64,000 nucleotides of DNA, taken from assembly GCF_964019385.1 (NCBI RefSeq), contig NC_088655.1:18267296-18331295 (forward strand), read 5' to 3'. The position numbers and the translations under genes were made by a program. The DNA is from Sycon ciliatum (lineage: Eukaryota > Porifera > Calcarea > Leucosolenida > Sycettidae). Position 1 is the stretch's first letter; every line of letters starts with the position of its first letter. The notes under the pieces are model-generated. The model was not told the DNA's origin. It ran no database searches and saw only the letters and a list, made by a program, of their open reading frames with translations. This document shows, piece by piece, positions 1-64,000 of the stretch.

Positions 1-416
1 CCTGGTTTTCTATAGCACTTGGCTCCTCTTTTTGGTAACTATATCGAGTTGGTCAGCGTGGTGATCATCGCCTTCGTCAACATTTCACAAGTGTTCAACA
101 ACATAGTTGCTTAGACTATGAAGTTGTGGAGCTTTACCTTGACTCTATTTTTAGTATTTTCTTCAGAGCGTCAGATGAACGGCCCTGTAGCTGAGGCTTC
201 TAGCTTGTGCTTGGCTTGGTAACGCAACACCTTCTAGGTGAGAAACTGTTTCCCTTTAAGGTAACGAACCTGTAACTGGCTTAACGGGCAAGTTATCGGG
301 CACCCTTTAGCTAGCCATACACTTTTAACAAGAACATTGTCACTGATTATGATCGTAAGCACACAGCCTCTTTTACGGGCATTCGTGAATTTTCTTTTTA
401 CGGAGAAAGACAGAGA

Positions 417-420
<4 letters not shown>

Positions 421-481
<61 letters not shown>

Positions 482-675
482 GCACACGCCCACACACACA
501 CAGATGCACACATGCACACACACGACTAAACACACACACACACACACACACACATGCACGCACGGACGTGTACAAACGCACACACACACATACACACACA
601 AACAAAAACACGCACACACACCTGCACACACGCACACACACGCACAGAGAGAGAGAGAGAGCGAGAGAGAGAGAG
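421..675. repeat. Compound microsatellite (GA)n-(CA)n-(GA)n
   Basis: Long GA tract from about 421 to 481, then interrupted CA repeats to about 645, then GA again to about 675. The long open frames here are low-complexity artefacts. Bases 1-420 upstream show nothing recognisable. Confidence 0.95.
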
Positions 676-770
676 CATAATTATACTTAATGACACTGTG
701 CTAGAACGCAGATTCATGTGCAGGCAGATCACTCATCCCTCGAGATGTGAGAGATTGGAGAAATAAATTA

Positions 771-1130
771 GAAATTGCGCTTTACTGTACACTAACACCA
801 CCTTTGTTACCTCACAATTACATCATGCAATGACACTGCGCGATACTGAATAACGGTACTGACGTTCTTCAAATTAGTGCCAATCAGCTTTAGCACATCT
901 TGGATATGCAAAACAAAAGATTTCTAACTTGGAATTTTACAGTATACATGTAATAGGGAGGTGCGCGCAACAAAGAAAAGCCCAAGCCGAAAGTAGCAGT
1001 TGTAAAGGACGTTCTCCCTTCTTCATTCATGTCGATGACAATACCAGAAACGCCATTGGACAATACGGTCATGCCACCATACAAAATAACTTGTGTGTGT
1101 TTTGTTCTCCACCAGCATAACACAAGACAC
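771..1130. repeat. Diverged copy of a dispersed repeat (family of the 30.2-kb element)
   Basis: Shares ordered blocks with 13930-14190, 30230-30460 and 62780-62960: a Cys-poor 'gtactgacgttct' block, a 'ctagcacatct' block and a GGGAAGGTGGGCGCAA-like block. The copy is degraded and no coding sequence is visible. Bases 1131-1780 hold nothing I recognise. Confidence 0.5.
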
Positions 1131-1780
1131 AGCAAGAGAGCTGCACAGCCAGTGGCAGGCTATGCATGTCGCGTATGTGTGAACGGGTCTCTCTGGGCCT
1201 GCTGGATTTTGTCAAAGCTAGGAATTTCGGAAGTCTGGAAGAATTTTCTTAGTAATCACCTCGACGGCTTCAGGAACTAGTATGCACCCTGCTGGCATTT
1301 TCAGCATGTGAGCACTCCGGCGCCAAAGTCATGTAGTGTAGTGGGTACTTTGACAGAGTTTGGTATAGCTAGTGTTGACAGCAGAGTCCAGCGCGACAGT
1401 AGATACATCATATCCACCAATCAACTTGGCTCCTCATAAGGCATGCATTTACTTGCCCTGTTGTACATAGTTAGGCAGGCAGATGTTGCCCTTCACGGCC
1501 TGTTCAGGAAAAAGAAGCCATTCACATTGCAGGACATCAGGAAGTTGATCCAGTATTTTAGTCAGTTTGAGCCATCACTGATCCACCTGCAACTGATGAC
1601 GCTCATATGACTAGGTTCCCGAGGATTCCTACTCTGCGATGATATTGTCAGATTACAGCCAGTTAGCATCAATTTCTCAGCACAGTCGTCCAGTACACAA
1701 AATACAGGACTGTTGCTTTCATCACTGCTGAGCAGGCTGTGAATATTTTACCATAGTGGGCAGACACGTTGCCCCGAAGA

Positions 1781-2270
1781 AGGCATTTCCCAAATCGGCC
1801 CGATTTTTTCGCGTAATTGGCCTTTCGATCGGGTAAAAGAACGTCCAAGTTCGGCCATATTATGAGGCGTAAAGTCAGTATTTGGCTCAAAGCAGTACTT
1901 GAAGTCACCGCTCGCAGTCACAGAACACATGTACATAGAAAAAAAACATTTACGTGCACACTCTAGATGCTAGAAAACATAGAATTGCGCCGAATTCAGT
2001 GCGAAATGTTCGGGGCAAGTATCGACGATTTCTGACAGCCATTGCTTTTGCCGTCGTTTCCTGCGGTTCGATTTCAGAAATGCCTAAAGTCTCAGTCACT
2101 TGTCGCAGCATAATGGTTGCAGAAATTGTATTTGCCAGATGTTGAAGCACCAAAACATCGAATTTTAGCGAATTCAGTGCGAAAATTGCACATTACGCGA
2201 AAAGATAAGTGACTTCTTCAAAACCACTGTTTTAGGTCAGTTTTTCGGCCGGCCGATTTGGGAAATGCCT
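1781..2270. mobile_element. MITE-like element with ~20-bp terminal inverted repeats
   Basis: The left end AGGCATTTCCCAAATCGGCC is mirrored by GGCCGATTTGGGAAATGCCT at the right end. The 490-bp interior has no convincing gene. No target-site duplication is clear, so the superfamily is unassigned. Bases 2271-2680 show nothing further. Confidence 0.75.
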
Positions 2271-2683
2271 ATCTCATGTACACTGACAACACAATCCTTT
2301 GCGGGGGTGTCAATTTCCTGAGAAGCAGTGTCACCAAACATGATAACAGTGGTGTCGATTTTGTAGCAGAATATTACTAAGTGTTATTCGAGAGTCCTAA
2401 AGGTGGTTTTTCCAACAAAACCTTACCGCGCGGAGCGGGGCAGCATTTCTACCGTGCATACTGACTTGTTTGCGTGTTTTCCTTTTTGTTACCCAAACCT
2501 GTTATTAGCTTAACAAAATGTGAAACACTCACACTTCATCACTTCGTCTTTTCCACGTACATTCACATGTATAATTATTACGTTCTCTTAAGCTTATCGT
2601 CACTTTTGAGACGATTTTCATTGATGATAAGTGTAGATTGAATGCAATCGATAAGGCCATTTGTTCATGCATATAAAATACTT

Positions 2684-2941
2684 GCTGTGTACAGCATTGG
2701 GTATCACGCTCCTCGGCTTTTGCCTTGTTGAGCACTCCCAGTAGGCTGCTCTAGTGCTGCTGCATCGCACAATGCCCGCTACTTTTTGTAGTTTGAGCAC
2801 TCTGGCGCCAGAGCGACGAGCTATCATAAAGTCTGTGGTGCCTCCTTTGAACCATGGCTGGTAGCTCGGCCTATTTAGCTCGTAGCCGTACTGATGAGGC
2901 CATTATGGCCGAAACAGCTTGCTGTCTACAGCATTGGGTGC
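2684..2941 (+). repeat. Hammerhead-bearing ~240-bp repeat unit (1 unit plus a partial)
   Basis: The segment gctgtNtacagcattgggt occurs at 2684 and again at 2921, giving a 237-bp period. The body between them (gagcactc, tagtttgagcactct, cataaagtctgtgg blocks) matches the 240-bp units at 8041-8828. It is therefore a diverged member of the same family. Confidence 0.75.
2874..2941 (+). ncRNA. Type I hammerhead ribozyme (240-bp repeat family)
   Basis: The conserved core is present: CUGAUGA at 2891-2897 and GAAAC at 2911-2915. Stem II is GGCCA/UGGCC with a 3-nt loop. Stem III is ACAG/CUGU with loop CUUG. The cleavage triplet GUC ends at 2926. Stem I pairs GUA (2888-2890) with UAC (2927-2929), then an internal loop, then an outer helix GCUC/GGGU. 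This is the open-stem-I (type I) arrangement known from metazoan repeats. All catalytic residues look intact; the short inner stem I is the weakest part. Confidence 0.82.
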
Positions 2942-3450
2942 ATATAAAATATAAATTCAACATAATTATGCACAGTTCGCTCAGGCGAGTGATTTGCGTC
3001 GGGTGTGACGCTTGAGTGCTAAATCCTCCACACTTGCGCTTGAACCAATCTTAAATCCACCCAAAAAATAAGGATTGTGTTGCGCATTGTTCCTGTGGCA
3101 ATTCGATGATTAAGTGCCATCCCACGCCTGAATGAAAACAACAATAATGCCAATTTTATATCCTGAACAATATCAAACCTTGATGCACGCACAATTTCCA
3201 AATCACTTGGGACAGTCCACATATTCGTAGCGTCTCTACTTCTCTTGGCGGTGTCGACGTTTTTACATGCTTGTAGCTTTTATATTCAGTTCGCATAAAC
3301 ATTTCTTCGAGGTCAATACAAGGATTGTGAACTTTAAGCATGGGAATTCTGTCCTGAAAGTAGTGAATAACATCGACACTTTTCTTGATGGTGATATGGC
3401 CGAAAAACGAACAGAAACGGGTGTCGCACTTGGATCGACTCAAGTACTGC
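2942..3450. other. No recognisable gene
   Basis: Mixed-composition sequence. A 95-codon minus-strand frame (3156-3443) has no recognised motif and no supporting context. Confidence 0.5.
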
Positions 3451-3558
3451 AGAAGTGAACAGCGCGACAGGGTTACCCGTGACTGAGATTGCAGCTACAA
3501 GCAAACTACGGTTCAGTCAGCCTACAAACATTTCAATGGCGACACAACTCGCATCCAG

Positions 3559-4578
3559 TTGTCCACCGATTTTCAACCTGGGAGGAGAGCAAAACACTGG
3601 TCCGCCTGGCCGGGTGTTGTCTACAGTCCGGATGCGTCTGTGCAGCAACGTACCAGCACTAACCTAATACAGCCGGTCAATGCTGTTATCATCCCTACAC
3701 CGGACCATCCATCGACAGAGCAACTTCCAAACTTCTTGCAATTACTTAGAAGTCTGGATGAAGAGGAAAGCAAGCTCGATGCTCTCACTCCGCTAGTGCA
3801 GCAACCAACGAAGACCATTGATTCTGAGTCGAATTCTGCTGCCGGGTCCTTGTCGGGAGCGTGTTCATCCGGCTTGTGTCAAGTGAAAGATTCTGGTTCT
3901 GCCACCGGTTGTTATCCTACACAGCCCACCAAATTTTCTACCACTCCCACACTGAAACCAACTTTCGAGCCATTACCAGACTTCTCGCAATTACTGAAAA
4001 GTATAGAGAAAGGGAACAGGAAGCTTGCCGCTAGACAAGCAACGCGGGAGACAGAGGCAAGTAGACGTGACGTCACATTAGCAGGAACCATGCACTTCAC
4101 ATCACATACAGACTTTTGGTCTGAACATGCTGTCGTCGGAATCGCCTCCCAGTCGAAACCCAGCTCTGAGAACGTACGTCTCACTTACCGGATTAACGCT
4201 GCTTCTCCTTTTGTCCTTAGTACGTCAGAACGGGAACACCAAGAGGACGTTTACCTTGGGCAGAGAACAAGAGATTACGGAACAATTACACTTCCCTCTC
4301 AAGCCCATATTAGTAACGTCACTGCAGGTCGTTATAATTATACCATCTGGGCTCATTAAGGTATGCAAAACACTCCAGACGTTAGCAGCTCCGCAGAATC
4401 ATCAACACCTCGTTTGGTAAATAACGCATCTTTCTCTGGTGATGTCCAAGGTACATCACATTCAAGTATTGGCTTGTTCGCAGGCAGCAAAGATATTGTC
4501 CCAGTGGATACTCCCTCCCACTACAACTCCGAACTTCCTTCTCCCAATAATCCTTTCCACAATAGTTGTAAGCCGTGA
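3559..4578 (+). pseudogene. Ser/Thr/Pro-rich ORF with internal duplication, interrupted by one stop
   Basis: A 266-codon frame ends at TAA 4357-4359, and the same frame resumes for another 71 codons (4363-4578). The protein is low-complexity. It has an internal duplication of roughly 23 residues: LPNFLQLLRSLDEEESKL is echoed about 100 residues later by LPDFSQLLKSIEKGNRKL. I do not recognise the family and see no signal peptide, membrane span or zinc-finger pattern. The two halves sharing one frame across a single stop suggests a once-longer coding region, perhaps a retroelement or an expressed host exon. No splice site rescues the stop: the GT after CATTAAG comes after the TAA. Function unknown. 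Confidence 0.4.
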
Positions 4579-5590
4579 CGTTGCGAGCAATATATGAACT
4601 TTTTCGTAGTAGGTGGACGCGCGTGCGTGCGGGCATTTCAAGACAGGGAGCTGTAGAATATCAGTATTCTAGCGCTCCACATTACAAAAAGTATTTCGTA
4701 CTTCAAGTTGATCTGCCCTGTTTTGGTCGCGTTTGGACGGATATTTGCAGCGACTTTCGTTATTTGAACCGGGACGGTTGAACTCGTACAATTTTTCGTT
4801 GTGCCCAACCTCTCTATTTATCGGCCAAGTATCGACTGGTTGATATTTTGCCGAAAAGCCGGAACTTCTAGTGCTTGCACGTGGTGGACTGGGCATTGCA
4901 CCAATCTCTGTAGGCTTTTCATCATGACAGCAGAGTGTGTCTGTGCAGACCGTGGACTGGCTGCACTGGATCGCTACTACAGTATTCATCGGAAACTGGC
5001 CCGCTGGCTTTTGAAAGTCCGATTTGGGCCGAATTGAGGATGAAAAACCCATTTTAAATCTCAAAAATACGGGTTTTGGATCTGCTTCTCCATACATTTT
5101 GCCATGGCATAACTATCCGTATTTTGTTAAACCTGGCTGAACTTCTATTTCCCTGTTCTTGGACTTTTCTGGCCACAAATATGGCAAGGAGTAATTGCAC
5201 GGGTCACACAATGCAGGACGTACTGTTGTTTTCACGATATCTACAACTATGTGAGAGAAAAATTAGGGTGCCAGTTTCCAATAAACTGTAGAAGCAAGCT
5301 GTAGAAGCAAGCCGTTTCACGCTTTGGCCTTGTACTTTGTTGCTTGTTTGCATGCCCTTGTGGTCTTTAGCAATTTGTCTCTTTACCATCCGCAGGTCTA
5401 CAAGCACTACAAGCAACCCACTGAAGTGTAGTTCAGTGGGTTTTGCAAAGCGATAAGGGTACCCGAAATCCTATCAGATCTCAGGGATGCATGGAGACGT
5501 GGAGATCTGATCATTTTCGCGGCACGTGTGCACCCATATTGTGGTTTGACGTCTCTACTCTCACTCACTAGTAGCACATTGGAAGCTTAA
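4579..5590. other. No recognisable gene
   Basis: No domain, terminal repeat or tRNA-like block was recognised. A 142-codon minus-strand frame at 4669-5097 lacks motifs and is probably chance. Confidence 0.45.
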
Positions 5591-5975
5591 GGCTGTGTAT
5601 ACATGAGGCGTTTCAACCCGGGTTGAGTTCGACCCCTGTCAGATTTCAACCCACCTTGTGCACAAAATGAATGGCGCGTTTACATGACGCATTGCGCTTG
5701 ACCCAGGTTGAAATATCAACCCTGGTCAAGAAAATCGTACAAACGTACTTGTGTGTGTATCTCGCGACAGTTTGGAACAGCACTGCACATGCAATTTTCG
5801 CACGAACGGATTCACGTGACCACACAGGACTCTAGAAGTGTACTTTTAGCGGTATATCAGCATTAGACCCGGGTCAACTATATTCATGTAAATGCTCACC
5901 TATTTTGTCTTTCGTACAGACTTTCAACCCAGGGTGAACTCGAACCGGGTGGAAATGCTTCATGTAAACACAGCC
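5591..5975. mobile_element. MITE with ~40-bp imperfect terminal inverted repeats
   Basis: Starts GGCTGTGTATACATGA and ends TTCATGTAAACACAGCC. The flanks are TAA on the left and TTA on the right. The interior is rich in 'tcaaccc' and 'gggttga' motifs that pair across the element. Non-coding; likely mobilised in trans by a cut-and-paste transposase. The exact superfamily is not shown. Confidence 0.8.
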
Positions 5976-6074
5976 TTACACTCATCATTGATCAAGGTGA
6001 TTTCTCCATCTAACAGACATGGGTATAACGTTATGCCAAACGTGCCTACACATAGATCTACATGTGCCTATTTC

Positions 6075-6115
6075 AAGTTCGGAGTTGCACTGATCAGGCC
6101 TCATTGGCCGAAACA
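6075..6115 (+). ncRNA. Broken hammerhead ribozyme (240-bp family), 5' part only
   Basis: Same stem I strand (CGGAGUUGCA) and same stem II (GGCC, loop UCAUU, GGCC) as the 8-kb units. The core reads CUGAUCA instead of CUGAUGA (G8 changed), and a MITE begins just after GAAAC. Predicted inactive. Confidence 0.8.
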
Positions 6116-6358
6116 ATATACGTTCCCAGTATATTGTGGTCCTTTTGGACCCCGGGAATGGTTTGGGTGGTATTCTTGCAATCTCTCCATCAATTTTTAT
6201 GTTATTTCTTCCTGTGTTACCTTCCCATAGACCACTGCTTTGCCCAAACTGAATTTGTTGACAGCTCTGAAGTTTGTCGGGATTATTTTGCAACTTTGCA
6301 AGAATACCACCCGAAACGTTTCGGGGGTCCAAAAGTACCCCAATATACTGGGAACGTA
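6116..6358. mobile_element. MITE/foldback inserted in a hammerhead repeat
   Basis: Arms of about 62 bp: ACGTTCCCAGTATATTG onward on the left is the reverse complement of the sequence ending CAATATACTGGGAACGT on the right, with an interior of about 110 bp. It directly abuts the hammerhead GAAAC at 6110-6114, so the ribozyme repeat was probably the insertion target. Confidence 0.75.
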
Positions 6359-6439
6359 GGAAAAAGTCAACATGGAATGAGGGATTATGGCCATAAACGA
6401 ACATTTTCTTGTAGGGCCTCATACTTCAGTGGGTGTCAT

Positions 6440-6743
6440 CAAGAGTAGATAAACAAGAGTGTGCAACTCGCGGATGGGTTGGCCCACGGCGGAATTTTTT
6501 GTTGACGTAATCTTTTCGACGACGCACGCGCTGCGAGCCTTTTGGAGAGTTTTCCCTCGTGCACTTGGCTGGGCTTTACACTACAAGGTCGGTGCCCAGC
6601 ACGTGCTCTCACACTGCTCTGCGGCAAAGCCGCGTTTCTCTGAAAAAAGGTGACGTAAACAAAAAATTCCGCCGTGGGCGCGGGGTATCTGCAGATTGTG
6701 CAGGAGAGATCCGGAGTTGCACACTCTTGTTTATCTACTCTTG
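6440..6743. mobile_element. MITE with ~60-bp TIRs and 7-8-bp target duplication
   Basis: The termini CAAGAGTAGATAAACAAGAG and its reverse complement flank a 304-bp element. GTGTCAT lies immediately outside both ends (6433-6439 and 6744-6750), possibly 8 bp if the next C is counted. The TSD size fits hAT- or P-like elements. No coding sequence. Confidence 0.85.
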
Positions 6744-6959
6744 GTGTCATCCATGACCATATAGATAAAATAAAATTTATTAATACCAAAACCATTGCAA
6801 TTGTAGCACTTCCTGATTTTTCTATCACTGGGGCCCCGCCCGCATTTTCCGTAATAAAAGTGAAATCCATCATGAACCTCTAACCCAGACTTTATATTTA
6901 TCTCGGTTATTGTGTAGTTGAGGAATACATGAAGTTACAGGGATTTTCCCTGCCGCGTC

Positions 6960-7540
6960 GCCACTACACAAGATCTTCAACAGAAACACATTGAAGTTGA
7001 GCTACTCCTGCATGCCCAACATCTCGTACCTGATGAACGGACATAACCAAAAGATACTAACGCCTGGTGAAGAAAAATCTGCGGCAGGGTGCAACTGCCA
7101 AGCCAAGCCATCATGCCCTTTGGGCGGCGAATGCTAAGAGGGGGAAGTGGGTAACCAGGCCTCCGTCACAACCCCAAGTACCGGCGAGGAAAGGCAATAC
7201 AGCGGCCTGTGCGAGACGCTCTTTAAGGTGCGCTATGGCAACCATCTAACCAGCATGCGGCATGAAAAGTACCGTACCAAACCGAGCTATCCAAGCAAAC
7301 ATGGGCGCTGGCTGACCAAGATGAGGAATACAGTATCAAATGGGCAGTCATAGATCGGGCCAAGTCCGACAGCAACATATCCAAAAAGTGCTGCTTGTGT
7401 TTAGCAGAAAATATGCGCATCATCACCTTCAAGACGCCCCACACTCTGCTCAACAAGAGGTCGGAGTTGGTATCAAAGTGCAGACACCAGAACAAGTTCT
7501 ACCTCTCCACCTACTCTGCCGTGACATAGCCACCGCGTGC
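6960..7540 (+). pseudogene. GIY-YIG retroelement relic (C-terminal part)
   Basis: Broken frames read in order: KIFNRNTLKLSYSCMPNI, then a Cys-rich CNCQAKPSCPLGGEC block, then YSGLCETLFKVRYGNHLTS, then CCLCLAENM and LLNKRSELVSKCRHQNKF. This order matches a nuclease-type tail common in cnidarian and other invertebrate retroelements with a GIY-YIG-like endonuclease. At least one stop and two frame changes interrupt it, so it is dead. The fragment at 25732-26202 belongs to the same family. The assignment rests on recalled family patterns, not a search. Confidence 0.65.
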
Positions 7541-8040
7541 TACCACTATTGGCGCCCCATCCTCTGAATTCCCGCGGCTGTTGAATGTGGACACCAGAGT
7601 GTGCGTCCACCGCCACACATCACACCCCATGCCCAATGCCCCCAAGGCTTAACCTTGTCCTGCCTGGTGGTTTCTCCGCCTCTGCACGCTCCATGCATAG
7701 TTCGCGCCTACTGAGCATGCCCATCCAGTGATGTAATTCTTATCACTCGCTCTTCCCATGCATGCCCTGCATTGATAACTCACACCTCCTCTACATGCTC
7801 ATGTGATCCCCCACACTCAGAACAAGCTATCCCGCGACAAAAGCATTAGTTGTCTGATGATTGCCTTAGCATTTAGCTACGTGCATGAAACGCAGCGCTA
7901 CAACGTATGTATATATACTTGGTGGAACCATTCTTTTTTACCTTTGTGAAGTTTGAGAGAGATGTGATGCAGTAAAGTAAAAATATTTAAAAATCATAAA
8001 CATGGGGTCTGTCTGGACCCCACCACCCGGAATGAGGGTT
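7541..8040. other. No recognisable gene
   Basis: C-rich, then A/T-rich sequence leading into the hammerhead array. No motif recognised. Confidence 0.5.
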
Positions 8041-8042
8041 AA

Positions 8043-8095
8043 GCTCGGAGTAACACTGATGAGGCCTCATTGGCCAAAACAGTCTGGCTGTCTGC
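8043..8095 (+). ncRNA. Hammerhead ribozyme, array unit 1 (inactive core)
   Basis: CUGAUGA is present at 8056-8062, but the GAAAC box reads AAAAC (G12 to A). Stem III ACAG/CUGU and the GUC triplet are intact. Predicted not to cleave. Confidence 0.85.
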
Positions 8096-8282
8096 ATCAT
8101 TGAGTATTTCGCTCCTAGATTTCAATCTTGTAGAGCACTCTCCGTAGGACGCACCTGTCTTGGTTTGCTTTATGCTTTATCCGCTGCTTCTAGCAGTTTG
8201 AGCACTCTCAGCGCTAGTACATCGAGTTGTCATAATGTCTGTGGGTCTCGAAGCCATGGCCAACAGTTCAAACCTATTTTTG

Positions 8283-8344
8283 GCTCGGAGTTGCACTGAT
8301 GAGGCATCATTGGCCGAAACAGTCTGGTTGTATGCACCATTGAG
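8283..8344 (+). ncRNA. Hammerhead ribozyme, array unit 2
   Basis: CUGAUGA 8296-8302 and GAAAC 8316-8320 are intact. Stem III is ACAG/UUGU with loop UCUGG. The cleavage triplet is GUA (8330-8332). Stem I is UGCA/UGCA, an internal loop, then an outer CUC/GAG helix. Stem II has one mismatch (GGCA/GGCC). Core complete, so activity is plausible. Confidence 0.85.
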
Positions 8345-8522
8345 TATGTCCCTCCTAGATTTCGATTTTGTAGAGCACTATTCATAGGACGCACTTGCGC
8401 TGGTGAGCTTTATGCTTTGCCCGCTGCTTCTAGCAGTTTGAGCACTCTTAGCGCTAGTACATTGAGCTGTCCTAATATTTGTGGTTGTCGTAGCCATGAC
8501 TGACAGTTCAATTCTATTTTAA

Positions 8523-8584
8523 GCTCGGAGTTCCACTGATGAGGCTTCATTGGCCGAAACAGTCTGACTGTCTGCATCATTGAG
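8523..8584 (+). ncRNA. Hammerhead ribozyme, array unit 3
   Basis: CUGAUGA 8536-8542, GAAAC 8556-8560, and cleavage triplet GUC 8570-8572. The stem I strand reads UCCA against UGCA, leaving a C-C mismatch. Stem II is GGCU/GGCC with a closing G-U pair. The core is complete and the helices slightly weakened. Confidence 0.83.
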
Positions 8585-8762
8585 TATTTCTCTCCTAGAT
8601 TTTGATCTTGTAGAGCACACTCCATAGGACGCACTTGTGCTGGTTAGCTTTATGCTTTGCCCGCTTTTTCTAGAGGTTTGATCACTCTCAGCGCTACTAC
8701 ACCCAGCTGTCCTAATGTCTGTGATGCTTGCAGCCATGGATGACAGTTCAATCCTACTTTAA

Positions 8763-8828
8763 GCTCGGAGTTGCACTGATAAGGCCTCATTGACCGAAAC
8801 AGTCTGGCTGTCTGCATCATTGAGTAGA
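8763..8828 (+). ncRNA. Hammerhead ribozyme, array unit 4 (inactive core)
   Basis: The core reads CUGAUAA (G8 to A), and stem II is GGCC/GACC. GAAAC, stem III and GUC are retained. The array ends just downstream, within this unit. Confidence 0.85.
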
Positions 8829-10640
8829 TCTACATATACGTAGCAAGGGGACATGGATAAGTTCCTACAAAGACAAGTTATTCCTAGGAATGTCAACCAT
8901 GGCACGGGTCTGTCAAATCAGTCAGACTAAAGCTGCAGCTAGCGCATTTCTGTGGAATATCCTGCGCCAGTGTCATTGCAACTATCACGCTCATTCTAGG
9001 TCTGCAGCGTTGTCAGTCAGACGTATTCTAAGCTGCATACATTGAGGTCGTCCGTTGCTGGTATATCCCGATATCATTTTCCCTGTTCATTGAACTCCAA
9101 CCAGGATTGTGCCACCTAAACGACAGACAAGTGAAACCGTGTTTGTTTACACATGCGCCAAGTCGTCCGTTCTAAAACGACGTAATTATGTTAGTAATGC
9201 TGGATTTGTAATGTAACTGTTGGCGGAAGCGTTCATCTCTAGTGACGACCAGTATGCAACCCATCATCCACTTCATATGCTAGCAGATTTTGCACGGGCT
9301 TTGTCTCCTCCGCCAGTGACAGACCCAGCGCAGACTTGACAGTCGACAAGACAGATAGCACCGCCTCTGGCACGAACACAGGCGCTAGGCGCAATTCTTG
9401 AGAATCGAGTCTCTGTCAATACGCGTGTCCAGCCACCCAGAAGGTAACAAAACAACGCCTGCAAGTACATGTACAAGTACCAGTAAGTAAATTAGTTGAT
9501 CGGACCTCTGACCAGTGCAAGGTGACTTCTAGTTTTTCGGAAATTCGACGACATGATCTGCTTATCACGTACTGGTGACATTTGAGCACGTGATTATTTG
9601 AGTTGGAGTTGCAACCTGATGTGCACATACAAAGACAAGTACATCCCGATGCTCGTTCGTACACTTGGACTGAGCTCACGGCAGCCGTTCAAGAACACAA
9701 GGCCTAGATGCCCTTCGGCGTGCTTTCTGGATTGGAATTCGGCCGCGATCAAACCTGGACAGCCGTCGGGTGCATATAAGCCTGATGATACTCGAAGATA
9801 TGTGAACGCAGGTGACTTCGAGCACCAGCGCCCAGTGCGTTCGAAAACGCGCCGCTCGAGTTGCATTTGTTCCACAAGGTCATTTGGGCATGGTCAAATT
9901 CTTGAACGCCTACACCGATAGATTCACTCACTGGATGTTGCTCCAACACAAACGTTTGTCGCTTCTCAAATAAGAGTAGGACAAAGTCTGTACTCTGTAG
10001 CCGCTGCTTGCCAGCTGACGTACTTCAATAACTCCACTTTCTTAGTGGCGAACCGAGTAGCTATTCGCTGCACTAAAGAGAGTTGACGCGGAATTCTTGG
10101 CACGTCGAGTGGACGCCACCATTCTTTCGTGAGTAGTTTATCTAATATCTATCTCTGCAATCCATCTACTGTCGTGGACATTGAAATAAAATCGATCGCC
10201 CGGGGCCGACACCCTCAGTACAGAACATTACATGCAGTGCACAGTCATGTTGATCTGATGCGACCAGCACGCTGCAGCTCACCACCCACGGCTGTTTGGG
10301 CAGCGCCCTGGTGCCGCTAGACGCACGCCCGGATTTCCATATCAATAACAGTAAATGTAATACTGACACATGTACGATTAAAATATTCAGTGGGACCCCA
10401 ACACACAGACACCCTGATGCCGTCAATCCCTTTTCTGCACGTTATCCTCGCCCACTTACTGCCGTGCGGTGTGCACATAAGTGAGACCATTTCCAAGTCT
10501 CCCCATAGTTTGTGGATTTCATGGGGTTTCGGCCATTGGGTGGTTCAATAGCCGATTGAGTCATCCTTCCAAGATTCCTTTCCAATCCCTCTCCTCTCTC
10601 CTGGGGAGACCCGCGTGACCAATTTTGGCAGAGAGCAAGT
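8829..10640. other. No recognisable gene or repeat
   Basis: About 1.8 kb of apparently unique sequence. Scattered frames under 110 codons carry no motif I recognise. Confidence 0.4.
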
Positions 10641-10644
10641 ACAA

Positions 10645-10712
10645 GCGTGTGTGTGTGTGTGTGTGTGCGTGTGTGCGTGTGCGTCTGTGTTTGTGTGTTT
10701 GTGTGTGTGTTA
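10645..10712. repeat. (GT)n microsatellite
   Basis: Interrupted GT/GC dinucleotide run. Confidence 0.95.
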
Positions 10713-10722
10713 GTGTGTAAAG

Positions 10723-11047
10723 GGGAATTTTCCCGTGTCCATTTTTCCGTCAAATCAATGAATAGTATGCGTGAATTAAAGCTATTACGTGGGGATCCCC
10801 ATGCGCTAGTTTGCACATGAAGTGTGTGGGTTACAGTGAGCGCGGCGCTCTAACCGCCTGTGCGGTTTCTTCGGAAGTGTGCGAGTTTCAAAGTCTGAAG
10901 CATATGCAGAATAATCTCTGCAGGGATGAGGGCCACGCCATCGCTCAGTGGTTAGAGCAACCCTGGCCTGAAACTAAGGTCCTCAGTTCTATTCCTAATG
11001 GTGACAGTCTTTGTTCTTCTGACCTCGCCCATTTCCATCTTTCCCTC
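10723..11047 (+). mobile_element. Diverged tRNA-derived SINE
   Basis: Matches the 29.2-29.8-kb SINEs block by block: 'catgaagtgtgtgggt', 'cctgtgcggtttc', 'tctctgcagggatga', an A-box-like GCTCAGTGGTTAGAGCA at about 10953, and a 'ggtgacagtc' tail. The B box is decayed (cagttctattc). It is an old copy. Bases 11048-12108 contain no recognised feature. Confidence 0.75.
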
Positions 11048-12108
11048 AAATACATGGATATTTTTGTGCCTAGTATACCTGCAATCAGTAGATGCAGTAG
11101 CTGCAGATTATTTTTACGACCCAATATTCATGGCCATAGCATGATTCATAAGTTGAACATACCAGTGGTTTGCATTTCCGAATTTTCATGAACATACACC
11201 AGTGGTTGCATTTCTTCTCTTTACCATTCAGGCTGTGAAGGTCTGGGCCAGCGACAAGGCATTCCAATATTGGACGTGCCCATGTCCATCATGGATAATC
11301 CTCTCAAGGTACATTGTCTGCATCATATTGTACCCTTTAAAAGTTAAAAGCACACTAGTTCAAGAACCTCGTTTCCCTGGACGGCCCGGGGGCAGGCCCT
11401 GCACGTAATCTTGGAATGTCCGGAACTCTGAATCACATACGTTTTGATGGTGTAGACATGAGGAACATGACTGTACAACATCATACAACACCATTAGTTC
11501 CATAAGTAGTGACAAAGAGTAGTAACGCTACCACTCTCTAAAAGAGTGCAGGGCAAACTGAACTACGGGTGTGGAGGTACGAGCAAAAATATTTTCAATG
11601 CGACGAATGGAAAATTGCTCTATACTTCTGCAGCGCATCTTATTGCGGCATCGGATGGTCTGCTTCAACGTTCAAGTCCCTACACAATACCTCCTTGTCC
11701 TGGATTAACTGCCTTCTCAGGCCATGGTTTAATGTGTTTGCAAGACTTGATATTCGCATAGATGAACACATCCATGGGTCACGATGGCTCTTGCAGTTTA
11801 TTCATTTATTTTATTTCAAGAAATACTTGGCTGGGGTAGCCAATGACCCCTTTGCTGCACTGAAAGTGCTTTCTGTAGGATTCAGTGATCAGTTACGTCT
11901 CCATAACAGATCACGATACCCATGACCAGTCAAACAGTCCGAAATCCCCGATGAGAAGTCAGAAAGTCACCCACTGGTTTTAATCGGGAGGATTAATCTA
12001 AAACCGCCGCGGGTTTCTCCATGAACGGTCATAAAATCAACCCCAAAATGTGACGATGGAACTGAACTTATCCAGGCGATGAACTAGGGATTTACATGTA
12101 ACTCAATC

Positions 12109-12112
12109 CTGT

Positions 12113-12156
<44 letters not shown>

Positions 12157-12185
12157 TGTTTTTGTGTGTGTGTGTGTTTGTGTGA
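12109..12185. repeat. (GT)n microsatellite
   Basis: Interrupted GT run. Bases 12186-12900 downstream show no gene. Confidence 0.95.
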
Positions 12186-12909
12186 GCTCTTGTCGAAAAC
12201 GAAAGTGGTCAAAAATCTTGCGGGCATCCGACAGAATCTCTATTATTTTGAAAGTACGTTTTGGCAAGTACATTGTGTTTTTCATGACCGTGGAAAAACA
12301 CAGCACTCTATGAGCGATCACAAACGGCATTGTGACAGGTCATAGAGCATTGTGACTTGACACGGGGCATTGCGACTTCTAGCCTACTTTTGACTGGTCA
12401 TTGGGGGAGGAAGGGGTCTGTTTGACTGGCCACGCAGGAGGTGATTGGTCATGGGGATTTCGCTGCCCGTCTGGCCACTGATTCCCACATATAATACCCA
12501 TACAACACGTTTCCGTGTTCTCTGTGTTACGAAATCGGAGCAGTTGTTCAGGGTTATTGCTTATTCTACGGCTTTGCCAGCTATATGCTGGTTTGTATTC
12601 GTTTGTCCCGAGGGTGCATGGGCCAGGTGTACTCATCTGGAGGATTTTTTTTTTTAGTTTTTTTTTTACAAAGACCACTTAATGCAAAACATGAGATGCA
12701 GCTAGGTGCGAACAATAGTAATGATATATCTACTGGCCCGGCAGATTCGAACAATATTTTAAACGTATAGCACCAATTTATGCGTGGCGCCAGTTTGCAA
12801 AATAGGACACATTTTCTTTCTGGTAGAGGACAGTTGAAAGGAGAAATTTGGCATCCCGAAGATCTGTGTTAAAGTCTGTTTGAATCTTGGGTAATCAGCC
12901 TAGGAATTC

Positions 12910-13205
12910 ATGGAAATAATGAAGTTTCGCTTGCGCCATCAATTTCCTCATCTTGTGTTGAACACATACAATGAGCCTGAGCGTTATGTATGTACATTAT
13001 GGCGTTTTGATCTGTCCACCTTTGCACAGGCGTCCGCACGTCTTATCACATGCAGGACTATAGTTCTCATGCTTGTCATGTCAGTGTGCACCAGGGCACA
13101 ACAATGCCCGTCACCATGCACCTGTCCAGCTCCTGATACGGTGCACTGCCATGATCGCAGTCTAACGTCACCACCGACTGGCTATGGGCTGAACATAATA
13201 AACTT
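12910..13205 (+). CDS. LRR gene, 5' exon: signal peptide and LRR N-terminal cap
   Basis: The open frame runs from ATG 12910 to a splice donor at 13205/13206 (CTT|GTAAGA, phase 2). Its 3' half encodes a hydrophobic stretch (TIVLMLVMSVC) and then CPSPCTCPAPDTVHCHDRSL, the Cys spacing of an LRRNT cap, then the start of a first repeat ending in ...IINL. This implies a secreted or membrane LRR protein. The true start is uncertain: ATG 13069 would give a short leader, and AG acceptors near 13029 and 13053 could join an upstream exon. The phase fits the two LRR exons at 43052 and 61936 exactly. Host-like, with no transposon motif. Confidence 0.7.
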
Positions 13206-13309
13206 GTAAGATAGAGTGAAATAATCCAGGTTCTTATTTGTTTAAGCTTGCGTGTTGAGCCTATACTAATATGTAAAGATAAAGAGATCTATAAGTTACT
13301 AGTTATGAT

Positions 13310-13530
13310 CCACTGTTCACCAAAGTAACGAGACCATTTACAGTCAGAGAGTGCGACAACGCGGCACAACACTGACAAGGATATTGGGACAAACTTGTCC
13401 ATCATCGTCACATCAACATTGAGTGTAGTGGGATATTGGCGTTCGGTTTGTGACAGTTCGTCTTCGCTTGGCTTCGCCTCTTTATGTATTTTTACTAACC
13501 TTTGAACCTGCCAAGTTGGGAAGTCTGTTC
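13310..13530. repeat. Fragment of the 30.2-kb inverted-arm repeat family
   Basis: Blocks resembling 'cagtcagagagtgcgacaac', 'tttacta acctttgaac' and 'ccaagttggg' correspond to 30240-30300 and 30680-30775. No coding sequence. Confidence 0.5.
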
Positions 13531-13549
13531 AAGAGTGTCGATAGTTAGG

Positions 13550-13840
13550 ACAGGCATTCTGAAGAAATAGCGTATCGAGGTGACACTCGGGCTGGCAGCA
13601 AAGTTACGGAAGGGAAAAAAACCGCTGATGCACGATCCTTTGTCTGGAAGTGCACAACAGGGCAAGCTATATTTGTTTTTCTTTTTAGCAAAACGGGCTG
13701 TGTGCCACTAATTTCGTGATCACGCCGCAAAACAAAGCGCGTGACGTCAATCTTGATTGCAGTACGAAACAATGCAGTGCAGTGTATGCGCTAGTTCGGA
13801 TTGCTGCTAACAAGTACTAGCACAGCTAGTAAATCTACCC
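13550..13840. repeat. DIRS-associated terminal repeat, copy 1
   Basis: Matches 17520-17780 and 21290-21600: 'gtgacactc', 'gcacgatcc', 'gcacaacagggcaagc', 'gtgacgtca', 'gcgctagttcggattg', 'actagcacagctagta'. The other two copies flank the DIRS-like body, so this is probably a displaced terminal repeat. Confidence 0.65.
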
Positions 13841-13929
13841 CATTATAGGGTACCCTTTAATTCCTTGGTGCTTTCTTTCCCGTTAATTCACCTCTATAAT
13901 AATTTTTTATTAAAAAAAGGCCAAGAAAT

Positions 13930-14190
13930 TACAAAATACGCTATACTGTCCACAAACACCACCACTTATTAAACATTCAGCGCATGCGATATATATTGAA
14001 CAGCACTGACCGACGGTACTGACGTTCTACAACTAACTGGCTAACAGCTCTAGCACATCTCGATTCGCACTCCAACAGCCTTCCATCTTGGAAGGTTCTA
14101 AGTTATAGAAATAACAGGAGGAGGGGAAGGTGGGCGCAACCAAGACAAGCACGAGCTGAAAGTCTGCTGATTGTTTAGTAACCGGCGGTG
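13930..14190. repeat. Fragment of the 30.2-kb repeat family
   Basis: Shares the 'ccttccatcttggaaggttc' block and the GGGGAAGGTGGGCGCAA-like block with 30360-30430, and the preceding block with 771-960. Bases 14191-14520 hold nothing recognised. Confidence 0.6.
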
Positions 14191-14520
14191 TTAGTGGACA
14201 TTATAGCATAACTTGTAGTTTCTTGGTCCTTTTTCTTCACTCTAAATTTATCCTTGGCTCTCCATACGAGTCCATTATTATGATATACGCGTCAACGTCA
14301 TTTTAAGAATATACATGTGAATTATTGGCCCAATATACTGATCTTTGATAAATACCCAAACTTATTAGTGGCTACACCATCAACCGTATCAAATTCAAAT
14401 ATATTTACTTTGACTCAATAAATACCACACCACTTTTCCATTTGGCACTGTACCTTTCCCTGAAAAGGAGTTTTTTAACGGTACTTTTTGGCTATTGAGC
14501 CAAAATAATTCTGTTTACGA

Positions 14521-15125
14521 GAGGGCTTGGAAGCCCAGGGCCCTACGCTATGCTTTTTTGCCTTGATGACCTAGACAAAAAAAAAGCATAGGGATGTTAT
14601 AAATTCTTTAAAAAATCCTTTTTTTAAAGACATAACCTGGGATTCGAACCCGCACTATCGCGCGCCTTGCATGCATCCCCCGATACACTTTGCATACATA
14701 CTAATTCTTCCAAGTTGTTTCACATTGCGATCTTGCATTTGAAAGCCCTATTTGAATATGAATTGTGGCCAGCCGTCTTTGATGGCACGGTACGGTAGGG
14801 GATAGGTACGGGGCAGGTACGATCGAGGGTAATACGACACCGTCTCCCGTACCGTACCATCAAACACAGCTGGCCACATACAGCTACCCGCAATATTCAA
14901 ATAGGGCTTTGAAACGCAAGATAATAACGTGAAGCAACTTGGAAGAATGGGTATGAATGCGAAGTGTATGGGGGAATGCATGTAGGGCGATAGTGCGGGT
15001 TCGAATCCCAGGATATGCCTTTTAAAAAAATTGGAGAATTGAAAAATTTATAACATCCTATGCTTTTTTGCCGTCAGATACGGATAGCGCCAGGCGTGAC
15101 ACAAGCAAACAAACAAACACACAAA
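14521..15125. mobile_element. Palindromic repeat family 'P', copy 1
   Basis: The element has long inverted arms: cctgggattcgaacccgc near 14636 is mirrored by gcgggttcgaatcccagg near 14995. The centre is rich in 'gtaccgtacc'/'ggtacggtac' motifs. One outer end is a GAGAGxGCTTGGAAGC hairpin followed by CTATGC/GCATAG pairing; the other is 'gccaggcgtgacacaa' plus a CAAA-rich tail. Each arm contains a B-box-like GGTTCGAATCC. No transposase is seen. At least eight copies lie in this window. Confidence 0.8.
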
Positions 15126-15127
15126 TA

Positions 15128-15908
15128 CCAAACGAGAGAGCTTGGAAGCTCAGGGCCCTACGCTATGCTTTTTTGGCCTTAATGACCTAGGCAAAAAAAG
15201 CATAGGGATGTTATAAAGTCTTTAACAAATTCCTTTTTTTTAGACATAACCTGGGATTCTAACCCGCACTATCGCGCCCTGCATGCATCCCCCGATACAC
15301 TTCGCATACATACTAATTCTTCCACGTTGCTTCACATTATGATCTTGCATTTGAAAGCCCTATTCGAAGCGAAGAGGACGTTCTATTTATCCATTGTGCA
15401 ATCGACTCTCGACTATGCCAGTAACGCTTATCTGCACTGTCTCAGCGCCACCCTGTTCAATAAAATCGTGACGGTCAGTCACATAGCAATGAAGAAAGTT
15501 TTTGGGTTTGACCGTATGATGTCTACTGAAATTGTTCTCCTCAAATATCATCTCTATTCTTTTGAACAGCGCACAAATCTTAAACTCTATGTTTTCGTGT
15601 ACCGCTGCTTGACCCCACATCTTGCTAGTCCCCTTCTCCAATCCTTGTTCCAGCTTAGGGCTGCTGTGCCTGGACACCAGGCTCGCACGCGCGGCCAGGC
15701 ACAGCGCGCATTAGTTCTTCCGCCTGTTTCTACGCAATATGGCATGCGTTCTATTTCTTTCCTGGCGGCAGACAGATGGAATGCTCTTCCCACTGACTGC
15801 CGTCAGGCCCCGTCTCTTACTCTGTATGTAAACATGGTAAAAATTCACCTAGGGTTCCCAGTAAAAAAGGCAACGCCTGTAGGGACTCCCCTAGTAAAAT
15901 AATAAAAT

Positions 15909-15941
<33 letters not shown>

Positions 15942-16320
15942 TTTGAATATGCGTTGTGGCCAGCCGTCTTTGATGGTACGGTACGGTAGGGATAGGTACG
16001 GGACAGGTACGATCGAGGGCAACACGACACCTACTCCCGTACCGTACCGTACCATCAAACACAGCTGGCCACATACAGCTGCCCGCAATATTCAAATAGG
16101 GCTTTCAAACGCAAGATCATAACGTGAAGCAACTTGGACGAATGGGTATGAATGCGAAGTGTATGGGGGAATGCATGTAGGGCGATAGTGCGGGTTTGAA
16201 TCCCAGGATATGCCTGAAAAAAAGGAGAATTGAAAAATGTATAACATCCCTATGCTTTTTTTTGCCGTCAGATACGGGATAGCGCCAGGCGTGACACAAA
16301 CAAACAAACACACAAATACA
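15128..16320. mobile_element. Palindromic family 'P', copy 2, interrupted by a LINE fragment
   Basis: Same outer ends and arms as copy 1. The left arm breaks off at 'aaagccctatt' (about 15366) and resumes at 'atttgaatatg' (about 15943), with a LINE 3' fragment between. CTATT at both junctions looks like the target duplication. Confidence 0.8.
15366..15943 (+). pseudogene. LINE 3' fragment (RT C-terminal region)
   Basis: The frame to 15899 encodes the post-catalytic region of a CR1/jockey-like LINE RT: FYLSIVQSTLDYASNAY, then LKLYVFVYRCLTPHLASPL, then FLAADRWNALPTDCR near the end. The start is 5'-truncated, as expected for target-primed insertion. The 3' end is a short (TAC)n tract instead of poly(A), a common form for CR1-like tails. 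Flanking CTATT marks the target-site duplication. No catalytic residues remain, so it is not functional. Confidence 0.85.
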
Positions 16321-16324
16321 AAAC

Positions 16325-16945
16325 GAGAGAGCTTGGAAGCTCAGGGCCCTACGCTATGCTTTTTTGCCTTGATGACCTAGACAAAAAAAAAGCATAGGGA
16401 TGTTATAAATTCTTTAAAAAAAATCCTTTTTAAGACATAACCTGGGATTCGAACCCGCACTATCGCGCGCCCTGCATGCATCCCCCCGATACATTTCGCA
16501 TACATACTGATTCTTCCAAGTTGTTTCACATTGTGATCTTGCATTTGAAAGCCCTATTTGAATACGCATTGTGGCCAGCCGTCTTTGATGGCACGGTACG
16601 GTAGGGGATAGGTACGGGACAGGTACGATCGAGGGTAATACGACACCCTCTCCCATACCATACCGTACCATTAAACACAGCTGGCCACATACAGCTGCCC
16701 GCAATATTTAAATAGGGCTTTCAAACGCAAGATAATAACGTGAAGCAACTTGGAAGAATGGGTATGAATGCGAAGTGTATGGGGGAATGCATGTAGGGCG
16801 ATAGTGCGGGTTCGAATCCCAGGATTTGCCTGAAAAAATTAGGAAAAATTGAAAAATTTATAACATCCTATGCTTTTTTTGCCGTCAGATACGGATAGCG
16901 CCAGGCGTGACACAAACAAACAAACAAACAAACACACAAATACCA
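16325..16945. mobile_element. Palindromic family 'P', copy 3
   Basis: Repeats the complete plan of copy 1: GAGAGAGCTTGGAAGCTC end, mirrored arms around about 16630, and 'gccaggcgtgacacaa' end. Very similar in sequence to copies 1 and 2, and head to tail with them. Confidence 0.85.
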
Positions 16946-17090
16946 AATTAAAGCTGTGTGGACCCTGGCTAGCGCCAGACGTTACTGAAGTAACGTCTTC
17001 TGCATAGCTACGGGAATTAAAGCTGTGTGGACCCTGGCTAGCGCCAGACGTTACTGAAGTAACGTCTTCTGCATAGCTACGAGAATAAAA
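16946..17090. repeat. 73-bp tandem duplication
   Basis: A segment starting 'aattaaagctgtgtgg' and ending 'gcatagctacg' is present twice in tandem. It contains small inverted pairs (ctggctagcgccag; acgttactgaagtaacgt). Single copies lie next to family P at about 24790-24860 and 28515-28585, so it is an accessory end module of that family. Confidence 0.85.
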
Positions 17091-17183
17091 ATTAATACCA
17101 TTAGCCCCATCCCTCCCACAAACAAGTCAACAAAGAGGCATCTTTGGATTGAGGAGTGCTGGTTCCGGAACAACTGGTTTGAA

Positions 17184-17420
17184 GCTCAAAGTAGAGCTGC
17201 TCTTAGCTCAGAGCAGAGTTGCTGTTAGCTGAAAGTAGAGCTGCGGTTAGCTCAAAGTAGAGTTGCTGTTAGCTCAAAGTCGAGCTGCGGTTAGCTCAAA
17301 GTAGAGCTGCTGTTAGCTCAAAGTAGAGCTGCGGTTAGCTCAAAAGAGAGCTGCTTTTAGCTCAAAGTAGAGCTGCTGTTAGCTCAAAGTAGAGCTGCTG
17401 TCAGCTCAACATAGAGCTGC
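17184..17420. repeat. 22-bp minisatellite, array 1 (about 11 units)
   Basis: Unit approximately gctcaaagtagagctgctgtta with point variation. Flanked on both sides by sequence also flanking array 2 ('catctttggattgagg' and 'gagctgcaatgctaaatgg'). Confidence 0.9.
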
Positions 17421-17519
17421 AATGCTAAATGGATGTAATATAGCGCAAGGCAGAACCGCAGCAAATAGCTAGATAACACCCGTTCTGAGAGTGGACGCAA
17501 TTAGTGGGTACGATAATTA

Positions 17520-17780
17520 TAATGATAGTGTGAATGAGTAGGATAGGGAAGAGTGGTGGGAAAAGAAACACTGCTGAAGCACGATCCGTCATCTGGAAGA
17601 GCACAACAGGGCAAGCAAGATTTGCTTTTATTTTCAGCAAAACGGGCTGGTGCTACGTGTGATTACGCAGCAAAACAAAGCGCATGACGTCAGTCTTGAA
17701 TGCAGTACAAAGCAGTGGAGTGCAGTGTTTGAGCTAGTTCGGATTGTTGCTAACAATTACTAGCACAGCTAGTACCCCAT
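17520..17780. repeat. DIRS-associated terminal repeat, copy 2
   Basis: Same ordered blocks as 13550-13840 and 21290-21600, ending 'actagcacagctagtacccc'. Located on the 3' side of the minus-strand DIRS body. Confidence 0.7.
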
Positions 17781-17862
17781 TAGCCCCATCCCTCACACAA
17801 ACAAGTCAACAGAGAAGCATCTTTGGATTGAGGAGTGGTGGTTTCAAAATAACTGGTTTGAA

Positions 17863-18254
17863 GCTCAAAGTAGAGTTGCTGTTAGCCCAGAGCAGAGCTG
17901 CTGTTAGCTCAGAGCAGAGCTACTGTTAGCTCAAAGTAGAGCTGCGGTTTGTTCAAAGTAGAGCTACTGTTAGCTCAAAGCAGAGCTGCCGTTAGCTGAA
18001 AGTGGAGCTGCTGTTAGCTTAAAGTAGAGCTGCTGTTAGCTCAAAGTAGAGCTGCGGTTAGCTCACAGTAGAGATACTGTTAGCTAGAAGTAGAGCTGCT
18101 GTTAGCTCAAGGTAGAGCTGCTGTTAGCTCAAAGTAGAGCTGCTGTTAGCTCAAAGTATAGCTGAGGTTAGCTCAAAGTAGACCTGCTGTTAGCTGAAAG
18201 TAGAGCTCGTGTTAGCTCAAAGTAGAGCTCGTGTTAGCTCAACATAGAGCTGCA
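17863..18254. repeat. 22-bp minisatellite, array 2 (about 18 units)
   Basis: Same unit as array 1 but longer. Flanks are duplicated from array 1. Sits between terminal repeat copy 2 and the DIRS recombinase remnant. Confidence 0.9.
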
Positions 18255-18379
18255 ATGCTAAATGGATGTTATATAGCGCAAGGCAGAGCCGCAGCAAATA
18301 GCTAGACAACACCAGTTGTGAGAGTGGACCCATGAAACCAGCACTCTGTTAGCTAAGCACTATTGACACACAGCAAGGG

Positions 18380-18817
18380 TCAATTAGTGTCACCACAGGC
18401 AGGCATTGTGCAGCTAGAGTTCAGTAGCTCATTACTCACGAGAGTCGGGCATGATGGCGGCCATGACATGGCAGCAAGCCGGGACGATAGCTGCCGCTTA
18501 GCACTCGTTGTAGTCCGGATGTAGCATAGACACGCATTGTTCTTCTGCTGACCTGCCACTCGGAAGAAGGAGTCGGGGACACCAGCCATAGCAGCAGTGG
18601 TGGCTGCACCGATGTGGACCGAATGCCAGGAGTAGTGCGACTGGGATGGTACACCGGCCACAGCGACAAGAGATTGTACTGTTGCTGTAAATGACTGTCT
18701 GGTCAGCTGCTGTCCGTTCGAGAGTACGAGCAAGAGTTGCTCCAGTACCTCGCGAAGAGTGACAAATAGGTAGCTAACCATGGCACGCACCGGGCGGTAC
18801 AGACGGGCTAATGTCAC
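18380..18817 (-). pseudogene. Tyrosine recombinase C-terminal remnant (DIRS)
   Basis: The 145-codon frame contains LTRQSFTATVQSLVAVAG, then HSVHIGAATTAAMAGVP, then VAGQQKNNACLCYIRT. In active enzymes of this class the middle motif reads HxxR followed by IGAAT, with a GRW/GH box before the catalytic Tyr of YIRT. Here the HxxR arginine is His and the tryptophan box is AGQQ, so two catalytic positions are altered; the Tyr is kept. The family normally performs site-specific integration of circular DNA copies. Predicted inactive. Confidence 0.8.
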
Positions 18818-19199
18818 AAGTAATGCCTTTACCGAATGTGTCTGTCATGGATAAAAGCAGGAAGAGTTGCAGGCGTCCGTCACCAGGAAAGCCAGTGCAG
18901 CCCCGTGTGATGCCATTAGTGAATTAGGCACACGGAAGAAATCCAAAGAATGCTAGCAGCATGGCGGTCTGGTAGACCAGCTTGTCATGGCCATTCAGGA
19001 TACTACTTTTCCGGCGTGCATCCATCAGGTATCGTAGGATTGGCATAGTGATAAGAAGGCAAGGGGTGAGTACAGCCATACCATGGCATCACTGAATGCC
19101 CTCCATCACCCTCTTCAGAAGCCACGCATCTACTAAGGGGCCAGCAAACCCATTCTCAAGATGGGCTTTACGCACCGTACTCACATACAAAGATAGAGT

Positions 19200-20353
19200 T
19201 CAGGGCACACTGATCATACTTGACACATGAATGTGCGCCCAGGAACGATGACTCGGGCAGCAAAAGTGAGCTTCCCCAGAAGGGACTCGAGTTGACGCTG
19301 GGTGATGCTGCCCTCGCTGATAGTAGCCATGAGTGGCGCACTGATCTCGGACAGCTTGTCCTCTGGTAGCCGAGCTTCGTGGCGCTCGCAGTCGAGGACA
19401 ATACCAAGGAAGTTCAATGATGGTTATGGTCCTTCGAGCTTGGATGTAGCAAAGAGGAATGCCGAGATAAGTGAATGCCCGGAAGGGGATGGTGAGTGGC
19501 TGGTTGGCTGCAGCCAAACCAGTGGAGATATCGAGAAGGTCATCGAGGTAATGAAGCCGGTGATCTATAGCAAAATCGTGCTGCATGATCCAGTTGACTA
19601 CTGTAGCTACTCAGTCAAAGACGGCTGGGCTGGAGCGAAGACCGAAAGGCAGGAATAGCTCGTAGTAGTAGGGACCTTCCCAGCGAAGTCCTGACGGCGG
19701 ACTGGGATCTGCTGAAATGCACTGTGTACATCGAGCTTGGACGAACACACAGGCTGTGGGCATGACATGATGATGATTATCGTGTTGTCAATGCTCACGT
19801 AGTGCAGAGAGAGAGCGGCTCGTCAGGAATGCTGTCGTTCGCGCCAGTGCCCTCCGGACTAGACAGATAGTGGGTCATTCGCAGCTTGCCGTTCTTTTTT
19901 GGGGACGGCACCAATACCAGACGGGCGCATGAACTGAAATGGAGGTGACGGAAATGGGCCTGTGGTCTCGCTTATTTCCCCCTGAAATACATGCCCAGTG
20001 GATGAAAGACGAGGGGAGATTATAAGAGAAACCGAAATGTCGTGTTGGCTGGCAGACCCGAGAGCAAAGCCATGGCGCAGGCCATTGAGAACATACGCAA
20101 CACATGATTGATCTGGGTGGTCAGCTAGCAGTGGGGTGTCTGCAGAGTGTATAGGAAAGAGGCTACGTACAGAGTCAAGCGATTCAGTAGCCATTCTGCT
20201 AGGAGCTACGGGGCGGCCGATTGGCTTCGCGCTGCTCCTGGTTGCACTGGACGCATGGGTGGTCCTTGCCACACTGGCCGCAGGTGTCGGAGAAGCGGCA
20301 CAACGACCAAGAACAGCGACCTTCATTGAAGATGCGGCAGATTTCCTGGCCAT
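19200..20353 (-). pseudogene. DIRS-like reverse transcriptase / RNase H, fragmented
   Basis: Pieces read in order on the minus strand across several frames. The first gives GLRHGFALG, then FQGEISETTGPFPSPPFQF and GIGAVPKKERQ (20353-19859). The next gives SKLDVHSAFQQIPVRRQDF, the RT motif with the first catalytic Asp (about 19740). Then HYLDDLLDIS, the YxDD-type motif (about 19550). Last is FLGIVLDCERHEARLPEDKL and SLLGKLTFAARVIVPGRTF, the connection/RNase H start (19417-19214). The motif spacing fits DIRS RTs. Multiple frameshifts make it non-functional. Confidence 0.8.
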
Positions 20354-20900
20354 CGCTGGTATGGGTGCGACCCCTGGAGGTAAATGCTGCTGGCTTGGGG
20401 AATTGAGATTGGGGACGAAAAGGACACAAACCGCCCCTGGATGGACCGTCTTACATTGAGCGCATTTTGGTTATGCATGGCCTGTGAAAGCTATCTGCCA
20501 TAGGTTCACTTCGATGGTGTCCAACCTCTTTGTGCCTTATTACCGGGCCACGAGCATCCGCAGCTGGCGGTCATACTGTAGCCATGTGCTTGTAAAGAAC
20601 TGGCGGTTAGCAGTCAGGATCAATGGCTGGTACGCAATGGGTTCAGCAGTGCTGTGTGAGGCCGCAACCGCGATAACAGACATGTATGCGGTCCATGCCT
20701 CGAGCTGGATAGCTATATCGTGCGCCTTGCGACGCACCTGCTTCGCGCCATACGACTCAACAATATTTAGCTGGCTATCGCTATATCGTGCACCAGCCGG
20801 AATGTTGGGCCGGAAGTGTGGGAGAATTTCAGGCCACAAATTACTTGAAAAATCTACGAACTCCCCTTGCAAGATACGTTATTGCACAGCCTTGGGCACA
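20199..20900 (-). pseudogene. DIRS-like gag with Cys/His cluster, fragmented
   Basis: The upstream minus frame (20872-20540) is a helical, motif-poor capsid-like segment. The next piece carries EICRIFNEGRCSWSLCRFSD and then CGQCGKDHPCVQC, a Cys/His cluster (about 20345-20220) typical of DIRS gag proteins and probably nucleic-acid binding. It lies directly before the RT region in the expected order. Confidence 0.65.
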
Positions 20901-21289
20901 GCTTGTGCAGGTGGCTGACCGGGTGGGTTACAGGAATTTGGGCTGGCGTAGTGGCGGCAGCAGCCCCATTGCCTCGGGTGAGGAGCGGCAGAACGCTCTC
21001 CGTTATTGCGGCCGACAAAGCCGACTACACCTCGTCTTGTACAAGAGTGCAGAGATCCGTCGAGCCCGCGTCACCTGAGCTGGTGGAGGAGGGCTTGGTG
21101 CCAGTCGGGCTTCTGGGATCGCGAGCCGTGTCCGCACTGTCATGTTGCTGGTTCTCCTGGCCGGAGCAGACCTCACTACCAAGGGCTAGCTGTGCCAGCA
21201 AACGGTCCTGTAAAATACTTTTACTAAGTTTCCTTTCGGATTCAAGCCGCGCTGAGAAAGCTCGAGGCGGAGGGCTTGGCCAGGCATTG

Positions 21290-21600
21290 CCTTGACGGTG
21301 TCGACAGTTAGGTCAGACATACTGAAGAAATACGGTGTCGAGGTGACACTCAGGCTGGCAGCAAAGCTACGAAAGGAAAAGAAACACTGCTGAAGCACGA
21401 TCCGTTTACTGGAAGAGCACAACAGGGCAAGCAAGTTTTATTTTTATTTTCAGCAAAATGGGTTGGTGCCATTTGTGATTACGCAGGAAAACAAAGCGCA
21501 TGACGTCGTCTTGAATTCAGTACAATGCAATGCAGTGCAGTGTGTGCGCTAGTTCGGATTGTTGGTAACAAGTACTAGCACAGCTAGTACCCCACTAAGG
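21290..21600. repeat. DIRS-associated terminal repeat, copy 3
   Basis: Blocks 'gtgtcgaggtgacactc', 'gaagcacgatccg', 'cacaacagggcaagc', 'gcgcatgacgtc', 'actagcacagctagtacccc' match copies 1 and 2. Lies at the 5' side of the minus-strand element. Confidence 0.7.
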
Positions 21601-21686
21601 CCAATAAATACTGAATACAAAATACTCCTTTTTTAGGGAAAGTGAAGGTCAACATAATTATGTATAATAAATGGAGTAAGGGTATA

Positions 21687-21893
21687 TTGCAATTACAGTA
21701 CGACCTGTAACTAAAGACCACCCTGACTAGCGACGAGCCTTGTACTACAGATAACGTAGCCAGGCACGGATGGTCCCACTTTCATAATGGTTGTGCGGTG
21801 CAAATCTCTGACTAAGGACCACCTTCCACTAAAGACCGCTTCCTCTGGCCCCAAGCGGTGGTCGTTAATCACAGGTATTACTGTTAATACCAG
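21687..21893. mobile_element. Probable TA-flanked MITE (pogo/Tc1-like appearance)
   Basis: Begins near 'tacagtacgacctgtaactaaagaccacc' style sequence and contains inverted 'ggaccacc' and 'ggtggtcgttaatcacagg' blocks toward the far end. The left end resembles common pogo-type CAGT termini. Ends are approximate. Bases 21894-22640 show nothing recognised. Confidence 0.45.
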
Positions 21894-22649
21894 TAACGAA
21901 ACCTCGGGGTTTTTATACTGGTACTTGGTCCGCCAATTTGAAATTGGCGCTTTTCTTCTCACTTGGTGTTTCGGTGTTCTGACTGTGTTGTACGGCATGG
22001 AACCACCGATCCCTCCTTCGACCATGGCCATTGCAGCCGACGACATTGCAGCACCAACCATTACAGAAGTTGCGATCGGTTAGCTTGAGTCTTTTCACCG
22101 GAGCTGCCACCGACGAACACTTCCGTCAGCGCAAGAAAGCGATGCAACCTCCGCCCCAGTTCGTGAAATAAATCGGGATGTTCACATTTCAGAGCGATGG
22201 AGAATCCAGTTTCTGCGTACTTTCAGCTGTGTGGTGGAAAGGATTGTTTACCGAGGGGAGTAAAGAAGCTGAAAAGTGCTTCTTGGCCTTGAATTTCAGT
22301 GCTCGCAAAGTAGGAACTGCAGCTCATGTCGACATCTCCAGAAAGTGAGACCAATCGGGCGGACACACTCTGAATCTCACGGAAGACCGGTAAAGGAGCT
22401 AATGAAAATAAACACCAAGTACAGAGTGTAATTCTCGTGTAAAGGACTTCCAGGTTGCTCGCCGAAGAGATTGGTTCAAGGTGTTAGGACTTGGTACAGT
22501 ACACACAGGTGCTACATCAAACGAAAGCTATCAGTGCGCTGTATGTACAGTCAACTTCACAAGGCAGAACATCAGAGATCGAAAGCCGTTCTCGTTACTC
22601 CGAGTTTCGTGCTTGTAAACACTCATCAGACGATGAAACATAATAATGC

Positions 22650-22780
22650 TATTCGCTAGTGTTATAGGGTACTTGTAATGGAGGCTAAGGCAGTGATGTA
22701 ACCACGAAGCTTGAGGAGACAACACCAGCGCTGGAAGACACTATGCGTAGCATGAGTGCAAGTGTCATGGCTGAGATATA
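22650..22780. repeat. Inverted partner of 26205-26325
   Basis: Contains 'cttgtaatggaggct', 'gaagcttgaggaga', 'ccagcgctgg' and 'agtgcaagtgtcatgg'. Their reverse complements occur in order at 26205-26325. The two arms bracket the 22.8-26.2-kb retroelement debris. Confidence 0.7.
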
Positions 22781-22965
22781 TTATTGCTATAACCAAGATG
22801 GGAGATACATGTAGAACCGACGCAGGAAGTAAGGAGGTTTCAGTGGGAGTTGTGTCAGGCCAAATGACTGGGTAGTATGTGTTTCATAGTAGTTATTAGT
22901 GTGGATAACGGCGCAATAGGTGGTTTGGTGAGAGTGTGAAATAGTGAGGGTGTACATGTGGGTGC

Positions 22966-23039
22966 ATCTGAGAGAGAGAGAGAGTGTGTGTGTGTGGGTC
23001 TGTGTGTGGGTCTGTGTGTGTGTGTGCATGTGTGTGTGC

Positions 23040-23077
<38 letters not shown>
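22966..23077. repeat. (GA)n/(GT)n microsatellite
   Basis: A short GA run followed by interrupted GT repeats. Confidence 0.95.
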
Positions 23078-23080
<3 letters not shown>

Positions 23081-23239
23081 CACCGCGTATCTTATCATGT
23101 GACCCAATTGTAGTGTGCGAGCGAGAAGTTGTTGGAATATCTACACTTCAAGATGAGCTTGTTTCTCTTGTTGAGGCATGTTGCTTTATCCTCGGTTATT
23201 ACGCGGAACGTCTAGGAGAGGCAAAGTGGGCACATCTTG

Positions 23240-24320
23240 CTGATGTTGCTGTAGGCTAGTGCTCGTTCCGAAATACTCCACAGGATCGAGTATTCTTTCT
23301 GTCACTCCTTAAATTTACAGAAATACTTGGATAGCTCGATGATCTTCCTTCTCTGCTTGTGGTTGAATGCGTACTTGTTGTTTCCGTCCCGAGTCTTGAA
23401 CGTTGGCTCCGTCGCTCCGAAGTACTCCTTCACTAAATTTTTCTGACCATATAAAATCTATCACCCATAAGTTTCGCAGTCGTGTTTTTCTGTTGCGCCA
23501 TATGGCCCATTTTCTTTCTGCTTCAACCGTGAATTTGCTCTACAAGTGTTACGTACGACCACTGTTAGAATACGCAGTCCCTGTCTGGTCATTCGCCGTA
23601 TCCCATTCAGATTCGCTTACGTTAGACCAACTGCAAGCCGTTGCTGCTCGTTCATATCTGCTTTGTAAGACCCGGCACCCTCCTGAGTGGGAAACCCCGA
23701 AGCAGATTCTTAATCGTACTTGTGACTGGTCATCCCTGAAGTGGCGTCGTCAGATTCTGTCCTTGCTGTATTTTCATCATGTCTTTTACCAGTTTCCGTC
23801 TTTGCTAGTTCGTTTCAAATTCAATGTATCCCTTAGTTGTCGTCACCCGTCCTCTATAGTTTTACCTCGTTCTGGCGCCCATTTCCTTTAAATCCCCTCT
23901 CTTCAGTTTATCTGTGGAATGGAACAAACTTCCAGAACACATCCGCTGCGTTCAGTCCTCTGTCAATTTTCGCATTGCTCTAAAGGCTCATTACTCACAG
24001 CATAGATATTCTCTGACTGGAATTCCGAACTTTTCCGTTTGAGAATTTTTTTCCTTTAAATTAATCCTTGCTGGGGTTTTTTTTCATCTAAATGTCCCGC
24101 TATTATCTGCAGAGGTGATTTCTTCCCTCGTCGATTTCTTTCCTGCTTTTATACCTCGATATTTAGGTACTTGTTTCCCTTCTTCCCATGCTTCATCTTC
24201 CACTCTCCTCTCCCCCATTTCCCCATTTTTCTTGCGATATTTATGTGGGAGACTTCCGTGATAAGCATCCATTTGCTTTTGAGAATCCTTTTAAATAAAT
24301 ACAATACAATACAATACAAT
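23240..24320 (+). pseudogene. LINE 3' fragment with pentanucleotide tail
   Basis: The frame 23403-23888 encodes the RT C-terminal region: SDHIKSITHKFRSRVFLLRH, then LLYKCYVRPLLEYAVPVWS (the usual YxRPxLEYA motif). A shifted frame then gives LSVEWNKLPEHIRC near 23915. The 3' end runs to an AATAC-type repeat at 24297-24320. 5'-truncated, without catalytic residues, with one frameshift. A dead CR1/jockey-type copy. Confidence 0.8.
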
Positions 24321-24329
24321 GCAAGTACA

Positions 24330-24600
24330 CACGTGCGAGCTAACATAACTGCTTTTCACCTTGGCTTTGCAGACCAGCTACTGTGTCTGGCACTTTCCTT
24401 TCATAGGGCAGTCAGGCTTCGCTGGGCAGTTTAAAGCCAGGTCTTCCTATTGTGGGCTTAGTAGCTTGTTGTTGTGTCCGCAGATGATGGCGGCTACATT
24501 TGGTGAGCAACTTTAGCTCACCTTCACCGAGTTCTTGTTGAAGATGTTGTGAAGCTTTGAAGCCGCAGGGAAGTGCTTTGCCGCAAGGATCAGAAATTAA
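24330..24600 (-). repeat. Inverted copy of the 25735-25990 GIY-YIG segment
   Basis: Reverse complement of the coding block at 25735-25990 (for example 'ttagcttgttgttg' versus 'caacaacaagcta', and 'atgatggcggctacatt' versus its complement). With 25735-25990 it forms a large inverted repeat around 24.6-25.7 kb. Confidence 0.8.
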
Positions 24601-24795
24601 ACCAAATTACCTTGCTTCTTCTTTTCTTCCTCTTTTTGCCTTTTCGGTGTACTCCAGCGTTTCAGAGTGACCCCCACTGGTATACAGGAGCGCCATGACC
24701 AGTAGCGGTCCCTCTGAAACGCTGGAGTACACCGAAAAGGTAAAAGGAAGGAAGAAATAAGAAAAGAAGAGGGAAGGTAATTTGGTTTAATTCCC
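24600..24795. mobile_element. Short foldback element (arms about 85 bp)
   Basis: 'ccttttcggtgtactccagc' and 'gtttcagag' on the left are mirrored by their complements on the right, flanked by mirrored Y-rich/R-rich tracts and 'aaaccaaattacc'/'ggtaatttggttt'. The unpaired centre is about 35 bp. Confidence 0.85.
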
Positions 24796-24839
24796 GTAGG
24801 TATGCAGAAGACGTTACTTCAGTAAAGTCTGGCGCTAGC

Positions 24840-25706
24840 CAGGGTCCATACCGCTTTTATTTGATGTTTGTTTGTTTGTGTCACGCCTGGAGCTATCCCG
24901 TATCTGTCCCGTATCTGTGACTACAAAGGCTCAACAGCTGGCTACAATATTTGCTGGCTCTTGTATCTGTCCCGTACTGTACCATCAAACACAGCTAGCT
25001 GGCCACAAAGATCTGGCCAGAATATTCGTCGTATTATGTTTACGACTCCCTGATGTATAGGGAGAGTTGAAAATAAAATATATATTCTGAAATTAGAATA
25101 GACGCCGAAAAGGTGATAGGATGCGTCAGCAAAAACATACTTTGGAACAGAGATCCCGTCGTCTCCAAAATAAGCGTGAACAGGCGATTCAACGCCGGTC
25201 ACAGGAAACGTCGAAAGAGAGATCCCGTCGACTCCAGAACGCCCGTTATCGGCAGAGTCAGCGCCGGTCACAGGAAACGTCAGGACAGACATCCCGTCGA
25301 CTCTAGAACGCCCGTGATCGGCAGAGTCAGCGCCAGTTCCAAGAAACTTCAGGACAGACATCCCGTAGGCGCGCAGAAAAACTAAATCTGCAGCCTCTTT
25401 TGCCATCGGACAGGATACGTATTTTAGGAGACATTTGTTGATTTACAGTATAGGGAGATAAAAAGAAAAGAAGGAGCAAACCAAAAGTGGATGAAATAAG
25501 AGAAAAATAAACATCCGCAATAAATTCTGCAAATCCTTTAGCCTAACTAATGTTCAATCTGACTGAAACGTTTTTGCAATACAATGATGTGGCCAATCAA
25601 CGGGAAAAAACATTATCATCAGTTCTAATGACATGCACGATGAGATAGGCAAAAAAGCATAAAACCATAGCGTAGGGCCCTGAGCTTCCAAGCTCTCTCG
25701 TTCTCT
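24840..25706 (-). mobile_element. Palindromic family 'P', copy 4, carrying an Arg/Gln repeat ORF
   Basis: One end is the 'gtgtcacgcctgg' end at about 24880. The other is the 'gcgtagggccctgagcttcc' plus 'aagctctctcg' end at about 25675-25706. Between the ends, instead of the usual mirrored arms, lies the 69-bp coding repeat at 25121-25306. It shares 'attcgtcgtattatg' and 'attagaatagac' flanks with the copy at 37.7-37.8 kb. Confidence 0.65.
25121..25306 (+). CDS. Arg/Gln-rich 23-residue repeat protein (fragment)
   Basis: A 61-codon ORF starting MRQQKHTLEQ and continuing as about 2.3 copies of a 69-bp unit encoding a 23-residue repeat (SRRLQNARxRQSQRRSQETS type). The repeat is highly basic and heptad-like, so probably an alpha-helical, nucleic-acid-binding segment. 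Similar repeats occur in N-terminal parts of some Helitron-like and viral-like proteins; that comparison is from memory. A paralogue with more units lies at 37801-39840. Here the ORF ends at a TAG after two to three repeats although the repeat DNA runs on to about 25385. No promoter or intron is evident. Confidence 0.5.
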   Translation: MRQQKHTLEQRSRRLQNKREQAIQRRSQETSKERSRRLQNARYRQSQRRSQETSGQTSRRL

Positions 25707-25731
25707 GTTTAGCAGAAACGTACCAACGAAT

Positions 25732-26202
25732 GTGGCCAGGTCATTTCTGATCCTTGTGGCAAAGCACTCCCCTGCGGCATCAAAGCTTCACAAGATCTTC
25801 AACAAGAACTCGGTGAAAGTGTGCTACAGTTGCTTACAGAATGTAGCCGCCATCATCCGTAGACGCAACAACAAGCTATTCAGCCCACAACAGGAAGACC
25901 TGCCATACAACTGCCGAGCCAAGCCTGACTGCCCTATGCGAGGAAAGTGCCAGACACAGCAGCTGGTCTACAAATTCTAAATGAAAAGCAGTAATGTTAA
26001 CCCGGCACATCATTTGTACTTCGGAGCGACGGAGCAAACGTTCAAGACCCCGTACGGAAACCACAAGTACACATTCTACCACGAGCAGAGAGGGAAGAGT
26101 GCCGAGCTATCCAAGTATGTCTGGAAATTGAAGGAGAGACAGGAAGACTACTCGATCCTGTGGAGTATTTTTGGAACGAGCCCAAGCCTACAGCAACATT
26201 AG
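25732..26202 (+). pseudogene. GIY-YIG retroelement C-terminal fragment
   Basis: One frame interrupted by a single TAA (25978-25980). The first part reads KLHKIFNKNSVKVCYSCLQN, then a CNCRAKPDCPMRGKC Cys cluster and QLVYKF. The second part reads HLYFGATEQTFKTPYGNHKY and ELSKYVWKLKERQEDYSILW. LVYKF plus LYFG mark the two strands of a GIY-YIG-type nuclease fold, followed by the usual K/R-rich helix. The family is common in cnidarian-type retroelements, and the same family is seen at 6960-7540. The N-terminal RT is absent. Nuclease assignment is from motif pattern only. Confidence 0.65.
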
Positions 26203-26204
26203 AA

Positions 26205-26325
26205 GCCATGACACTTGCACTCATACTACGCACAGTATATTCCAGCGCTGATGTTATCTCCTCAAGCTTCGTGGTTGGGTGCGGGACTGCGTTAGCCTCC
26301 ATTACAATTACCCTATATAACTAGC
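26205..26325. repeat. Inverted partner of 22650-22780
   Basis: Follows the GIY-YIG fragment immediately and is the reverse complement of the block at 22.65-22.78 kb. This matches the inverted terminal segments common in Penelope-like insertions. Bases 26340-26750 have a G-run at about 26446 and nothing else. Confidence 0.65.
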
Positions 26326-26760
26326 GGATAGTAATAAAAATAATAACTTTATTAGAATGACCCAAGGAGAAATCGCTTATCGAGGGGTTCACCGCGTTGA
26401 ATGGTTGTGACATGACAAAGCAAAGAGGGCAACCATTGTGCGTGGGGGGGGGGGGAGGTTCGAACTATGCACAGTGAAGGGATAATTGTATGTACATGTG
26501 CATGACCAAGGATAGGGCAAAGCTCCAGATATGCCCAATTTCCGTACCCTCGTCAGACAGCACCTCAGTGTTTCCCAGTAAACAAAATCACAGTCACCAC
26601 TTTTTTTCTTCTTTTTTTTACTAAGTACACAACCTACTCGTCAGAAGGGGAGAAGACAACAGAGTATACAATGACAAAACAACAGGGAGAGTAGGGGCTG
26701 CAAAGCAAGGCTGTGCTGGTGAGGCAAGCCCACAACACCGACCTATGGTCTTGGCGTTAA

Positions 26761-27501
26761 AGGGGAAGTTAGGGCAAAAATTAAAATTTCACCGGTTGTA
26801 GTCTTAGGGGTGCTGAGTCGAATGGTTTTGGTCCAAGAAAGCTGAGACGCTCCCTTCCTACTTGAATCCCAATCGAACTCGCGCACTTCCACCGAAACTG
26901 GGTGACTGCGCCCTACTAGATGGGGATTTGTATGCAAAATGTCACTAAAAGCGCCATTTCGTTCTTATAAAAGCACGGATGACCGCGATTGGCCCATATG
27001 TTGTACTCTTTTGGACGCTGAGTCGACTGGTTTTGGTCCGAAAAAGGCTGCGATGCAGCGTTGCTCCTTTATTCCCAATTGAACATGGTTGAATAAGCGG
27101 TCACGTTCTCCTGGGTGCCCAAATCACATGGTCACCACGCCAGCAGGCGACAACTTTCACACCAAGGTTCAACTCAAGGTTCGATTTGGAATAAAGGAGG
27201 AACCCTGCATCGCAGCCCTTTAGGACCAAAACCAATCGACTCAGCGTCCAAAAGACTACAACATATGGGCCAATCACGGTCATCCATGCTGTCATAAGAA
27301 CGAAATGGCACTTTTAGTGACATTTTTCATACAAGTCCCCATCTAGTAGGGCGCAGTCACCCAGTTTTGGTGGAAGTGCGCGAGTTCGATTGGGATTCAA
27401 GTAGGAAGGGAGCGTCTCAGCTTCCTCGGACCACGACCATTCGACTCAGCACCCCGAAGACTACAACTGGTGAAATTTTAATTTTTGCCTTAACTTCCCC
27501 T
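26761..27501. mobile_element. TTAA-flanked foldback element (Kolobok-like ends)
   Basis: TTAA at 26757-26760 and 27502-27505 flank AGGGGAAGTTAGGGCAAAAA and its complement. The arms are about 330 bp and near-identical ('gctgagtcgaatggtttt', 'gggtgactgcgccctacta', 'ggcccatatgttgta' on the left, complements on the right). A short loop lies near 27100-27170. No ORF. TTAA duplication and AGGGG termini match the larger Kolobok-like element at 54.5-61.8 kb, which could supply transposase. Confidence 0.85.
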
Positions 27502-27587
27502 TTAACGTGATCTTGCGCACCATAGCCTCAAAGAAGGGGGTGATTTAGTGCGATGAAGACAAGAGAAGGTGAGGAAGAATGGATGAG

Positions 27588-27594
<7 letters not shown>

Positions 27595-27627
<33 letters not shown>

Positions 27628-27680
27628 GAGTGAGTGAGAGAGAGAGGGGGGGGGTGGGGGTGGGGGTGGAGAGAGAACAA
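27595..27680. repeat. (GA)n and G-rich low complexity
   Basis: A GA microsatellite followed by GGGGTGGGG-type sequence. A second G run lies at about 27740. Confidence 0.95.
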
Positions 27681-28080
27681 GAAGAGAGAAAAATAGATTC
27701 AAAGGCATTTCAGATGCAGTGAACATCATGCAATGCTTGGGGGGGGGGGGAGCTTCAGGACTTCCGCTGCATAACTCGCTGAGTATCCCATTGCTTTGTA
27801 AGTTGCTAATCCCTTCCCACTTTGTGTACGGGATTAGCAATTCGATTCATTTGCTTTTTTCTCTTCTTCCGTGGTTGGTCTCACCCTCTCCTCAATCTAA
27901 ATGTGCTGTCTTGACATGCCACGAGGTGCAGAACTAAATAAATAAATACCGGACAAAGTTGCCTAGCGTTATAACAAAATGATAACGTACAAAGTCATAA
28001 TAAGAAGTCAACTGGATGAGAAGTAGCACAAGCAAACATTTCCTGACAACGAGAGGGGCTGTAACTACAGCCACAGCAGT

Positions 28081-28130
28081 AGCTGCTATAGCAGCAGCAG
28101 CAGCAGCAGCATCAGCAGCAGCAACAACAA

Positions 28131-28177
<47 letters not shown>

Positions 28178-28230
28178 GCAGCAACAACAGCAACAACAGC
28201 AACAACAACAACAACAGCAACAGCAGCAGC
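28081..28230. repeat. (CAG)n/(CAA)n trinucleotide repeat
   Basis: Imperfect CAG/CAA/CAT triplets over about 150 bp. Open frames in several phases (poly-Ala, poly-Thr, poly-Val) are artefacts of the repeat. Confidence 0.95.
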
Positions 28231-28279
28231 GCCATGCAGACTACTCCAAGGGGAGTATGGGACTGTGAACACAGAAGGC

Positions 28280-28505
28280 GGGAGAATTCACGGAGTTTGC
28301 AGATCTAGCCCGCCAGCGTGAAGGGCAGTGCAGCTACGGCGAATTCTCTGGGACGATTGAGTAGGCGAACTTCGCTGGGGAGGGTGTTCCAGAGGATGGC
28401 ACCACAGTGCGATGGACGGGATGTCCCTGCTGCTGACCGGGCTAGCGGCAGGCGCAAACCCTGTCCTTGCTGGAGCGGGTGGTGTTTCCATGAGCACTTC
28501 GAAAC
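28280..28505 (-). pseudogene. LINE RT C-terminal fragment
   Basis: On the minus strand the frame reads CGAILWNTLPSEVRLLNRPR, the WNxLPxxVR tail motif of CR1/jockey-like RTs. Upstream in the same strand are GLRLPLARSAAGTSRPSH-type residues. Both ends are truncated. Confidence 0.65.
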
Positions 28506-28509
28506 TTGT

Positions 28510-28860
28510 ATATTCCCGTAGCTATGCAGAAGATGTTACTTCAGTAACGTCTGGCGCTAGCTTGGGTCCACACAGCTTTAATTTGGTATTTGTGTGTTTG
28601 TTTGTTTGTTTGTGTCACGCCTGGCGATGTCCCGTATCTGTCCCGTACCGTACCGTACCATCAAACACAGCTGGCCACATACAGCTGGCCGCACTATTCA
28701 AATAGGGCTTTAAAACGCAAAATGATAACGTGAAGCAACTTGGAAGAATGAGTATGAATGCGAAGTGTATGGGGGAATGCATGTAGGGCGATAGTGCGGA
28801 TTCGAATCCCAGGTAATGCCTGAAGAAATAGGAGAATTGAAAAATGTATAACATCCCCAC
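28510..28860. mobile_element. Palindromic family 'P', copy 5 (half element)
   Basis: Contains the 73-bp end module, the 'gtgtcacgcctgg' end, 'cccgtaccgtacc', one arm, and the tRNA B-box-like 'ggattcgaatcccagg'. The second half is missing. Confidence 0.8.
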
Positions 28861-29029
28861 CATGGCTGGTTAAAATCGCTTGCACCTCATGCTTATTGGC
28901 ACTATGTTATCGTGAATGTGGAATAATAATAATAATAATAATAATCCCCAAGTGCCATCAGTATGTGTGGCACGTGTTGTGAGCTGCCTTTGGAGTGAAA
29001 ACCTTGTCAGCGCCTTCTAGGTTCAGCCC

Positions 29030-29100
29030 GGTCCCATAGCTCAGTGGTTAGAGCATTGCTCATGACAAGCAAGGCCCCGGGTTCGAGTCCTGGTGGGTCT
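29030..29100 (+). tRNA. tRNA-like sequence (pseudo-tRNA or SINE head)
   Basis: Folds as a cloverleaf: acceptor GGTCCCA against TGGGTCT (6 of 7), D stem GCTC/GAGC with A-box-like AGCTCAGTGGTTAGAGCA, anticodon stem TTGCT/AGCAA, and T arm CCGGG-TTCGAGT-CCTGG. The 7-nt anticodon loop is CATGACA, so position 33 is A instead of the near-universal U. The putative TGA anticodon also lacks the long variable arm of a Ser tRNA. Better read as a tRNA-derived SINE head than a working tRNA. Confidence 0.6.
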
Positions 29101-29193
29101 GGCGATTTTTTCTCTTTTCAAGCAGTTCACTTCCCCTACTGTTCCTTTGAATTTGAAGTTCTCCCAATCCTTTCATAAATAATAATAATAATA

Positions 29194-29793
29194 AGACTTT
29201 TCCCGTTTGTCTCTTTCCCTCAAACTAGTGAAGATTTATGACTTGGGGCTCCCCGCGTGCTAGAGTGTACGTGAAGTGTGTGGGTACAGTGAGGGCTGCG
29301 TCCCACCCGCCTGTGTGGATTCACAGGAAGTGTGAGTTACGAAGTGTGAAGAAGATGTTGAACAGTCTCTGCTGGGATGACGACTACACCATAGCTCAGT
29401 GGTTAGAGCATCGCTAGCTACAAGCGAGGGTCCCTGGTTCGAGTCCTGGTGGTGACAGTCAATTTTTTCTTCAGACTTTTCCCGTTTGTCTCTTTCCCTC
29501 AAACTAGTGAAGATTTATGACTTGGGGCTCCCCGCGTGCTAGAGTGTACGTGAAGTGTGTGGGTACAGTGAGGGCTGCGTCCCACCCGCCTGTGTGGATT
29601 CACAGGAAGTGTGAGTTACGAAGTATGAAGAAGATGTTGAACAGTCTCTGCTGGGATGACGACTACACCATAGCTCAGTGGTTAGAGCATCGCTAGCTAC
29701 AAGCGAGGGTCCCTGGTTCGAGTCCTGGTGGTGACAGTCATTTTTTTCTTCAGACTTTTCCCGTTTGTCTCTTTCCCTCAAACTAGTGAATAA
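29194..29793 (+). mobile_element. tRNA-derived SINE, near-identical tandem pair (280-bp period)
   Basis: 'gacttttcccgtttgt' starts at 29194, 29474 and 29754. The two 280-bp units between them differ at very few positions. Each unit contains 'cctgtgtggattcacagg', then a tRNA-like segment with A box AGCTCAGTGGTTAGAGCA and B box GGTTCGAGTCC (29383-29460 and 29663-29740), then 'ggtgacagtc'. The A and B boxes would form an internal RNA polymerase III promoter. Both ends run into AAT repeats. Confidence 0.88.
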
Positions 29794-29814
29794 TAATAAT
29801 AATAAAAATAATAG

Positions 29815-30010
29815 TAGAAAGGAAAAGGACATATGGAAACGAGTTAAGAGTAACTCTCCACCACTGTAACTAGATACTATATACAGTCAGAAAGTGCAAC
29901 AACTAGGCACAAAACTGACAGAGTACTGAGACATTCGACGTCCTGACACCTAGCTTCAACATATATCCCGGGGGTAGTTTCCATATGTACTTTTCCTTTC
30001 TACTTTTATT
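29815..30010. mobile_element. MITE-like solo ends of the inverted-arm family
   Basis: 'agtagaaaggaaaaggacat' is mirrored by 'atgtacttttcctttctact', and the interior matches 30220-30340 of the larger element. A short internally deleted relative, flanked by AAT-rich sequence. Confidence 0.7.
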
Positions 30011-30049
30011 ATTGGCTCAATACCCGAGTTTCAAATAATAATAATCTTC

Positions 30050-30140
30050 ACTAGTTTGAGGGAAAGAGACATACGGGAAAAATCTGTAGAAAAAATTAAC
30101 TGTCACCACCAGGACTCGAACCAGGGACCCTCGCTTGTAG
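30050..30140 (-). mobile_element. SINE 3' fragment, minus strand
   Basis: Reverse complement of the SINE tail and B box ('gactgtcaccaccaggactcg' style order). Truncated before the A box. Borders (AAT)n at 30141. Confidence 0.8.
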
Positions 30141-30199
30141 CTAATAATAATAATAATAATAATAATTTGAAACTCGGATGTTGAGCCATAAATAAATGT

Positions 30200-31134
30200 A
30201 GAAGAGAAAAGGACATATGGATACGAGTTAAGAGTAACTCTCCATCACTGTAACATGATACTATATACAGTCAGAAAGTGCAATAACTAGGCACAAAACT
30301 GACAGAGTACTGAAACATTCGACGTCCTGACACCTAGCTTCAACACATCTCCGTAGCGCTAACCGACAGCCTTCCAACTTGGAAGGTTCAAGGTTATGGA
30401 AAGACCAAAGAGGGGAAGGCAAGCGCAATGAAAACGAGCAAAAGCTACAGTCCCAACGGAACAAAGAATGTCGATTGTTACTGGACGATGACGAGACCAG
30501 TACGATATTTGACAAAGCGGTCTAACTACAATTCGAAGCAGCAAAGCAGCACACCACCCAACTTCCCCTTTCAAATTGCACACCTGATGAGCCGTCACGA
30601 ACCATACGGCGAAACGTACGTCGTGTGAAACCACTTGTTTTGTAGTCAACTAGTCCATCACAATGTCATGCATGAGGAGTACTGTAGGAGTTTGGCTTTC
30701 GGCTTGTACAATTCGTTTTCGCAAAGCTTCCCTTTCTTTACTTATCTTTGATATTTTATGACCCTCCCAAGTTGGGTGGTGTGCTGCTTTGCTGCTTCGA
30801 ATTGTAGTTAGACCGCTTTGTCAAATATCGTACTGGTCTCGTCATCGTCCAGTAACAATCGACATTCTTTGTTCCGTTGGGACTGTAGCTTTTGCTCGTT
30901 TTCATTGCGCTTGCCTTCCCCTCTTTGGTCTTTCCATAACCTTGAACCTTCCAAGTTGGAAGGCTGTCGGTTAGCGCTACGGAGATGTGTTGAAGCTAGG
31001 TGTCAGGACGTCGAATGTTTCAGTACTCTGTCAGTTTTGTGCCTAGTTATTGCACTTTCTGACTGTATATAGTATCATGTTACAGTGATGGAGAGTTACT
31101 CTTAACTCGTATCCATATGTCCTTTTCTCTTCTA
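30200..31134. mobile_element. Inverted-arm element (two ~365-bp arms, 204-bp loop) with a hammerhead
   Basis: The left arm (30200-30564) and right arm (30769-31134) are reverse complements; both encode the identical 84-codon shadow frame on opposite strands, so at least 255 bp match perfectly. The loop (30565-30768) contains a hammerhead ribozyme. (AAT)n tracts lie directly outside both ends. No ORF for mobility. The Penelope-like element at 31.15-35.36 kb starts immediately to the right and has the same inverted-end architecture. Confidence 0.85.
30565..30640 (+). ncRNA. Type I hammerhead ribozyme (in inverted-arm element)
   Basis: CUGAUGA occupies 30584-30590 and GAAAC 30611-30615. Stem II is a perfect GCCGU/ACGGC (30591-30595 with 30606-30610) closing a 10-nt loop. 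Stem III is very short (AC/GU with loop GUAC). The cleavage triplet GUC ends at 30622. Stem I is CACAC (30579-30583) with GUGUG (30623-30627), then an internal loop and CAA/UUG. All core residues are present. A short stem III is the known form in Penelope-type and retrozyme hammerheads. Confidence 0.9.
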
Positions 31135-31371
31135 AATAATAATAATAATAATACTTTAAACCGAAGGTAAGTTATGGGTCGCAAATATCCACGCAAACAC
31201 ACATCCAGTCATAATAAGGCACTTGTCATAAGTATCCGAACGTTTTCGGTCCCTTCTCATCAAGGATTATACAGGGAATGGCTCAAGCTGGAAAGACTAA
31301 AACTTATATAGCGTAAAGATAATTAGATAACAACACTCGTGACAAGGTGGAAAATTATCAAGTTTAGCACG

Positions 31372-32288
31372 ACACAATAGCCACTGCGTCAAAGATACTT
31401 TCGAGTTTGTAGAAAAGCTAAAGGACGCAAGCTTTGAATCGAGCGGATTCATGTGCTCGTATGACGTGGTGAACTTATTTACTAACGTGCCACTACGGGA
31501 GACCATTGACATCTGCGCAACAACACTGTACCACAATAAATCCATTACTCCGCCGTCTTTGAACGAAACGGAGTTTGTGAAACTCATGTTAATGGTTACG
31601 TCGGGCGTTGAGTTTTCATTTGGCAACGTTATGTATAAACAAATAGATGGCGTTGCCATGGACTCGCCGCTTGGTCCTGTATTGGCTAATATCTTTGTAG
31701 GGTTCTGTGAAGCGTCCATTAGTCCATCATTGTGGCCCTCTATGTACTGTCGTTTTGTAGACGATGTGTACTGTCACGATGAGGATGAGGATGTCTGTGG
31801 GACTTTTCTACTAACTCTGAATAGTCTCCACCCGGCGTTGAGATTCACGTCGGAAGCGGAACAAAACGGCAGCTTATCCTTCTTGGATGTACAAATATCA
31901 CGGAATATTAACACTAAGAGTTTGGACACCACTATCTATAGGAAGCCAACGTTCACCGGCCTCTACATTCCGTGGGGGAGCTATACTCCAACGAAATCGA
32001 AGAGACATCTTGTGAAGGCGCTAGTTTACCGTGCACATAGAATATGTTCCCCTCATCTATTGCAGGACGAATTAGACAGACTGACATCAATATTTACGAA
32101 CAACGGCTATCCAAAGGAATTTCTGGCCAAGCTAATCAACGAAAAACCGGTGACAGACAAGCCTATCCAATTTGGACCTGACCGTTGCCCAGTGGTGCTC
32201 CGTTTACCCTGGGTTGGCACCGGTTCTGCGCGCGTGGAGAAGGATGTTCGTGGTATCGTATGTCCATCATATCCGTGCGTCAAGCTGT
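31372..32288 (+). pseudogene. PLE reverse transcriptase (5'-truncated, interrupted)
   Basis: The frame is open from about 31375 and includes the ATG at 31451. Visible motifs in order: SYDVVNLFTNVPLRETIDI (RT motif with first catalytic Asp), GVAMDSPLGPVLANIFVG, CRFVDDVY (xxDD catalytic pair), LSFLDVQISR, and TTIYRKPTFTGLYIPWGSY plus a PTKSKRHLVKALVYRAHRIC thumb. These are diagnostic for Penelope-like RTs. It continues with YPCVKL and is then cut by an LTR element inserted at 32289. The N-terminal part is missing. The catalytic residues themselves look intact. Confidence 0.92.
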
Positions 32289-32639
32289 GTAATAGGTAGC
32301 CGAGTGGTAGGCGCGGTGAAATCAACAATAATTACTTTTATTCTACTTTCAGGTACACACCTGAGATATAATCGTTCGTGAAAGAAGAAGCGGCAAAATA
32401 ACTAACTTTCTCTCCGGTGCTCACCTAGAGGTTGAATAGCTCGTTATTATCAAAATCTCATCTTCTTCGAGTTAGCTTTCATTGCTATCCAATCTAATCT
32501 AATCTTCTCTTCATCAAAACAGAAATGCGCAGCCGCTTTTATGCAGCAGACGCCGTACGCTTATATGCGGAGATACAACATAAGGTCGTTCCGTATTAGT
32601 TCCGTACTGCTTCCGTATTGGTCGGGCAGGGATACTACA
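32289..32639 (-). repeat. 3' LTR of the element inserted in the PLE
   Basis: Identical to 33774-34126 apart from scattered changes; its outer end is decayed (GTAATAGG for TGTATACATG). Contains 'gccgagtggtaggcgcgg' and ends GATACTACA on the plus strand. Confidence 0.92.
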
Positions 32640-33140
32640 CCCTCCCTTCCTACAGATTATCACGCCCTCGTGGTTTTCAAAAAATTAGTGAAGAGTTACG
32701 AACACAGCGTCAACTGGAAGATGGCAAATTATATCGGAAATGATAACGTTTAGAGTAGACAGAAGAAATGAACTGATAACAAATCATAAAGTAGAAGCAC
32801 ACCAGGTTCACACGATCTCACCGGGGTCAAAAGGGGAAAGAACTGTTCTCCAAATAGGACCTGAAAATCCACAGCACTCTTGCTGCACAACGCTGGCACA
32901 ACCCGCCAGGAACATCGCAGTTCAAAAACCGAACTGAATACACTATAACTATAAGGGTCGTTGTCACACACATTGTCCCACGTTAGCTGGGTAAGCCGTG
33001 GCTCACCATGATCAGACGCCTACCAAACTAAACTGGATTCACACACTCGCATAAAGGAAGACTGAAGAGAACAGGGAGACTGAAGGAAGACAGGAAAGAA
33101 AATGCCATACCTGGAATCAGCGTTAGTAACCACGGCGGCG

Positions 33141-33680
33141 GCTGGAGCTATGGCGGAGAGCAAGCCAGGTTTTATCTTCATCTTGGTTGAGCCGGTCACT
33201 CAGAGCGGCTAGCTCGGCGTCAGACAAATGACTTCCCTCCTCGTCTTGAATCGTGGTCTTCACATTGTCGATAGCATCGCTTTTCGCGACGTAAAGAGTG
33301 ATGGTCTAGCCAGGAAGAATGTTGACGAAATTCTGCATTCCACCACGGAGACGAAGTACCAAGTGAATAGTGGACTCCTGCTGAACGTTGTAGTCACTCA
33401 GGGTTCGGCCGTCTGCCAACTACGCGCCGGCAAAAATCAAACGCTGCTGGTCTTGGGGAATACCCTCCTTGTCTTGGGCAGCAGCCTGCCTGTTGTCGTC
33501 CTCATCAGCTTCGCCATCACCACCAGTAGTTAACATGTAGGTAGCGGGTCGCTTGGAATCGCCATCGGAGTCTCCAGTGGATGCCATGCGGAGGGAAGGG
33601 TGATCCACGCTAGCACCCTGACTGTGCTGCAAGCTAATAAGTAGGGCCAAGCCCAGGACGGCAAGAAACATGATTCTCAT
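33141..33680 (-). pseudogene. Signal peptide-ubiquitin chimera carried by an LTR element
   Basis: ATG at 33680 on the minus strand starts MRIMFLAVLGLALLISLQHS, a clear signal peptide, then an acidic linker (GDGEADEDD). It then continues as ubiquitin from about residue 30: [17 protein letters not shown]. After a TAG (33420-33422) the same frame reads [20 protein letters not shown] and VLRLRGG, immediately followed by a second ubiquitin start ([10 protein letters not shown], another TAG, TITLYVAKSDAIDNVKTTI). A head-to-tail polyubiquitin was therefore captured, with the first half of unit 1 replaced by a secretory leader. Two stops make it a pseudogene now. Confidence 0.85.
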
Positions 33681-33773
33681 CTTGATTCGTGGCAGGGAGC
33701 TGCAGCGGGTTGAGCCATGGGGGTCTGGGGTCGAATCACGTCGTTATATTTTAAACTACACCGCTGCCACCAA

Positions 33774-34126
33774 TGTATACATGTAGCCGAGTGGTAGGCG
33801 CGGTGAAATCAACAATAATTACTTTTATTCTACTTTCAGGTACACAACTGAGATATAATCGTTCGTGAAAGAAGAAGCGGCAAAATAACTGACTTTCTCT
33901 CCAGTGCTCACCTAGAGGTTGAATAGCTCGTTATTATCAAAATCTCATCTTCTTCGAGTTAGCTTTCATTGCTATCCAATCTAATCTAATCTTCTCTTCA
34001 TCAAAACAGAAATGCGCAGCCGCTTTTATGCAGCAGACGCCGTACGCTTATATGCGGAGATACAACATAAGGTCGTTCCGTATTAGTTCCGTACTGCTTC
34101 CGTATTGGTCGGGCAGGGATACTACA
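33774..34126 (-). repeat. 5' LTR of the element inserted in the PLE
   Basis: 353 bp, TGTATACATG to GATACTACA on the plus strand. On the minus strand it is followed after one base by the primer-binding-like TGGTGGCAGCGG, which resembles that of Mag-type Gypsy elements. Confidence 0.92.
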
Positions 34127-34131
34127 GCTGT

Positions 34132-35084
34132 ACGTCATATTTGGGACAGTGCGTGCGTTCAGTGTGAAGAAGGATGTTCTACCTACCCTTAGTAAAAGTA
34201 ACCTTATCTATTTCTTTCAATGCCGACAATGTGAAGATCGGTCTGTAGGTAGAACCCTTCAGCACCTGGGCGCACGCATTCGTCAACATGTGCCGTTAAG
34301 TTGTGTTCCGCTTGATGCGCGCGATTGTCGTCCTCGCCGTGGTCGTCCTCCAAAATGTGCTGTCCAGTCCATCGGTGGATCTTCCTCTTCCCGTGAAGAT
34401 GTGACTGCATGCCCGTCCTCCTCTGCGTGTGTAGGACACGGGCCAGCTGAGAACAGCATAAAAGATGGTGAAAGACCCACACGTAAACCACCGAAACTGA
34501 CAAAGGATCTGTCGGCGTCGGAAAGGGTGACGAGAAGCCAAGTGAAAATACGGACTGATGAGGACGAACGTACAACGACAACGGAAGTGACAACAACAGT
34601 CAATATTAGAAAACGTGGTAGACCGCGAAAACTAACCTCAATATCGGACACCGGACAAGTTGGAGTAAGAAGCTCAATAGAAATCCGCAATGGAGGAGAC
34701 GTAACGGAAAGGACACCGGGTATCGCGCACCCAACGGTTAGTGTCAAGAAACGTGGAAGGCCGTGGAAACGCGAAGAGACAGATAGTGGTGATGCCACGA
34801 AGAGGCGAGATGACGGGACATTGGAGGAGACAACACCCAATGGAGCTAAGAATCGCACTTCGTCAATCAAGCAACATCTGTCAGCCCGTACCAATTGTCG
34901 TGAGTTGTACAGTGATAATGTTTTCTCAATATTGTCACGTGGTAGATGTGCGTTACATTTGGCTGTGTTAGAAGCTTTGTATATCCGTAAGTTAGATCCT
35001 GAACTTTGCGTACAGAAAGAAAATGTGTTGTCGCTACAATTGTTTGGTGTTACTCCTCGTCGAGGTGGTAACAATGTAACTTAA
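34132..35084 (+). pseudogene. PLE GIY-YIG endonuclease with an AT-hook-rich insertion
   Basis: Resumes the PLE frame directly after the LTR element (VIFGTVRAF, then KKDVLPTLSKSNLIYFFQC). LIYFF and SVGRTLQHLGARIRQHVP form the GIY-YIG core; the second box is SVG instead of the usual YIG, while the catalytic-type Arg is kept. Then comes a ~200-residue insertion with three AT-hook-like motifs (RRGRPPK, KRGRPRK, KKRGRPWK). The standard PLE tail follows: DNVFSILSRGRCALHLAVLE, ALYIRKLDPELC, NVLSLQLFG. Normally the nuclease nicks the target to prime reverse transcription. The hooks may bind A/T-rich DNA, fitting the AAT-flanked insertion sites. Confidence 0.88.
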
Positions 35085-35131
35085 TTTGCTCACTATGTTG
35101 TTGTCACTATTATTATTTTCCTTCGAGTTTT

Positions 35132-35357
35132 GTGTCGTGCTAAAACTTGATAATTTTCCACCTTGTCACGAGTGTTGTTATCTAATTATCTTTACGCTAT
35201 ATAAGTTTTAGTCTTTCCAGCTTGAGCCATTCCCTGTATAATCCTTGATGAGAAGGGACCGAAAACGTTCGGATACTTATGACAAGTGCCTTATTATGAC
35301 TGGATGTGTGTTTGCGTGGATATTTGCGACCCATAACTTACCTTCGGTTTAAAGTAT
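35132..35357 (+). repeat. PLE 3' terminal segment (inverted copy at 31151-31371)
   Basis: 'gtgtcgtgctaaaacttg' to 'ggtttaaagtatt'. It includes a hammerhead-like relic near 35243-35270: CUUGAUGAG and CGAAAAC boxes with no good stem II or III. Known PLEs carry hammerheads here, so this may be a decayed one. Confidence 0.75.
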
Positions 35358-35402
35358 TATCCGCCTCCGACCTCTTTAAAAATAATAATAATAATAATAA
35401 TA

Positions 35403-35985
35403 ATTAAATAGGCGTCGAGGCGACAATAGTTTTAGAATTGCGATCAACAGAACGAGCTGAACCGACATTTCACAAAGGCTTTTATTGTATTCAAAAAACG
35501 AGTGGATACGAAGGCAGTGAAGAACATGGAAGAAAGAAAAAATGTGATCTGGAGAAAATGATGAACTTGTTCTAGTAGCAGCTTGTTCTGTTTGTTTGGC
35601 CCTGGTTGGCCATGGTGTCATATCTTGTGTCACAGTATACTAGTAGTCTGTACAAGTTTGTTAAGTGCTTTCGCAGTTTTTCCTGTTATTACCTTAGTGC
35701 TAGGATTATCATTTTCATAGGTGTTGTTTCTTCTCACTCCATTTCTCTTTGTTAGTATCTTTCTGGATTGTTTTTCATTAGTACAACGTAGCTTCCTGAG
35801 GAGTGTTGTGCAAAAACTAGTTCGAAGTACGATTTTTTGTTCATCATTTTCTCCATATCACATTTTTTCTTTCTTCCATGTTCTTCACTGCCTTCGTATC
35901 CACTCGTTTTTTGAATACAATAAAAGCCTTTGTGAAATGTCGGTTCAGCTCGTTCTGTTGATCGCAATTCTAAAATAATAATAAT
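35403..35985. mobile_element. Inverted-arm element, ~130-bp arms, AAT-flanked
   Basis: 'tagaattgcgatcaacagaa' onward (about 35436-35565) is mirrored at 35840-35975; both arms contain the same 35-codon shadow frame on opposite strands. The loop is about 275 bp. (AAT)n lies on both outer sides, as for the 30.2-kb element and the PLE. No hammerhead core found. Confidence 0.8.
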
Positions 35986-35994
35986 TCCGATTCT

Positions 35995-36355
35995 TTTTTT
36001 GCCGTCATCAAGGCGGTAGATGGTGTCGTATTACCCTCGACCGTACCTGTCCCGTACCTGTCCCGTACCTGTCCCGTACCGTACCACACAATCAAAGACG
36101 GCTGGCCACAATATATTTTCAAATAGGGCTTTCAAATACAAGATCATAACGTGAAGCAACTTGGAAGAATTAGTATGTTTACGAAGTGTATCGGGGAATG
36201 CATGCACGGCGATAGTGCCGGTTCGAATCCCAGGTTATGTCTAAAACAAAAAGTAGAAAAGATAAGAATTTATAACAGCCCTATGCTTTTTTGTCTAGGT
36301 CATCAAAGCAAAAAAGCATAGCGTAGGGCCCTGAGCTTCCAAGCTCTCTCGTTTG
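35995..36355 (-). mobile_element. Palindromic family 'P', copy 6 (half element)
   Basis: 'ccgtacctgtcccgtacc' tract, one arm with 'ggttcgaatcccagg', then the 'gcgtagggccctgagcttcc'/'aagctctctcg' end. The next copy starts about 10 bp later. Confidence 0.8.
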
Positions 36356-36429
36356 GTGTTTGTTTGGTTATTTGTTTGTTTGTGTCACGCCTGGAGCTAT
36401 CCCGTATCTGTACCGTATCTGTCTCGTAT

Positions 36430-37311
36430 CTGGGACCACACATCTGCCAGTGCCGTCAAGTTACCAGCGAGGTCAGCCGTGCTCGAGACCTGCAGATGAC
36501 GGAACGTAGTAAATTCCTCCGAGCTGCGCTTCCGCGTCGCCAACAGCGGACTCTCAACTGCATCGTAGATGGCAACGCTTCCGTCTGGTTGACCGTGCTT
36601 ACTCTCAAGCAGGAAGGTTATGACATGTTGGCGGTCCAGTTCCGCAATCAGTTGGCCATTCGCTATGGCCAGGAGCCGAACGCTCTCCCGTCGCATTGCG
36701 ATGGCTGTGGAGCTACTTTCTCTCTACAGCATTGTCTGGACTGCATGAAGGGTGGGCTCGTCAAGCGCTGGCACAACGATGTCCGCGACTTCGATGCCCG
36801 GCTGGCAGATGTTGCATGGGGATGTGTGGCTGTCGAGCCGGTGACGGTACCTGTGCAGGATGGCAACAACCGTCCCACACTGCAGGCGGATCGGCTGGTC
36901 CGGGGAGTTTGGGAAGGAGACAGGGTGGCGTACTTTGACAACCGCATCGTGAATGCCGACGCACCCAGCTACGTCCGCTTGAACCTCTCTTGGAACGCCG
37001 TATCCAGCAGTGCTGCCTCTTCTAAGAAGAGAAAGTACAAGGCGGTCGCAAAGGAGCTGCGAGCATCCTTCACCCCGCTGGTCTGCTCAACTGATGGTGC
37101 ACTGCACACAGAGTACCGTGCGTATCAACGGCGACTTGCTATGCGCCTTGCCTCCAGGTGGGACAAGTCCTACAGCAACGTCATGTCCTGGGTGCGGATC
37201 CACCATCAGTTTGCTGTTTTCCGGGCTGTCGACCTTCGTCTCCGGGGTTCACGTCGTCGTCTCAGTGGGCTGGCAATTTGCGATGGTGTCGGCCTTGGCG
37301 TTGGCCGTTAA
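36430..37311 (+). pseudogene. Retroelement C-terminal domain: CCHC knuckle plus RLE-like nuclease
   Basis: The frame is open across about 290 codons. It contains CDGCGATFSLQHCLDC, a C-x2-C-x7-H-x3-C knuckle, then GGLVKRWHNDVRDFDARLAD and VAVEPVTVPV. Next come QADRLVRGVWEGD and VAYFDNRIVNADAPSY, then ASFTPLVCSTDG and FRAVDLRLRGSRR. Knuckle, RHN/RD-like helix, EP, then D...(F)DxR is the order of the restriction-like endonuclease domain in R2-type and related retroelements. The RT itself is absent upstream: the ORF starts within family P end sequence. A (TGT)n/(TG)n tract follows. Family placement is inference from motif order. Confidence 0.6.
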
Positions 37312-37330
37312 CATTCATGCGTTTGGCACT

Positions 37331-37361
37331 TGTTGTTGTTGTTGTTGTTGTTGTGTGTGTG

Positions 37362-37392
<31 letters not shown>

Positions 37393-37395
37393 TTG
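37331..37395. repeat. (TGT)n/(TG)n microsatellite
   Basis: A trinucleotide run followed by a dinucleotide run just after the RLE-like ORF; possibly the 3' tail of the captured retroelement. Confidence 0.95.
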
Positions 37396-37800
37396 TTTTC
37401 TTTCCTTTTTATTTCAGCTGTCATTTACCCTGATCATGCCTCATGCGTGTTTCACAGCATAGTACGTTTCCGCTCATTTTCTTCTTCAACACACGCTAAA
37501 AAAATTCTGCAAGAAAAAAAAGGGAGTAGTAAAATACCGATATTTTTCTACTCCTATGTTCCCACGCCGAAAAAAAAACAAAAAACAAAAACAAAGGCTC
37601 TACAGGATTGTACATAACATCTGGCCACAATATTTGCTGGCTCCCGTATCTGTCCCGTACCGTACCATCAAACACAGCTGGCCACAAACAACTGGCCACA
37701 ATATTCGTCGTATTATGTATACGACTCCCTGATGGAGAGGGAAATTTGGAAAGAAATAGGGAGACGAGAAGGTTATGAAATTAGAATAGACTCCGAATAG

Positions 37801-38275
37801 GTGCTAGGATGCGTCAGTGAAAACATAGTTTGGAAGAGAGAACCCGTCGTCCCCAAATTAAGCGTGAACGGGCGATTCAGCGCAGGTCACAGGAAACGTC
37901 GGGAGAGAGATCCCGTCGACTCCAGAACGCCCGTGATCGGCAGAGCCAGCACCGGTCCCTGGAAACGTAAGGACAGACATCCCGTACACTCCAGAACGCC
38001 CGTGATCGGCAGAGTCAGCGCCGGTCCCAAGAAACGTCCTGGGACAGACATCCCGTCGACTCCAGAACGCCCGTGATCAGGCGATTCAGCGCCGGTCCAA
38101 GGAAACGTCGGAAGAGAGATCCCGTTGACTCCAGAACGCCCGTGATCGGCAGAGTCAGCGCCGGTCCCAGGAAACGTCCTGTGACAGACATCCCGTCGAC
38201 TCCAGAACGCCCGTGATCGGCAGAGTCAGCGCCGGTCCCAGGAAATGTCCTGGGACAGACATCCCGTCGACTCCA
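37801..38275 (+). repeat. 69-bp coding tandem repeat, part 1
   Basis: About 6-7 units of a 69-bp repeat (CCAGAACGCCCGTGATCGGC, then 'agagtcagcgccggtcc', then 'aggaaacgtc'). In one frame each unit encodes a 23-residue Arg/Gln/Ser-rich repeat. Small indels shift the frame between units. Continues after a LINE insertion at 39458. Confidence 0.9.
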
Positions 38276-39457
38276 TTTTTTAGCATGTACACCCGTGATG
38301 TCCCTGCCATAGCCCATCCTACTCCATCTCTGCAATTTGCCGAGGACATATCCGTGCACTGCCGCAGAAAATCAGTGCTAGCCACATCAGCCTGTCTATC
38401 AGGGGCCGTCACCAACGTCGCTGACTGGCTCAAGCATCGACATCTGCTTCTAAATGGCAAGAAGAGCCAGGTCCTGTCAATTGTACCACAACGCAATGCG
38501 GGTCAGCATGTCGCTCTCCGCGGCAACCAGACAGAGCTTCCCCTGAGCCCAACAGCAAGGTACCTCGGCGTGACCCTTCACGCCGCTGTGAAGTGGGACC
38601 CCCATGTTGACGCGATGGCGAAGAAAGTTGTGCAGAAGATTGGAGCATTGTGGCGGTCCCGCAGATGTCTGAGCCTCAGTAGTCACATCCAGTATGTGAG
38701 GTCAGTCATCATGCCTGACCTCCTATATGGGTCTAACGCCTTCTCTTCCTCCCTCAAGGTTTCGCAGCTTGATCGCCGTCAGGCCCTGCAGAACCGAGCG
38801 GCGAGAGCGGTATACGTTTGCCGCCTCATACCTCGGCTCAGCCTCTGCTCGAACGGATGTCCCTGTACAGAGTTTGCGAGTGCTACGCCCAGAAGCGGCT
38901 CGTCCTGGTGTGGCGCTGTGTCAATGGGAAAGCCAGCAGTGTCCCCCAGGACCTATTCTCACCATCAGCTGGCAGCACCACTCGGCACCAGGTTTCCAGG
39001 GGCCTCATTGTCCCCTCGGCACAGTCAGAAGCCGGCAGATCTCGCCTGGCCTTTCAGGCAGCCTTGGCCTGGAACGCTCTTCCAAGGAGTGTAAGGGAGA
39101 TCAAGGCTGCCCAGCAATTGAAGCTTGCCTTCATCCCCTTCACCTTGCAATGAATGCTCTGTCTGAATTTTCCCGTCCACACACCACGTCATTTACTCTT
39201 CTCTGTGAGCTTGTGCGCTTATAAACTCTTTGTGTTCCCTCTGTTGACGCTTCAAAATCGCTCTTTTGACACGGCTAAATCGCTCTGTTGACGCTGCAAA
39301 ATTGCTTATCATCTCCCTCCCTCCCTCCCTCCCCCCTCTCTCTCTCTCTCCCTCTCTCTCCCCGTAGCTCTCTCCCTTTTGAAATTCACTTCCATAGAAT
39401 TGGGCACCATTGCCCGTTAGGCCTTGCAAAGTAAAATAAAAATCAACAACACCAACA
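38276..39457 (+). pseudogene. LINE 3' fragment inserted in the 69-bp repeat
   Basis: The frame from 38276 reads PSLQFAEDISVHCRRKS, a decayed form of the FADD catalytic box, then LLLNGKKSQVLSI, LSPTARYLGVTLHAAVKWDPHV and IQYVRSVIMPDLLYGSNAF. A frameshift near 38820-38860 leads to CYAQKRLVLVWRCVNGKAS and FQAALAWNALPRSVREI, ending at 39153. A CT-rich 3' UTR runs to an A-rich tail at about 39430-39457. ACTCCA at both junctions is the target duplication. 5'-truncated, dead. Confidence 0.85.
39310..39366. repeat. (CT)n/(CCCT)n low complexity
   Basis: Pyrimidine-rich run in the 3' UTR of the LINE fragment. Confidence 0.9.
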
Positions 39458-39838
39458 ACTCCAGAACGCCCGTGATCGGCAGAGTCAGCGCCGGTCCCAG
39501 GAAACGTCAGGACAGACATTCCGTCGACTCCAGGACGCCCTTGATCGGCAGAGTCAGTGCTAGTCCCAGGAAACGTCAGGGCAGACATCCCGTCGAGTCC
39601 AGAACGCCCGTGATCGGCAGAGTCAACGCCGGTCCCAGGAAAAGTCGGACGACACAAATGCAAGAAATGAGGATAGGAGGCTTAATCGTGCTGATTTGCG
39701 TCGTGCTACTGCAGCTGCGCACATGGAAACTGTGCGGTCTATGGTAGAGAAAAAGTATAATGTTATGGTGTCCTCTTTCACGCGTGAAGAGCGCCAGCAG
39801 TCCCACCTACAGTCCATTCAGAAAAAAATGAACTTCTA
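39458..39838 (+). pseudogene. Arg/Gln repeat ORF, part 2, with unique C-terminal tail
   Basis: About three more 69-bp units, then a non-repeat tail: NARNEDRRLNRADLRRATAA, AHMETVRSMVEKKYNVMVSS and FTREERQQSHLQSIQKKMNF before TAG. Read with 37801-38275, this would be one protein of repeated basic helices plus a charged helical tail, cut by a LINE. The start resembles the 25121 paralogue (MRQQKHTLEQ versus the mutated 37.8-kb copy). No enzymatic motif is visible. Confidence 0.55.
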
Positions 39839-40399
39839 GCTTTTGGCCATAAATGGGTCAAACGTTGAGTTTTTTTAGAAGTTTTTTCTGCAATCCTCTA
39901 TGGAATCCTCTTCCAATTATGTTTCTGAAGTTTTTTTCTCCAAAAAGCAAGCCATAACAAGAATAGGATTTCGGCCAGGTTTTGCCCCCAAAGCATTGAA
40001 TTGGGAAAAACCATAAAAATCCAGGCCGTTTGACCCCGTCTGCAACAGTGCATTGTGCGGTTCGAACCCCAGTTCAGGTACCCTTTTTGGACCCTTTTTC
40101 AAATTTCAACTGCACTGTGTACGATGAAATCACGAAAAATCGCCAAATACGGGAGCTCGCCAGAGCCAGAGCCCATCTTTTTATGAATGGACTGTAATGC
40201 AAACTTGCGGGGAAGAATTAGTATGTATGCGAAGTGTGTCGGGGATGCATGCAGGGCGATAGTGCGGGTTCGAATCTCAGATTAGGTCTTTAAAAAAGGA
40301 GAAATTTACAAGAATTTATAACATCCCTATGCTTTTTTGCCTAGGTCATAAAGGCAAAAAAGCATAGCGTAGGGCCCTGAGCTTCCCTCTCGTTTGGTG

Positions 40400-41440
40400 T
40401 TTATTTGATTGTTTGTTTGTTTGTGTCACGCCTGGCGCTATCCCGTATCTATCCCGTATCTGTCCCGTACCGTACCGTACCATCAAAGACAGCTGGCAAC
40501 AAACAGCTGGCCACAACATCCAACTAGGGCTTTCAAACGCAAGATGATAACGTGAAGCAACTTGGAAGAATGAGTAGGAATGCGAAGTGTACCGGGGAAT
40601 GCATGTAGGGCGATAGTGCGGGTTCGAATTCCAGGTTATGCCTTGAGGAAAAAAATATGATAATTGAAAAATGTATAACATCCTCATGCTTTTTTTGCCT
40701 AGGTCATCAATGCGGTAGACAGTGTCGTATTACCCTCGACCGTACCTGTCCCGTACCGTCCCATAAAAGACGGCTGACCACAATAATCAAATAGGGCTTT
40801 GAAATGCAAGATCATAACGTGAAGCATCTTGTAGGCCTCGACCAAATATGCTTGCGCATATATCCGCATATTTTGTGAGAAAGTTTATATATGGCATAGT
40901 GAGCGACAAGGGAATATTGGAATGAAGCCAGCATATTATTCAAATATTCTGGCTAAAATGAGGACAATACATTCATAATAATTATGGACAAAATGCGTTC
41001 AGAAATGCGTTTTATGGATGAATTTGGAATGGTTGAGGCGTTTGGTACATTTCCACATGGATGAACACTATCGTTACGGTTGCTGGGGACAGACCCCAGC
41101 CATACTATTCCGCATGTGTTTTGATTTGCACCTTAAGCATGATGGCCGTGAAGCCAGTGAATATTCAAAGATTGTAATTTTACTGAAATGATCTACACTT
41201 TCTGCTTATGTCGAGCATCTTTTGGCATATTTGGCATCTCTTTTTGCATATCTTGCTAAGCCGTTAGCATATTATGGACGTTTTCCCTGATATGCGACGA
41301 GCATAATATGCTCCTTTTTTTAAGCATATTTGGTCGAGGCTTAGCATATCGGAAGAATTAGTATGTATGCAAAGTATATCGGGGGATGCATGAAGGGCGA
41401 TAGTGCGGGTTCAAATTCCAGGTTATGTCTGAAAAATTCA
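40400..41440. mobile_element. Palindromic family 'P', copy 8, split by a MITE
   Basis: 'gtgtcacgcctggcgctatcc' end at about 40425, central 'cccgtaccgtacc', an arm with 'ggttcgaattccagg', a second 'ccgtacctgtcccgtacc' tract at 40740, then a second arm interrupted at 40834 and resumed at about 41350 ('gaagaattagtatgtatgc'). Confidence 0.75.
40834..41340. mobile_element. MITE with TIRs GGCCTCGACCAAATATGC
   Basis: The left end GGCCTCGACCAAATATGCTT is mirrored by AAGCATATTTGGTCGAGGC at the right. 507 bp, A/T-rich with many 'gcatat' motifs, no ORF. Inserted in a family P arm between 'cttg' and 'gaagaattag'. Confidence 0.85.
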
Positions 41441-41447
41441 AAAAGAA

Positions 41448-41598
41448 CGACAGAATTTCCATGCCCAGAGCAAAATCTCATGTGATTGTAATACATACAA
41501 GTAATTATAATGAGACTTGGGTATAAGGGAACTTCGCGAATATGGACACTTTTCTTGTGCCCTGCCGAGTGTTGTTATACGCAAAGTTGACTGTACAA
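41448..41598. mobile_element. pogo-like MITE
   Basis: Reverse-complement match to 59678-59868: 'gacagaatttccatgcccag', 'cactcggcagggca'-type blocks, ending 'aaagttgactgta'. Non-coding. Bases 41599-42180 hold nothing recognised. Confidence 0.7.
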
Positions 41599-42181
41599 AC
41601 ACCAGCGGCTGGCGTGGGTGCTGATCAGCAAGTAGACCTGCGACAAGCGCAAGAGGCGATTTGAGAAAAGGAAACTGCTGATGTGGCTTTGCTTTTTTTG
41701 TCTCAAGCAAAGGAATTTGGACGAAAAAGAGATAATGCTTACAGTAAACACGCGTGCAGTGTCACTCAGCTTCGAAGCGGCAAGGTGACAGGCACGCACT
41801 GCCTTTGAGCACAGATTCGAGATGAGGAGAAGTGGAACAAACTACATGTATGAAACGTGCAGCAGCTACCCGGTCGAATGTTTTGAGCTCTTCCTACAGC
41901 GACGATAGCCTCGAGGCGGACGTGTAACTCGCCTGAATTTTCGGCTGAGTTGCACACTGACACGTACATTATCATGTACGTATTGTTTTGTAATCGTGGC
42001 ATGCTTCAAATATTATATGTATTTTCTTCCTGAGAAAAGAGTGAATAAAACGCCAGTTGAACCTGTGCGGACCAAGTATATAATTTCTATAAAACATGAT
42101 GAAAAGAGCAGTACGTGGCATGTGGCCTCTAATTTCCTAAACCATGATGGATTCAATTATTTTTAATTTTTTAATTATTAA

Positions 42182-42951
42182 GGCCCCTTGCACACTACAT
42201 AGAAAATCCCATTTTTTGTTGCGTTCCTGTAAAAGTTACCATGCAAGCGGTCTGCTTTTAGCAGGAAACCTAAAATGTTGCGCAAACGTATTCAGCAAAC
42301 TCCAGACGGGTATGCGATGGCGCGTTATGTTTTATTTGCATTTCTGGACTGTAGTTTGCTTTCCACCTGTTCTTCTGTGAGACTTCTTGACTCTTGTCGT
42401 CAGCTTTTTTTGCCTTTCGATATGTTCCTTGTTTTGAGTAGTTGCACGTTGTTTGTTTCTCTCTGTCGTGTTGAAGCTAGTTTGAGAAGATGAAGTTCAG
42501 CATGCCGAAAGTTGTGTTCAATGATGAGATGGAGGGGAAGTTGATCGAGCTGTGGGCGCACTACCAGCGGGTGAAAAGTGTAAAGATGAAGAAGAGGTCA
42601 CAGAAGGAGAAAGAGATCGCTGAAGACCTCAATCTGTATGCTAGGAGTGTTGGCCTGGACATGGCATTCCATGGGAATTCGCAGATCCATGTCGAAGTGA
42701 TAGCATTTCACCAACACTCGAAAAACATTTCTGCAGACCAAGCTCGAAGAGAAAAGTTTAAAATTTTTAAATGTTCAGCACTATCTCCATGCAGCACCGG
42801 TGAGGCGGCAGTTGCCATAGAAATTTTTAGGAGTATTTTATTAAAATGAAAATGTCTTTTCAAGTGTGCAATGGAACGGATCAGGACTTGCTTGAAAGTG
42901 ACGCATACGCTAAAAAGCAACTTTTTAATTGTACGTAGTGTGCAAGGGACC
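42182..42951. mobile_element. Harbinger-like element with TAA target duplication
   Basis: Starts GGCCCCTTGCACACTAC and ends GTAGTGTGCAAGGGACC. TAA lies immediately outside both ends (42179-42181 and 42952-42954). 770 bp. The 3-bp TWA duplication and a Myb/MADF-like ORF inside fit PIF/Harbinger. The DDE transposase is missing, so it is non-autonomous. Confidence 0.82.
42490..42849 (+). CDS. Myb/MADF-like DNA-binding ORF of a Harbinger-like element
   Basis: 119 codons from ATG 42490. The N-terminal half reads VVFNDEMEGKLIELWAHYQR and EKEIAEDLNLYARSVGLDM. The ExxLIELW pattern and a following basic helix resemble the first part of a MADF or Myb/SANT-like domain, the usual second protein of Harbinger transposons. 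The C-terminal half is not recognised and may be read-through into non-coding sequence. Two stronger candidates for a transposase partner were not found. Family call is tentative. Confidence 0.5.
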   Translation: MKFSMPKVVFNDEMEGKLIELWAHYQRVKSVKMKKRSQKEKEIAEDLNLYARSVGLDMAFHGNSQIHVEVIAFHQHSKNISADQARREKFKIFKCSALSPCSTGEAAVAIEIFRSILLK

Positions 42952-43051
42952 TAAAGATGCTTTTTTACTACATCCTACATAAGCAGGACATCAATAGATT
43001 TCTTGGTACACAAGACTATGCTATTCTCTTTTTGTGTTCGTTTTCATTCAG

Positions 43052-43123
43052 GAACTTGGACAATAATCAAATCAGCTCCTTGCAAGGCAATGCGTTCGAT
43101 GGTTTGAGAAGTCTACATTTCTT
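43052..43123 (+). CDS. LRR gene, internal 72-nt exon
   Basis: Acceptor TTTTCATTCAG before 43052 and donor GTAAGG after 43123. In phase 2 it reads NLDNNQISSLQGNAFDGLRS followed by LHFL, exactly one 24-residue LRR. The first base completes the codon opened by the 13205 donor. Exactly 72 nt, as for the exon at 61936. Symmetrical phase-2 exons allow repeats to be added or lost without frame change. Plus strand, host gene. Confidence 0.85.
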
Positions 43124-43164
43124 GTAAGGCTAATAAACTTGAGCAGAACTCTAAAACGAAATAG

Positions 43165-43500
43165 TGGGTGCGACTTAGGCGATGATTTGTAAGAAATGGT
43201 TTGCTCCCCACACTGGAGCTCGCGCTATTTCGCCGACTTTACTTGACACTTGACTGACTCACGACTGCCATCGAGACCATACGAGAAGTCCATCGAACCT
43301 TCGACTCGGCAAGCTTGCAAGAAAGCACCACTCCCTGCTCAATACACAGTGTTTCGGGGAATTCACCCCTCATCAGTTGAGCTTGAGTAGGCTGAGAAAG
43401 ATTGTGCCTGAAGAGCACCACTTATATAGTGCTCTCCAGGCACAAACATCACCAGGGATACAAACTTACAGAGACGCTCCGTTTCCAGCGCGACAATTTT
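43165..43500 (-). mobile_element. Retrozyme-like repeat (478-bp family), partial copy A
   Basis: On the minus strand it carries the family landmarks in order: 'ggaaacggagcgtctctg', 'gcactatataagtggtgctc', the hammerhead, 'ctttcttgca', 'gtgtcaagtaaagtcggcg', and 'gggagcaaaccatttctta'. One partial unit. No ORF. Confidence 0.88.
43328..43392 (-). ncRNA. Type I hammerhead ribozyme, retrozyme copy A
   Basis: Minus strand: stem I is GCUCAA/UUGAGC plus an outer CUACUC/GAGUGG helix across an AA/AGG internal loop. Core CUGAUGA; stem II GGGG/CCCC with loop UGAAUU; core GAAAC; stem III ACA/UGU with loop CUG; cleavage triplet GUA. Every core base is conserved. Confidence 0.9.
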
Positions 43501-43657
43501 TTTAAACTTTGGAGCAGGGTGCAGGTTTTTGCGCTCTGAGGCTCCCACAGTTTCTCGCCAGGAAACCGGCATCAGGCCGGCCTGGTTTCAAACATTAGGT
43601 ATAGTAGTAGTAGTAGGAAACTAGGTAGACATCGGATAGCTTTGGCCTACCTCCGCC

Positions 43658-46600
43658 ATGCCTCCAGCAAAAGCTGCCGTTCGCGGGCTGACGGATTCGG
43701 AGGTAAAATTGTTGTGCTCCCTCCCCGGGATCGAGTCTTAGATTTTAGACGTAGTAAAGACGCTGGCAACATTTGTGACGGAGTCCGCAGACCGCGAGAC
43801 ACGACTAAAGAATAGGATCGATGATTTATCGAGGCAAATTGCAGGCCTGAACGAGGAGGTTGTCGCCCTCAGGGAGTCCGCCATTGTCGCAGCAAGTTAT
43901 CATGAGGTGGTCGGTACCACATTTCGTCGCGACCGACCACCTCATGATAACAAATCCGGTACGGCAACCAGAGGATATGGTGGAGTTGCGATTCTTGTCC
44001 GGCAAAATCGCTTCGGAAGAGTCCAAGTTCGCGACGACCTTGCTCGTCCGACCTGTGAATCCGTATGGGTTGAGCTTCACCCAATCTTAGGCTCCCCGAC
44101 ACCCATCCTCGTCTGCTGTACCTACCGTCCGCCCTCAGTCAAAACCACGGAAATAGACCACTTCTGTGATATGCTAGCTAGTGCTTTGGTAACCGTTCCC
44201 ATGTCATCGTACCATGTCATAATGGCTGGGGACTTCAACAGTAAGCACAAACGGTGGTGCCCATCGGATTTAACGTGTCCTGCTGGGGCGGCACTTTTTC
44301 GCACCCTTACCTGCTTCGGTTTGGATCAGCTGGTGCAGAGTCCAACGCACACAACATCTTCCGGAACACAGTCATGTCTAGACCTTGTCTTCACAAACCA
44401 ACCCCTGCTGGCGACGGACGTTCACACAGCTTGCGCTCTTGGCTCCTCGGACCATCTCATGGTTTCATGCCAGTTCGCCGTCTCATTGCCCTCGGACCCA
44501 GACCTGCCACTTCCTTCTCGCAAACCGTTCCCATATCGCTTCCGTCGAGTTCCCTCTCAGTGCTGGGACTCTATGAACGCTGATTTCTCCTGCCACGACT
44601 GGTCGTTTCTGCAACCAGAAGGCTCTCCAACTGTTGACGCCGCGGTAGATCACTTTGCAGCCGTCCTTGAACGAGGGTTCCAACAGCACCTCTTTAACTT
44701 TGCTATCGGCTACAACAACCGGAAACATTCCAACCCAACATCCTCGACATCTAGTCCCCCATGGGTGACACGGTCCCTCGTATCTGAAGTGAAGCGCAAG
44801 CGTGATCTTTTCAGCATCTACAAGAAATTCCCAACGCCGGTTAACCGGGAGGCTTACCGAGTTCAACGCAACTTCGTCAAGCACCTTTCTCGTACCTCAC
44901 ACCGCTCCTTTCTAAACTCTCTTTCTGCAACACTCTCCTCCCCCGATCGCCCATCACTCCACCAATTCATTCGCAACCAGTGCCGCGGGACCTCCCGCGC
45001 GCCAATCCAGTACCTGACGGACTCCAATGGCAACCGCCAGCACGATGTGAAGGCGATTGCAGACACACTGAACAAGCAGTTTGTTTCATCCGGCATTCCG
45101 GAGGATCCGAATTGGGACATTCCATCGCTGTCCCCAGCCCCTGAACTTAGCGCACCACTCACACGCGTCGTTACCACGACTGCTACCGTCTGTAAGCACC
45201 TCAAACTCCTGAAGAATTGTAAGTCCCCTGGCGAAGATGGCATACCCAATGAGGTTCTCAAATGGCTTGCGCCATCTCTGTCCTATCCCTTGTGCCTGCT
45301 CTTTAACATGTCATATCATACAGCAGTATTTCCGTCCGTCTGGAAATCTGCTGTTATCGTCCCGATCTATAAGAAAGGCCAACGCTCTCAGGCTGGCAAC
45401 TACAGACCAATCTCTCTCCTTCCCGCTGTGTCAAAGGTCTGTGAACGTATTTTCTTTGAGTCTCTGTACTGCCACGTCACCCCAGCGCTTTCACCATCTC
45501 AATCCGGTTTCTGCCGTGGAGACTCCACAACTTTCCAACTAACACGTCTAGTACAAGACATCTACACCCAGCGGAACCTCAGGCGGCATGTTGGCATCGT
45601 GTTCTTTGACCTAGCGAAAGCTTTCGACACCGTCTGGCATCGTGGTCTGCTTGCAAAGCTAGAGTCCGTCTTCTTGGTACATGGTCCAGCCCTGCAATGG
45701 CTCTCATCCTATCTTTCCTGCCGCCACCAGACTGTCAGAGTATCTACCTCCCTATCAGACCCATTACTAGTCGTGTCTGGGGTACCCCAGGGGTCCATAC
45801 TTGGGCCGCTCCTATTTCTACTGTACGTTAATGACTTGCCAGCCCTTGTACCAAATGTAAGTCTTTTTGCTGACGACACTGCTCTGATGTGCTCCGACAG
45901 CTCGGCAGACAACCTCACGGCCTCCATGCAGTCCGGGGTCAACGCTACAGTAACATGGATGGAAACCTGGAAACTGAAGCCTAACCTCGCCAAAACCGAG
46001 GCCATGTTCTTCTCTCCCTCGCCCCCCACTCAGCTTCTGTATTTTCCTGGTCTAAATAGTACACCTATTAAAGTTGTTAACGAGCACAAGCACCTGGGCG
46101 TTATTCTCGACCGCCAACTCTCCTGGTCTCCACAAGTCCAGTCTGTGTGCAAGCGTGCGAGTGCGTCCTTAGGTATGCTACAACCCCACTGCCAACACTT
46201 GAATGATAACTGCAGAAAATTGTTCTTTAAGTCGTACATTTTGCCTATATTTGACTATTGCGATATAGCTTGGTGCGGGTTGTCTCAGACTTTACTCCAC
46301 AGACTGGAAGTACATCAACGCTTGCTTCTGAAAATTCTGTTTCGAAAAGACCAAACATTTGCCTCCCTTTGTCTTTATAAACTTGCTTCCACGCACCCTC
46401 TTCTTGCCCGACATCAGCAGCATCTTTGTATCCTTGTGCAAAAAATCTTCCTAGCCCAAGTCCCGAAACATATTGCCAAGTACAACTGGTTTGTTACCAC
46501 TAGACCAACACGCAATGCCTTATCACTGCCCCGAGCTAGTTCCTCTCTGTTTTTGAAATCCCCTTTCTTCTCAGCATACTCCCTTTGGTCTAACCTGCCT

Positions 46601-46672
46601 ACTAGCATTAAGACATGCCAGGATATCAGGAAATTCAAAGTCCAGCTTTCCACACTGTCTCATCCGAAGTGA
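43658..46672 (+). pseudogene. LINE-A ORF1-EN-RT fusion
   Basis: ATG 43658 opens an ORF1-like start (MPPAKAAVRGLTDSEV), then one TAG (43739-43741). From ATG 43775 the frame is open for 965 codons. Order: coiled-coil-like ORF1 piece to about residue 45; then an endonuclease lacking its N-terminal Asn/Glu boxes but with VCCTYRPP, HVIMAGDFNSKHKRW and SSDHLMVS (Asp, Asn and His of the fold); then RT with GEDGIPNEVLK, NYRPISLLPAVSK, FFDLAKAFDTVWH, GVPQGSILGPLLFLLYVNDL and LFADDTALM; then the C-terminal YILPIFDYCDIAW region. RT motifs are intact; the nuclease is truncated, so it is unlikely to self-mobilise. Confidence 0.93.
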
Positions 46673-46850
46673 TCCCATGTATTACTAATGTGCCTCCCTT
46701 TCTTTTTCTCTCCCTATCTCCTTTCCCTCTCTGACAGCATCTTTCTTTTTCTCCCTTTTAGCTTGCCGTGGTTGGCTATCACCTGACCTCTCATGTTTAT
46801 TGGCAGTCTTCGGACGGGCCAGGAGATGTTGAATAAAAAAAAATAAAAAA
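43658..46850 (+). mobile_element. LINE-A: long CR1/jockey-like retrotransposon with internal deletion
   Basis: Starts with an ORF1-type beginning at 43658 and ends in an A-rich tail with AATAAAAAAA around 46833-46850. ORF1 start and endonuclease are fused by a deletion that coincides with a 19-bp inverted repeat (43896-43951). LINE-B begins inside or directly after its tail. Confidence 0.88.
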
Positions 46851-46907
46851 AGTGCTTCTTCCCTGACTCCTCCAGCAGTTGCCCACAACCAGCACAGCCA
46901 GCGTACG

Positions 46908-47546
46908 GTGGAGAGTACAGCGGGAAGGACCAGCAAGCGTACCCGTACTCGCGCAGGCCAGGCTGCCACGTGTATCACTGATGCAGACGAACACCGTAGC
47001 ACTTCCCGTAGCGTGGGTGACCCTGCCAGTGACCATGAAACGTCAACGGAGGATGAGGACAAGTCCCAGGCAATTGAGAGGCCCACTGTCAAGCCCAAGC
47101 CACTGAAGCTAGAGCCAATCACGGATGACACGTGGAAACTGGTATCAAACGAACCTCACAGAGTGAAGAAAGCCGTAATCTATGTGGGCAATTTGAACTC
47201 ACATAGCAGTGAAGAAAGTGTCAAGGAATTCACTGAGCAACGCTCTGCAGCAGTAAAAAAACCGGTGAAGGTTCACCAGTGCAGCATACACACCACAGAA
47301 GATGGGAAAGTGTCTGCCCGCTTGATGATCGATGCGACTGACCTTGAAATCGCCACTGCTCCATACTTTTGGCCTCGCCCACTGTACGCGCGGGTTTGGC
47401 GCCACTGTGAGCGTCCGAAGGGGGACACCTTGTCCGGCTCACACAGTGACACTCTCAGTGATGCTCTAAAGGGGGACACCTTGTCCGGCTCACACAGTGA
47501 CGCTCTCTCCGAGTCCTCCGACACTCAAGCTCAAAGCTCCAATTAG
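46908..47546 (+). CDS. LINE-B ORF1, RRM-like RNA-binding protein
   Basis: 212 codons from ATG 46908; the same frame is open to the 46853 junction, so the true start may be lost. The N-terminal 90 residues are Ser/Thr/charge-rich. Residues about 88-165 (AVIYVGNLNSHSSEESVKEF, then VHQCSIHTTEDG, SARLMIDATDLE, PYFWPRPLYARVW) match the RRM-like fold of LINE ORF1 proteins that bind element RNA. The tail has an in-frame 51-bp duplication (KGDTLSGSHSDTLSDA, then KGDTLSGSHSDALSES). Ends at TAG 47544-47546, overlapping ORF2. Confidence 0.75.
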   Translation: MESTAGRTSKRTRTRAGQAATCITDADEHRSTSRSVGDPASDHETSTEDEDKSQAIERPTVKPKPLKLEPITDDTWKLVSNEPHRVKKAVIYVGNLNSHSSEESVKEFTEQRSAAVKKPVKVHQCSIHTTEDGKVSARLMIDATDLEIATAPYFWPRPLYARVWRHCERPKGDTLSGSHSDTLSDALKGDTLSGSHSDALSESSDTQAQSSN

Positions 47547-50428
47547 ATCCTTTCGGATCCTGCTGACGAACACATTTGGACTACTGAGTAAACTTGGTGA
47601 CTTTCACCATGCTGTACACGTTCACCAACCTGACATTGCCATTGTAACAGAGAGCAAGCTAACCCCTGAGAAGGCTACTGATTCCGAACTGTCCTTGCCT
47701 GGGTACTACTCCCCACTGCGGAAGGATCGAACAGCTCATGGAGGAGGAGTTGCGGTTTGGGGTAAAGCCAGTCTGGCCCTCCGAGAACTCGATGACATCC
47801 AGGTCGGTAATGAGGAGCTAATATGGCTGAGTTTCAGAACTGTGGATAAGAAGTCAGTGGCTGTGTGTGCTGCATATCGCTCTGGCTACTGCCACGACAA
47901 TGACATCAGTACCCTTGAAGCCATCAGTGCTGGCATTGACCTGGGCCGTAAATCTTGTCAATATGTGGTATTGGCTGGAGATTTTAACGTACACAACGTG
48001 GATTGGCTCGGCAGCACCAAGACAACTCATGCAGGTGTGTACACTGAAGACATGCGTGCTTTTCACTGCTTGGAGCAGCACGTGCATGAGCCCACCAGGG
48101 GCCTTAACCCACTTGACTTAATAATGACTGACCTACCGGGAGATGCGACCGTCAATACCTTAGCACCTCTTGGAAACTCTGACCATGCCTGTGTCCTAGC
48201 TGACTTTCATGTAAGCACAGCAGAGGAACCACCAGTGACCAGAACTGTCTGGCGTTACCAACGCGCAGACTGGGACAGACTCCGCCACTTCTTTAGAACA
48301 ACAGATTGGCAGTCCACTGTCAGTGATGATCCTGATGCAATGTGTATGCACTTGACCCAGAATATTCTGGAAGGAATGCGCCGATACATACCGTCTAAGC
48401 AGTTGTGCATGAAACCATCTAACCCCTCTTGGTGGACACCGGAATGCACTGAGGCTGTAGCAGAGAAACAAAGAGCATGGAGGAGACTCTGCGCCGACCG
48501 GTCAAGTGCCCAGCTGCAAGCCCGTTACAATGTCGCCAAGCACTCGGCTACACATTGCCTGGCAACTGCCAAGCAGGCATTCACAGCAAGCCTGGCGCAG
48601 AAGTTAGTCTCTGGGTGTATGGCGTCTGTTGAATGGTGGCGAACCATCAAGAAGGCCTCTGACCACGGAAACAGCCCATCCATACCTACTCTCCGCAGCA
48701 CCGATGGTACGGAGCACGACACCAACCGCAGCAAAGCAGAGTGCATGGCCTAACACATCGCCAACAAATGCAGTCTAGGGGCAGACGACCTATCCGTTCC
48801 ATTTCCTTACGTCCGACCACGTACTGACCGCAACCTCGGCACCGTCCGGTTTCGCGAAACCACAGTCCAGCGAACTCTCCGCCAGCTCAACCCCACCAAG
48901 GCCACTGGTCCAGATGGGATACCTGCCCGCGTCTTGAAAGCTTGCTCTGCAGAATTGGCACGGCCGCTTTCAAAACTATTTACATGCTGTCTTCGCTCCG
49001 GTATCCAGCCACAACAGTGGAAGGTTGCACACGTAGTTCCAGTCCACAAGCGCAAGTCTAAATCGTCGCCATCAAACTATCGACCAGTGTCGTTACAGAG
49101 CATTCTCTCCAAGGTCATGGAGACCATAGTCAACAGGGCAATGATCAACTTCATGGAGACGTATCACGTCCTGTCAGAACGGCAATTTGGATTCCGTCGC
49201 GGCCACAGTGCAGCAGACCTGCTGACTGCTCTCCACCACCAGTGGGTGCACACCGCCGGAGATAAAGGAGCTTCTCGAGTGCTGGCCATCGACATTGCTG
49301 GAGCATTTGACCGGGTGTCTCACACTGGTGTGTTGCACAAGGCTAGAGTGTATGGCATCTCGGGAGACCTGCATCGGTGGCTCCAAGACTACCTCTGCAA
49401 CCGCACACTTCAAGTCCTCATCTCCGGCCAGACATCAGCCAGACGCCCAGTTAAGGCTGGGGTGCCACAGCGCAGTATCCTGGGGCCCACCTTATTCTTG
49501 GTCTACGTCAACGACCTTGAAGACCACCTCCCAATCGGCTCCAACCTTGCCTCATTCGCCGATGACACAACCCTATACACCGAAATTGCAACGCTCGCTG
49601 CTGTTCCTGACAACGCTAGAGTACTCCAGGCTGCTGTCGACCTAGTATCCAGTTGGGGCTCGGATTGGAAAGTGCAGTTCGAGCCAGCCAAATCTCAGGC
49701 CCTTACAATTTCCCACCATCGTCGGGACTGGCCAATACCCCTCCATTGTCTTCAATGGAACTCCTGTTGAGGAGCAGCCCTCCATCAAAGTACTCGGCGT
49801 CACGTTTGACCATCAGCTAAAATTCAGCCAGCATATCCGAACTGTTGTAGTCCGAGCAACGCAGAGACTTGGAGCCTTGCGCAAGACATTTCACTTGCTG
49901 ACTATTCCTGCCCGGCTTCGAGCCTACAAAGCCTTTGTCCGGCCGGTTATGGAGTACTGCCCAATCGTCTGGATGGGGGCAGCTCCTTCCCACTTGAATC
50001 GGCTGGACTGGGTGCAGGAGCGAGCCATCAAGGCAATACATCCGCAATGCTGGCTTCCTAGCCTCATAATTCGCCGCACCATCGCTGCCCTCTGCCTCCT
50101 GTATAAAGCCCTTTGCGATAATTCTCCCGCTCTTCTCTCGAGAATGGCTCCACCCCCGACACACCAACCCAGGACCACACGCCTCACCCGCCAGGCTGTA
50201 CGACTGTCCACCGCGCATCCCCATCAGTTACAGAATGTTCTTCCTGCCAATTCCCGGAACAATGTGAGCCGAGCCTTTCCCCACTCCGTCATCCCAATTT
50301 GGAACCAGCTGCCTACCTCTATCATTCCCCACCCATTTCACTCAAAGAACATCCAAAAGTTCAAGACAGCAGCTTATCACCATCTCTTCAGAACGAACTG
50401 GAACTGGGCCACTCATAGCATACGCGAG
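47497..50428 (+). pseudogene. LINE-B ORF2: AP-like endonuclease and RT, one stop and one frameshift
   Basis: Endonuclease (47497-48250): FRILLTNTFGLLSKLGDF (first Asn box), IAIVTESKL (Glu), HGGGVAVW, YVVLAGDFNVHNVDW (Asp/Asn) and LGNSDHACVLADF (Asp-His), so all main catalytic positions are present. TAA at 48751-48753 interrupts the linker. The same frame resumes into RT: ATGPDGIPARVLKAC, NYRPVSLQSILSK, VLAIDIAGAFDRVSH, GVPQRSILGPTLFLVYVNDL (usual GVPQGS changed) and SFADDTTLY. A frameshift near 49730 moves to the frame reading IKVLGVTFDHQLKFS, AYKAFVRPVMEYCPIVW, then VIPIWNQLPTSI before the end at 50428. Close to intact, thus young. Confidence 0.92.
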
Positions 50429-50761
50429 TAAGAGGGTACAGTGTCCTACCCTGCTTGGACATACATGTAATCTCTCCTCACGGACAGTCTCCTCTTGAAT
50501 TTAAAAGTCTAACAGCGTTCACATCAATATTCAACTTATTCTTTTTCTCACTGAGCAATACAATCTTTCCATTTTCTTTCTTCTGTTTTCTTTTTCAATT
50601 TAATCCTCCCCACCCAATATCCCTTTGGTGCGTCCATGGAGCTATGAAGCCGAGACCTCTGGTCGGCAGAGCTTAATGGGCCCCACCACCACACTCCATC
50701 ATTCACCCCAGTGTCTGGAGATATGTGGATTTTGTAGAGAAAAAAAAACAACAAAAAAAAA

Positions 50762-51240
50762 CACCTCGTGAACACCAGATGGCAGCGTGAGTCGGTGTCG
50801 CAACTGGACGGTGAGACAGACGTCGAGGACCCTCGGTCATTCGAAACGCTGTCACCTCCAAACGAACTAGTCACAAGCCCGCGCTGGGCACAACAGTACG
50901 AAGTAGGGGTTGCGACTTCGGCGATGATTTGTAAAAAATGGTTTGCTCCCCACACCGGAGCTCGCGGTATTCCGCCGACTTTACTTGAAACTTGACTGAC
51001 TCAAAACTGCCATCCAGAGCACACAAGAAGTCCATCGAACCTTCTACTCGGCAAACCTGCAAGAAAGCACCACTCCCTGCTCAATACACAGTGTTTCGGG
51101 GAATTCACCCCTCATCAGTTGAGTTTGAGTAGGCTGAGGAAGTTTGTACCTGTAGAGCACCACTTCTATAGTGCTCTCAAGGCACAAACATCACTAGGAA
51201 TACAAACTTACAGACACGCTCCGTTTCCAGCGCGACAAAC
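50762..51240 (-). mobile_element. Retrozyme-like repeat, full ~478-bp unit B (minus strand)
   Basis: Starts in the A-rich tail of LINE-B with 'cacctcgtgaacacc' and ends where the same sequence recurs at 51240, giving a complete unit of 478 bp on the minus strand. Contains one hammerhead and no ORF. Confidence 0.9.
51069..51133 (-). ncRNA. Type I hammerhead ribozyme, retrozyme copy B
   Basis: Same structure as copy A on the minus strand with core CUGAUGA/GAAAC intact, stem II GGGG/CCCC, stem III ACA/UGU and triplet GUA. Stem I has one A-C mismatch at its outer pair (ACUCAA against UUGAGC). Confidence 0.88.
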
Positions 51241-51474
51241 ACCTCGTGAACACCAGATAGCAGCGTGAGTCAGTGTCGCTCCTGGACGGTGAGACAGACG
51301 TCGAGGATCCTCGGTCATTCGCAACCACTACTTCGTACTGTTGTGCCCAGCGCGGGCTTGCGACTAGTTGGTTTGGAGTTGGCAGCGTTGCGAATGACGG
51401 AGGGTCCTCGACGTCTGTCTCACCGTCCAGGAGCGACACAGACTCACGCTGCTATCTGTTGTTCACGAGGTGTT
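51240..51474. repeat. Palindrome formed by opposed retrozyme segments
   Basis: Left arm 51240-51325 (minus orientation) and right arm 51387-51474 (plus orientation) are about 86-bp reverse complements, with a 60-bp loop. The strand of the retrozyme array switches here. Confidence 0.85.
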
Positions 51475-51552
51475 TGTCGCGCTGGAAACGGAGCATCTCT
51501 GTAAGTTTGTATCCCTGGTGATGTTTGTGCCTGGAGAGTACTATATATTACC
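51475..51552 (+). mobile_element. Retrozyme-like repeat, plus-strand unit C, left part
   Basis: 'gcgctggaaacggagcatctc' to 'gagagtactatatat'. Cut by a LINE at the TATA-like site; the unit resumes at 52448. Confidence 0.85.
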
Positions 51553-52447
51553 TCCACTGCTAAATAACTTGGCGTAACCATTGATGACCCGCTATCCTGG
51601 CAGCCACATGTCTCCAGTGCGGTGCAGAAGGCGTCAGTCACCATCAGCCAGCTATGGCGCCATGGGCGATCTCTGCCCATAAGAGCCCGCAGACTTTGGT
51701 ACATTGGCATTGTGCAAGCACGACTAACGTACGCATCCAATGCATTCTTCCCGTCGCTGACACAGCAGCTGCAGAGTCGTTTAAGCAAATCCAGCAAATC
51801 CGGAATTCGTGCAATTTTCCGACTCTCCAGCCGTGCATCCACAGCCCCCCTCCTCGTGCGCTTATCTATTCGATCCCTAACTCACATTTTTAACTACAAG
51901 GTTTTGTTTTTAGTTTTCCGTTGCCTACATGATCTTGCAAGTCCTCCTTTCTGCACCTACTTTCAGTTGATGGCTAACACAGGCCAAGCATCCGGGGATG
52001 ATCGCCGAATTACTCGAGGACCGGAGCAGCGGCTACTGCAAGTGCCTTTCCTTCCTGGACCTTCCGGTCGTCAGTCATTGACATTTGTGGGAAGCACTCT
52101 TTGGAATGCCCTTCCAAGTGATATTCGCCTCCACAGTGCGGCGGTTGCCTTTAAACTGGCTCTGAACAGAATTAATTGTAATTTGGAACCACCTTGCTCG
52201 GCATCCCTAAACATTACTGCATGGTTTCTCGGTGTTTTCTTCACTGCATGCTTACACATACACACACCCATTTGAATTATATACAAACTTTGTGCTTTGG
52301 AATTATCATGTTATGATTCTTTTTAATATTTCCTTCTCTCATAATATTATATTCGTTCTTAGCAGGAACCGGAGGTTTTTTCCTCTGGTGAGAAGGCAGA
52401 ATTGCCTGTGCTCTAAACGAATTCAAATAAAAGAAACAAACAAACAA
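51546..52447 (+). pseudogene. LINE 3' fragment inserted in a retrozyme array
   Basis: The frame to 52272 reads SSAVQKASVTISQLWRHGRS, then LWYIGIVQARLTYASNAFFP, VLFLVFRCLHDLASPPF and SLTFVGSTLWNALPSDIRLH: the RT C-terminal region of a CR1/jockey-like LINE. 5'-truncated. The 3' UTR ends in an ACAAAC-rich tail. ATAT at both junctions (retrozyme 'ctatat|aagtgg') is the probable target duplication, so this copy entered an existing array. Confidence 0.85.
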
Positions 52448-52481
52448 TATAAGTGGTGCTCTTCAGGCACAATCTTCCTCA

Positions 52482-52546
52482 GCCTACTCAAGCTCAACTG
52501 ATTAGGGGTGAATTCCCCGAAACACTGTGTATTGAGCAGGGAGTGG
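52482..52546 (+). ncRNA. Hammerhead ribozyme, retrozyme unit D (inactive core)
   Basis: Same helices as copy A, but the core reads CUGAUUA (G8 to U). GAAAC and all stems are intact. Predicted not to cleave. Confidence 0.88.
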
Positions 52547-52940
52547 TGCTTTCTTGCAGGTTTGCCGAGTCGAAGGTCCGATGGACTTCTCGTGAGTCAG
52601 TCAAGTGTCAAGTAAAGTCGGCGAAATAGCGCGAGCTCCGGTGTGCGGAGCAAACCATTTCTTACAAATCATCGCCTAAGCCGCAACCCCTATTCCGTAC
52701 TGTTGTTCCCAGCGCGGGCTTGCGACTAGTTGGTTTGGAGGTGACAGCGTTTCGAATGACTGAGGGTTCTCAACGTCGGTCTCACCGTCCAGAAGCGACA
52801 CTGATTCGCGCTGCTTTCTGGTGTTCACGAGGTGTTTGTCGCGCTGGAAACGGAGCGTCTCTGTAAGTTTGTATCCCTGGTGATTTTTGTGCCTGGAGAG
52901 CACTATATAAGTGGTGCTCTTCAGGCACAATCTTCCTCAG

Positions 52941-53004
52941 CCTACTCAAGCTCAACTGATGAGGGGTGAATTCCCCGAAACACTGTGTATTGAGCAGGGA
53001 GTGG
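52941..53004 (+). ncRNA. Type I hammerhead ribozyme, retrozyme unit E
   Basis: GCUCAA (52950-52955), CUGAUGA (52956-52962), stem II GGGG/CCCC, GAAAC (52977-52981), stem III ACA/UGU, triplet GUA ending at 52990, and UUGAGC (52990-52996 region). The outer CUACUC/GAGUGG helix is also present. Fully consensus. Confidence 0.9.
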
Positions 53005-53459
53005 TGCTTTCTTGCAGGTTTGCCGAGTCGAAAGTTCAATGGACTTCTTGTGTGCTCTGGATGGCAGTCGTGAGTCAGTCAAGTGTCAAGTAAAGTCGGC
53101 GGAGTAGCGCGAGCTCCGGTGTGGGGAGCAAACCATTTCTTACAGAACTCTAATGTTGGCATTAATACCTAAAACCGCAATGTTATACGTGGGCTACGAC
53201 AATTAGTCGTTTTTGTTCGAAAATCTCTGGCTCCCAAGGTGATAGAGGAAAATTCCTCACCACGTTTTCATGTACAGGCTATCTCCTCCAATCCGAACTC
53301 TCCCGATGCGGGACTACCCATCTATCTAGAATATTTATGACCTCTTTTAAGTCGGAAAAAATGGATTTCAACGAGAAAATTGCATGAAACTTGTTTTTGT
53401 GCAGGCTATCAGGATGAATTTTCCGGAATAAGGGGCAGCCGCGAGTCTCAACTTGCCCG

Positions 53460-53820
53460 GATAGGGGGACTATGTAATTGTTAGGCCCACAAGTTGATGC
53501 ATTATTCATTTGGTCTTGGTAGCTACTTGCGCGCCCATGTTTGCCATAGCTACCCAGGCCCTTTATATTGCGTTATTTTCTCAGTCAAGCTCTCTCTCTT
53601 CAACTCGCTCTCTTCAATAATCACAATATCATCGTTTCGTTCGTCCTGGCCTTAGTCATCCTGTCTCTAATAAATGCAGTTCTCATCAACCTACCTGTTC
53701 CCGTTGTCAGTTGTGTTAATGAGAAAGAAACCGGTCTTGTTAATAGTACTCAACATAATGTTAAAATATTTAATAAACCTGGTTCGGCCTGGCGCACTTG
53801 GGTCTGGGGACACTATTAGG
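53460..53820. other. Possible LTR-like sequence
   Basis: A TATA-like 'ctttatattgcg', an AATAAA at about 53669, and an 83-codon hydrophobic frame. The layout suggests an LTR or promoter/terminator unit, but no second copy or primer site was found. Bases 53821-54280 hold a C-run and nothing recognised. Confidence 0.25.
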
Positions 53821-54284
53821 CAAACAATAAAAGTATAAGAGCTGGCTGCTCACAGATCATTCTAGGAGACTGCTTTCAGATTTTGGAGGAAAAGCGATAT
53901 GCATGTGTCCATTTCATCTCCTTTCGGATAGTTGACCATTACCTTCTCCCTTCCCACCCCCCCCCCCCTCCCCACCAAAAAGACACAAACACACCACAAT
54001 CCGCAATGCTCCCCGAGTGTAATTACGAAGACTAGCTTCACTTTATGGACGACTAGTATCGTAGTCCATATCTGGGTACCAGTTTAGAATGGTTCTGGTC
54101 AGATTATGAATATGATATTTTCTCTCAATCTGTCCCAATACCTTTAGATTCCGCTGGGCTTATAAACGCAATCCTGGTGCTTTGCGAGTTTTGTAATGTA
54201 CTGTATTTTGCAGAGCAGGAAAATGACCCAAAGACAATATCATTACTGTAGAGAAGAGAATGAAGAGGAAATAACAAATCAAAA

Positions 54285-54440
54285 GTATACGTGCGTCTAG
54301 GTGGCCATGAAGTCGAGACCCTAGGTCAGCGGAGCTCCCTAAACCTCACCACCACTGCCACGATTCAGGTCGAGCGTACTTCCCCTAGGTGCATCTCAAG
54401 TTTGGCATTTCAGTGGTCTTTCTAAAAAGAATAATAATAA
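54285..54440 (+). repeat. LINE 3' UTR fragment with (AAT)n tail
   Basis: 'gccatgaagtcgagacc', 'aggtcagcggagct' and 'caccaccac' match the LINE-B 3' UTR at about 50635-50690. Ends in AATAATAATAAT at 54430. Confidence 0.65.
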
Positions 54441-54691
54441 TAATTAAAATACGACCTTCTATCAAAACTCTCTAATTTTTGTGAGATATCGTGGCCGTGA
54501 AAGGTGCACTCTGGCTTCATTTTCGACGCCGAGATTTCGATGGCAAGACGAAGGTTGGTGAAAGAGAAGACCCCTCGACCAAGTCGAGCTGGAGTACGAC
54601 TTTTGGAATTTCGCTGAGCGAGCGCTGAAGACGTAATGAGGGATTACCTCCAGGAGGAAATGCAACAGCGCACATACATTTCAAATGGTTT

Positions 54692-55098
54692 TTGGAGAAT
54701 TTTCAATCGAAGAAGAGCCTGTTTGCCATGTTCTCTCAACATTGTGATGGGTCTCGTTTTCAGCCCTACTCCAGGGCGCCTGAAGGGCCTCCTGAGGTGG
54801 CCTCACCCGGAGCAAGACATGCTGAGCCTCAAGAATTTCGCGTGGAGACGTATGCTGGTCGTGCCAATAATGTAGAATGGTGCAATTGTAATACTTGTCC
54901 ACCAATGGAGAGGGAGGTGGATAGTCATTGTTGCAGGGAGATTGAGGCTGTCGTGAGCATCAACAGAGAGCTGAGTTGTATAAATCAGCACCCAGATTTC
55001 CACGCAGCTTGCGTGCCGGACAGCCGGACAGTACTTACTATTTGCCTAACTGCTTATCGTGAATTTCGTGACCCTCGCACCGATGTGAATTCCAATAG
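54692..55098 (+). CDS. P2X7 C-tail-like zinc-binding protein, exon 1 (transposon ORF)
   Basis: 136-codon frame: MENFQSKKSLF, FQPYSRAPEGPPE, then the diagnostic VEWCNCNTCPPMEREVDSHC CR block (W-C-x-C-x2-C ... CC), then LSCINQHPDFHAACVPDSRT and LTICLTAYREFRDPRTD. This matches the cysteine-rich C-terminal (ballast-type) module of P2X7 receptors, which also exists as free-standing proteins in invertebrate transposons. A splice donor (AATAG|GTAAGAG) ends the exon at 55098. It lies just inside the left transposon end, on the plus strand. Its role in transposition is unknown. Confidence 0.75.
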
Positions 55099-55624
55099 GT
55101 AAGAGTGATTCTCTTCTTTATTCTCCTGGCCTGGATTTTTCATTTTGGCTGAACAACTTGTTCCTTGGCATCTGCTAAACTTAGCCATTGTTCACGTCGG
55201 TTGTGCATGAGCATCCAAACAGTTCATTTGTAAAAAATATAATGTTCAACCTAGCACAGTATTGTACTAAAGTATTCACACACTGACACTGATTATCACA
55301 ACAAATAAAATTCTCGCATGACGAAAATGTAAGAGAGTTCAATGCATCTGTAGAACTGACTTTCCCCATACACCTATTGGCACTGAGTATTGAGGTACAT
55401 TTAGGCAGCTGCTACTGAACCATCAGCATATTCAAAGAATAGGATAGTGCATGATTCATACGCGTATGCATGCATATTTCCATAGCACTGTTATCCAGCA
55501 TGCGCTATCCTGCAAACAGTCTAATTTTCATAGTTATGGTACGTGCAGGAGTTCAAAGTGGCCATGCGCTGAGAGGCTTCGCTTCGTCTTATTTTTTGTT
55601 ATGTATGCATATCTCTCCGCTTAG

Positions 55625-55737
55625 CTGCCTATCGACAGTATACTTGGTGGATCCATGGTTATCTCGGGCGAGGTGATAGACGGATTATTCCCTCTTGTGT
55701 GGTATCAGCTGTGAGAAGAGAGTTCCCTGAGCCATAG
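55625..55737 (+). CDS. P2X7 C-tail-like protein, last exon
   Basis: Acceptor CGCTTAG before 55625, then AYRQYTWWIHGYLGRGDRRI followed by IPSCVVSAVRREFPEP and TAG. This is the expected C-terminal end of the same family (YRQ-WW--LG----PSC-V--IR--FP). The splice phase from the 55098 donor is one base off, so either a small indel or an unseen exon lies between. Confidence 0.65.
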
Positions 55738-56459
55738 GACAATTATACAGGCTTTCAAGAAGCAAAAGAGGATTGAGAGGAGCGGTTTTGGCCCGGCTGA
55801 CTGTACATTTTTCCATCATAATAATGATAGTGATCAGGTCACTGTATTACATCGTAGAATCGCATTCAAATTGTATTTTGTCCCCTTGTAATACAAATCA
55901 ATAATTTATTATATATTATAATTATGTCTTCCAGAAAAAAATTATGGTAAAAAAAGGATAAGCACGAAATATTACGAAATGTTACGAAATGTTATGCGTT
56001 CTGACCAACTGTCCACCAACGTAACCAGATCATATTATATCAGATCTTTTTTTACAATAATGGCGCGACAACCGAGTTCAGAAATGTATTTGTATCCACT
56101 TGTAATTCATTCATTGAATCTCTGTCTGTGTTCTCGAGCCACCCAAGCCTATCTATATATTTGAAAAAAGAATGGAAATTCATTCATTCAATCATAGGTG
56201 TACAGTATGAAAACCGACAGGGCCAGGATTCCGTTAAGGAAGGGAAGTAATGGGTCGTGTGAAAAACGACAGTGATCGAAAAGAACAAAGGGAGAAAGTA
56301 ATTAGTTCATACCGATGTACACAGCCTGGTCCCTCTGCTTGCCTACAATCCGTACAGTAACACTTTGATTGGCCAACAATCCTACCCCACAGTTACGTTA
56401 GAGCAAACACTGCGATGAGAGATGCACCAAGAAGAAGGAACACACACAGGAAAGCTGGT
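55738..56459. other. Intergenic spacer between the convergent transposon genes
   Basis: A/T-rich, no recognised motif. A minus-strand frame at 56393-56656 is out of frame with the transposase and has a hydrophobic end, probably by chance. Confidence 0.5.
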
Positions 56460-58493
56460 TCAGAGACGGGAGACGTGGGCTGCAAGAACATCCTCTTTGG
56501 GTGGGGCTGGTACTGTGGCAATGTTACTGGGAACATCTGCAGGCACAGCGGGATAATCCAAGAGGCAGGTGGGTGTTTTGACATCGAGCAAATCCCTCTT
56601 GGTCTGCAGCACTTCTTCAAGCATGGCGAACATATATTCCACTGACTTTTTTTCATACACCTTCTTCACGACCCATTCCTTCATTGATTTTGGAAACACT
56701 AGTTTCAAACGTGGTGAGCCAGCCACTGTACTTGCCTGCTTGCGACCGACGTTGTTGTTGTGGTTGAGGGCAGCGAGCTGTTGCCGGGCGAGGATTCCTG
56801 GATACGGGAAGTGGATCCGTTTGGGTGTCCCCACAAGCTGGTTCGAATGGCACACCTCCAAGGATCCAGTGTGGCAGAAGTTGGAAACCTTTCCAATATC
56901 TGCAAGCACGATCTTGTCGGATACCACTGTCGTCAGTACTTTATGCTGCTCGGAGCCGCTGGCAGTATCAGGTGGCAGGAGCTCCTGCGAGTAAGACATA
57001 AACTTTGTGGAACCTGTCCAAGAGTGCTGATTGCAGATGTGGTGGAGCAGAGATTGCCATTTCTCTGTCATCAAGACAGAATCTTCATCACACGATTGAG
57101 CACACCACCACATGTGGAGAGCTACGGCCGGGATCCAGTTCCTGAGGTGTTCCATCTCTTTCTTGGTTGAGGCATTGACAAGCTTCTTAGAGATGGACTT
57201 GACAAAATGCCAAACATTGAACTGGTGTACAATCTCAGGGAAAGAATCTCTCATCATAGCTTTCACCTGGGTGCTTCTATCGGTGGCGAGCTGCGCAACA
57301 GTGTGAGCCGCTGCAGGATTCGTCTCAAGCCTTCCCGCTCCATAATACCACTATTGTTCTCAGTAATGCCAACATGCATAAGTTCAAAGTCGAAGATCAG
57401 CTCAGTGTCTTCTTCCATTATCGTATATGTACAATAGTTGGCTGAGTAGCCGGGGCTGTTGCACCTCCCATCACCGATAAACTTGAGATTTTCATTAGTT
57501 CCAAGGATATGTAGCGAGTCAACATGGTTTGACCATGCTTCGTTGACAACAGAACACAGGATTTTACGTTGCATATCGTAGAAAGCAGACTTGCCGACCA
57601 CGCCCAAGTTGAGCAGTGAGGAGAACAGGGTGAAGGTGCTAAACAAAGTGCCACTGAAGAGGATAGCAGCAGAGATCAACAGATTTCCAATGGGCGCGCG
57701 TTGCAACTTCGGTTGAGAGGTCCAGTGGTCGATGTGTCCATCTTCACACTCCGATGTCTCCAGCAATAGAGATCCCTGAACATGCTTTGAGTTTTTGATG
57801 ATTTTCTGCACGACAACACAAAGGAAGAACAGCCCGACAACACTCCATCAATCCAACGTACAGTAAATGAACAATCAATGTAATGCAACATAAAAAGCAA
57901 ATGACTAAAACCAATTCATTCATTGTTGCCCCTACACAGCATCCCCTACTTGAACACACACATGCACACAGCCCCGCATACCGCCACAACAGGCACAGTG
58001 CTGTAAAATTCCTCACCTTTCCACACTCTTGGCAGCGTTTGAATAGGTCATCCAGGTAACGCTCAAAGATGATGAACTTCCGATCATACACCGGATTATA
58101 CTCAGCTGGCTCCTCATCAGCTTGCCCAGAAGGCTCCTCTTCGCTTGTTCGAAAACTTGAGTCAATGCCTTGGTCACTATCTGCGGTGCTAGGCGTACTA
58201 GAGGAGCTTGAGCTACTGGATTTCACTTCAGCTTTAGCTGTAAGCAATGATGTAGCCTGTGGACAGACAGGTACACCATAGCAGCTCTTCATATAATATA
58301 ATCAACTTACTCAATCTGCGGACAGCATGCTGTTTCGTTCTTAATATAATCTCATACAATCAAGGGTTTGCTCCCCACACCGGAGCTCGCGCTATTCCGC
58401 CGACTTTACTTGACACTTGACTGACTCTCGACTGCCATCCAGAGCACACAAGAAGTCCATCGAACCTTCGACTCGGCAAACCTGCAAGAAAGC

Positions 58494-58560
58494 ACCACTC
58501 CCTGCTCAATACACAGTGTTTCGGGGAATTCACTCCTCATCAGTTGAGCTTGAGTAGGCT
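58494..58560 (-). ncRNA. Type I hammerhead ribozyme, retrozyme copy F
   Basis: Minus strand: CUGAUGA and GAAAC intact, stem I GCUCAA/UUGAGC perfect, triplet GUA. Stem II is GGAG/CCCC with one A-C mismatch. Activity plausible. Confidence 0.85.
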
Positions 58561-58610
58561 GAGGAAGATTGTGCCTGAAGAGCACCACTTATATATACAA
58601 TCTTCCTCAG

Positions 58611-58676
58611 CCTACTCAAGCTCAACTGATTAGGGTTGAATTCCCCGAATCACTGTGTATTGAGCAGGGAGTGATT
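58611..58676 (+). ncRNA. Hammerhead ribozyme, retrozyme copy G (inactive core)
   Basis: The core reads CUGAUUA, stem II is GGGU/CCCC-like, and the second box is GAAUC. At least two catalytic positions are lost. Confidence 0.85.
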
Positions 58677-59088
58677 CTTTCTCGCAGGTTTGCTGAGTTG
58701 AAGGTTCGATGGACTTCTCGTGTGCTCTGGATGGCAGTCGAGAGTCAGTCAAGTGTCAAGTAAAGTCGGCGGAATAGCGCGAGCTCCGGTGTGGGGAGCA
58801 AAACTTTTCTTATAAATCATCGCCGAAGTCGCAACCACTACTTTGTACTGTTGTGCCAAGCGCGGGCTTGCGGTTATTTGGTTTGGAGGTGACAGCGTTG
58901 CGAATGACCGAGGGTCCTCGACGTCTGTCTCACCGTCCAGGAGCGACACTGACTCACGCTGCTATCTGGTGTTCACGAGGTGTTTGTCGCGCTGGAAACG
59001 GAGCATCTCTGTAAGTTTGTATCCCTGGTGATGTTTGTGCCTGGAGAGCACTATATAAGTGGTGCTCTTCAGGCACAATCTTCCTCAG

Positions 59089-59153
59089 CCTACTCAAGCT
59101 CAACTGATGAGGGGTCAATTCCCCGAAACACTATGTATTGAGCAGGGAGTGGT
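59089..59153 (+). ncRNA. Type I hammerhead ribozyme, retrozyme copy H
   Basis: Stem I GCUCAA/UUGAGC, CUGAUGA, stem II GGGG/CCCC with loop UCAAUU, GAAAC, stem III ACA/UGU with loop CUA, triplet GUA. Fully consensus apart from neutral loop changes. Confidence 0.9.
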
Positions 59154-59677
59154 GCTTTCTTGCAGGTTTGCCGAGTCGAAGGTTCGATGGACTTCTCGTG
59201 TGCTCTGGATGGCAGTCGTGAGTCAGTCAAGTGTCAAGTAAAGCCGGCGGAATAGCGCGAGCCCCGATGTGGGGAGCAAACCCTTTCTTACAAATCATCG
59301 CCGAAGTCGCAACCGCTACTTCGTTATATTATAATCAACTTATATATTTTATAGAAAAGAGAAAGGACCAAGGAAATACAGGTATATACACAAACGCATT
59401 TCAGCTCACAAGGTCCGTCACAAGACATTTCGGAATTCCGCCAACCCTTAAAAGTTGCTACTAACCCTTACAAAGTCTCGAACTTTCTGAGGGTGTTTCA
59501 CGGATGAACTTGCCGACAAAGAAGGAAGGGAAGAATAAGAACTTGAGAGTGTTTCCTTCACGAGAGAAGGTGGTTGTATCTGCACCAAGAACACATGAAA
59601 AACACAATATGCAATTATACCTCACAGGGTATTCAAAACACACATGAGACGCCTTTTTTTAGCTCAGTACAGGAATT

Positions 59678-59868
59678 ACAGTAAACCTTCGCTTATAACG
59701 ACACTCGGCAGGGCATCAAAAAGGTGTCCTTATTCGCGAAGTGCCGTTATAACCGAAGTCTCATTTTATGTATTACAGTGGGATGGGACTTTGCTCTGGG
59801 CATGGAAATTCTGTCGTTATTCGCGAATTGTTGTTATATCCGCAGTCGATATTACCAAAGTTGACTGT
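59678..59868. mobile_element. pogo-like MITE in a transposase intron
   Basis: TA-flanked. Starts CAGTAAACCTTCGCTTATAA and ends 'aaagttgactg' followed by TA. Contains 'ttcgcgaa' and 'cgttataac' motifs typical of pogo-type MITEs. Matches 41448-41598 in reverse. Confidence 0.78.
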
Positions 59869-60510
59869 ATGTCAGAAAAAGGATCCATGGCTGAATTAAA
59901 TGGCATAGGTCGCTTACCTGAATTTCGATTTCTGGCCCGTCACGACTCAAACGCTTGGACTCTGTGACCACGCTACTGTATGTCGTTGGAATGGACTTGG
60001 CTTTTTCCCGATGAGTACGTGCAACAGACGGTTGTGCCTACATAGGCCAGAGCAGTACACACACACGCACACACGTACACACACAAGTATTATTCTGGAT
60101 CATAGATAGAAGAAGTGTATTATTGAAGTCCATTTGTCATTGCAATGTCACAACAACACAACCACTTGTAGATGTGGCAATAGACACGTAAGCATGTGTA
60201 GTTATTCCAGGACATTGCTCACTTACTGGAGTATCATTGAGCACTGCTTCAGCTGATGAAGGCTCCAGACTCTCAGAGCTAGAGCTCACACCTGATGCCA
60301 CTGCCTGTAGAATATATATACAGTAACAGCCCTTTATTCATAACTACAGTACACAGGTGCAAATAATTTGGTAACAGCAATTAATAAATTGTACGCACGC
60401 TCCAACACACGCAGTTATAGATCCTGCGAAATTCTCCCATCGGAAACATCTGGTGATCTGATCAACTTTCCAGCTCCATCGAATTTTCGGGCATGGAAAC
60501 ACTGATAAGG

Positions 60511-60860
60511 AACGATGTAGGCAGTACTGGAGCGACATGGGTAATACTGGAACGACATGGGTAATACTGGAACGACATGGGTAATACTGGAACGACGTGG
60601 GTAATACTGGAACGACGTGGGTAATACTGGAACGATATGGGTAATACTGGAACGACGTGGGTAATACTGGAATTACATGGGTAATACTGGAACGTAGTGG
60701 GTAATACTGGAGCGACGTGGGTAATACTGGAGCGACGTGGGTAATACTGGAGCGACGTGGGTAATACCGGAACGACATGGGTAGTACCGGAACGACATGG
60801 GTAATACCTGAACGACATGGGTAATACTGGAACGACATGAGTAATACTGGAACAAAGTTG
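60511..60860. repeat. 20-bp minisatellite (about 17 units) in a transposase intron
   Basis: Unit approximately GGTAATACTGGAACGACATG, three units per 60 bases. Open frames across it (Pro/Val/Tyr repeats on the minus strand) are repeat artefacts. Lies in intron 1 of the THAP gene. Confidence 0.95.
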
Positions 60861-61935
60861 CTGACAGATAATAGTCACTGTATCCACGACTGTGGTAGCC
60901 AATAGATGGTAGCTGATGTGCAGGTGGTACTACTACTAGTAAGTGTATTCACAACTAACTTGCATGCAAGTCAAACTTAGCAGCTCACAACAAATATTTA
61001 CCACAGAAGAATTTTTAGAGAAGTATTTTGATGGCAAATAATGCTTACCTGAACTGACGAAAATGCTATAGTCTCTTCCTTTCTCTTCAAGTACAGCGAC
61101 TCTCTGCGAGGCTCTGTCTTCTTCACGTGGGCGAAGATCGTTGGAACTGCACCTGGCTTCAGTTTACGAGCTGATAGCCTTGTAGTACTCCCCATCTTGG
61201 CTGTTGATACAAATTCTGCCATCAAATTCCTTTCGAACTGGTCCTCCTCGAAATGAGCAGAACACAGTCTACAATACTTGCTTGGCTGGAAAAGCTTGAA
61301 GCTCCTAGCTGCAGTATCTCCCCGGCCAACTCTCTTCATATTCGTCGCCCATTCTCTCTTCAAGTTTTCATCAGAGGGAAATGTAAAGAATGACCATTCT
61401 TTGCCAGATGGCTTGTTGGTGTCGTTGTCGCATCCAGGCGCACAACAGCGACCCATGGCGGCAACTCCAAGATTTTTAGAAGCAGTACTAGAAGGACAGG
61501 TAGCAAGAGGTGACTGGTAGGGTGAAGAATGGACTGAACACAGAAGAAACGAGTCGCATGTGGACGAAGAAAATATTTTCCCATTGAATTCAATAGAAAA
61601 GTATATAGCTCAGCTGACAAGCTAATCCCTCATTACGTCATCAACGCTCGCTCAGCGAAATTCACGAAGTCGTCCTCCAGCTCGACTCGATCGGTTCTGG
61701 AGACTCGTTCTTGGTCGAGGGGTCTTCTCTTTCACCAACCGTCGTCTTGCCATCGAAAACTCGGCGTCGAAAATGAAGCCGGAGTGCCCCTTTAAGTTAC
61801 ACAGTAAATCAGGCGTCTTATATCCAATCAGAGGTTGTCCATATTTAGACTGAGGAACCCCTAGTAGTGAATCAAAGAGGTACTAATGGTGTCCTCTATA
61901 AGATGTACTGGTTTTCACTGTTGTTTCTGCAATAG

Positions 61936-62007
61936 AGATATTTCAGGTAACCAAATTTCCAGCCTTCCTGCAGGCATCTTCAAAGACCTAGTAAATCTTA
62001 ACACTCT
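61936..62007 (+). CDS. LRR gene, internal 72-nt exon
   Basis: Acceptor TTTCTGCAATAG before 61936 and donor GTAAGTA after 62007. In phase 2 it reads DISGNQISSLPAGIFKDLVN followed by LNTL, one complete 24-residue LRR (consensus LxxxxNxIxxLPxGxFxxLxxL). Same length and phase as the exon at 43052. A competing AG at 61945 would give an immediate stop, which fixes the upstream acceptor. It lies 145 bp right of the Kolobok-like transposon. Confidence 0.87.
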
Positions 62008-62780
62008 GTAAGTATGTTCAGTTAAACGTGCTCCTCCCCCACCCGTTTCCACCCAACTGTCTTAGAAAACCCATATGATCCGCTGTAGCACCTACTCCAC
62101 TTTTATGTTTATGTGTCTATGTCATTCGGATCTTCCCAAGTTGTACAATGTACTGTTGAGATACCGAATTCAAATAAATCAATACCATACCAAAACCCTT
62201 CTACCCTTTATTTCATCTGTTATCCCCATATACAGTATGGTACTATTAAGTAGCATTGGACAGTGGACACATTACTGGTGCTCAATCCACGTTACCATGA
62301 TATTACTAGAAAGAAGAAACGAGTTTTCATTGGTTTGTTTAAACTATAAATCAACCAATAGCTGCCGCTACATACAAAAAAAAACACTTAAAAGACCGTC
62401 TTAGTAAAATGTCCGCATTGCAAGAAAAAAACATATTCAAATATAGCATGACACATCACCTTGAATAATGTAAGGTTCACCTAAGTAAGGAAGTTGATAT
62501 CCAGCTTGTCACTAGCAATACTAGTAGGAGTGGCAGGACAGATGTTGCCAACCCAGTCAGCCCGTCACATGAGCATAGGGCTGGTGGTAACATTGTCACA
62601 GCCCACAAGATGGAGCACTACTCTCAGGACGTTTTACATGCAAGATGGAGGTTGGCACGTTGCTTACCATAGTTAAATTTCACGAAAGGAACAAGCCCAA
62701 GGCGCCATGGCAACCAGTAAACGAACGCAGAGAAATTCAAAATGATTCATATTAGTCAGACACGGAGCCCATAAAATATT
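62008..62780. other. Probable intron; no recognised feature
   Basis: A/T-rich sequence without transposon ends, tRNA-like boxes or coding motifs. Confidence 0.45.
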
Positions 62781-62960
62781 TTAAAAATATAAGAAATCAA
62801 GTGCAAACGAGTTATGAAGCAATTATCCATCACTGTAACCCGGTAATAAGCCGTCAGAAAGAGCGATAACAGGGCACAAACCTGATATGTTACTGAGACA
62901 TCTAGGGGAAGGTGAGCGCAGCGAAAATGGGCACAAGCTAAAACCCACGGAAACAAAGAA
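62780..62960. repeat. Fragment of the 30.2-kb inverted-arm repeat family
   Basis: 'atcactgtaac', 'gtcagaaagagcgataacag', 'ggcacaaa', then 'ggggaaggtgagcgca' and 'aaacaaagaat' follow the order of 30240-30470. The hammerhead-bearing loop is not present. Confidence 0.6.
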
Positions 62961-63002
62961 TTCCAAGTGTTACAGGACCGTTAGTGGGACCAGTTAATAA
63001 CA

Positions 63003-63344
63003 TGACTGTTGTGTATGCACTACCGTATTTATGCATGTACTCTTATGGACTGCCCTGTCCATGTATGATGCTCCCCTACTCTGTGCTGCATCTACTGTGT
63101 TCTATGTATGTAATTCACATGTCCTATTATGCATTCTTGTTGTACCCTGCACGCACTACGCTCCGTATGCGTGTCTTGCACATATCCGTGTCCTACCTAA
63201 CTAGGATTCTATGCGTATGCATCTGGACACTCTCGCGATTCCCGTCTCTGTACTGCCTTCTTTGTACCAACGCTTATCCTTGTAGCTTTATTAGTTTCCT
63301 TTGTCTTTTGTCCTTGTTCATGCAAGGTTACAGAACACCATGAC
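63003..63344 (+). repeat. 5' LTR of a Gypsy-like retrotransposon
   Basis: Starts near TGACTGTTGTG and ends ...CCATGACA, immediately followed by the primer-binding-like TGGTGTCAGAATAA (63345-63358). The second LTR is outside the window, so the left border is approximate. Confidence 0.6.
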
Positions 63345-63413
63345 ATGGTGTCAGAATAATTCGAAATAGTTTCATTTTAGTAGCCTGTTGGTAGTTTTGC
63401 GTCGGGATCAGTC

Positions 63414-64000
63414 ATGCCCAAGACAATGCCCAAGGTGCATAGCTCGGACGGGGCCTCCGCTACTAGCTCTGAGCTTTCGACTTCCGACGTAATGGCTCAA
63501 CTGTTGACGACTCTGCAGCAACAACAGCAAGCCCATGAACTAAACACCGCCGCCCAGTCTGCCTCCACTGCGCAGCTTCTGCAGCAGATCACGGCAACGG
63601 TCTCGGGCCTGGTTCAAGCCGCACCAGCGCAGGCTCCGGCGTGCACGCCGCCGCTGCCGAATTTTCGTTCCCTGAACGATTCAGACGATGCTGACGCCTG
63701 GTTCACCATGGCCGACCGTGTCCTCACTGGTCATGGGATCGCACCAAATCGCTTCGCGCTAGCCATAGCTCCTCACCTCACTGGCAAGGCTTTGGCAGCA
63801 TACAACGCGATGTCAGCAAACGACACCACGGACTTTGCTGTCGTCCGTACTGCCGTGCTTCGCCGGTTCCATGTCGATGCGAAGCACTATAGGAAAAAGT
63901 TTCGTTCCGACACTCTAGGTGAGAGTACCTCGTACGTGGATCTGGCTACGCGTCTGACCGATATTTTCAATAAATAGATGGCTGCTGAGAATGCTGGCGA
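63414..64000 (+). pseudogene. Gypsy-like gag, 5' part, with one premature stop
   Basis: ATG 63414 begins MPKTMPKVHSSDGASATSSE; a Gln-rich coiled-coil-like stretch follows (LLTTLQQQQQAHELNTAAQ). Then comes a capsid-like region: PLPNFRSLNDSDDADAWFTM, FALAIAPHLTGKALAAYNAM and VLRRFHVDAKHYRKKFRSD. TAG at 63975-63977 falls where the usual pattern LTDIFNKWMAAENAG has Trp, so a single TGG to TAG change is likely and the frame stays open to the window edge. Pol lies outside. Confidence 0.75.

What the first reader, a model, noticed from the sequence alone, without database searches (positions are those of the whole stretch)
2874..59153. Three unrelated repeat families in 64 kb, each carrying type I hammerhead ribozymes
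Family 1 (240-bp tandem, 2.9/6.1/8.0-8.8 kb), family 2 (478-bp, 43.3/51.1/52.5/52.9/58.5/58.6/59.1 kb) and family 3 (inverted-arm element, 30.6 kb) share only the catalytic core; stems, loops and bodies differ. I count 13 hammerheads, of which about 8 keep every core base. Established: animal retrozymes, Penelope-type elements and some satellites carry such ribozymes. Three families side by side suggests a genome with an active ribozyme-RNA ecology.
Basis: partly seen in the sequence, partly recalled or inferred. Interest (0 to 1): 0.93.

Follow-up and report, generated by a model that had tools for sequence, protein, structure and literature searches.

The report
Hammerhead retrozymes with Penelope-like insertion scars
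This stretch of an unnamed, probably animal genome carries several families of small repeats that encode self-cutting RNA, and two of them sit in the genome with the same unusual insertion scars as a neighbouring Penelope-type jumping gene, which points to the enzyme that copies them.

Summary
Rfam calls none at its cut-off, but a core-plus-stems scan gives 11 candidates against a mean of 0.1 in simulated windows. They belong to dispersed families: 4,760 family-2 and 1,331 family-3 hammerheads genome-wide. Family 3 is a 592-nt tandem family, not a lone inverted element. As a kind they are animal-type retrozymes, already known.

What looks new is how families 2 and 3 are inserted. Of 24 insertions with two outward-facing arms, 18 have both outer ends at two sites about 28 nt apart near the unit's 3' end; all 18 pair site A with site B, none A/A or B/B. 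Insertions carry 12-14-bp target duplications or lie in (TAA)n-like repeats. A Penelope-type element at 31.1-35.4 kb shows the same architecture, which matches published Penelope biochemistry. Penelope machinery is therefore the likely mobiliser, a question left open in print. Family 1 differs: 23 of 23 insertions are one-directional, 22 ending just after the hammerhead. Cleavage, circular RNA and expression could not be tested.

The parts
2773..2939 (+). family 1 copy, old; hammerhead core at 2891 intact
   Evidence: 75-77% to the 8.3-kb unit
6079..6115 (+). family 1 hammerhead fragment, core broken at 6090
8043..8826 (+). family 1 array, three 240-bp units plus a fourth hammerhead; cores 8056 broken, 8296 and 8536 intact, 8776 broken
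   Evidence: 636 candidates, 40 scored
30166..31137 (+). family 3 insertion: inverted arm 30166-30564 ending at site B, plus arm 30576-31137 with hammerhead 30584 ending at site A; (TAA)n on both sides
29806..30035 (.). diverged family 3 fragments
   Evidence: 84-92%
31148..35384 (+). Penelope-type element: inverted 3' end 31148-31365, RT-like ORF 31343-32299, GIY-YIG-like ORF 34071-35084, 3' arm 35143-35360 plus tail; interrupted by a repeat-flanked insertion
   Evidence: motifs recognised by eye
35400..35975 (+). second Penelope-type element with inverted arms, tail on the left arm only; hammerhead-like relic at 35796
43157..43496 (-). family 2 copy, one arm, hammerhead 43376 intact, outer end at site B
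50759..53144 (.). family 2 composite: minus arm 50759-51325, plus copies 51337-51547 and 52444-53144, with an intervening RT-like fragment; cores 51118 and 52956 intact, 52498 broken; outer ends at unit positions 139 and 446
58362..59323 (.). family 2 dual-arm insertion: minus arm 58362-58595 (outer end 439, near site A), plus arm 58597-59323 (site B); cores 58543 and 59104 intact, 58626 broken
58308..58341 (-). short fragment of a fifth hammerhead family
   Evidence: 85% over 34 nt

Best explanation
The repeats are non-autonomous retrozymes: multimeric RNA is cut to unit length by the type I hammerhead and probably closed into circles (inferred from the literature, not shown here). Families 2 and 3 are then inserted by Penelope-type machinery (reverse transcriptase plus GIY-YIG endonuclease). 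It makes a staggered cut of about 12-14 bp, often in (TAA)n, and both 3' ends prime reverse transcription on the retrozyme RNA, one at site A and one at site B about 28 nt apart. Synthesis can run past one unit. The two cDNAs meet head to head, leaving outward arms, tandem units and a target duplication. Shown by sequence: the ends, arms, A/B pairing, duplications, tandem units, and a young Penelope-type family with open frames in the same genome. Inferred: RNA cutting, circles, which Penelope protein acts, and that the two primings are coupled. Family 1 is inserted from one side, starting just after its hammerhead, and may use another enzyme.
For: Family 2: 12 of 17 distinct loci are dual-arm; 10 of the 12 have both outer ends at A (442-452) or B (475-477), all A/B; the window copy at 58.3 kb (439/477) makes 11. 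Family 3: 7 of 10 dual-arm insertions resolve, all A (561-570)/B (586-592). Target duplications of 12-14 bp in 7 of 11 family-2 loci outside microsatellites, against 0.9% of mismatched flank pairs with 9 bp or more; the other 6 of 17 lie in (TAA)n-type repeats. Direction: in the first 100 listed family-2 hammerheads 16 of 59 clusters are dual-strand, 16 outward, 0 inward; the Penelope 3'-arm pattern, first 100 of 351, gives 29 outward, 1 inward, 3 same-strand neighbours within 5 kb. The window Penelope and the 35.4-kb element each have a tail on one arm only. RT-like ORF: 2,784 candidates, 127 scored; six listed rows have a stop-free frame of 1,025 codons. A purified Penelope protein extends both strands, prefers ATT and starts at two adjacent internal sites (PMC11167929); Penelope insertions have an inverted pLTR and a 31-bp tail on one of them (PMC3846280).
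Against: The tails of families 2 and 3 have no detectable similarity to the Penelope tail (p 0.16-0.61) and the units none to the element. An AC-rich hairpin between the sites is supported only in family 2 (z -3.4; family 3 -1.0, Penelope +0.3). Six of 24 dual-arm insertions do not show a clear A/B pair: L052, L064 and the window composite 50759-53144 have one end elsewhere, C3:21287400 ends at 544, C3:40974440 is compound, C3:10287590 was read at one end only. A/B pairing of the coding family rests on the window copy and roughly on L065. Family 1 shows none of this in 23 loci. RT and endonuclease are named from motifs; Pfam and PDB searches gave no support. Most loci were best hits, so samples favour young copies.
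Confidence: 0.62

Rival explanations
1. Families 2 and 3 are mobilised by LINE machinery, and the head-to-head arms come from twin priming.
For: LINE-like EN-RT ORFs lie in the window at 43742-46672 and 47470-49770; 12-14-bp duplications are also usual for LINEs (recalled).
Against: LINE twin priming inverts an internal piece, so only one outer end is the 3' end (recalled); here both outer ends are. Two start sites paired A/B and (TAA)n targets fit Penelope, not LINEs.
Confidence: 0.13
2. Families 2 and 3 are internally deleted Penelope elements (solo or tandem pLTRs with hammerheads), so the scars reflect descent, not capture of foreign machinery. This does not exclude retrozyme-like RNA processing.
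For: Penelope pLTRs carry hammerheads (PMC11167929); a TATATAAG box lies 39 nt before the degenerate hammerhead of the Penelope element and 44 nt before that of family 2 (counted by eye).
Against: No nucleotide similarity of units 1-3 to the window element or to L113/L114; the Penelope hammerhead is degenerate while families 2 and 3 keep intact cores. Other Penelope families of the genome were not surveyed.
Confidence: 0.18
3. Plain satellite DNA spread by unequal exchange or DNA circles; the hammerhead is a passenger.
For: Tandem arrays occur (family 3 up to five listed units at C2:30060357-30063288).
Against: Dispersed copies with target duplications, fixed 3' ends and scattered 5' ends; core conserved above body.
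Confidence: 0.05
4. Family 1 alone is mobilised by a different enzyme (LINE-like, single-strand priming just after the hammerhead).
For: 0 of 23 loci dual-arm, 22 of 23 ends at unit position 64-75, target duplications of 8 bp or more in 9 of 23 against 3.4% by chance.
Against: Duplication lengths overlap those of family 2; no partner LINE 3' end was looked for.
Confidence: 0.5

Closest known systems
Metazoan non-LTR retrozymes (Cervera and de la Pena 2020, PMC7229834; results parts 1-2 of 3 and discussion read)
   Same: Non-coding tandem units of a few hundred bp with type I hammerheads, several families per genome, target duplications, coexistence with Penelope elements
   Different: Units of 478 and 592 nt exceed the 170-400 nt given there; head-to-head arms and two 3' ends are not described there (the words inverted and head-to-head do not occur)
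Penelope-like elements with GIY-YIG endonuclease (PMC3846280 passages; PMC11167929 parts 1-2 of 4)
   Same: Inverted arm, tail on one arm, tandem copies, AT-rich targets, priming on both strands at two sites, hammerhead in the RNA
   Different: Families 2 and 3 code for nothing, keep intact hammerhead cores, and have duplications of 12-14 bp against 8-10 bp in the A. vaga examples
Plant LTR retrozymes (PMC4918200; listing only, and as described in PMC7229834 and PMC7761336)
   Same: Non-autonomous hammerhead elements
   Different: Type III hammerheads, LTRs, 4-bp duplications, Gypsy-type machinery
Schistosoma W-elements (PMC8490949, passages)
   Same: Satellite-like repeats with functional hammerheads and signs of mobility
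   Different: No Penelope-type ends in the passages seen

Membership tests
Type I hammerhead ribozyme | Core CUGANGA..GAA..H with three stems, stem I open | tested here: met
   9 of 14 reader sites and 22629(-) have the core; stems scored for nine of these ten, 8536 has a weak stem I
Type I hammerhead ribozyme | Rfam gathering score | tested here: not met
   No window site; genome-wide 4 of 21 listed Hammerhead_1 matches pass, all of them fifth-family loci L001-L004
Type I hammerhead ribozyme | Self-cleavage | not testable with these tools
   Needs in vitro transcription
Metazoan non-LTR retrozyme | Short non-coding tandem units with type I hammerhead, dispersed in many copies | tested here: met
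   240, 478 and 592 nt units
Metazoan non-LTR retrozyme | Target duplications longer than 4 bp | tested here: met
   Family 1: 9 of 23 with 8 bp or more; family 2: 7 of 11 with 12-14 bp; family 3: one 12-bp case by eye (L091)
Metazoan non-LTR retrozyme | Length about 170-400 nt | tested here: not met
   Met by family 1 only; families 2 and 3 are 478 and 592 nt
Metazoan non-LTR retrozyme | Circular and linear unit-length RNA in tissue | not testable with these tools
   No RNA data
Penelope-type integration (families 2 and 3) | Both strands primed: outward arms ending in the same 3' region | tested here: met
   12 of 17 family-2 loci
Penelope-type integration (families 2 and 3) | Two adjacent start sites, tail on one arm | tested here: met
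   18 of 24 dual-arm insertions A/B, 0 A/A or B/B, 6 unresolved or with an end elsewhere
Penelope-like element (31148-35384) | RT and GIY-YIG endonuclease in one ORF | tested here: inconclusive
   Motifs by eye; open frames to 1,025 codons in relatives; Pfam and PDB negative
Penelope-like element (31148-35384) | Direct pLTR before and after the ORF | tested here: met
   In copy L113/L114; the window copy has an inverted arm instead

The most novel reading that the evidence does not exclude
Animal retrozymes of this type are SINE-like parasites of Penelope enzymes, and the rule that one arm always starts at site A and the other at site B shows that both cut strands are primed within one complex on one RNA with two start sites. 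That would name the unknown retrozyme mobiliser and add a mechanistic step to Penelope integration that a bulk assay does not show.
Probability: 0.42. Interest if true: 0.78.

Novelty: new variant of a known kind. Interest (0 to 1): 0.62.

Why it matters
Animal retrozymes make abundant ribozyme-derived circular RNAs (PMC7229834), yet what copies them back into DNA is a guess: a review of December 2024 still says LINEs or Penelope-like elements (PMC11722881, passage). Scars that can be read in any assembly, and a genome with thousands of retrozyme copies beside open-frame Penelope copies, make this testable by sequence and by one in vitro assay.

Tried and rejected
Family 3 as part of the coding Penelope element: rejected, it is a separate tandem family. 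The inverted-arm elements at 24336-26004 and 26755-27507 as hammerhead elements: no hammerhead found, other ends. An AC-rich hairpin between the two sites as a shared signal: only family 2 supports it. Tail similarity to Penelope: none for families 2 and 3. Circle folding: z -0.6, -6.5, -4.8 for families 1-3, not used as an argument. Hammerhead counts of families 1 and 5 did not complete. A/B frequency of the coding Penelope family: not usable, the query held the tail and so favoured long-tail copies. Structure prediction of the RT: switched off. Rows dropped: 11 of 30 family-2 loci overlap others, L040 runs off its end and L039 is the window copy, leaving 17; 7 of 30 family-1 loci overlap others or are duplicates with the same flanks, leaving 23. 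Of ten pairs of family-3 end pieces, five were dual-arm with at least one end read, one compound, three not simple dual-arm (C10, C4, C5), and one missed the ends (C1:96123100).
Full report
What was checked. The window is C14:18267296-18331295 of an unnamed 538-Mb genome, probably an animal's (inference). Rfam reports none at its gathering score; below it 30578-30628 scores 26.8 of 34 bits and 2883-2920 matches type III at background. A scan for the core with three stems found 11 candidates against a mean of 0.1 in 50 simulated windows. One is an unlisted hammerhead at 22629(-); in its family 16 of 20 copies read keep the core, while the stem II loop varies (counted by eye).

Copy number and age. 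Hammerheads within three mismatches: 2,424 plus 2,336 for family 2, 650 plus 681 for family 3, none for the reversed control patterns. Unit searches gave 187, 825, 778 and 636 candidates for families 1-4, 40 of each scored. Core against body substitutions: family 1 14/481 against 800/6,963; family 2 1/369 against 545/15,931; family 3 0/123 against 171/9,080. The family-2 and -3 samples were best hits to queries that held the hammerhead, and the family-3 loci were chosen from such hits, so part of this is selection. In 38 distinct family-1 hammerheads 24 have an intact core.

Family 1. All 23 distinct insertions run in one direction. The 3' end lies at unit position 64-75 in 22 of 23 (L018: 24), 10-21 nt after the expected cleavage site at position 54; 5' ends are scattered. 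Nine of 23 share 8 bp or more between the flanks against 3.4% of mismatched pairs, seven share 10 or more against 1.0%. This fits reverse transcription from one start on a circular or multimeric RNA; the data do not tell circle from multimer.

Families 2 and 3. Of 17 distinct family-2 loci 12 have a minus arm on the left and a plus arm on the right, so both outer ends are the 3' region of the unit; five are one-directional. Ends fall at A (442-452) and B (475-477). Ten of the 12 have one of each; L052 and L064 have one end elsewhere. The window copy at 58.3 kb is 439/477; the window composite at 50.8-53.1 kb has ends 139 and 446. In family 3 the places are 561-570 and 586-592. Of ten dual-arm insertions seven resolve and are A/B (window, L089, L090, L091, C8:30259620, C13:12618250, C7:5838540); in L089 a foreign stretch interrupts one arm. 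C3:10287590 is A with the other end beyond what was read, C3:40974440 is compound, C3:21287400 has one end at 544. So 18 of 24 are clear A/B and none is A/A or B/B; with independent, equal choice 18 of 18 has odds of about 4 in a million. Ends are BLAST boundaries, good to a few nt, and blur where (TAA)n begins. Duplications of 12-14 bp flank 7 of 11 family-2 loci outside microsatellites (one of them, L061, low in complexity); six of 17 lie in (TAA)n-type repeats. L091 of family 3 has a 12-bp duplication round the whole dual-arm structure (by eye), so it is one event.

Direction at larger scale. Of the first 100 family-2 hammerheads listed, 59 clusters: 34 single, 9 tandem on one strand, 16 dual-strand; the 16 are outward, none inward. 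Among the first 100 of family 3, five opposite-strand neighbours within 1 kb are outward and none inward; within 1.2 kb six and one (by eye).

The Penelope-type element. At 31148-35384 lie an RT-like ORF, a GIY-YIG-like ORF, a 218-bp perfect inverted copy of the 3' end on the left, (TAA)n on both sides, and a tail of roughly 20-25 nt on the right arm only. Another repeat-flanked insertion interrupts it. The name rests on motifs I recognise; Pfam and PDB sequence searches gave no support. The RT-like ORF has 2,784 candidates; of 127 scored, many are 95-98% identical and a second group about 78%; six listed rows have a stop-free frame of 1,025 codons. One such copy, read at both ends, has a direct pLTR before the ORF. 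Its arm pattern occurs 351 times; among the first 100, neighbours within 5 kb are 29 outward, 1 inward, 3 same strand. The element at 35400-35975 has its tail on the left arm only, and the two tails align (0 of 500 shuffles).

Print. PMC11167929 (parts 1-2 of 4): a purified Penelope protein cuts and extends both strands, prefers ATT, and starts at two adjacent internal sites that match the genomic tail; no strand difference in start site was seen there, which a bulk assay of unpaired products allows. PMC3846280 (passages): inverted pLTR, 31-bp tail on one of them, 8-10-bp duplications, mobilisation of foreign sequence in trans. It explains head-to-head junctions by self-priming, an alternative to priming from both cut strands that I cannot exclude. 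PMC7229834: Penelope elements proposed as retrozyme mobilisers from co-occurrence. In paper searches, in an open-access library, I saw no report of Penelope-type ends in retrozymes; two papers on Penelope hammerheads were not held.

Reading. The retrozyme identity is ordinary. The scars of families 2 and 3 match the Penelope family of the same genome and the published biochemistry in arms, two start sites, AT-rich targets and tandem units, without sequence similarity. That argues for shared machinery more than shared descent, though other Penelope families were not surveyed. That the two primings are coupled is inference. Family 1 warns against extending this to every retrozyme.

Noticed in passing
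29030-29790: One tRNA-Ser(TGA)-like gene and two identical tRNA-like copies with CTA anticodon in a 279-bp tandem, 99% alike; they look like SINE-type or pseudo-tRNA repeats.
   Followed up: no
32296-34130: Insertion flanked by 300-bp repeats, 99% alike, inside the Penelope-type element; LTR-like and non-coding at first sight.
   Followed up: partly
43742-46672 and 47470-50431: Two LINE-like elements with endonuclease and RVT_1 domains; the first has an uninterrupted frame of 976 codons.
   Followed up: partly
24336-26004 and 26755-27507: Two inverted-arm (foldback-like) elements without hammerheads.
   Followed up: partly
56460-58301 and 60998-61609: Minus-strand ORFs with weak MULE/Mutator transposase matches, and a THAP-domain ORF.
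   Followed up: no
L001 and L005, near 1501-1547: Insertions of a fifth family that hold little more than the hammerhead itself, L001 with a 13-bp repeat on both sides, L005 in a TTA repeat.
   Followed up: partly
L094, L108, C7:5839255 and C7:5840141, C5:22269973 and C5:22272342: Different ribozyme families and Penelope copies often lie next to each other in the same (TAA)n repeats.
   Followed up: no
17183-18253 and 60525-60853: 22-bp and 20-bp minisatellites, the second inside a minus-strand open frame.
   Followed up: no
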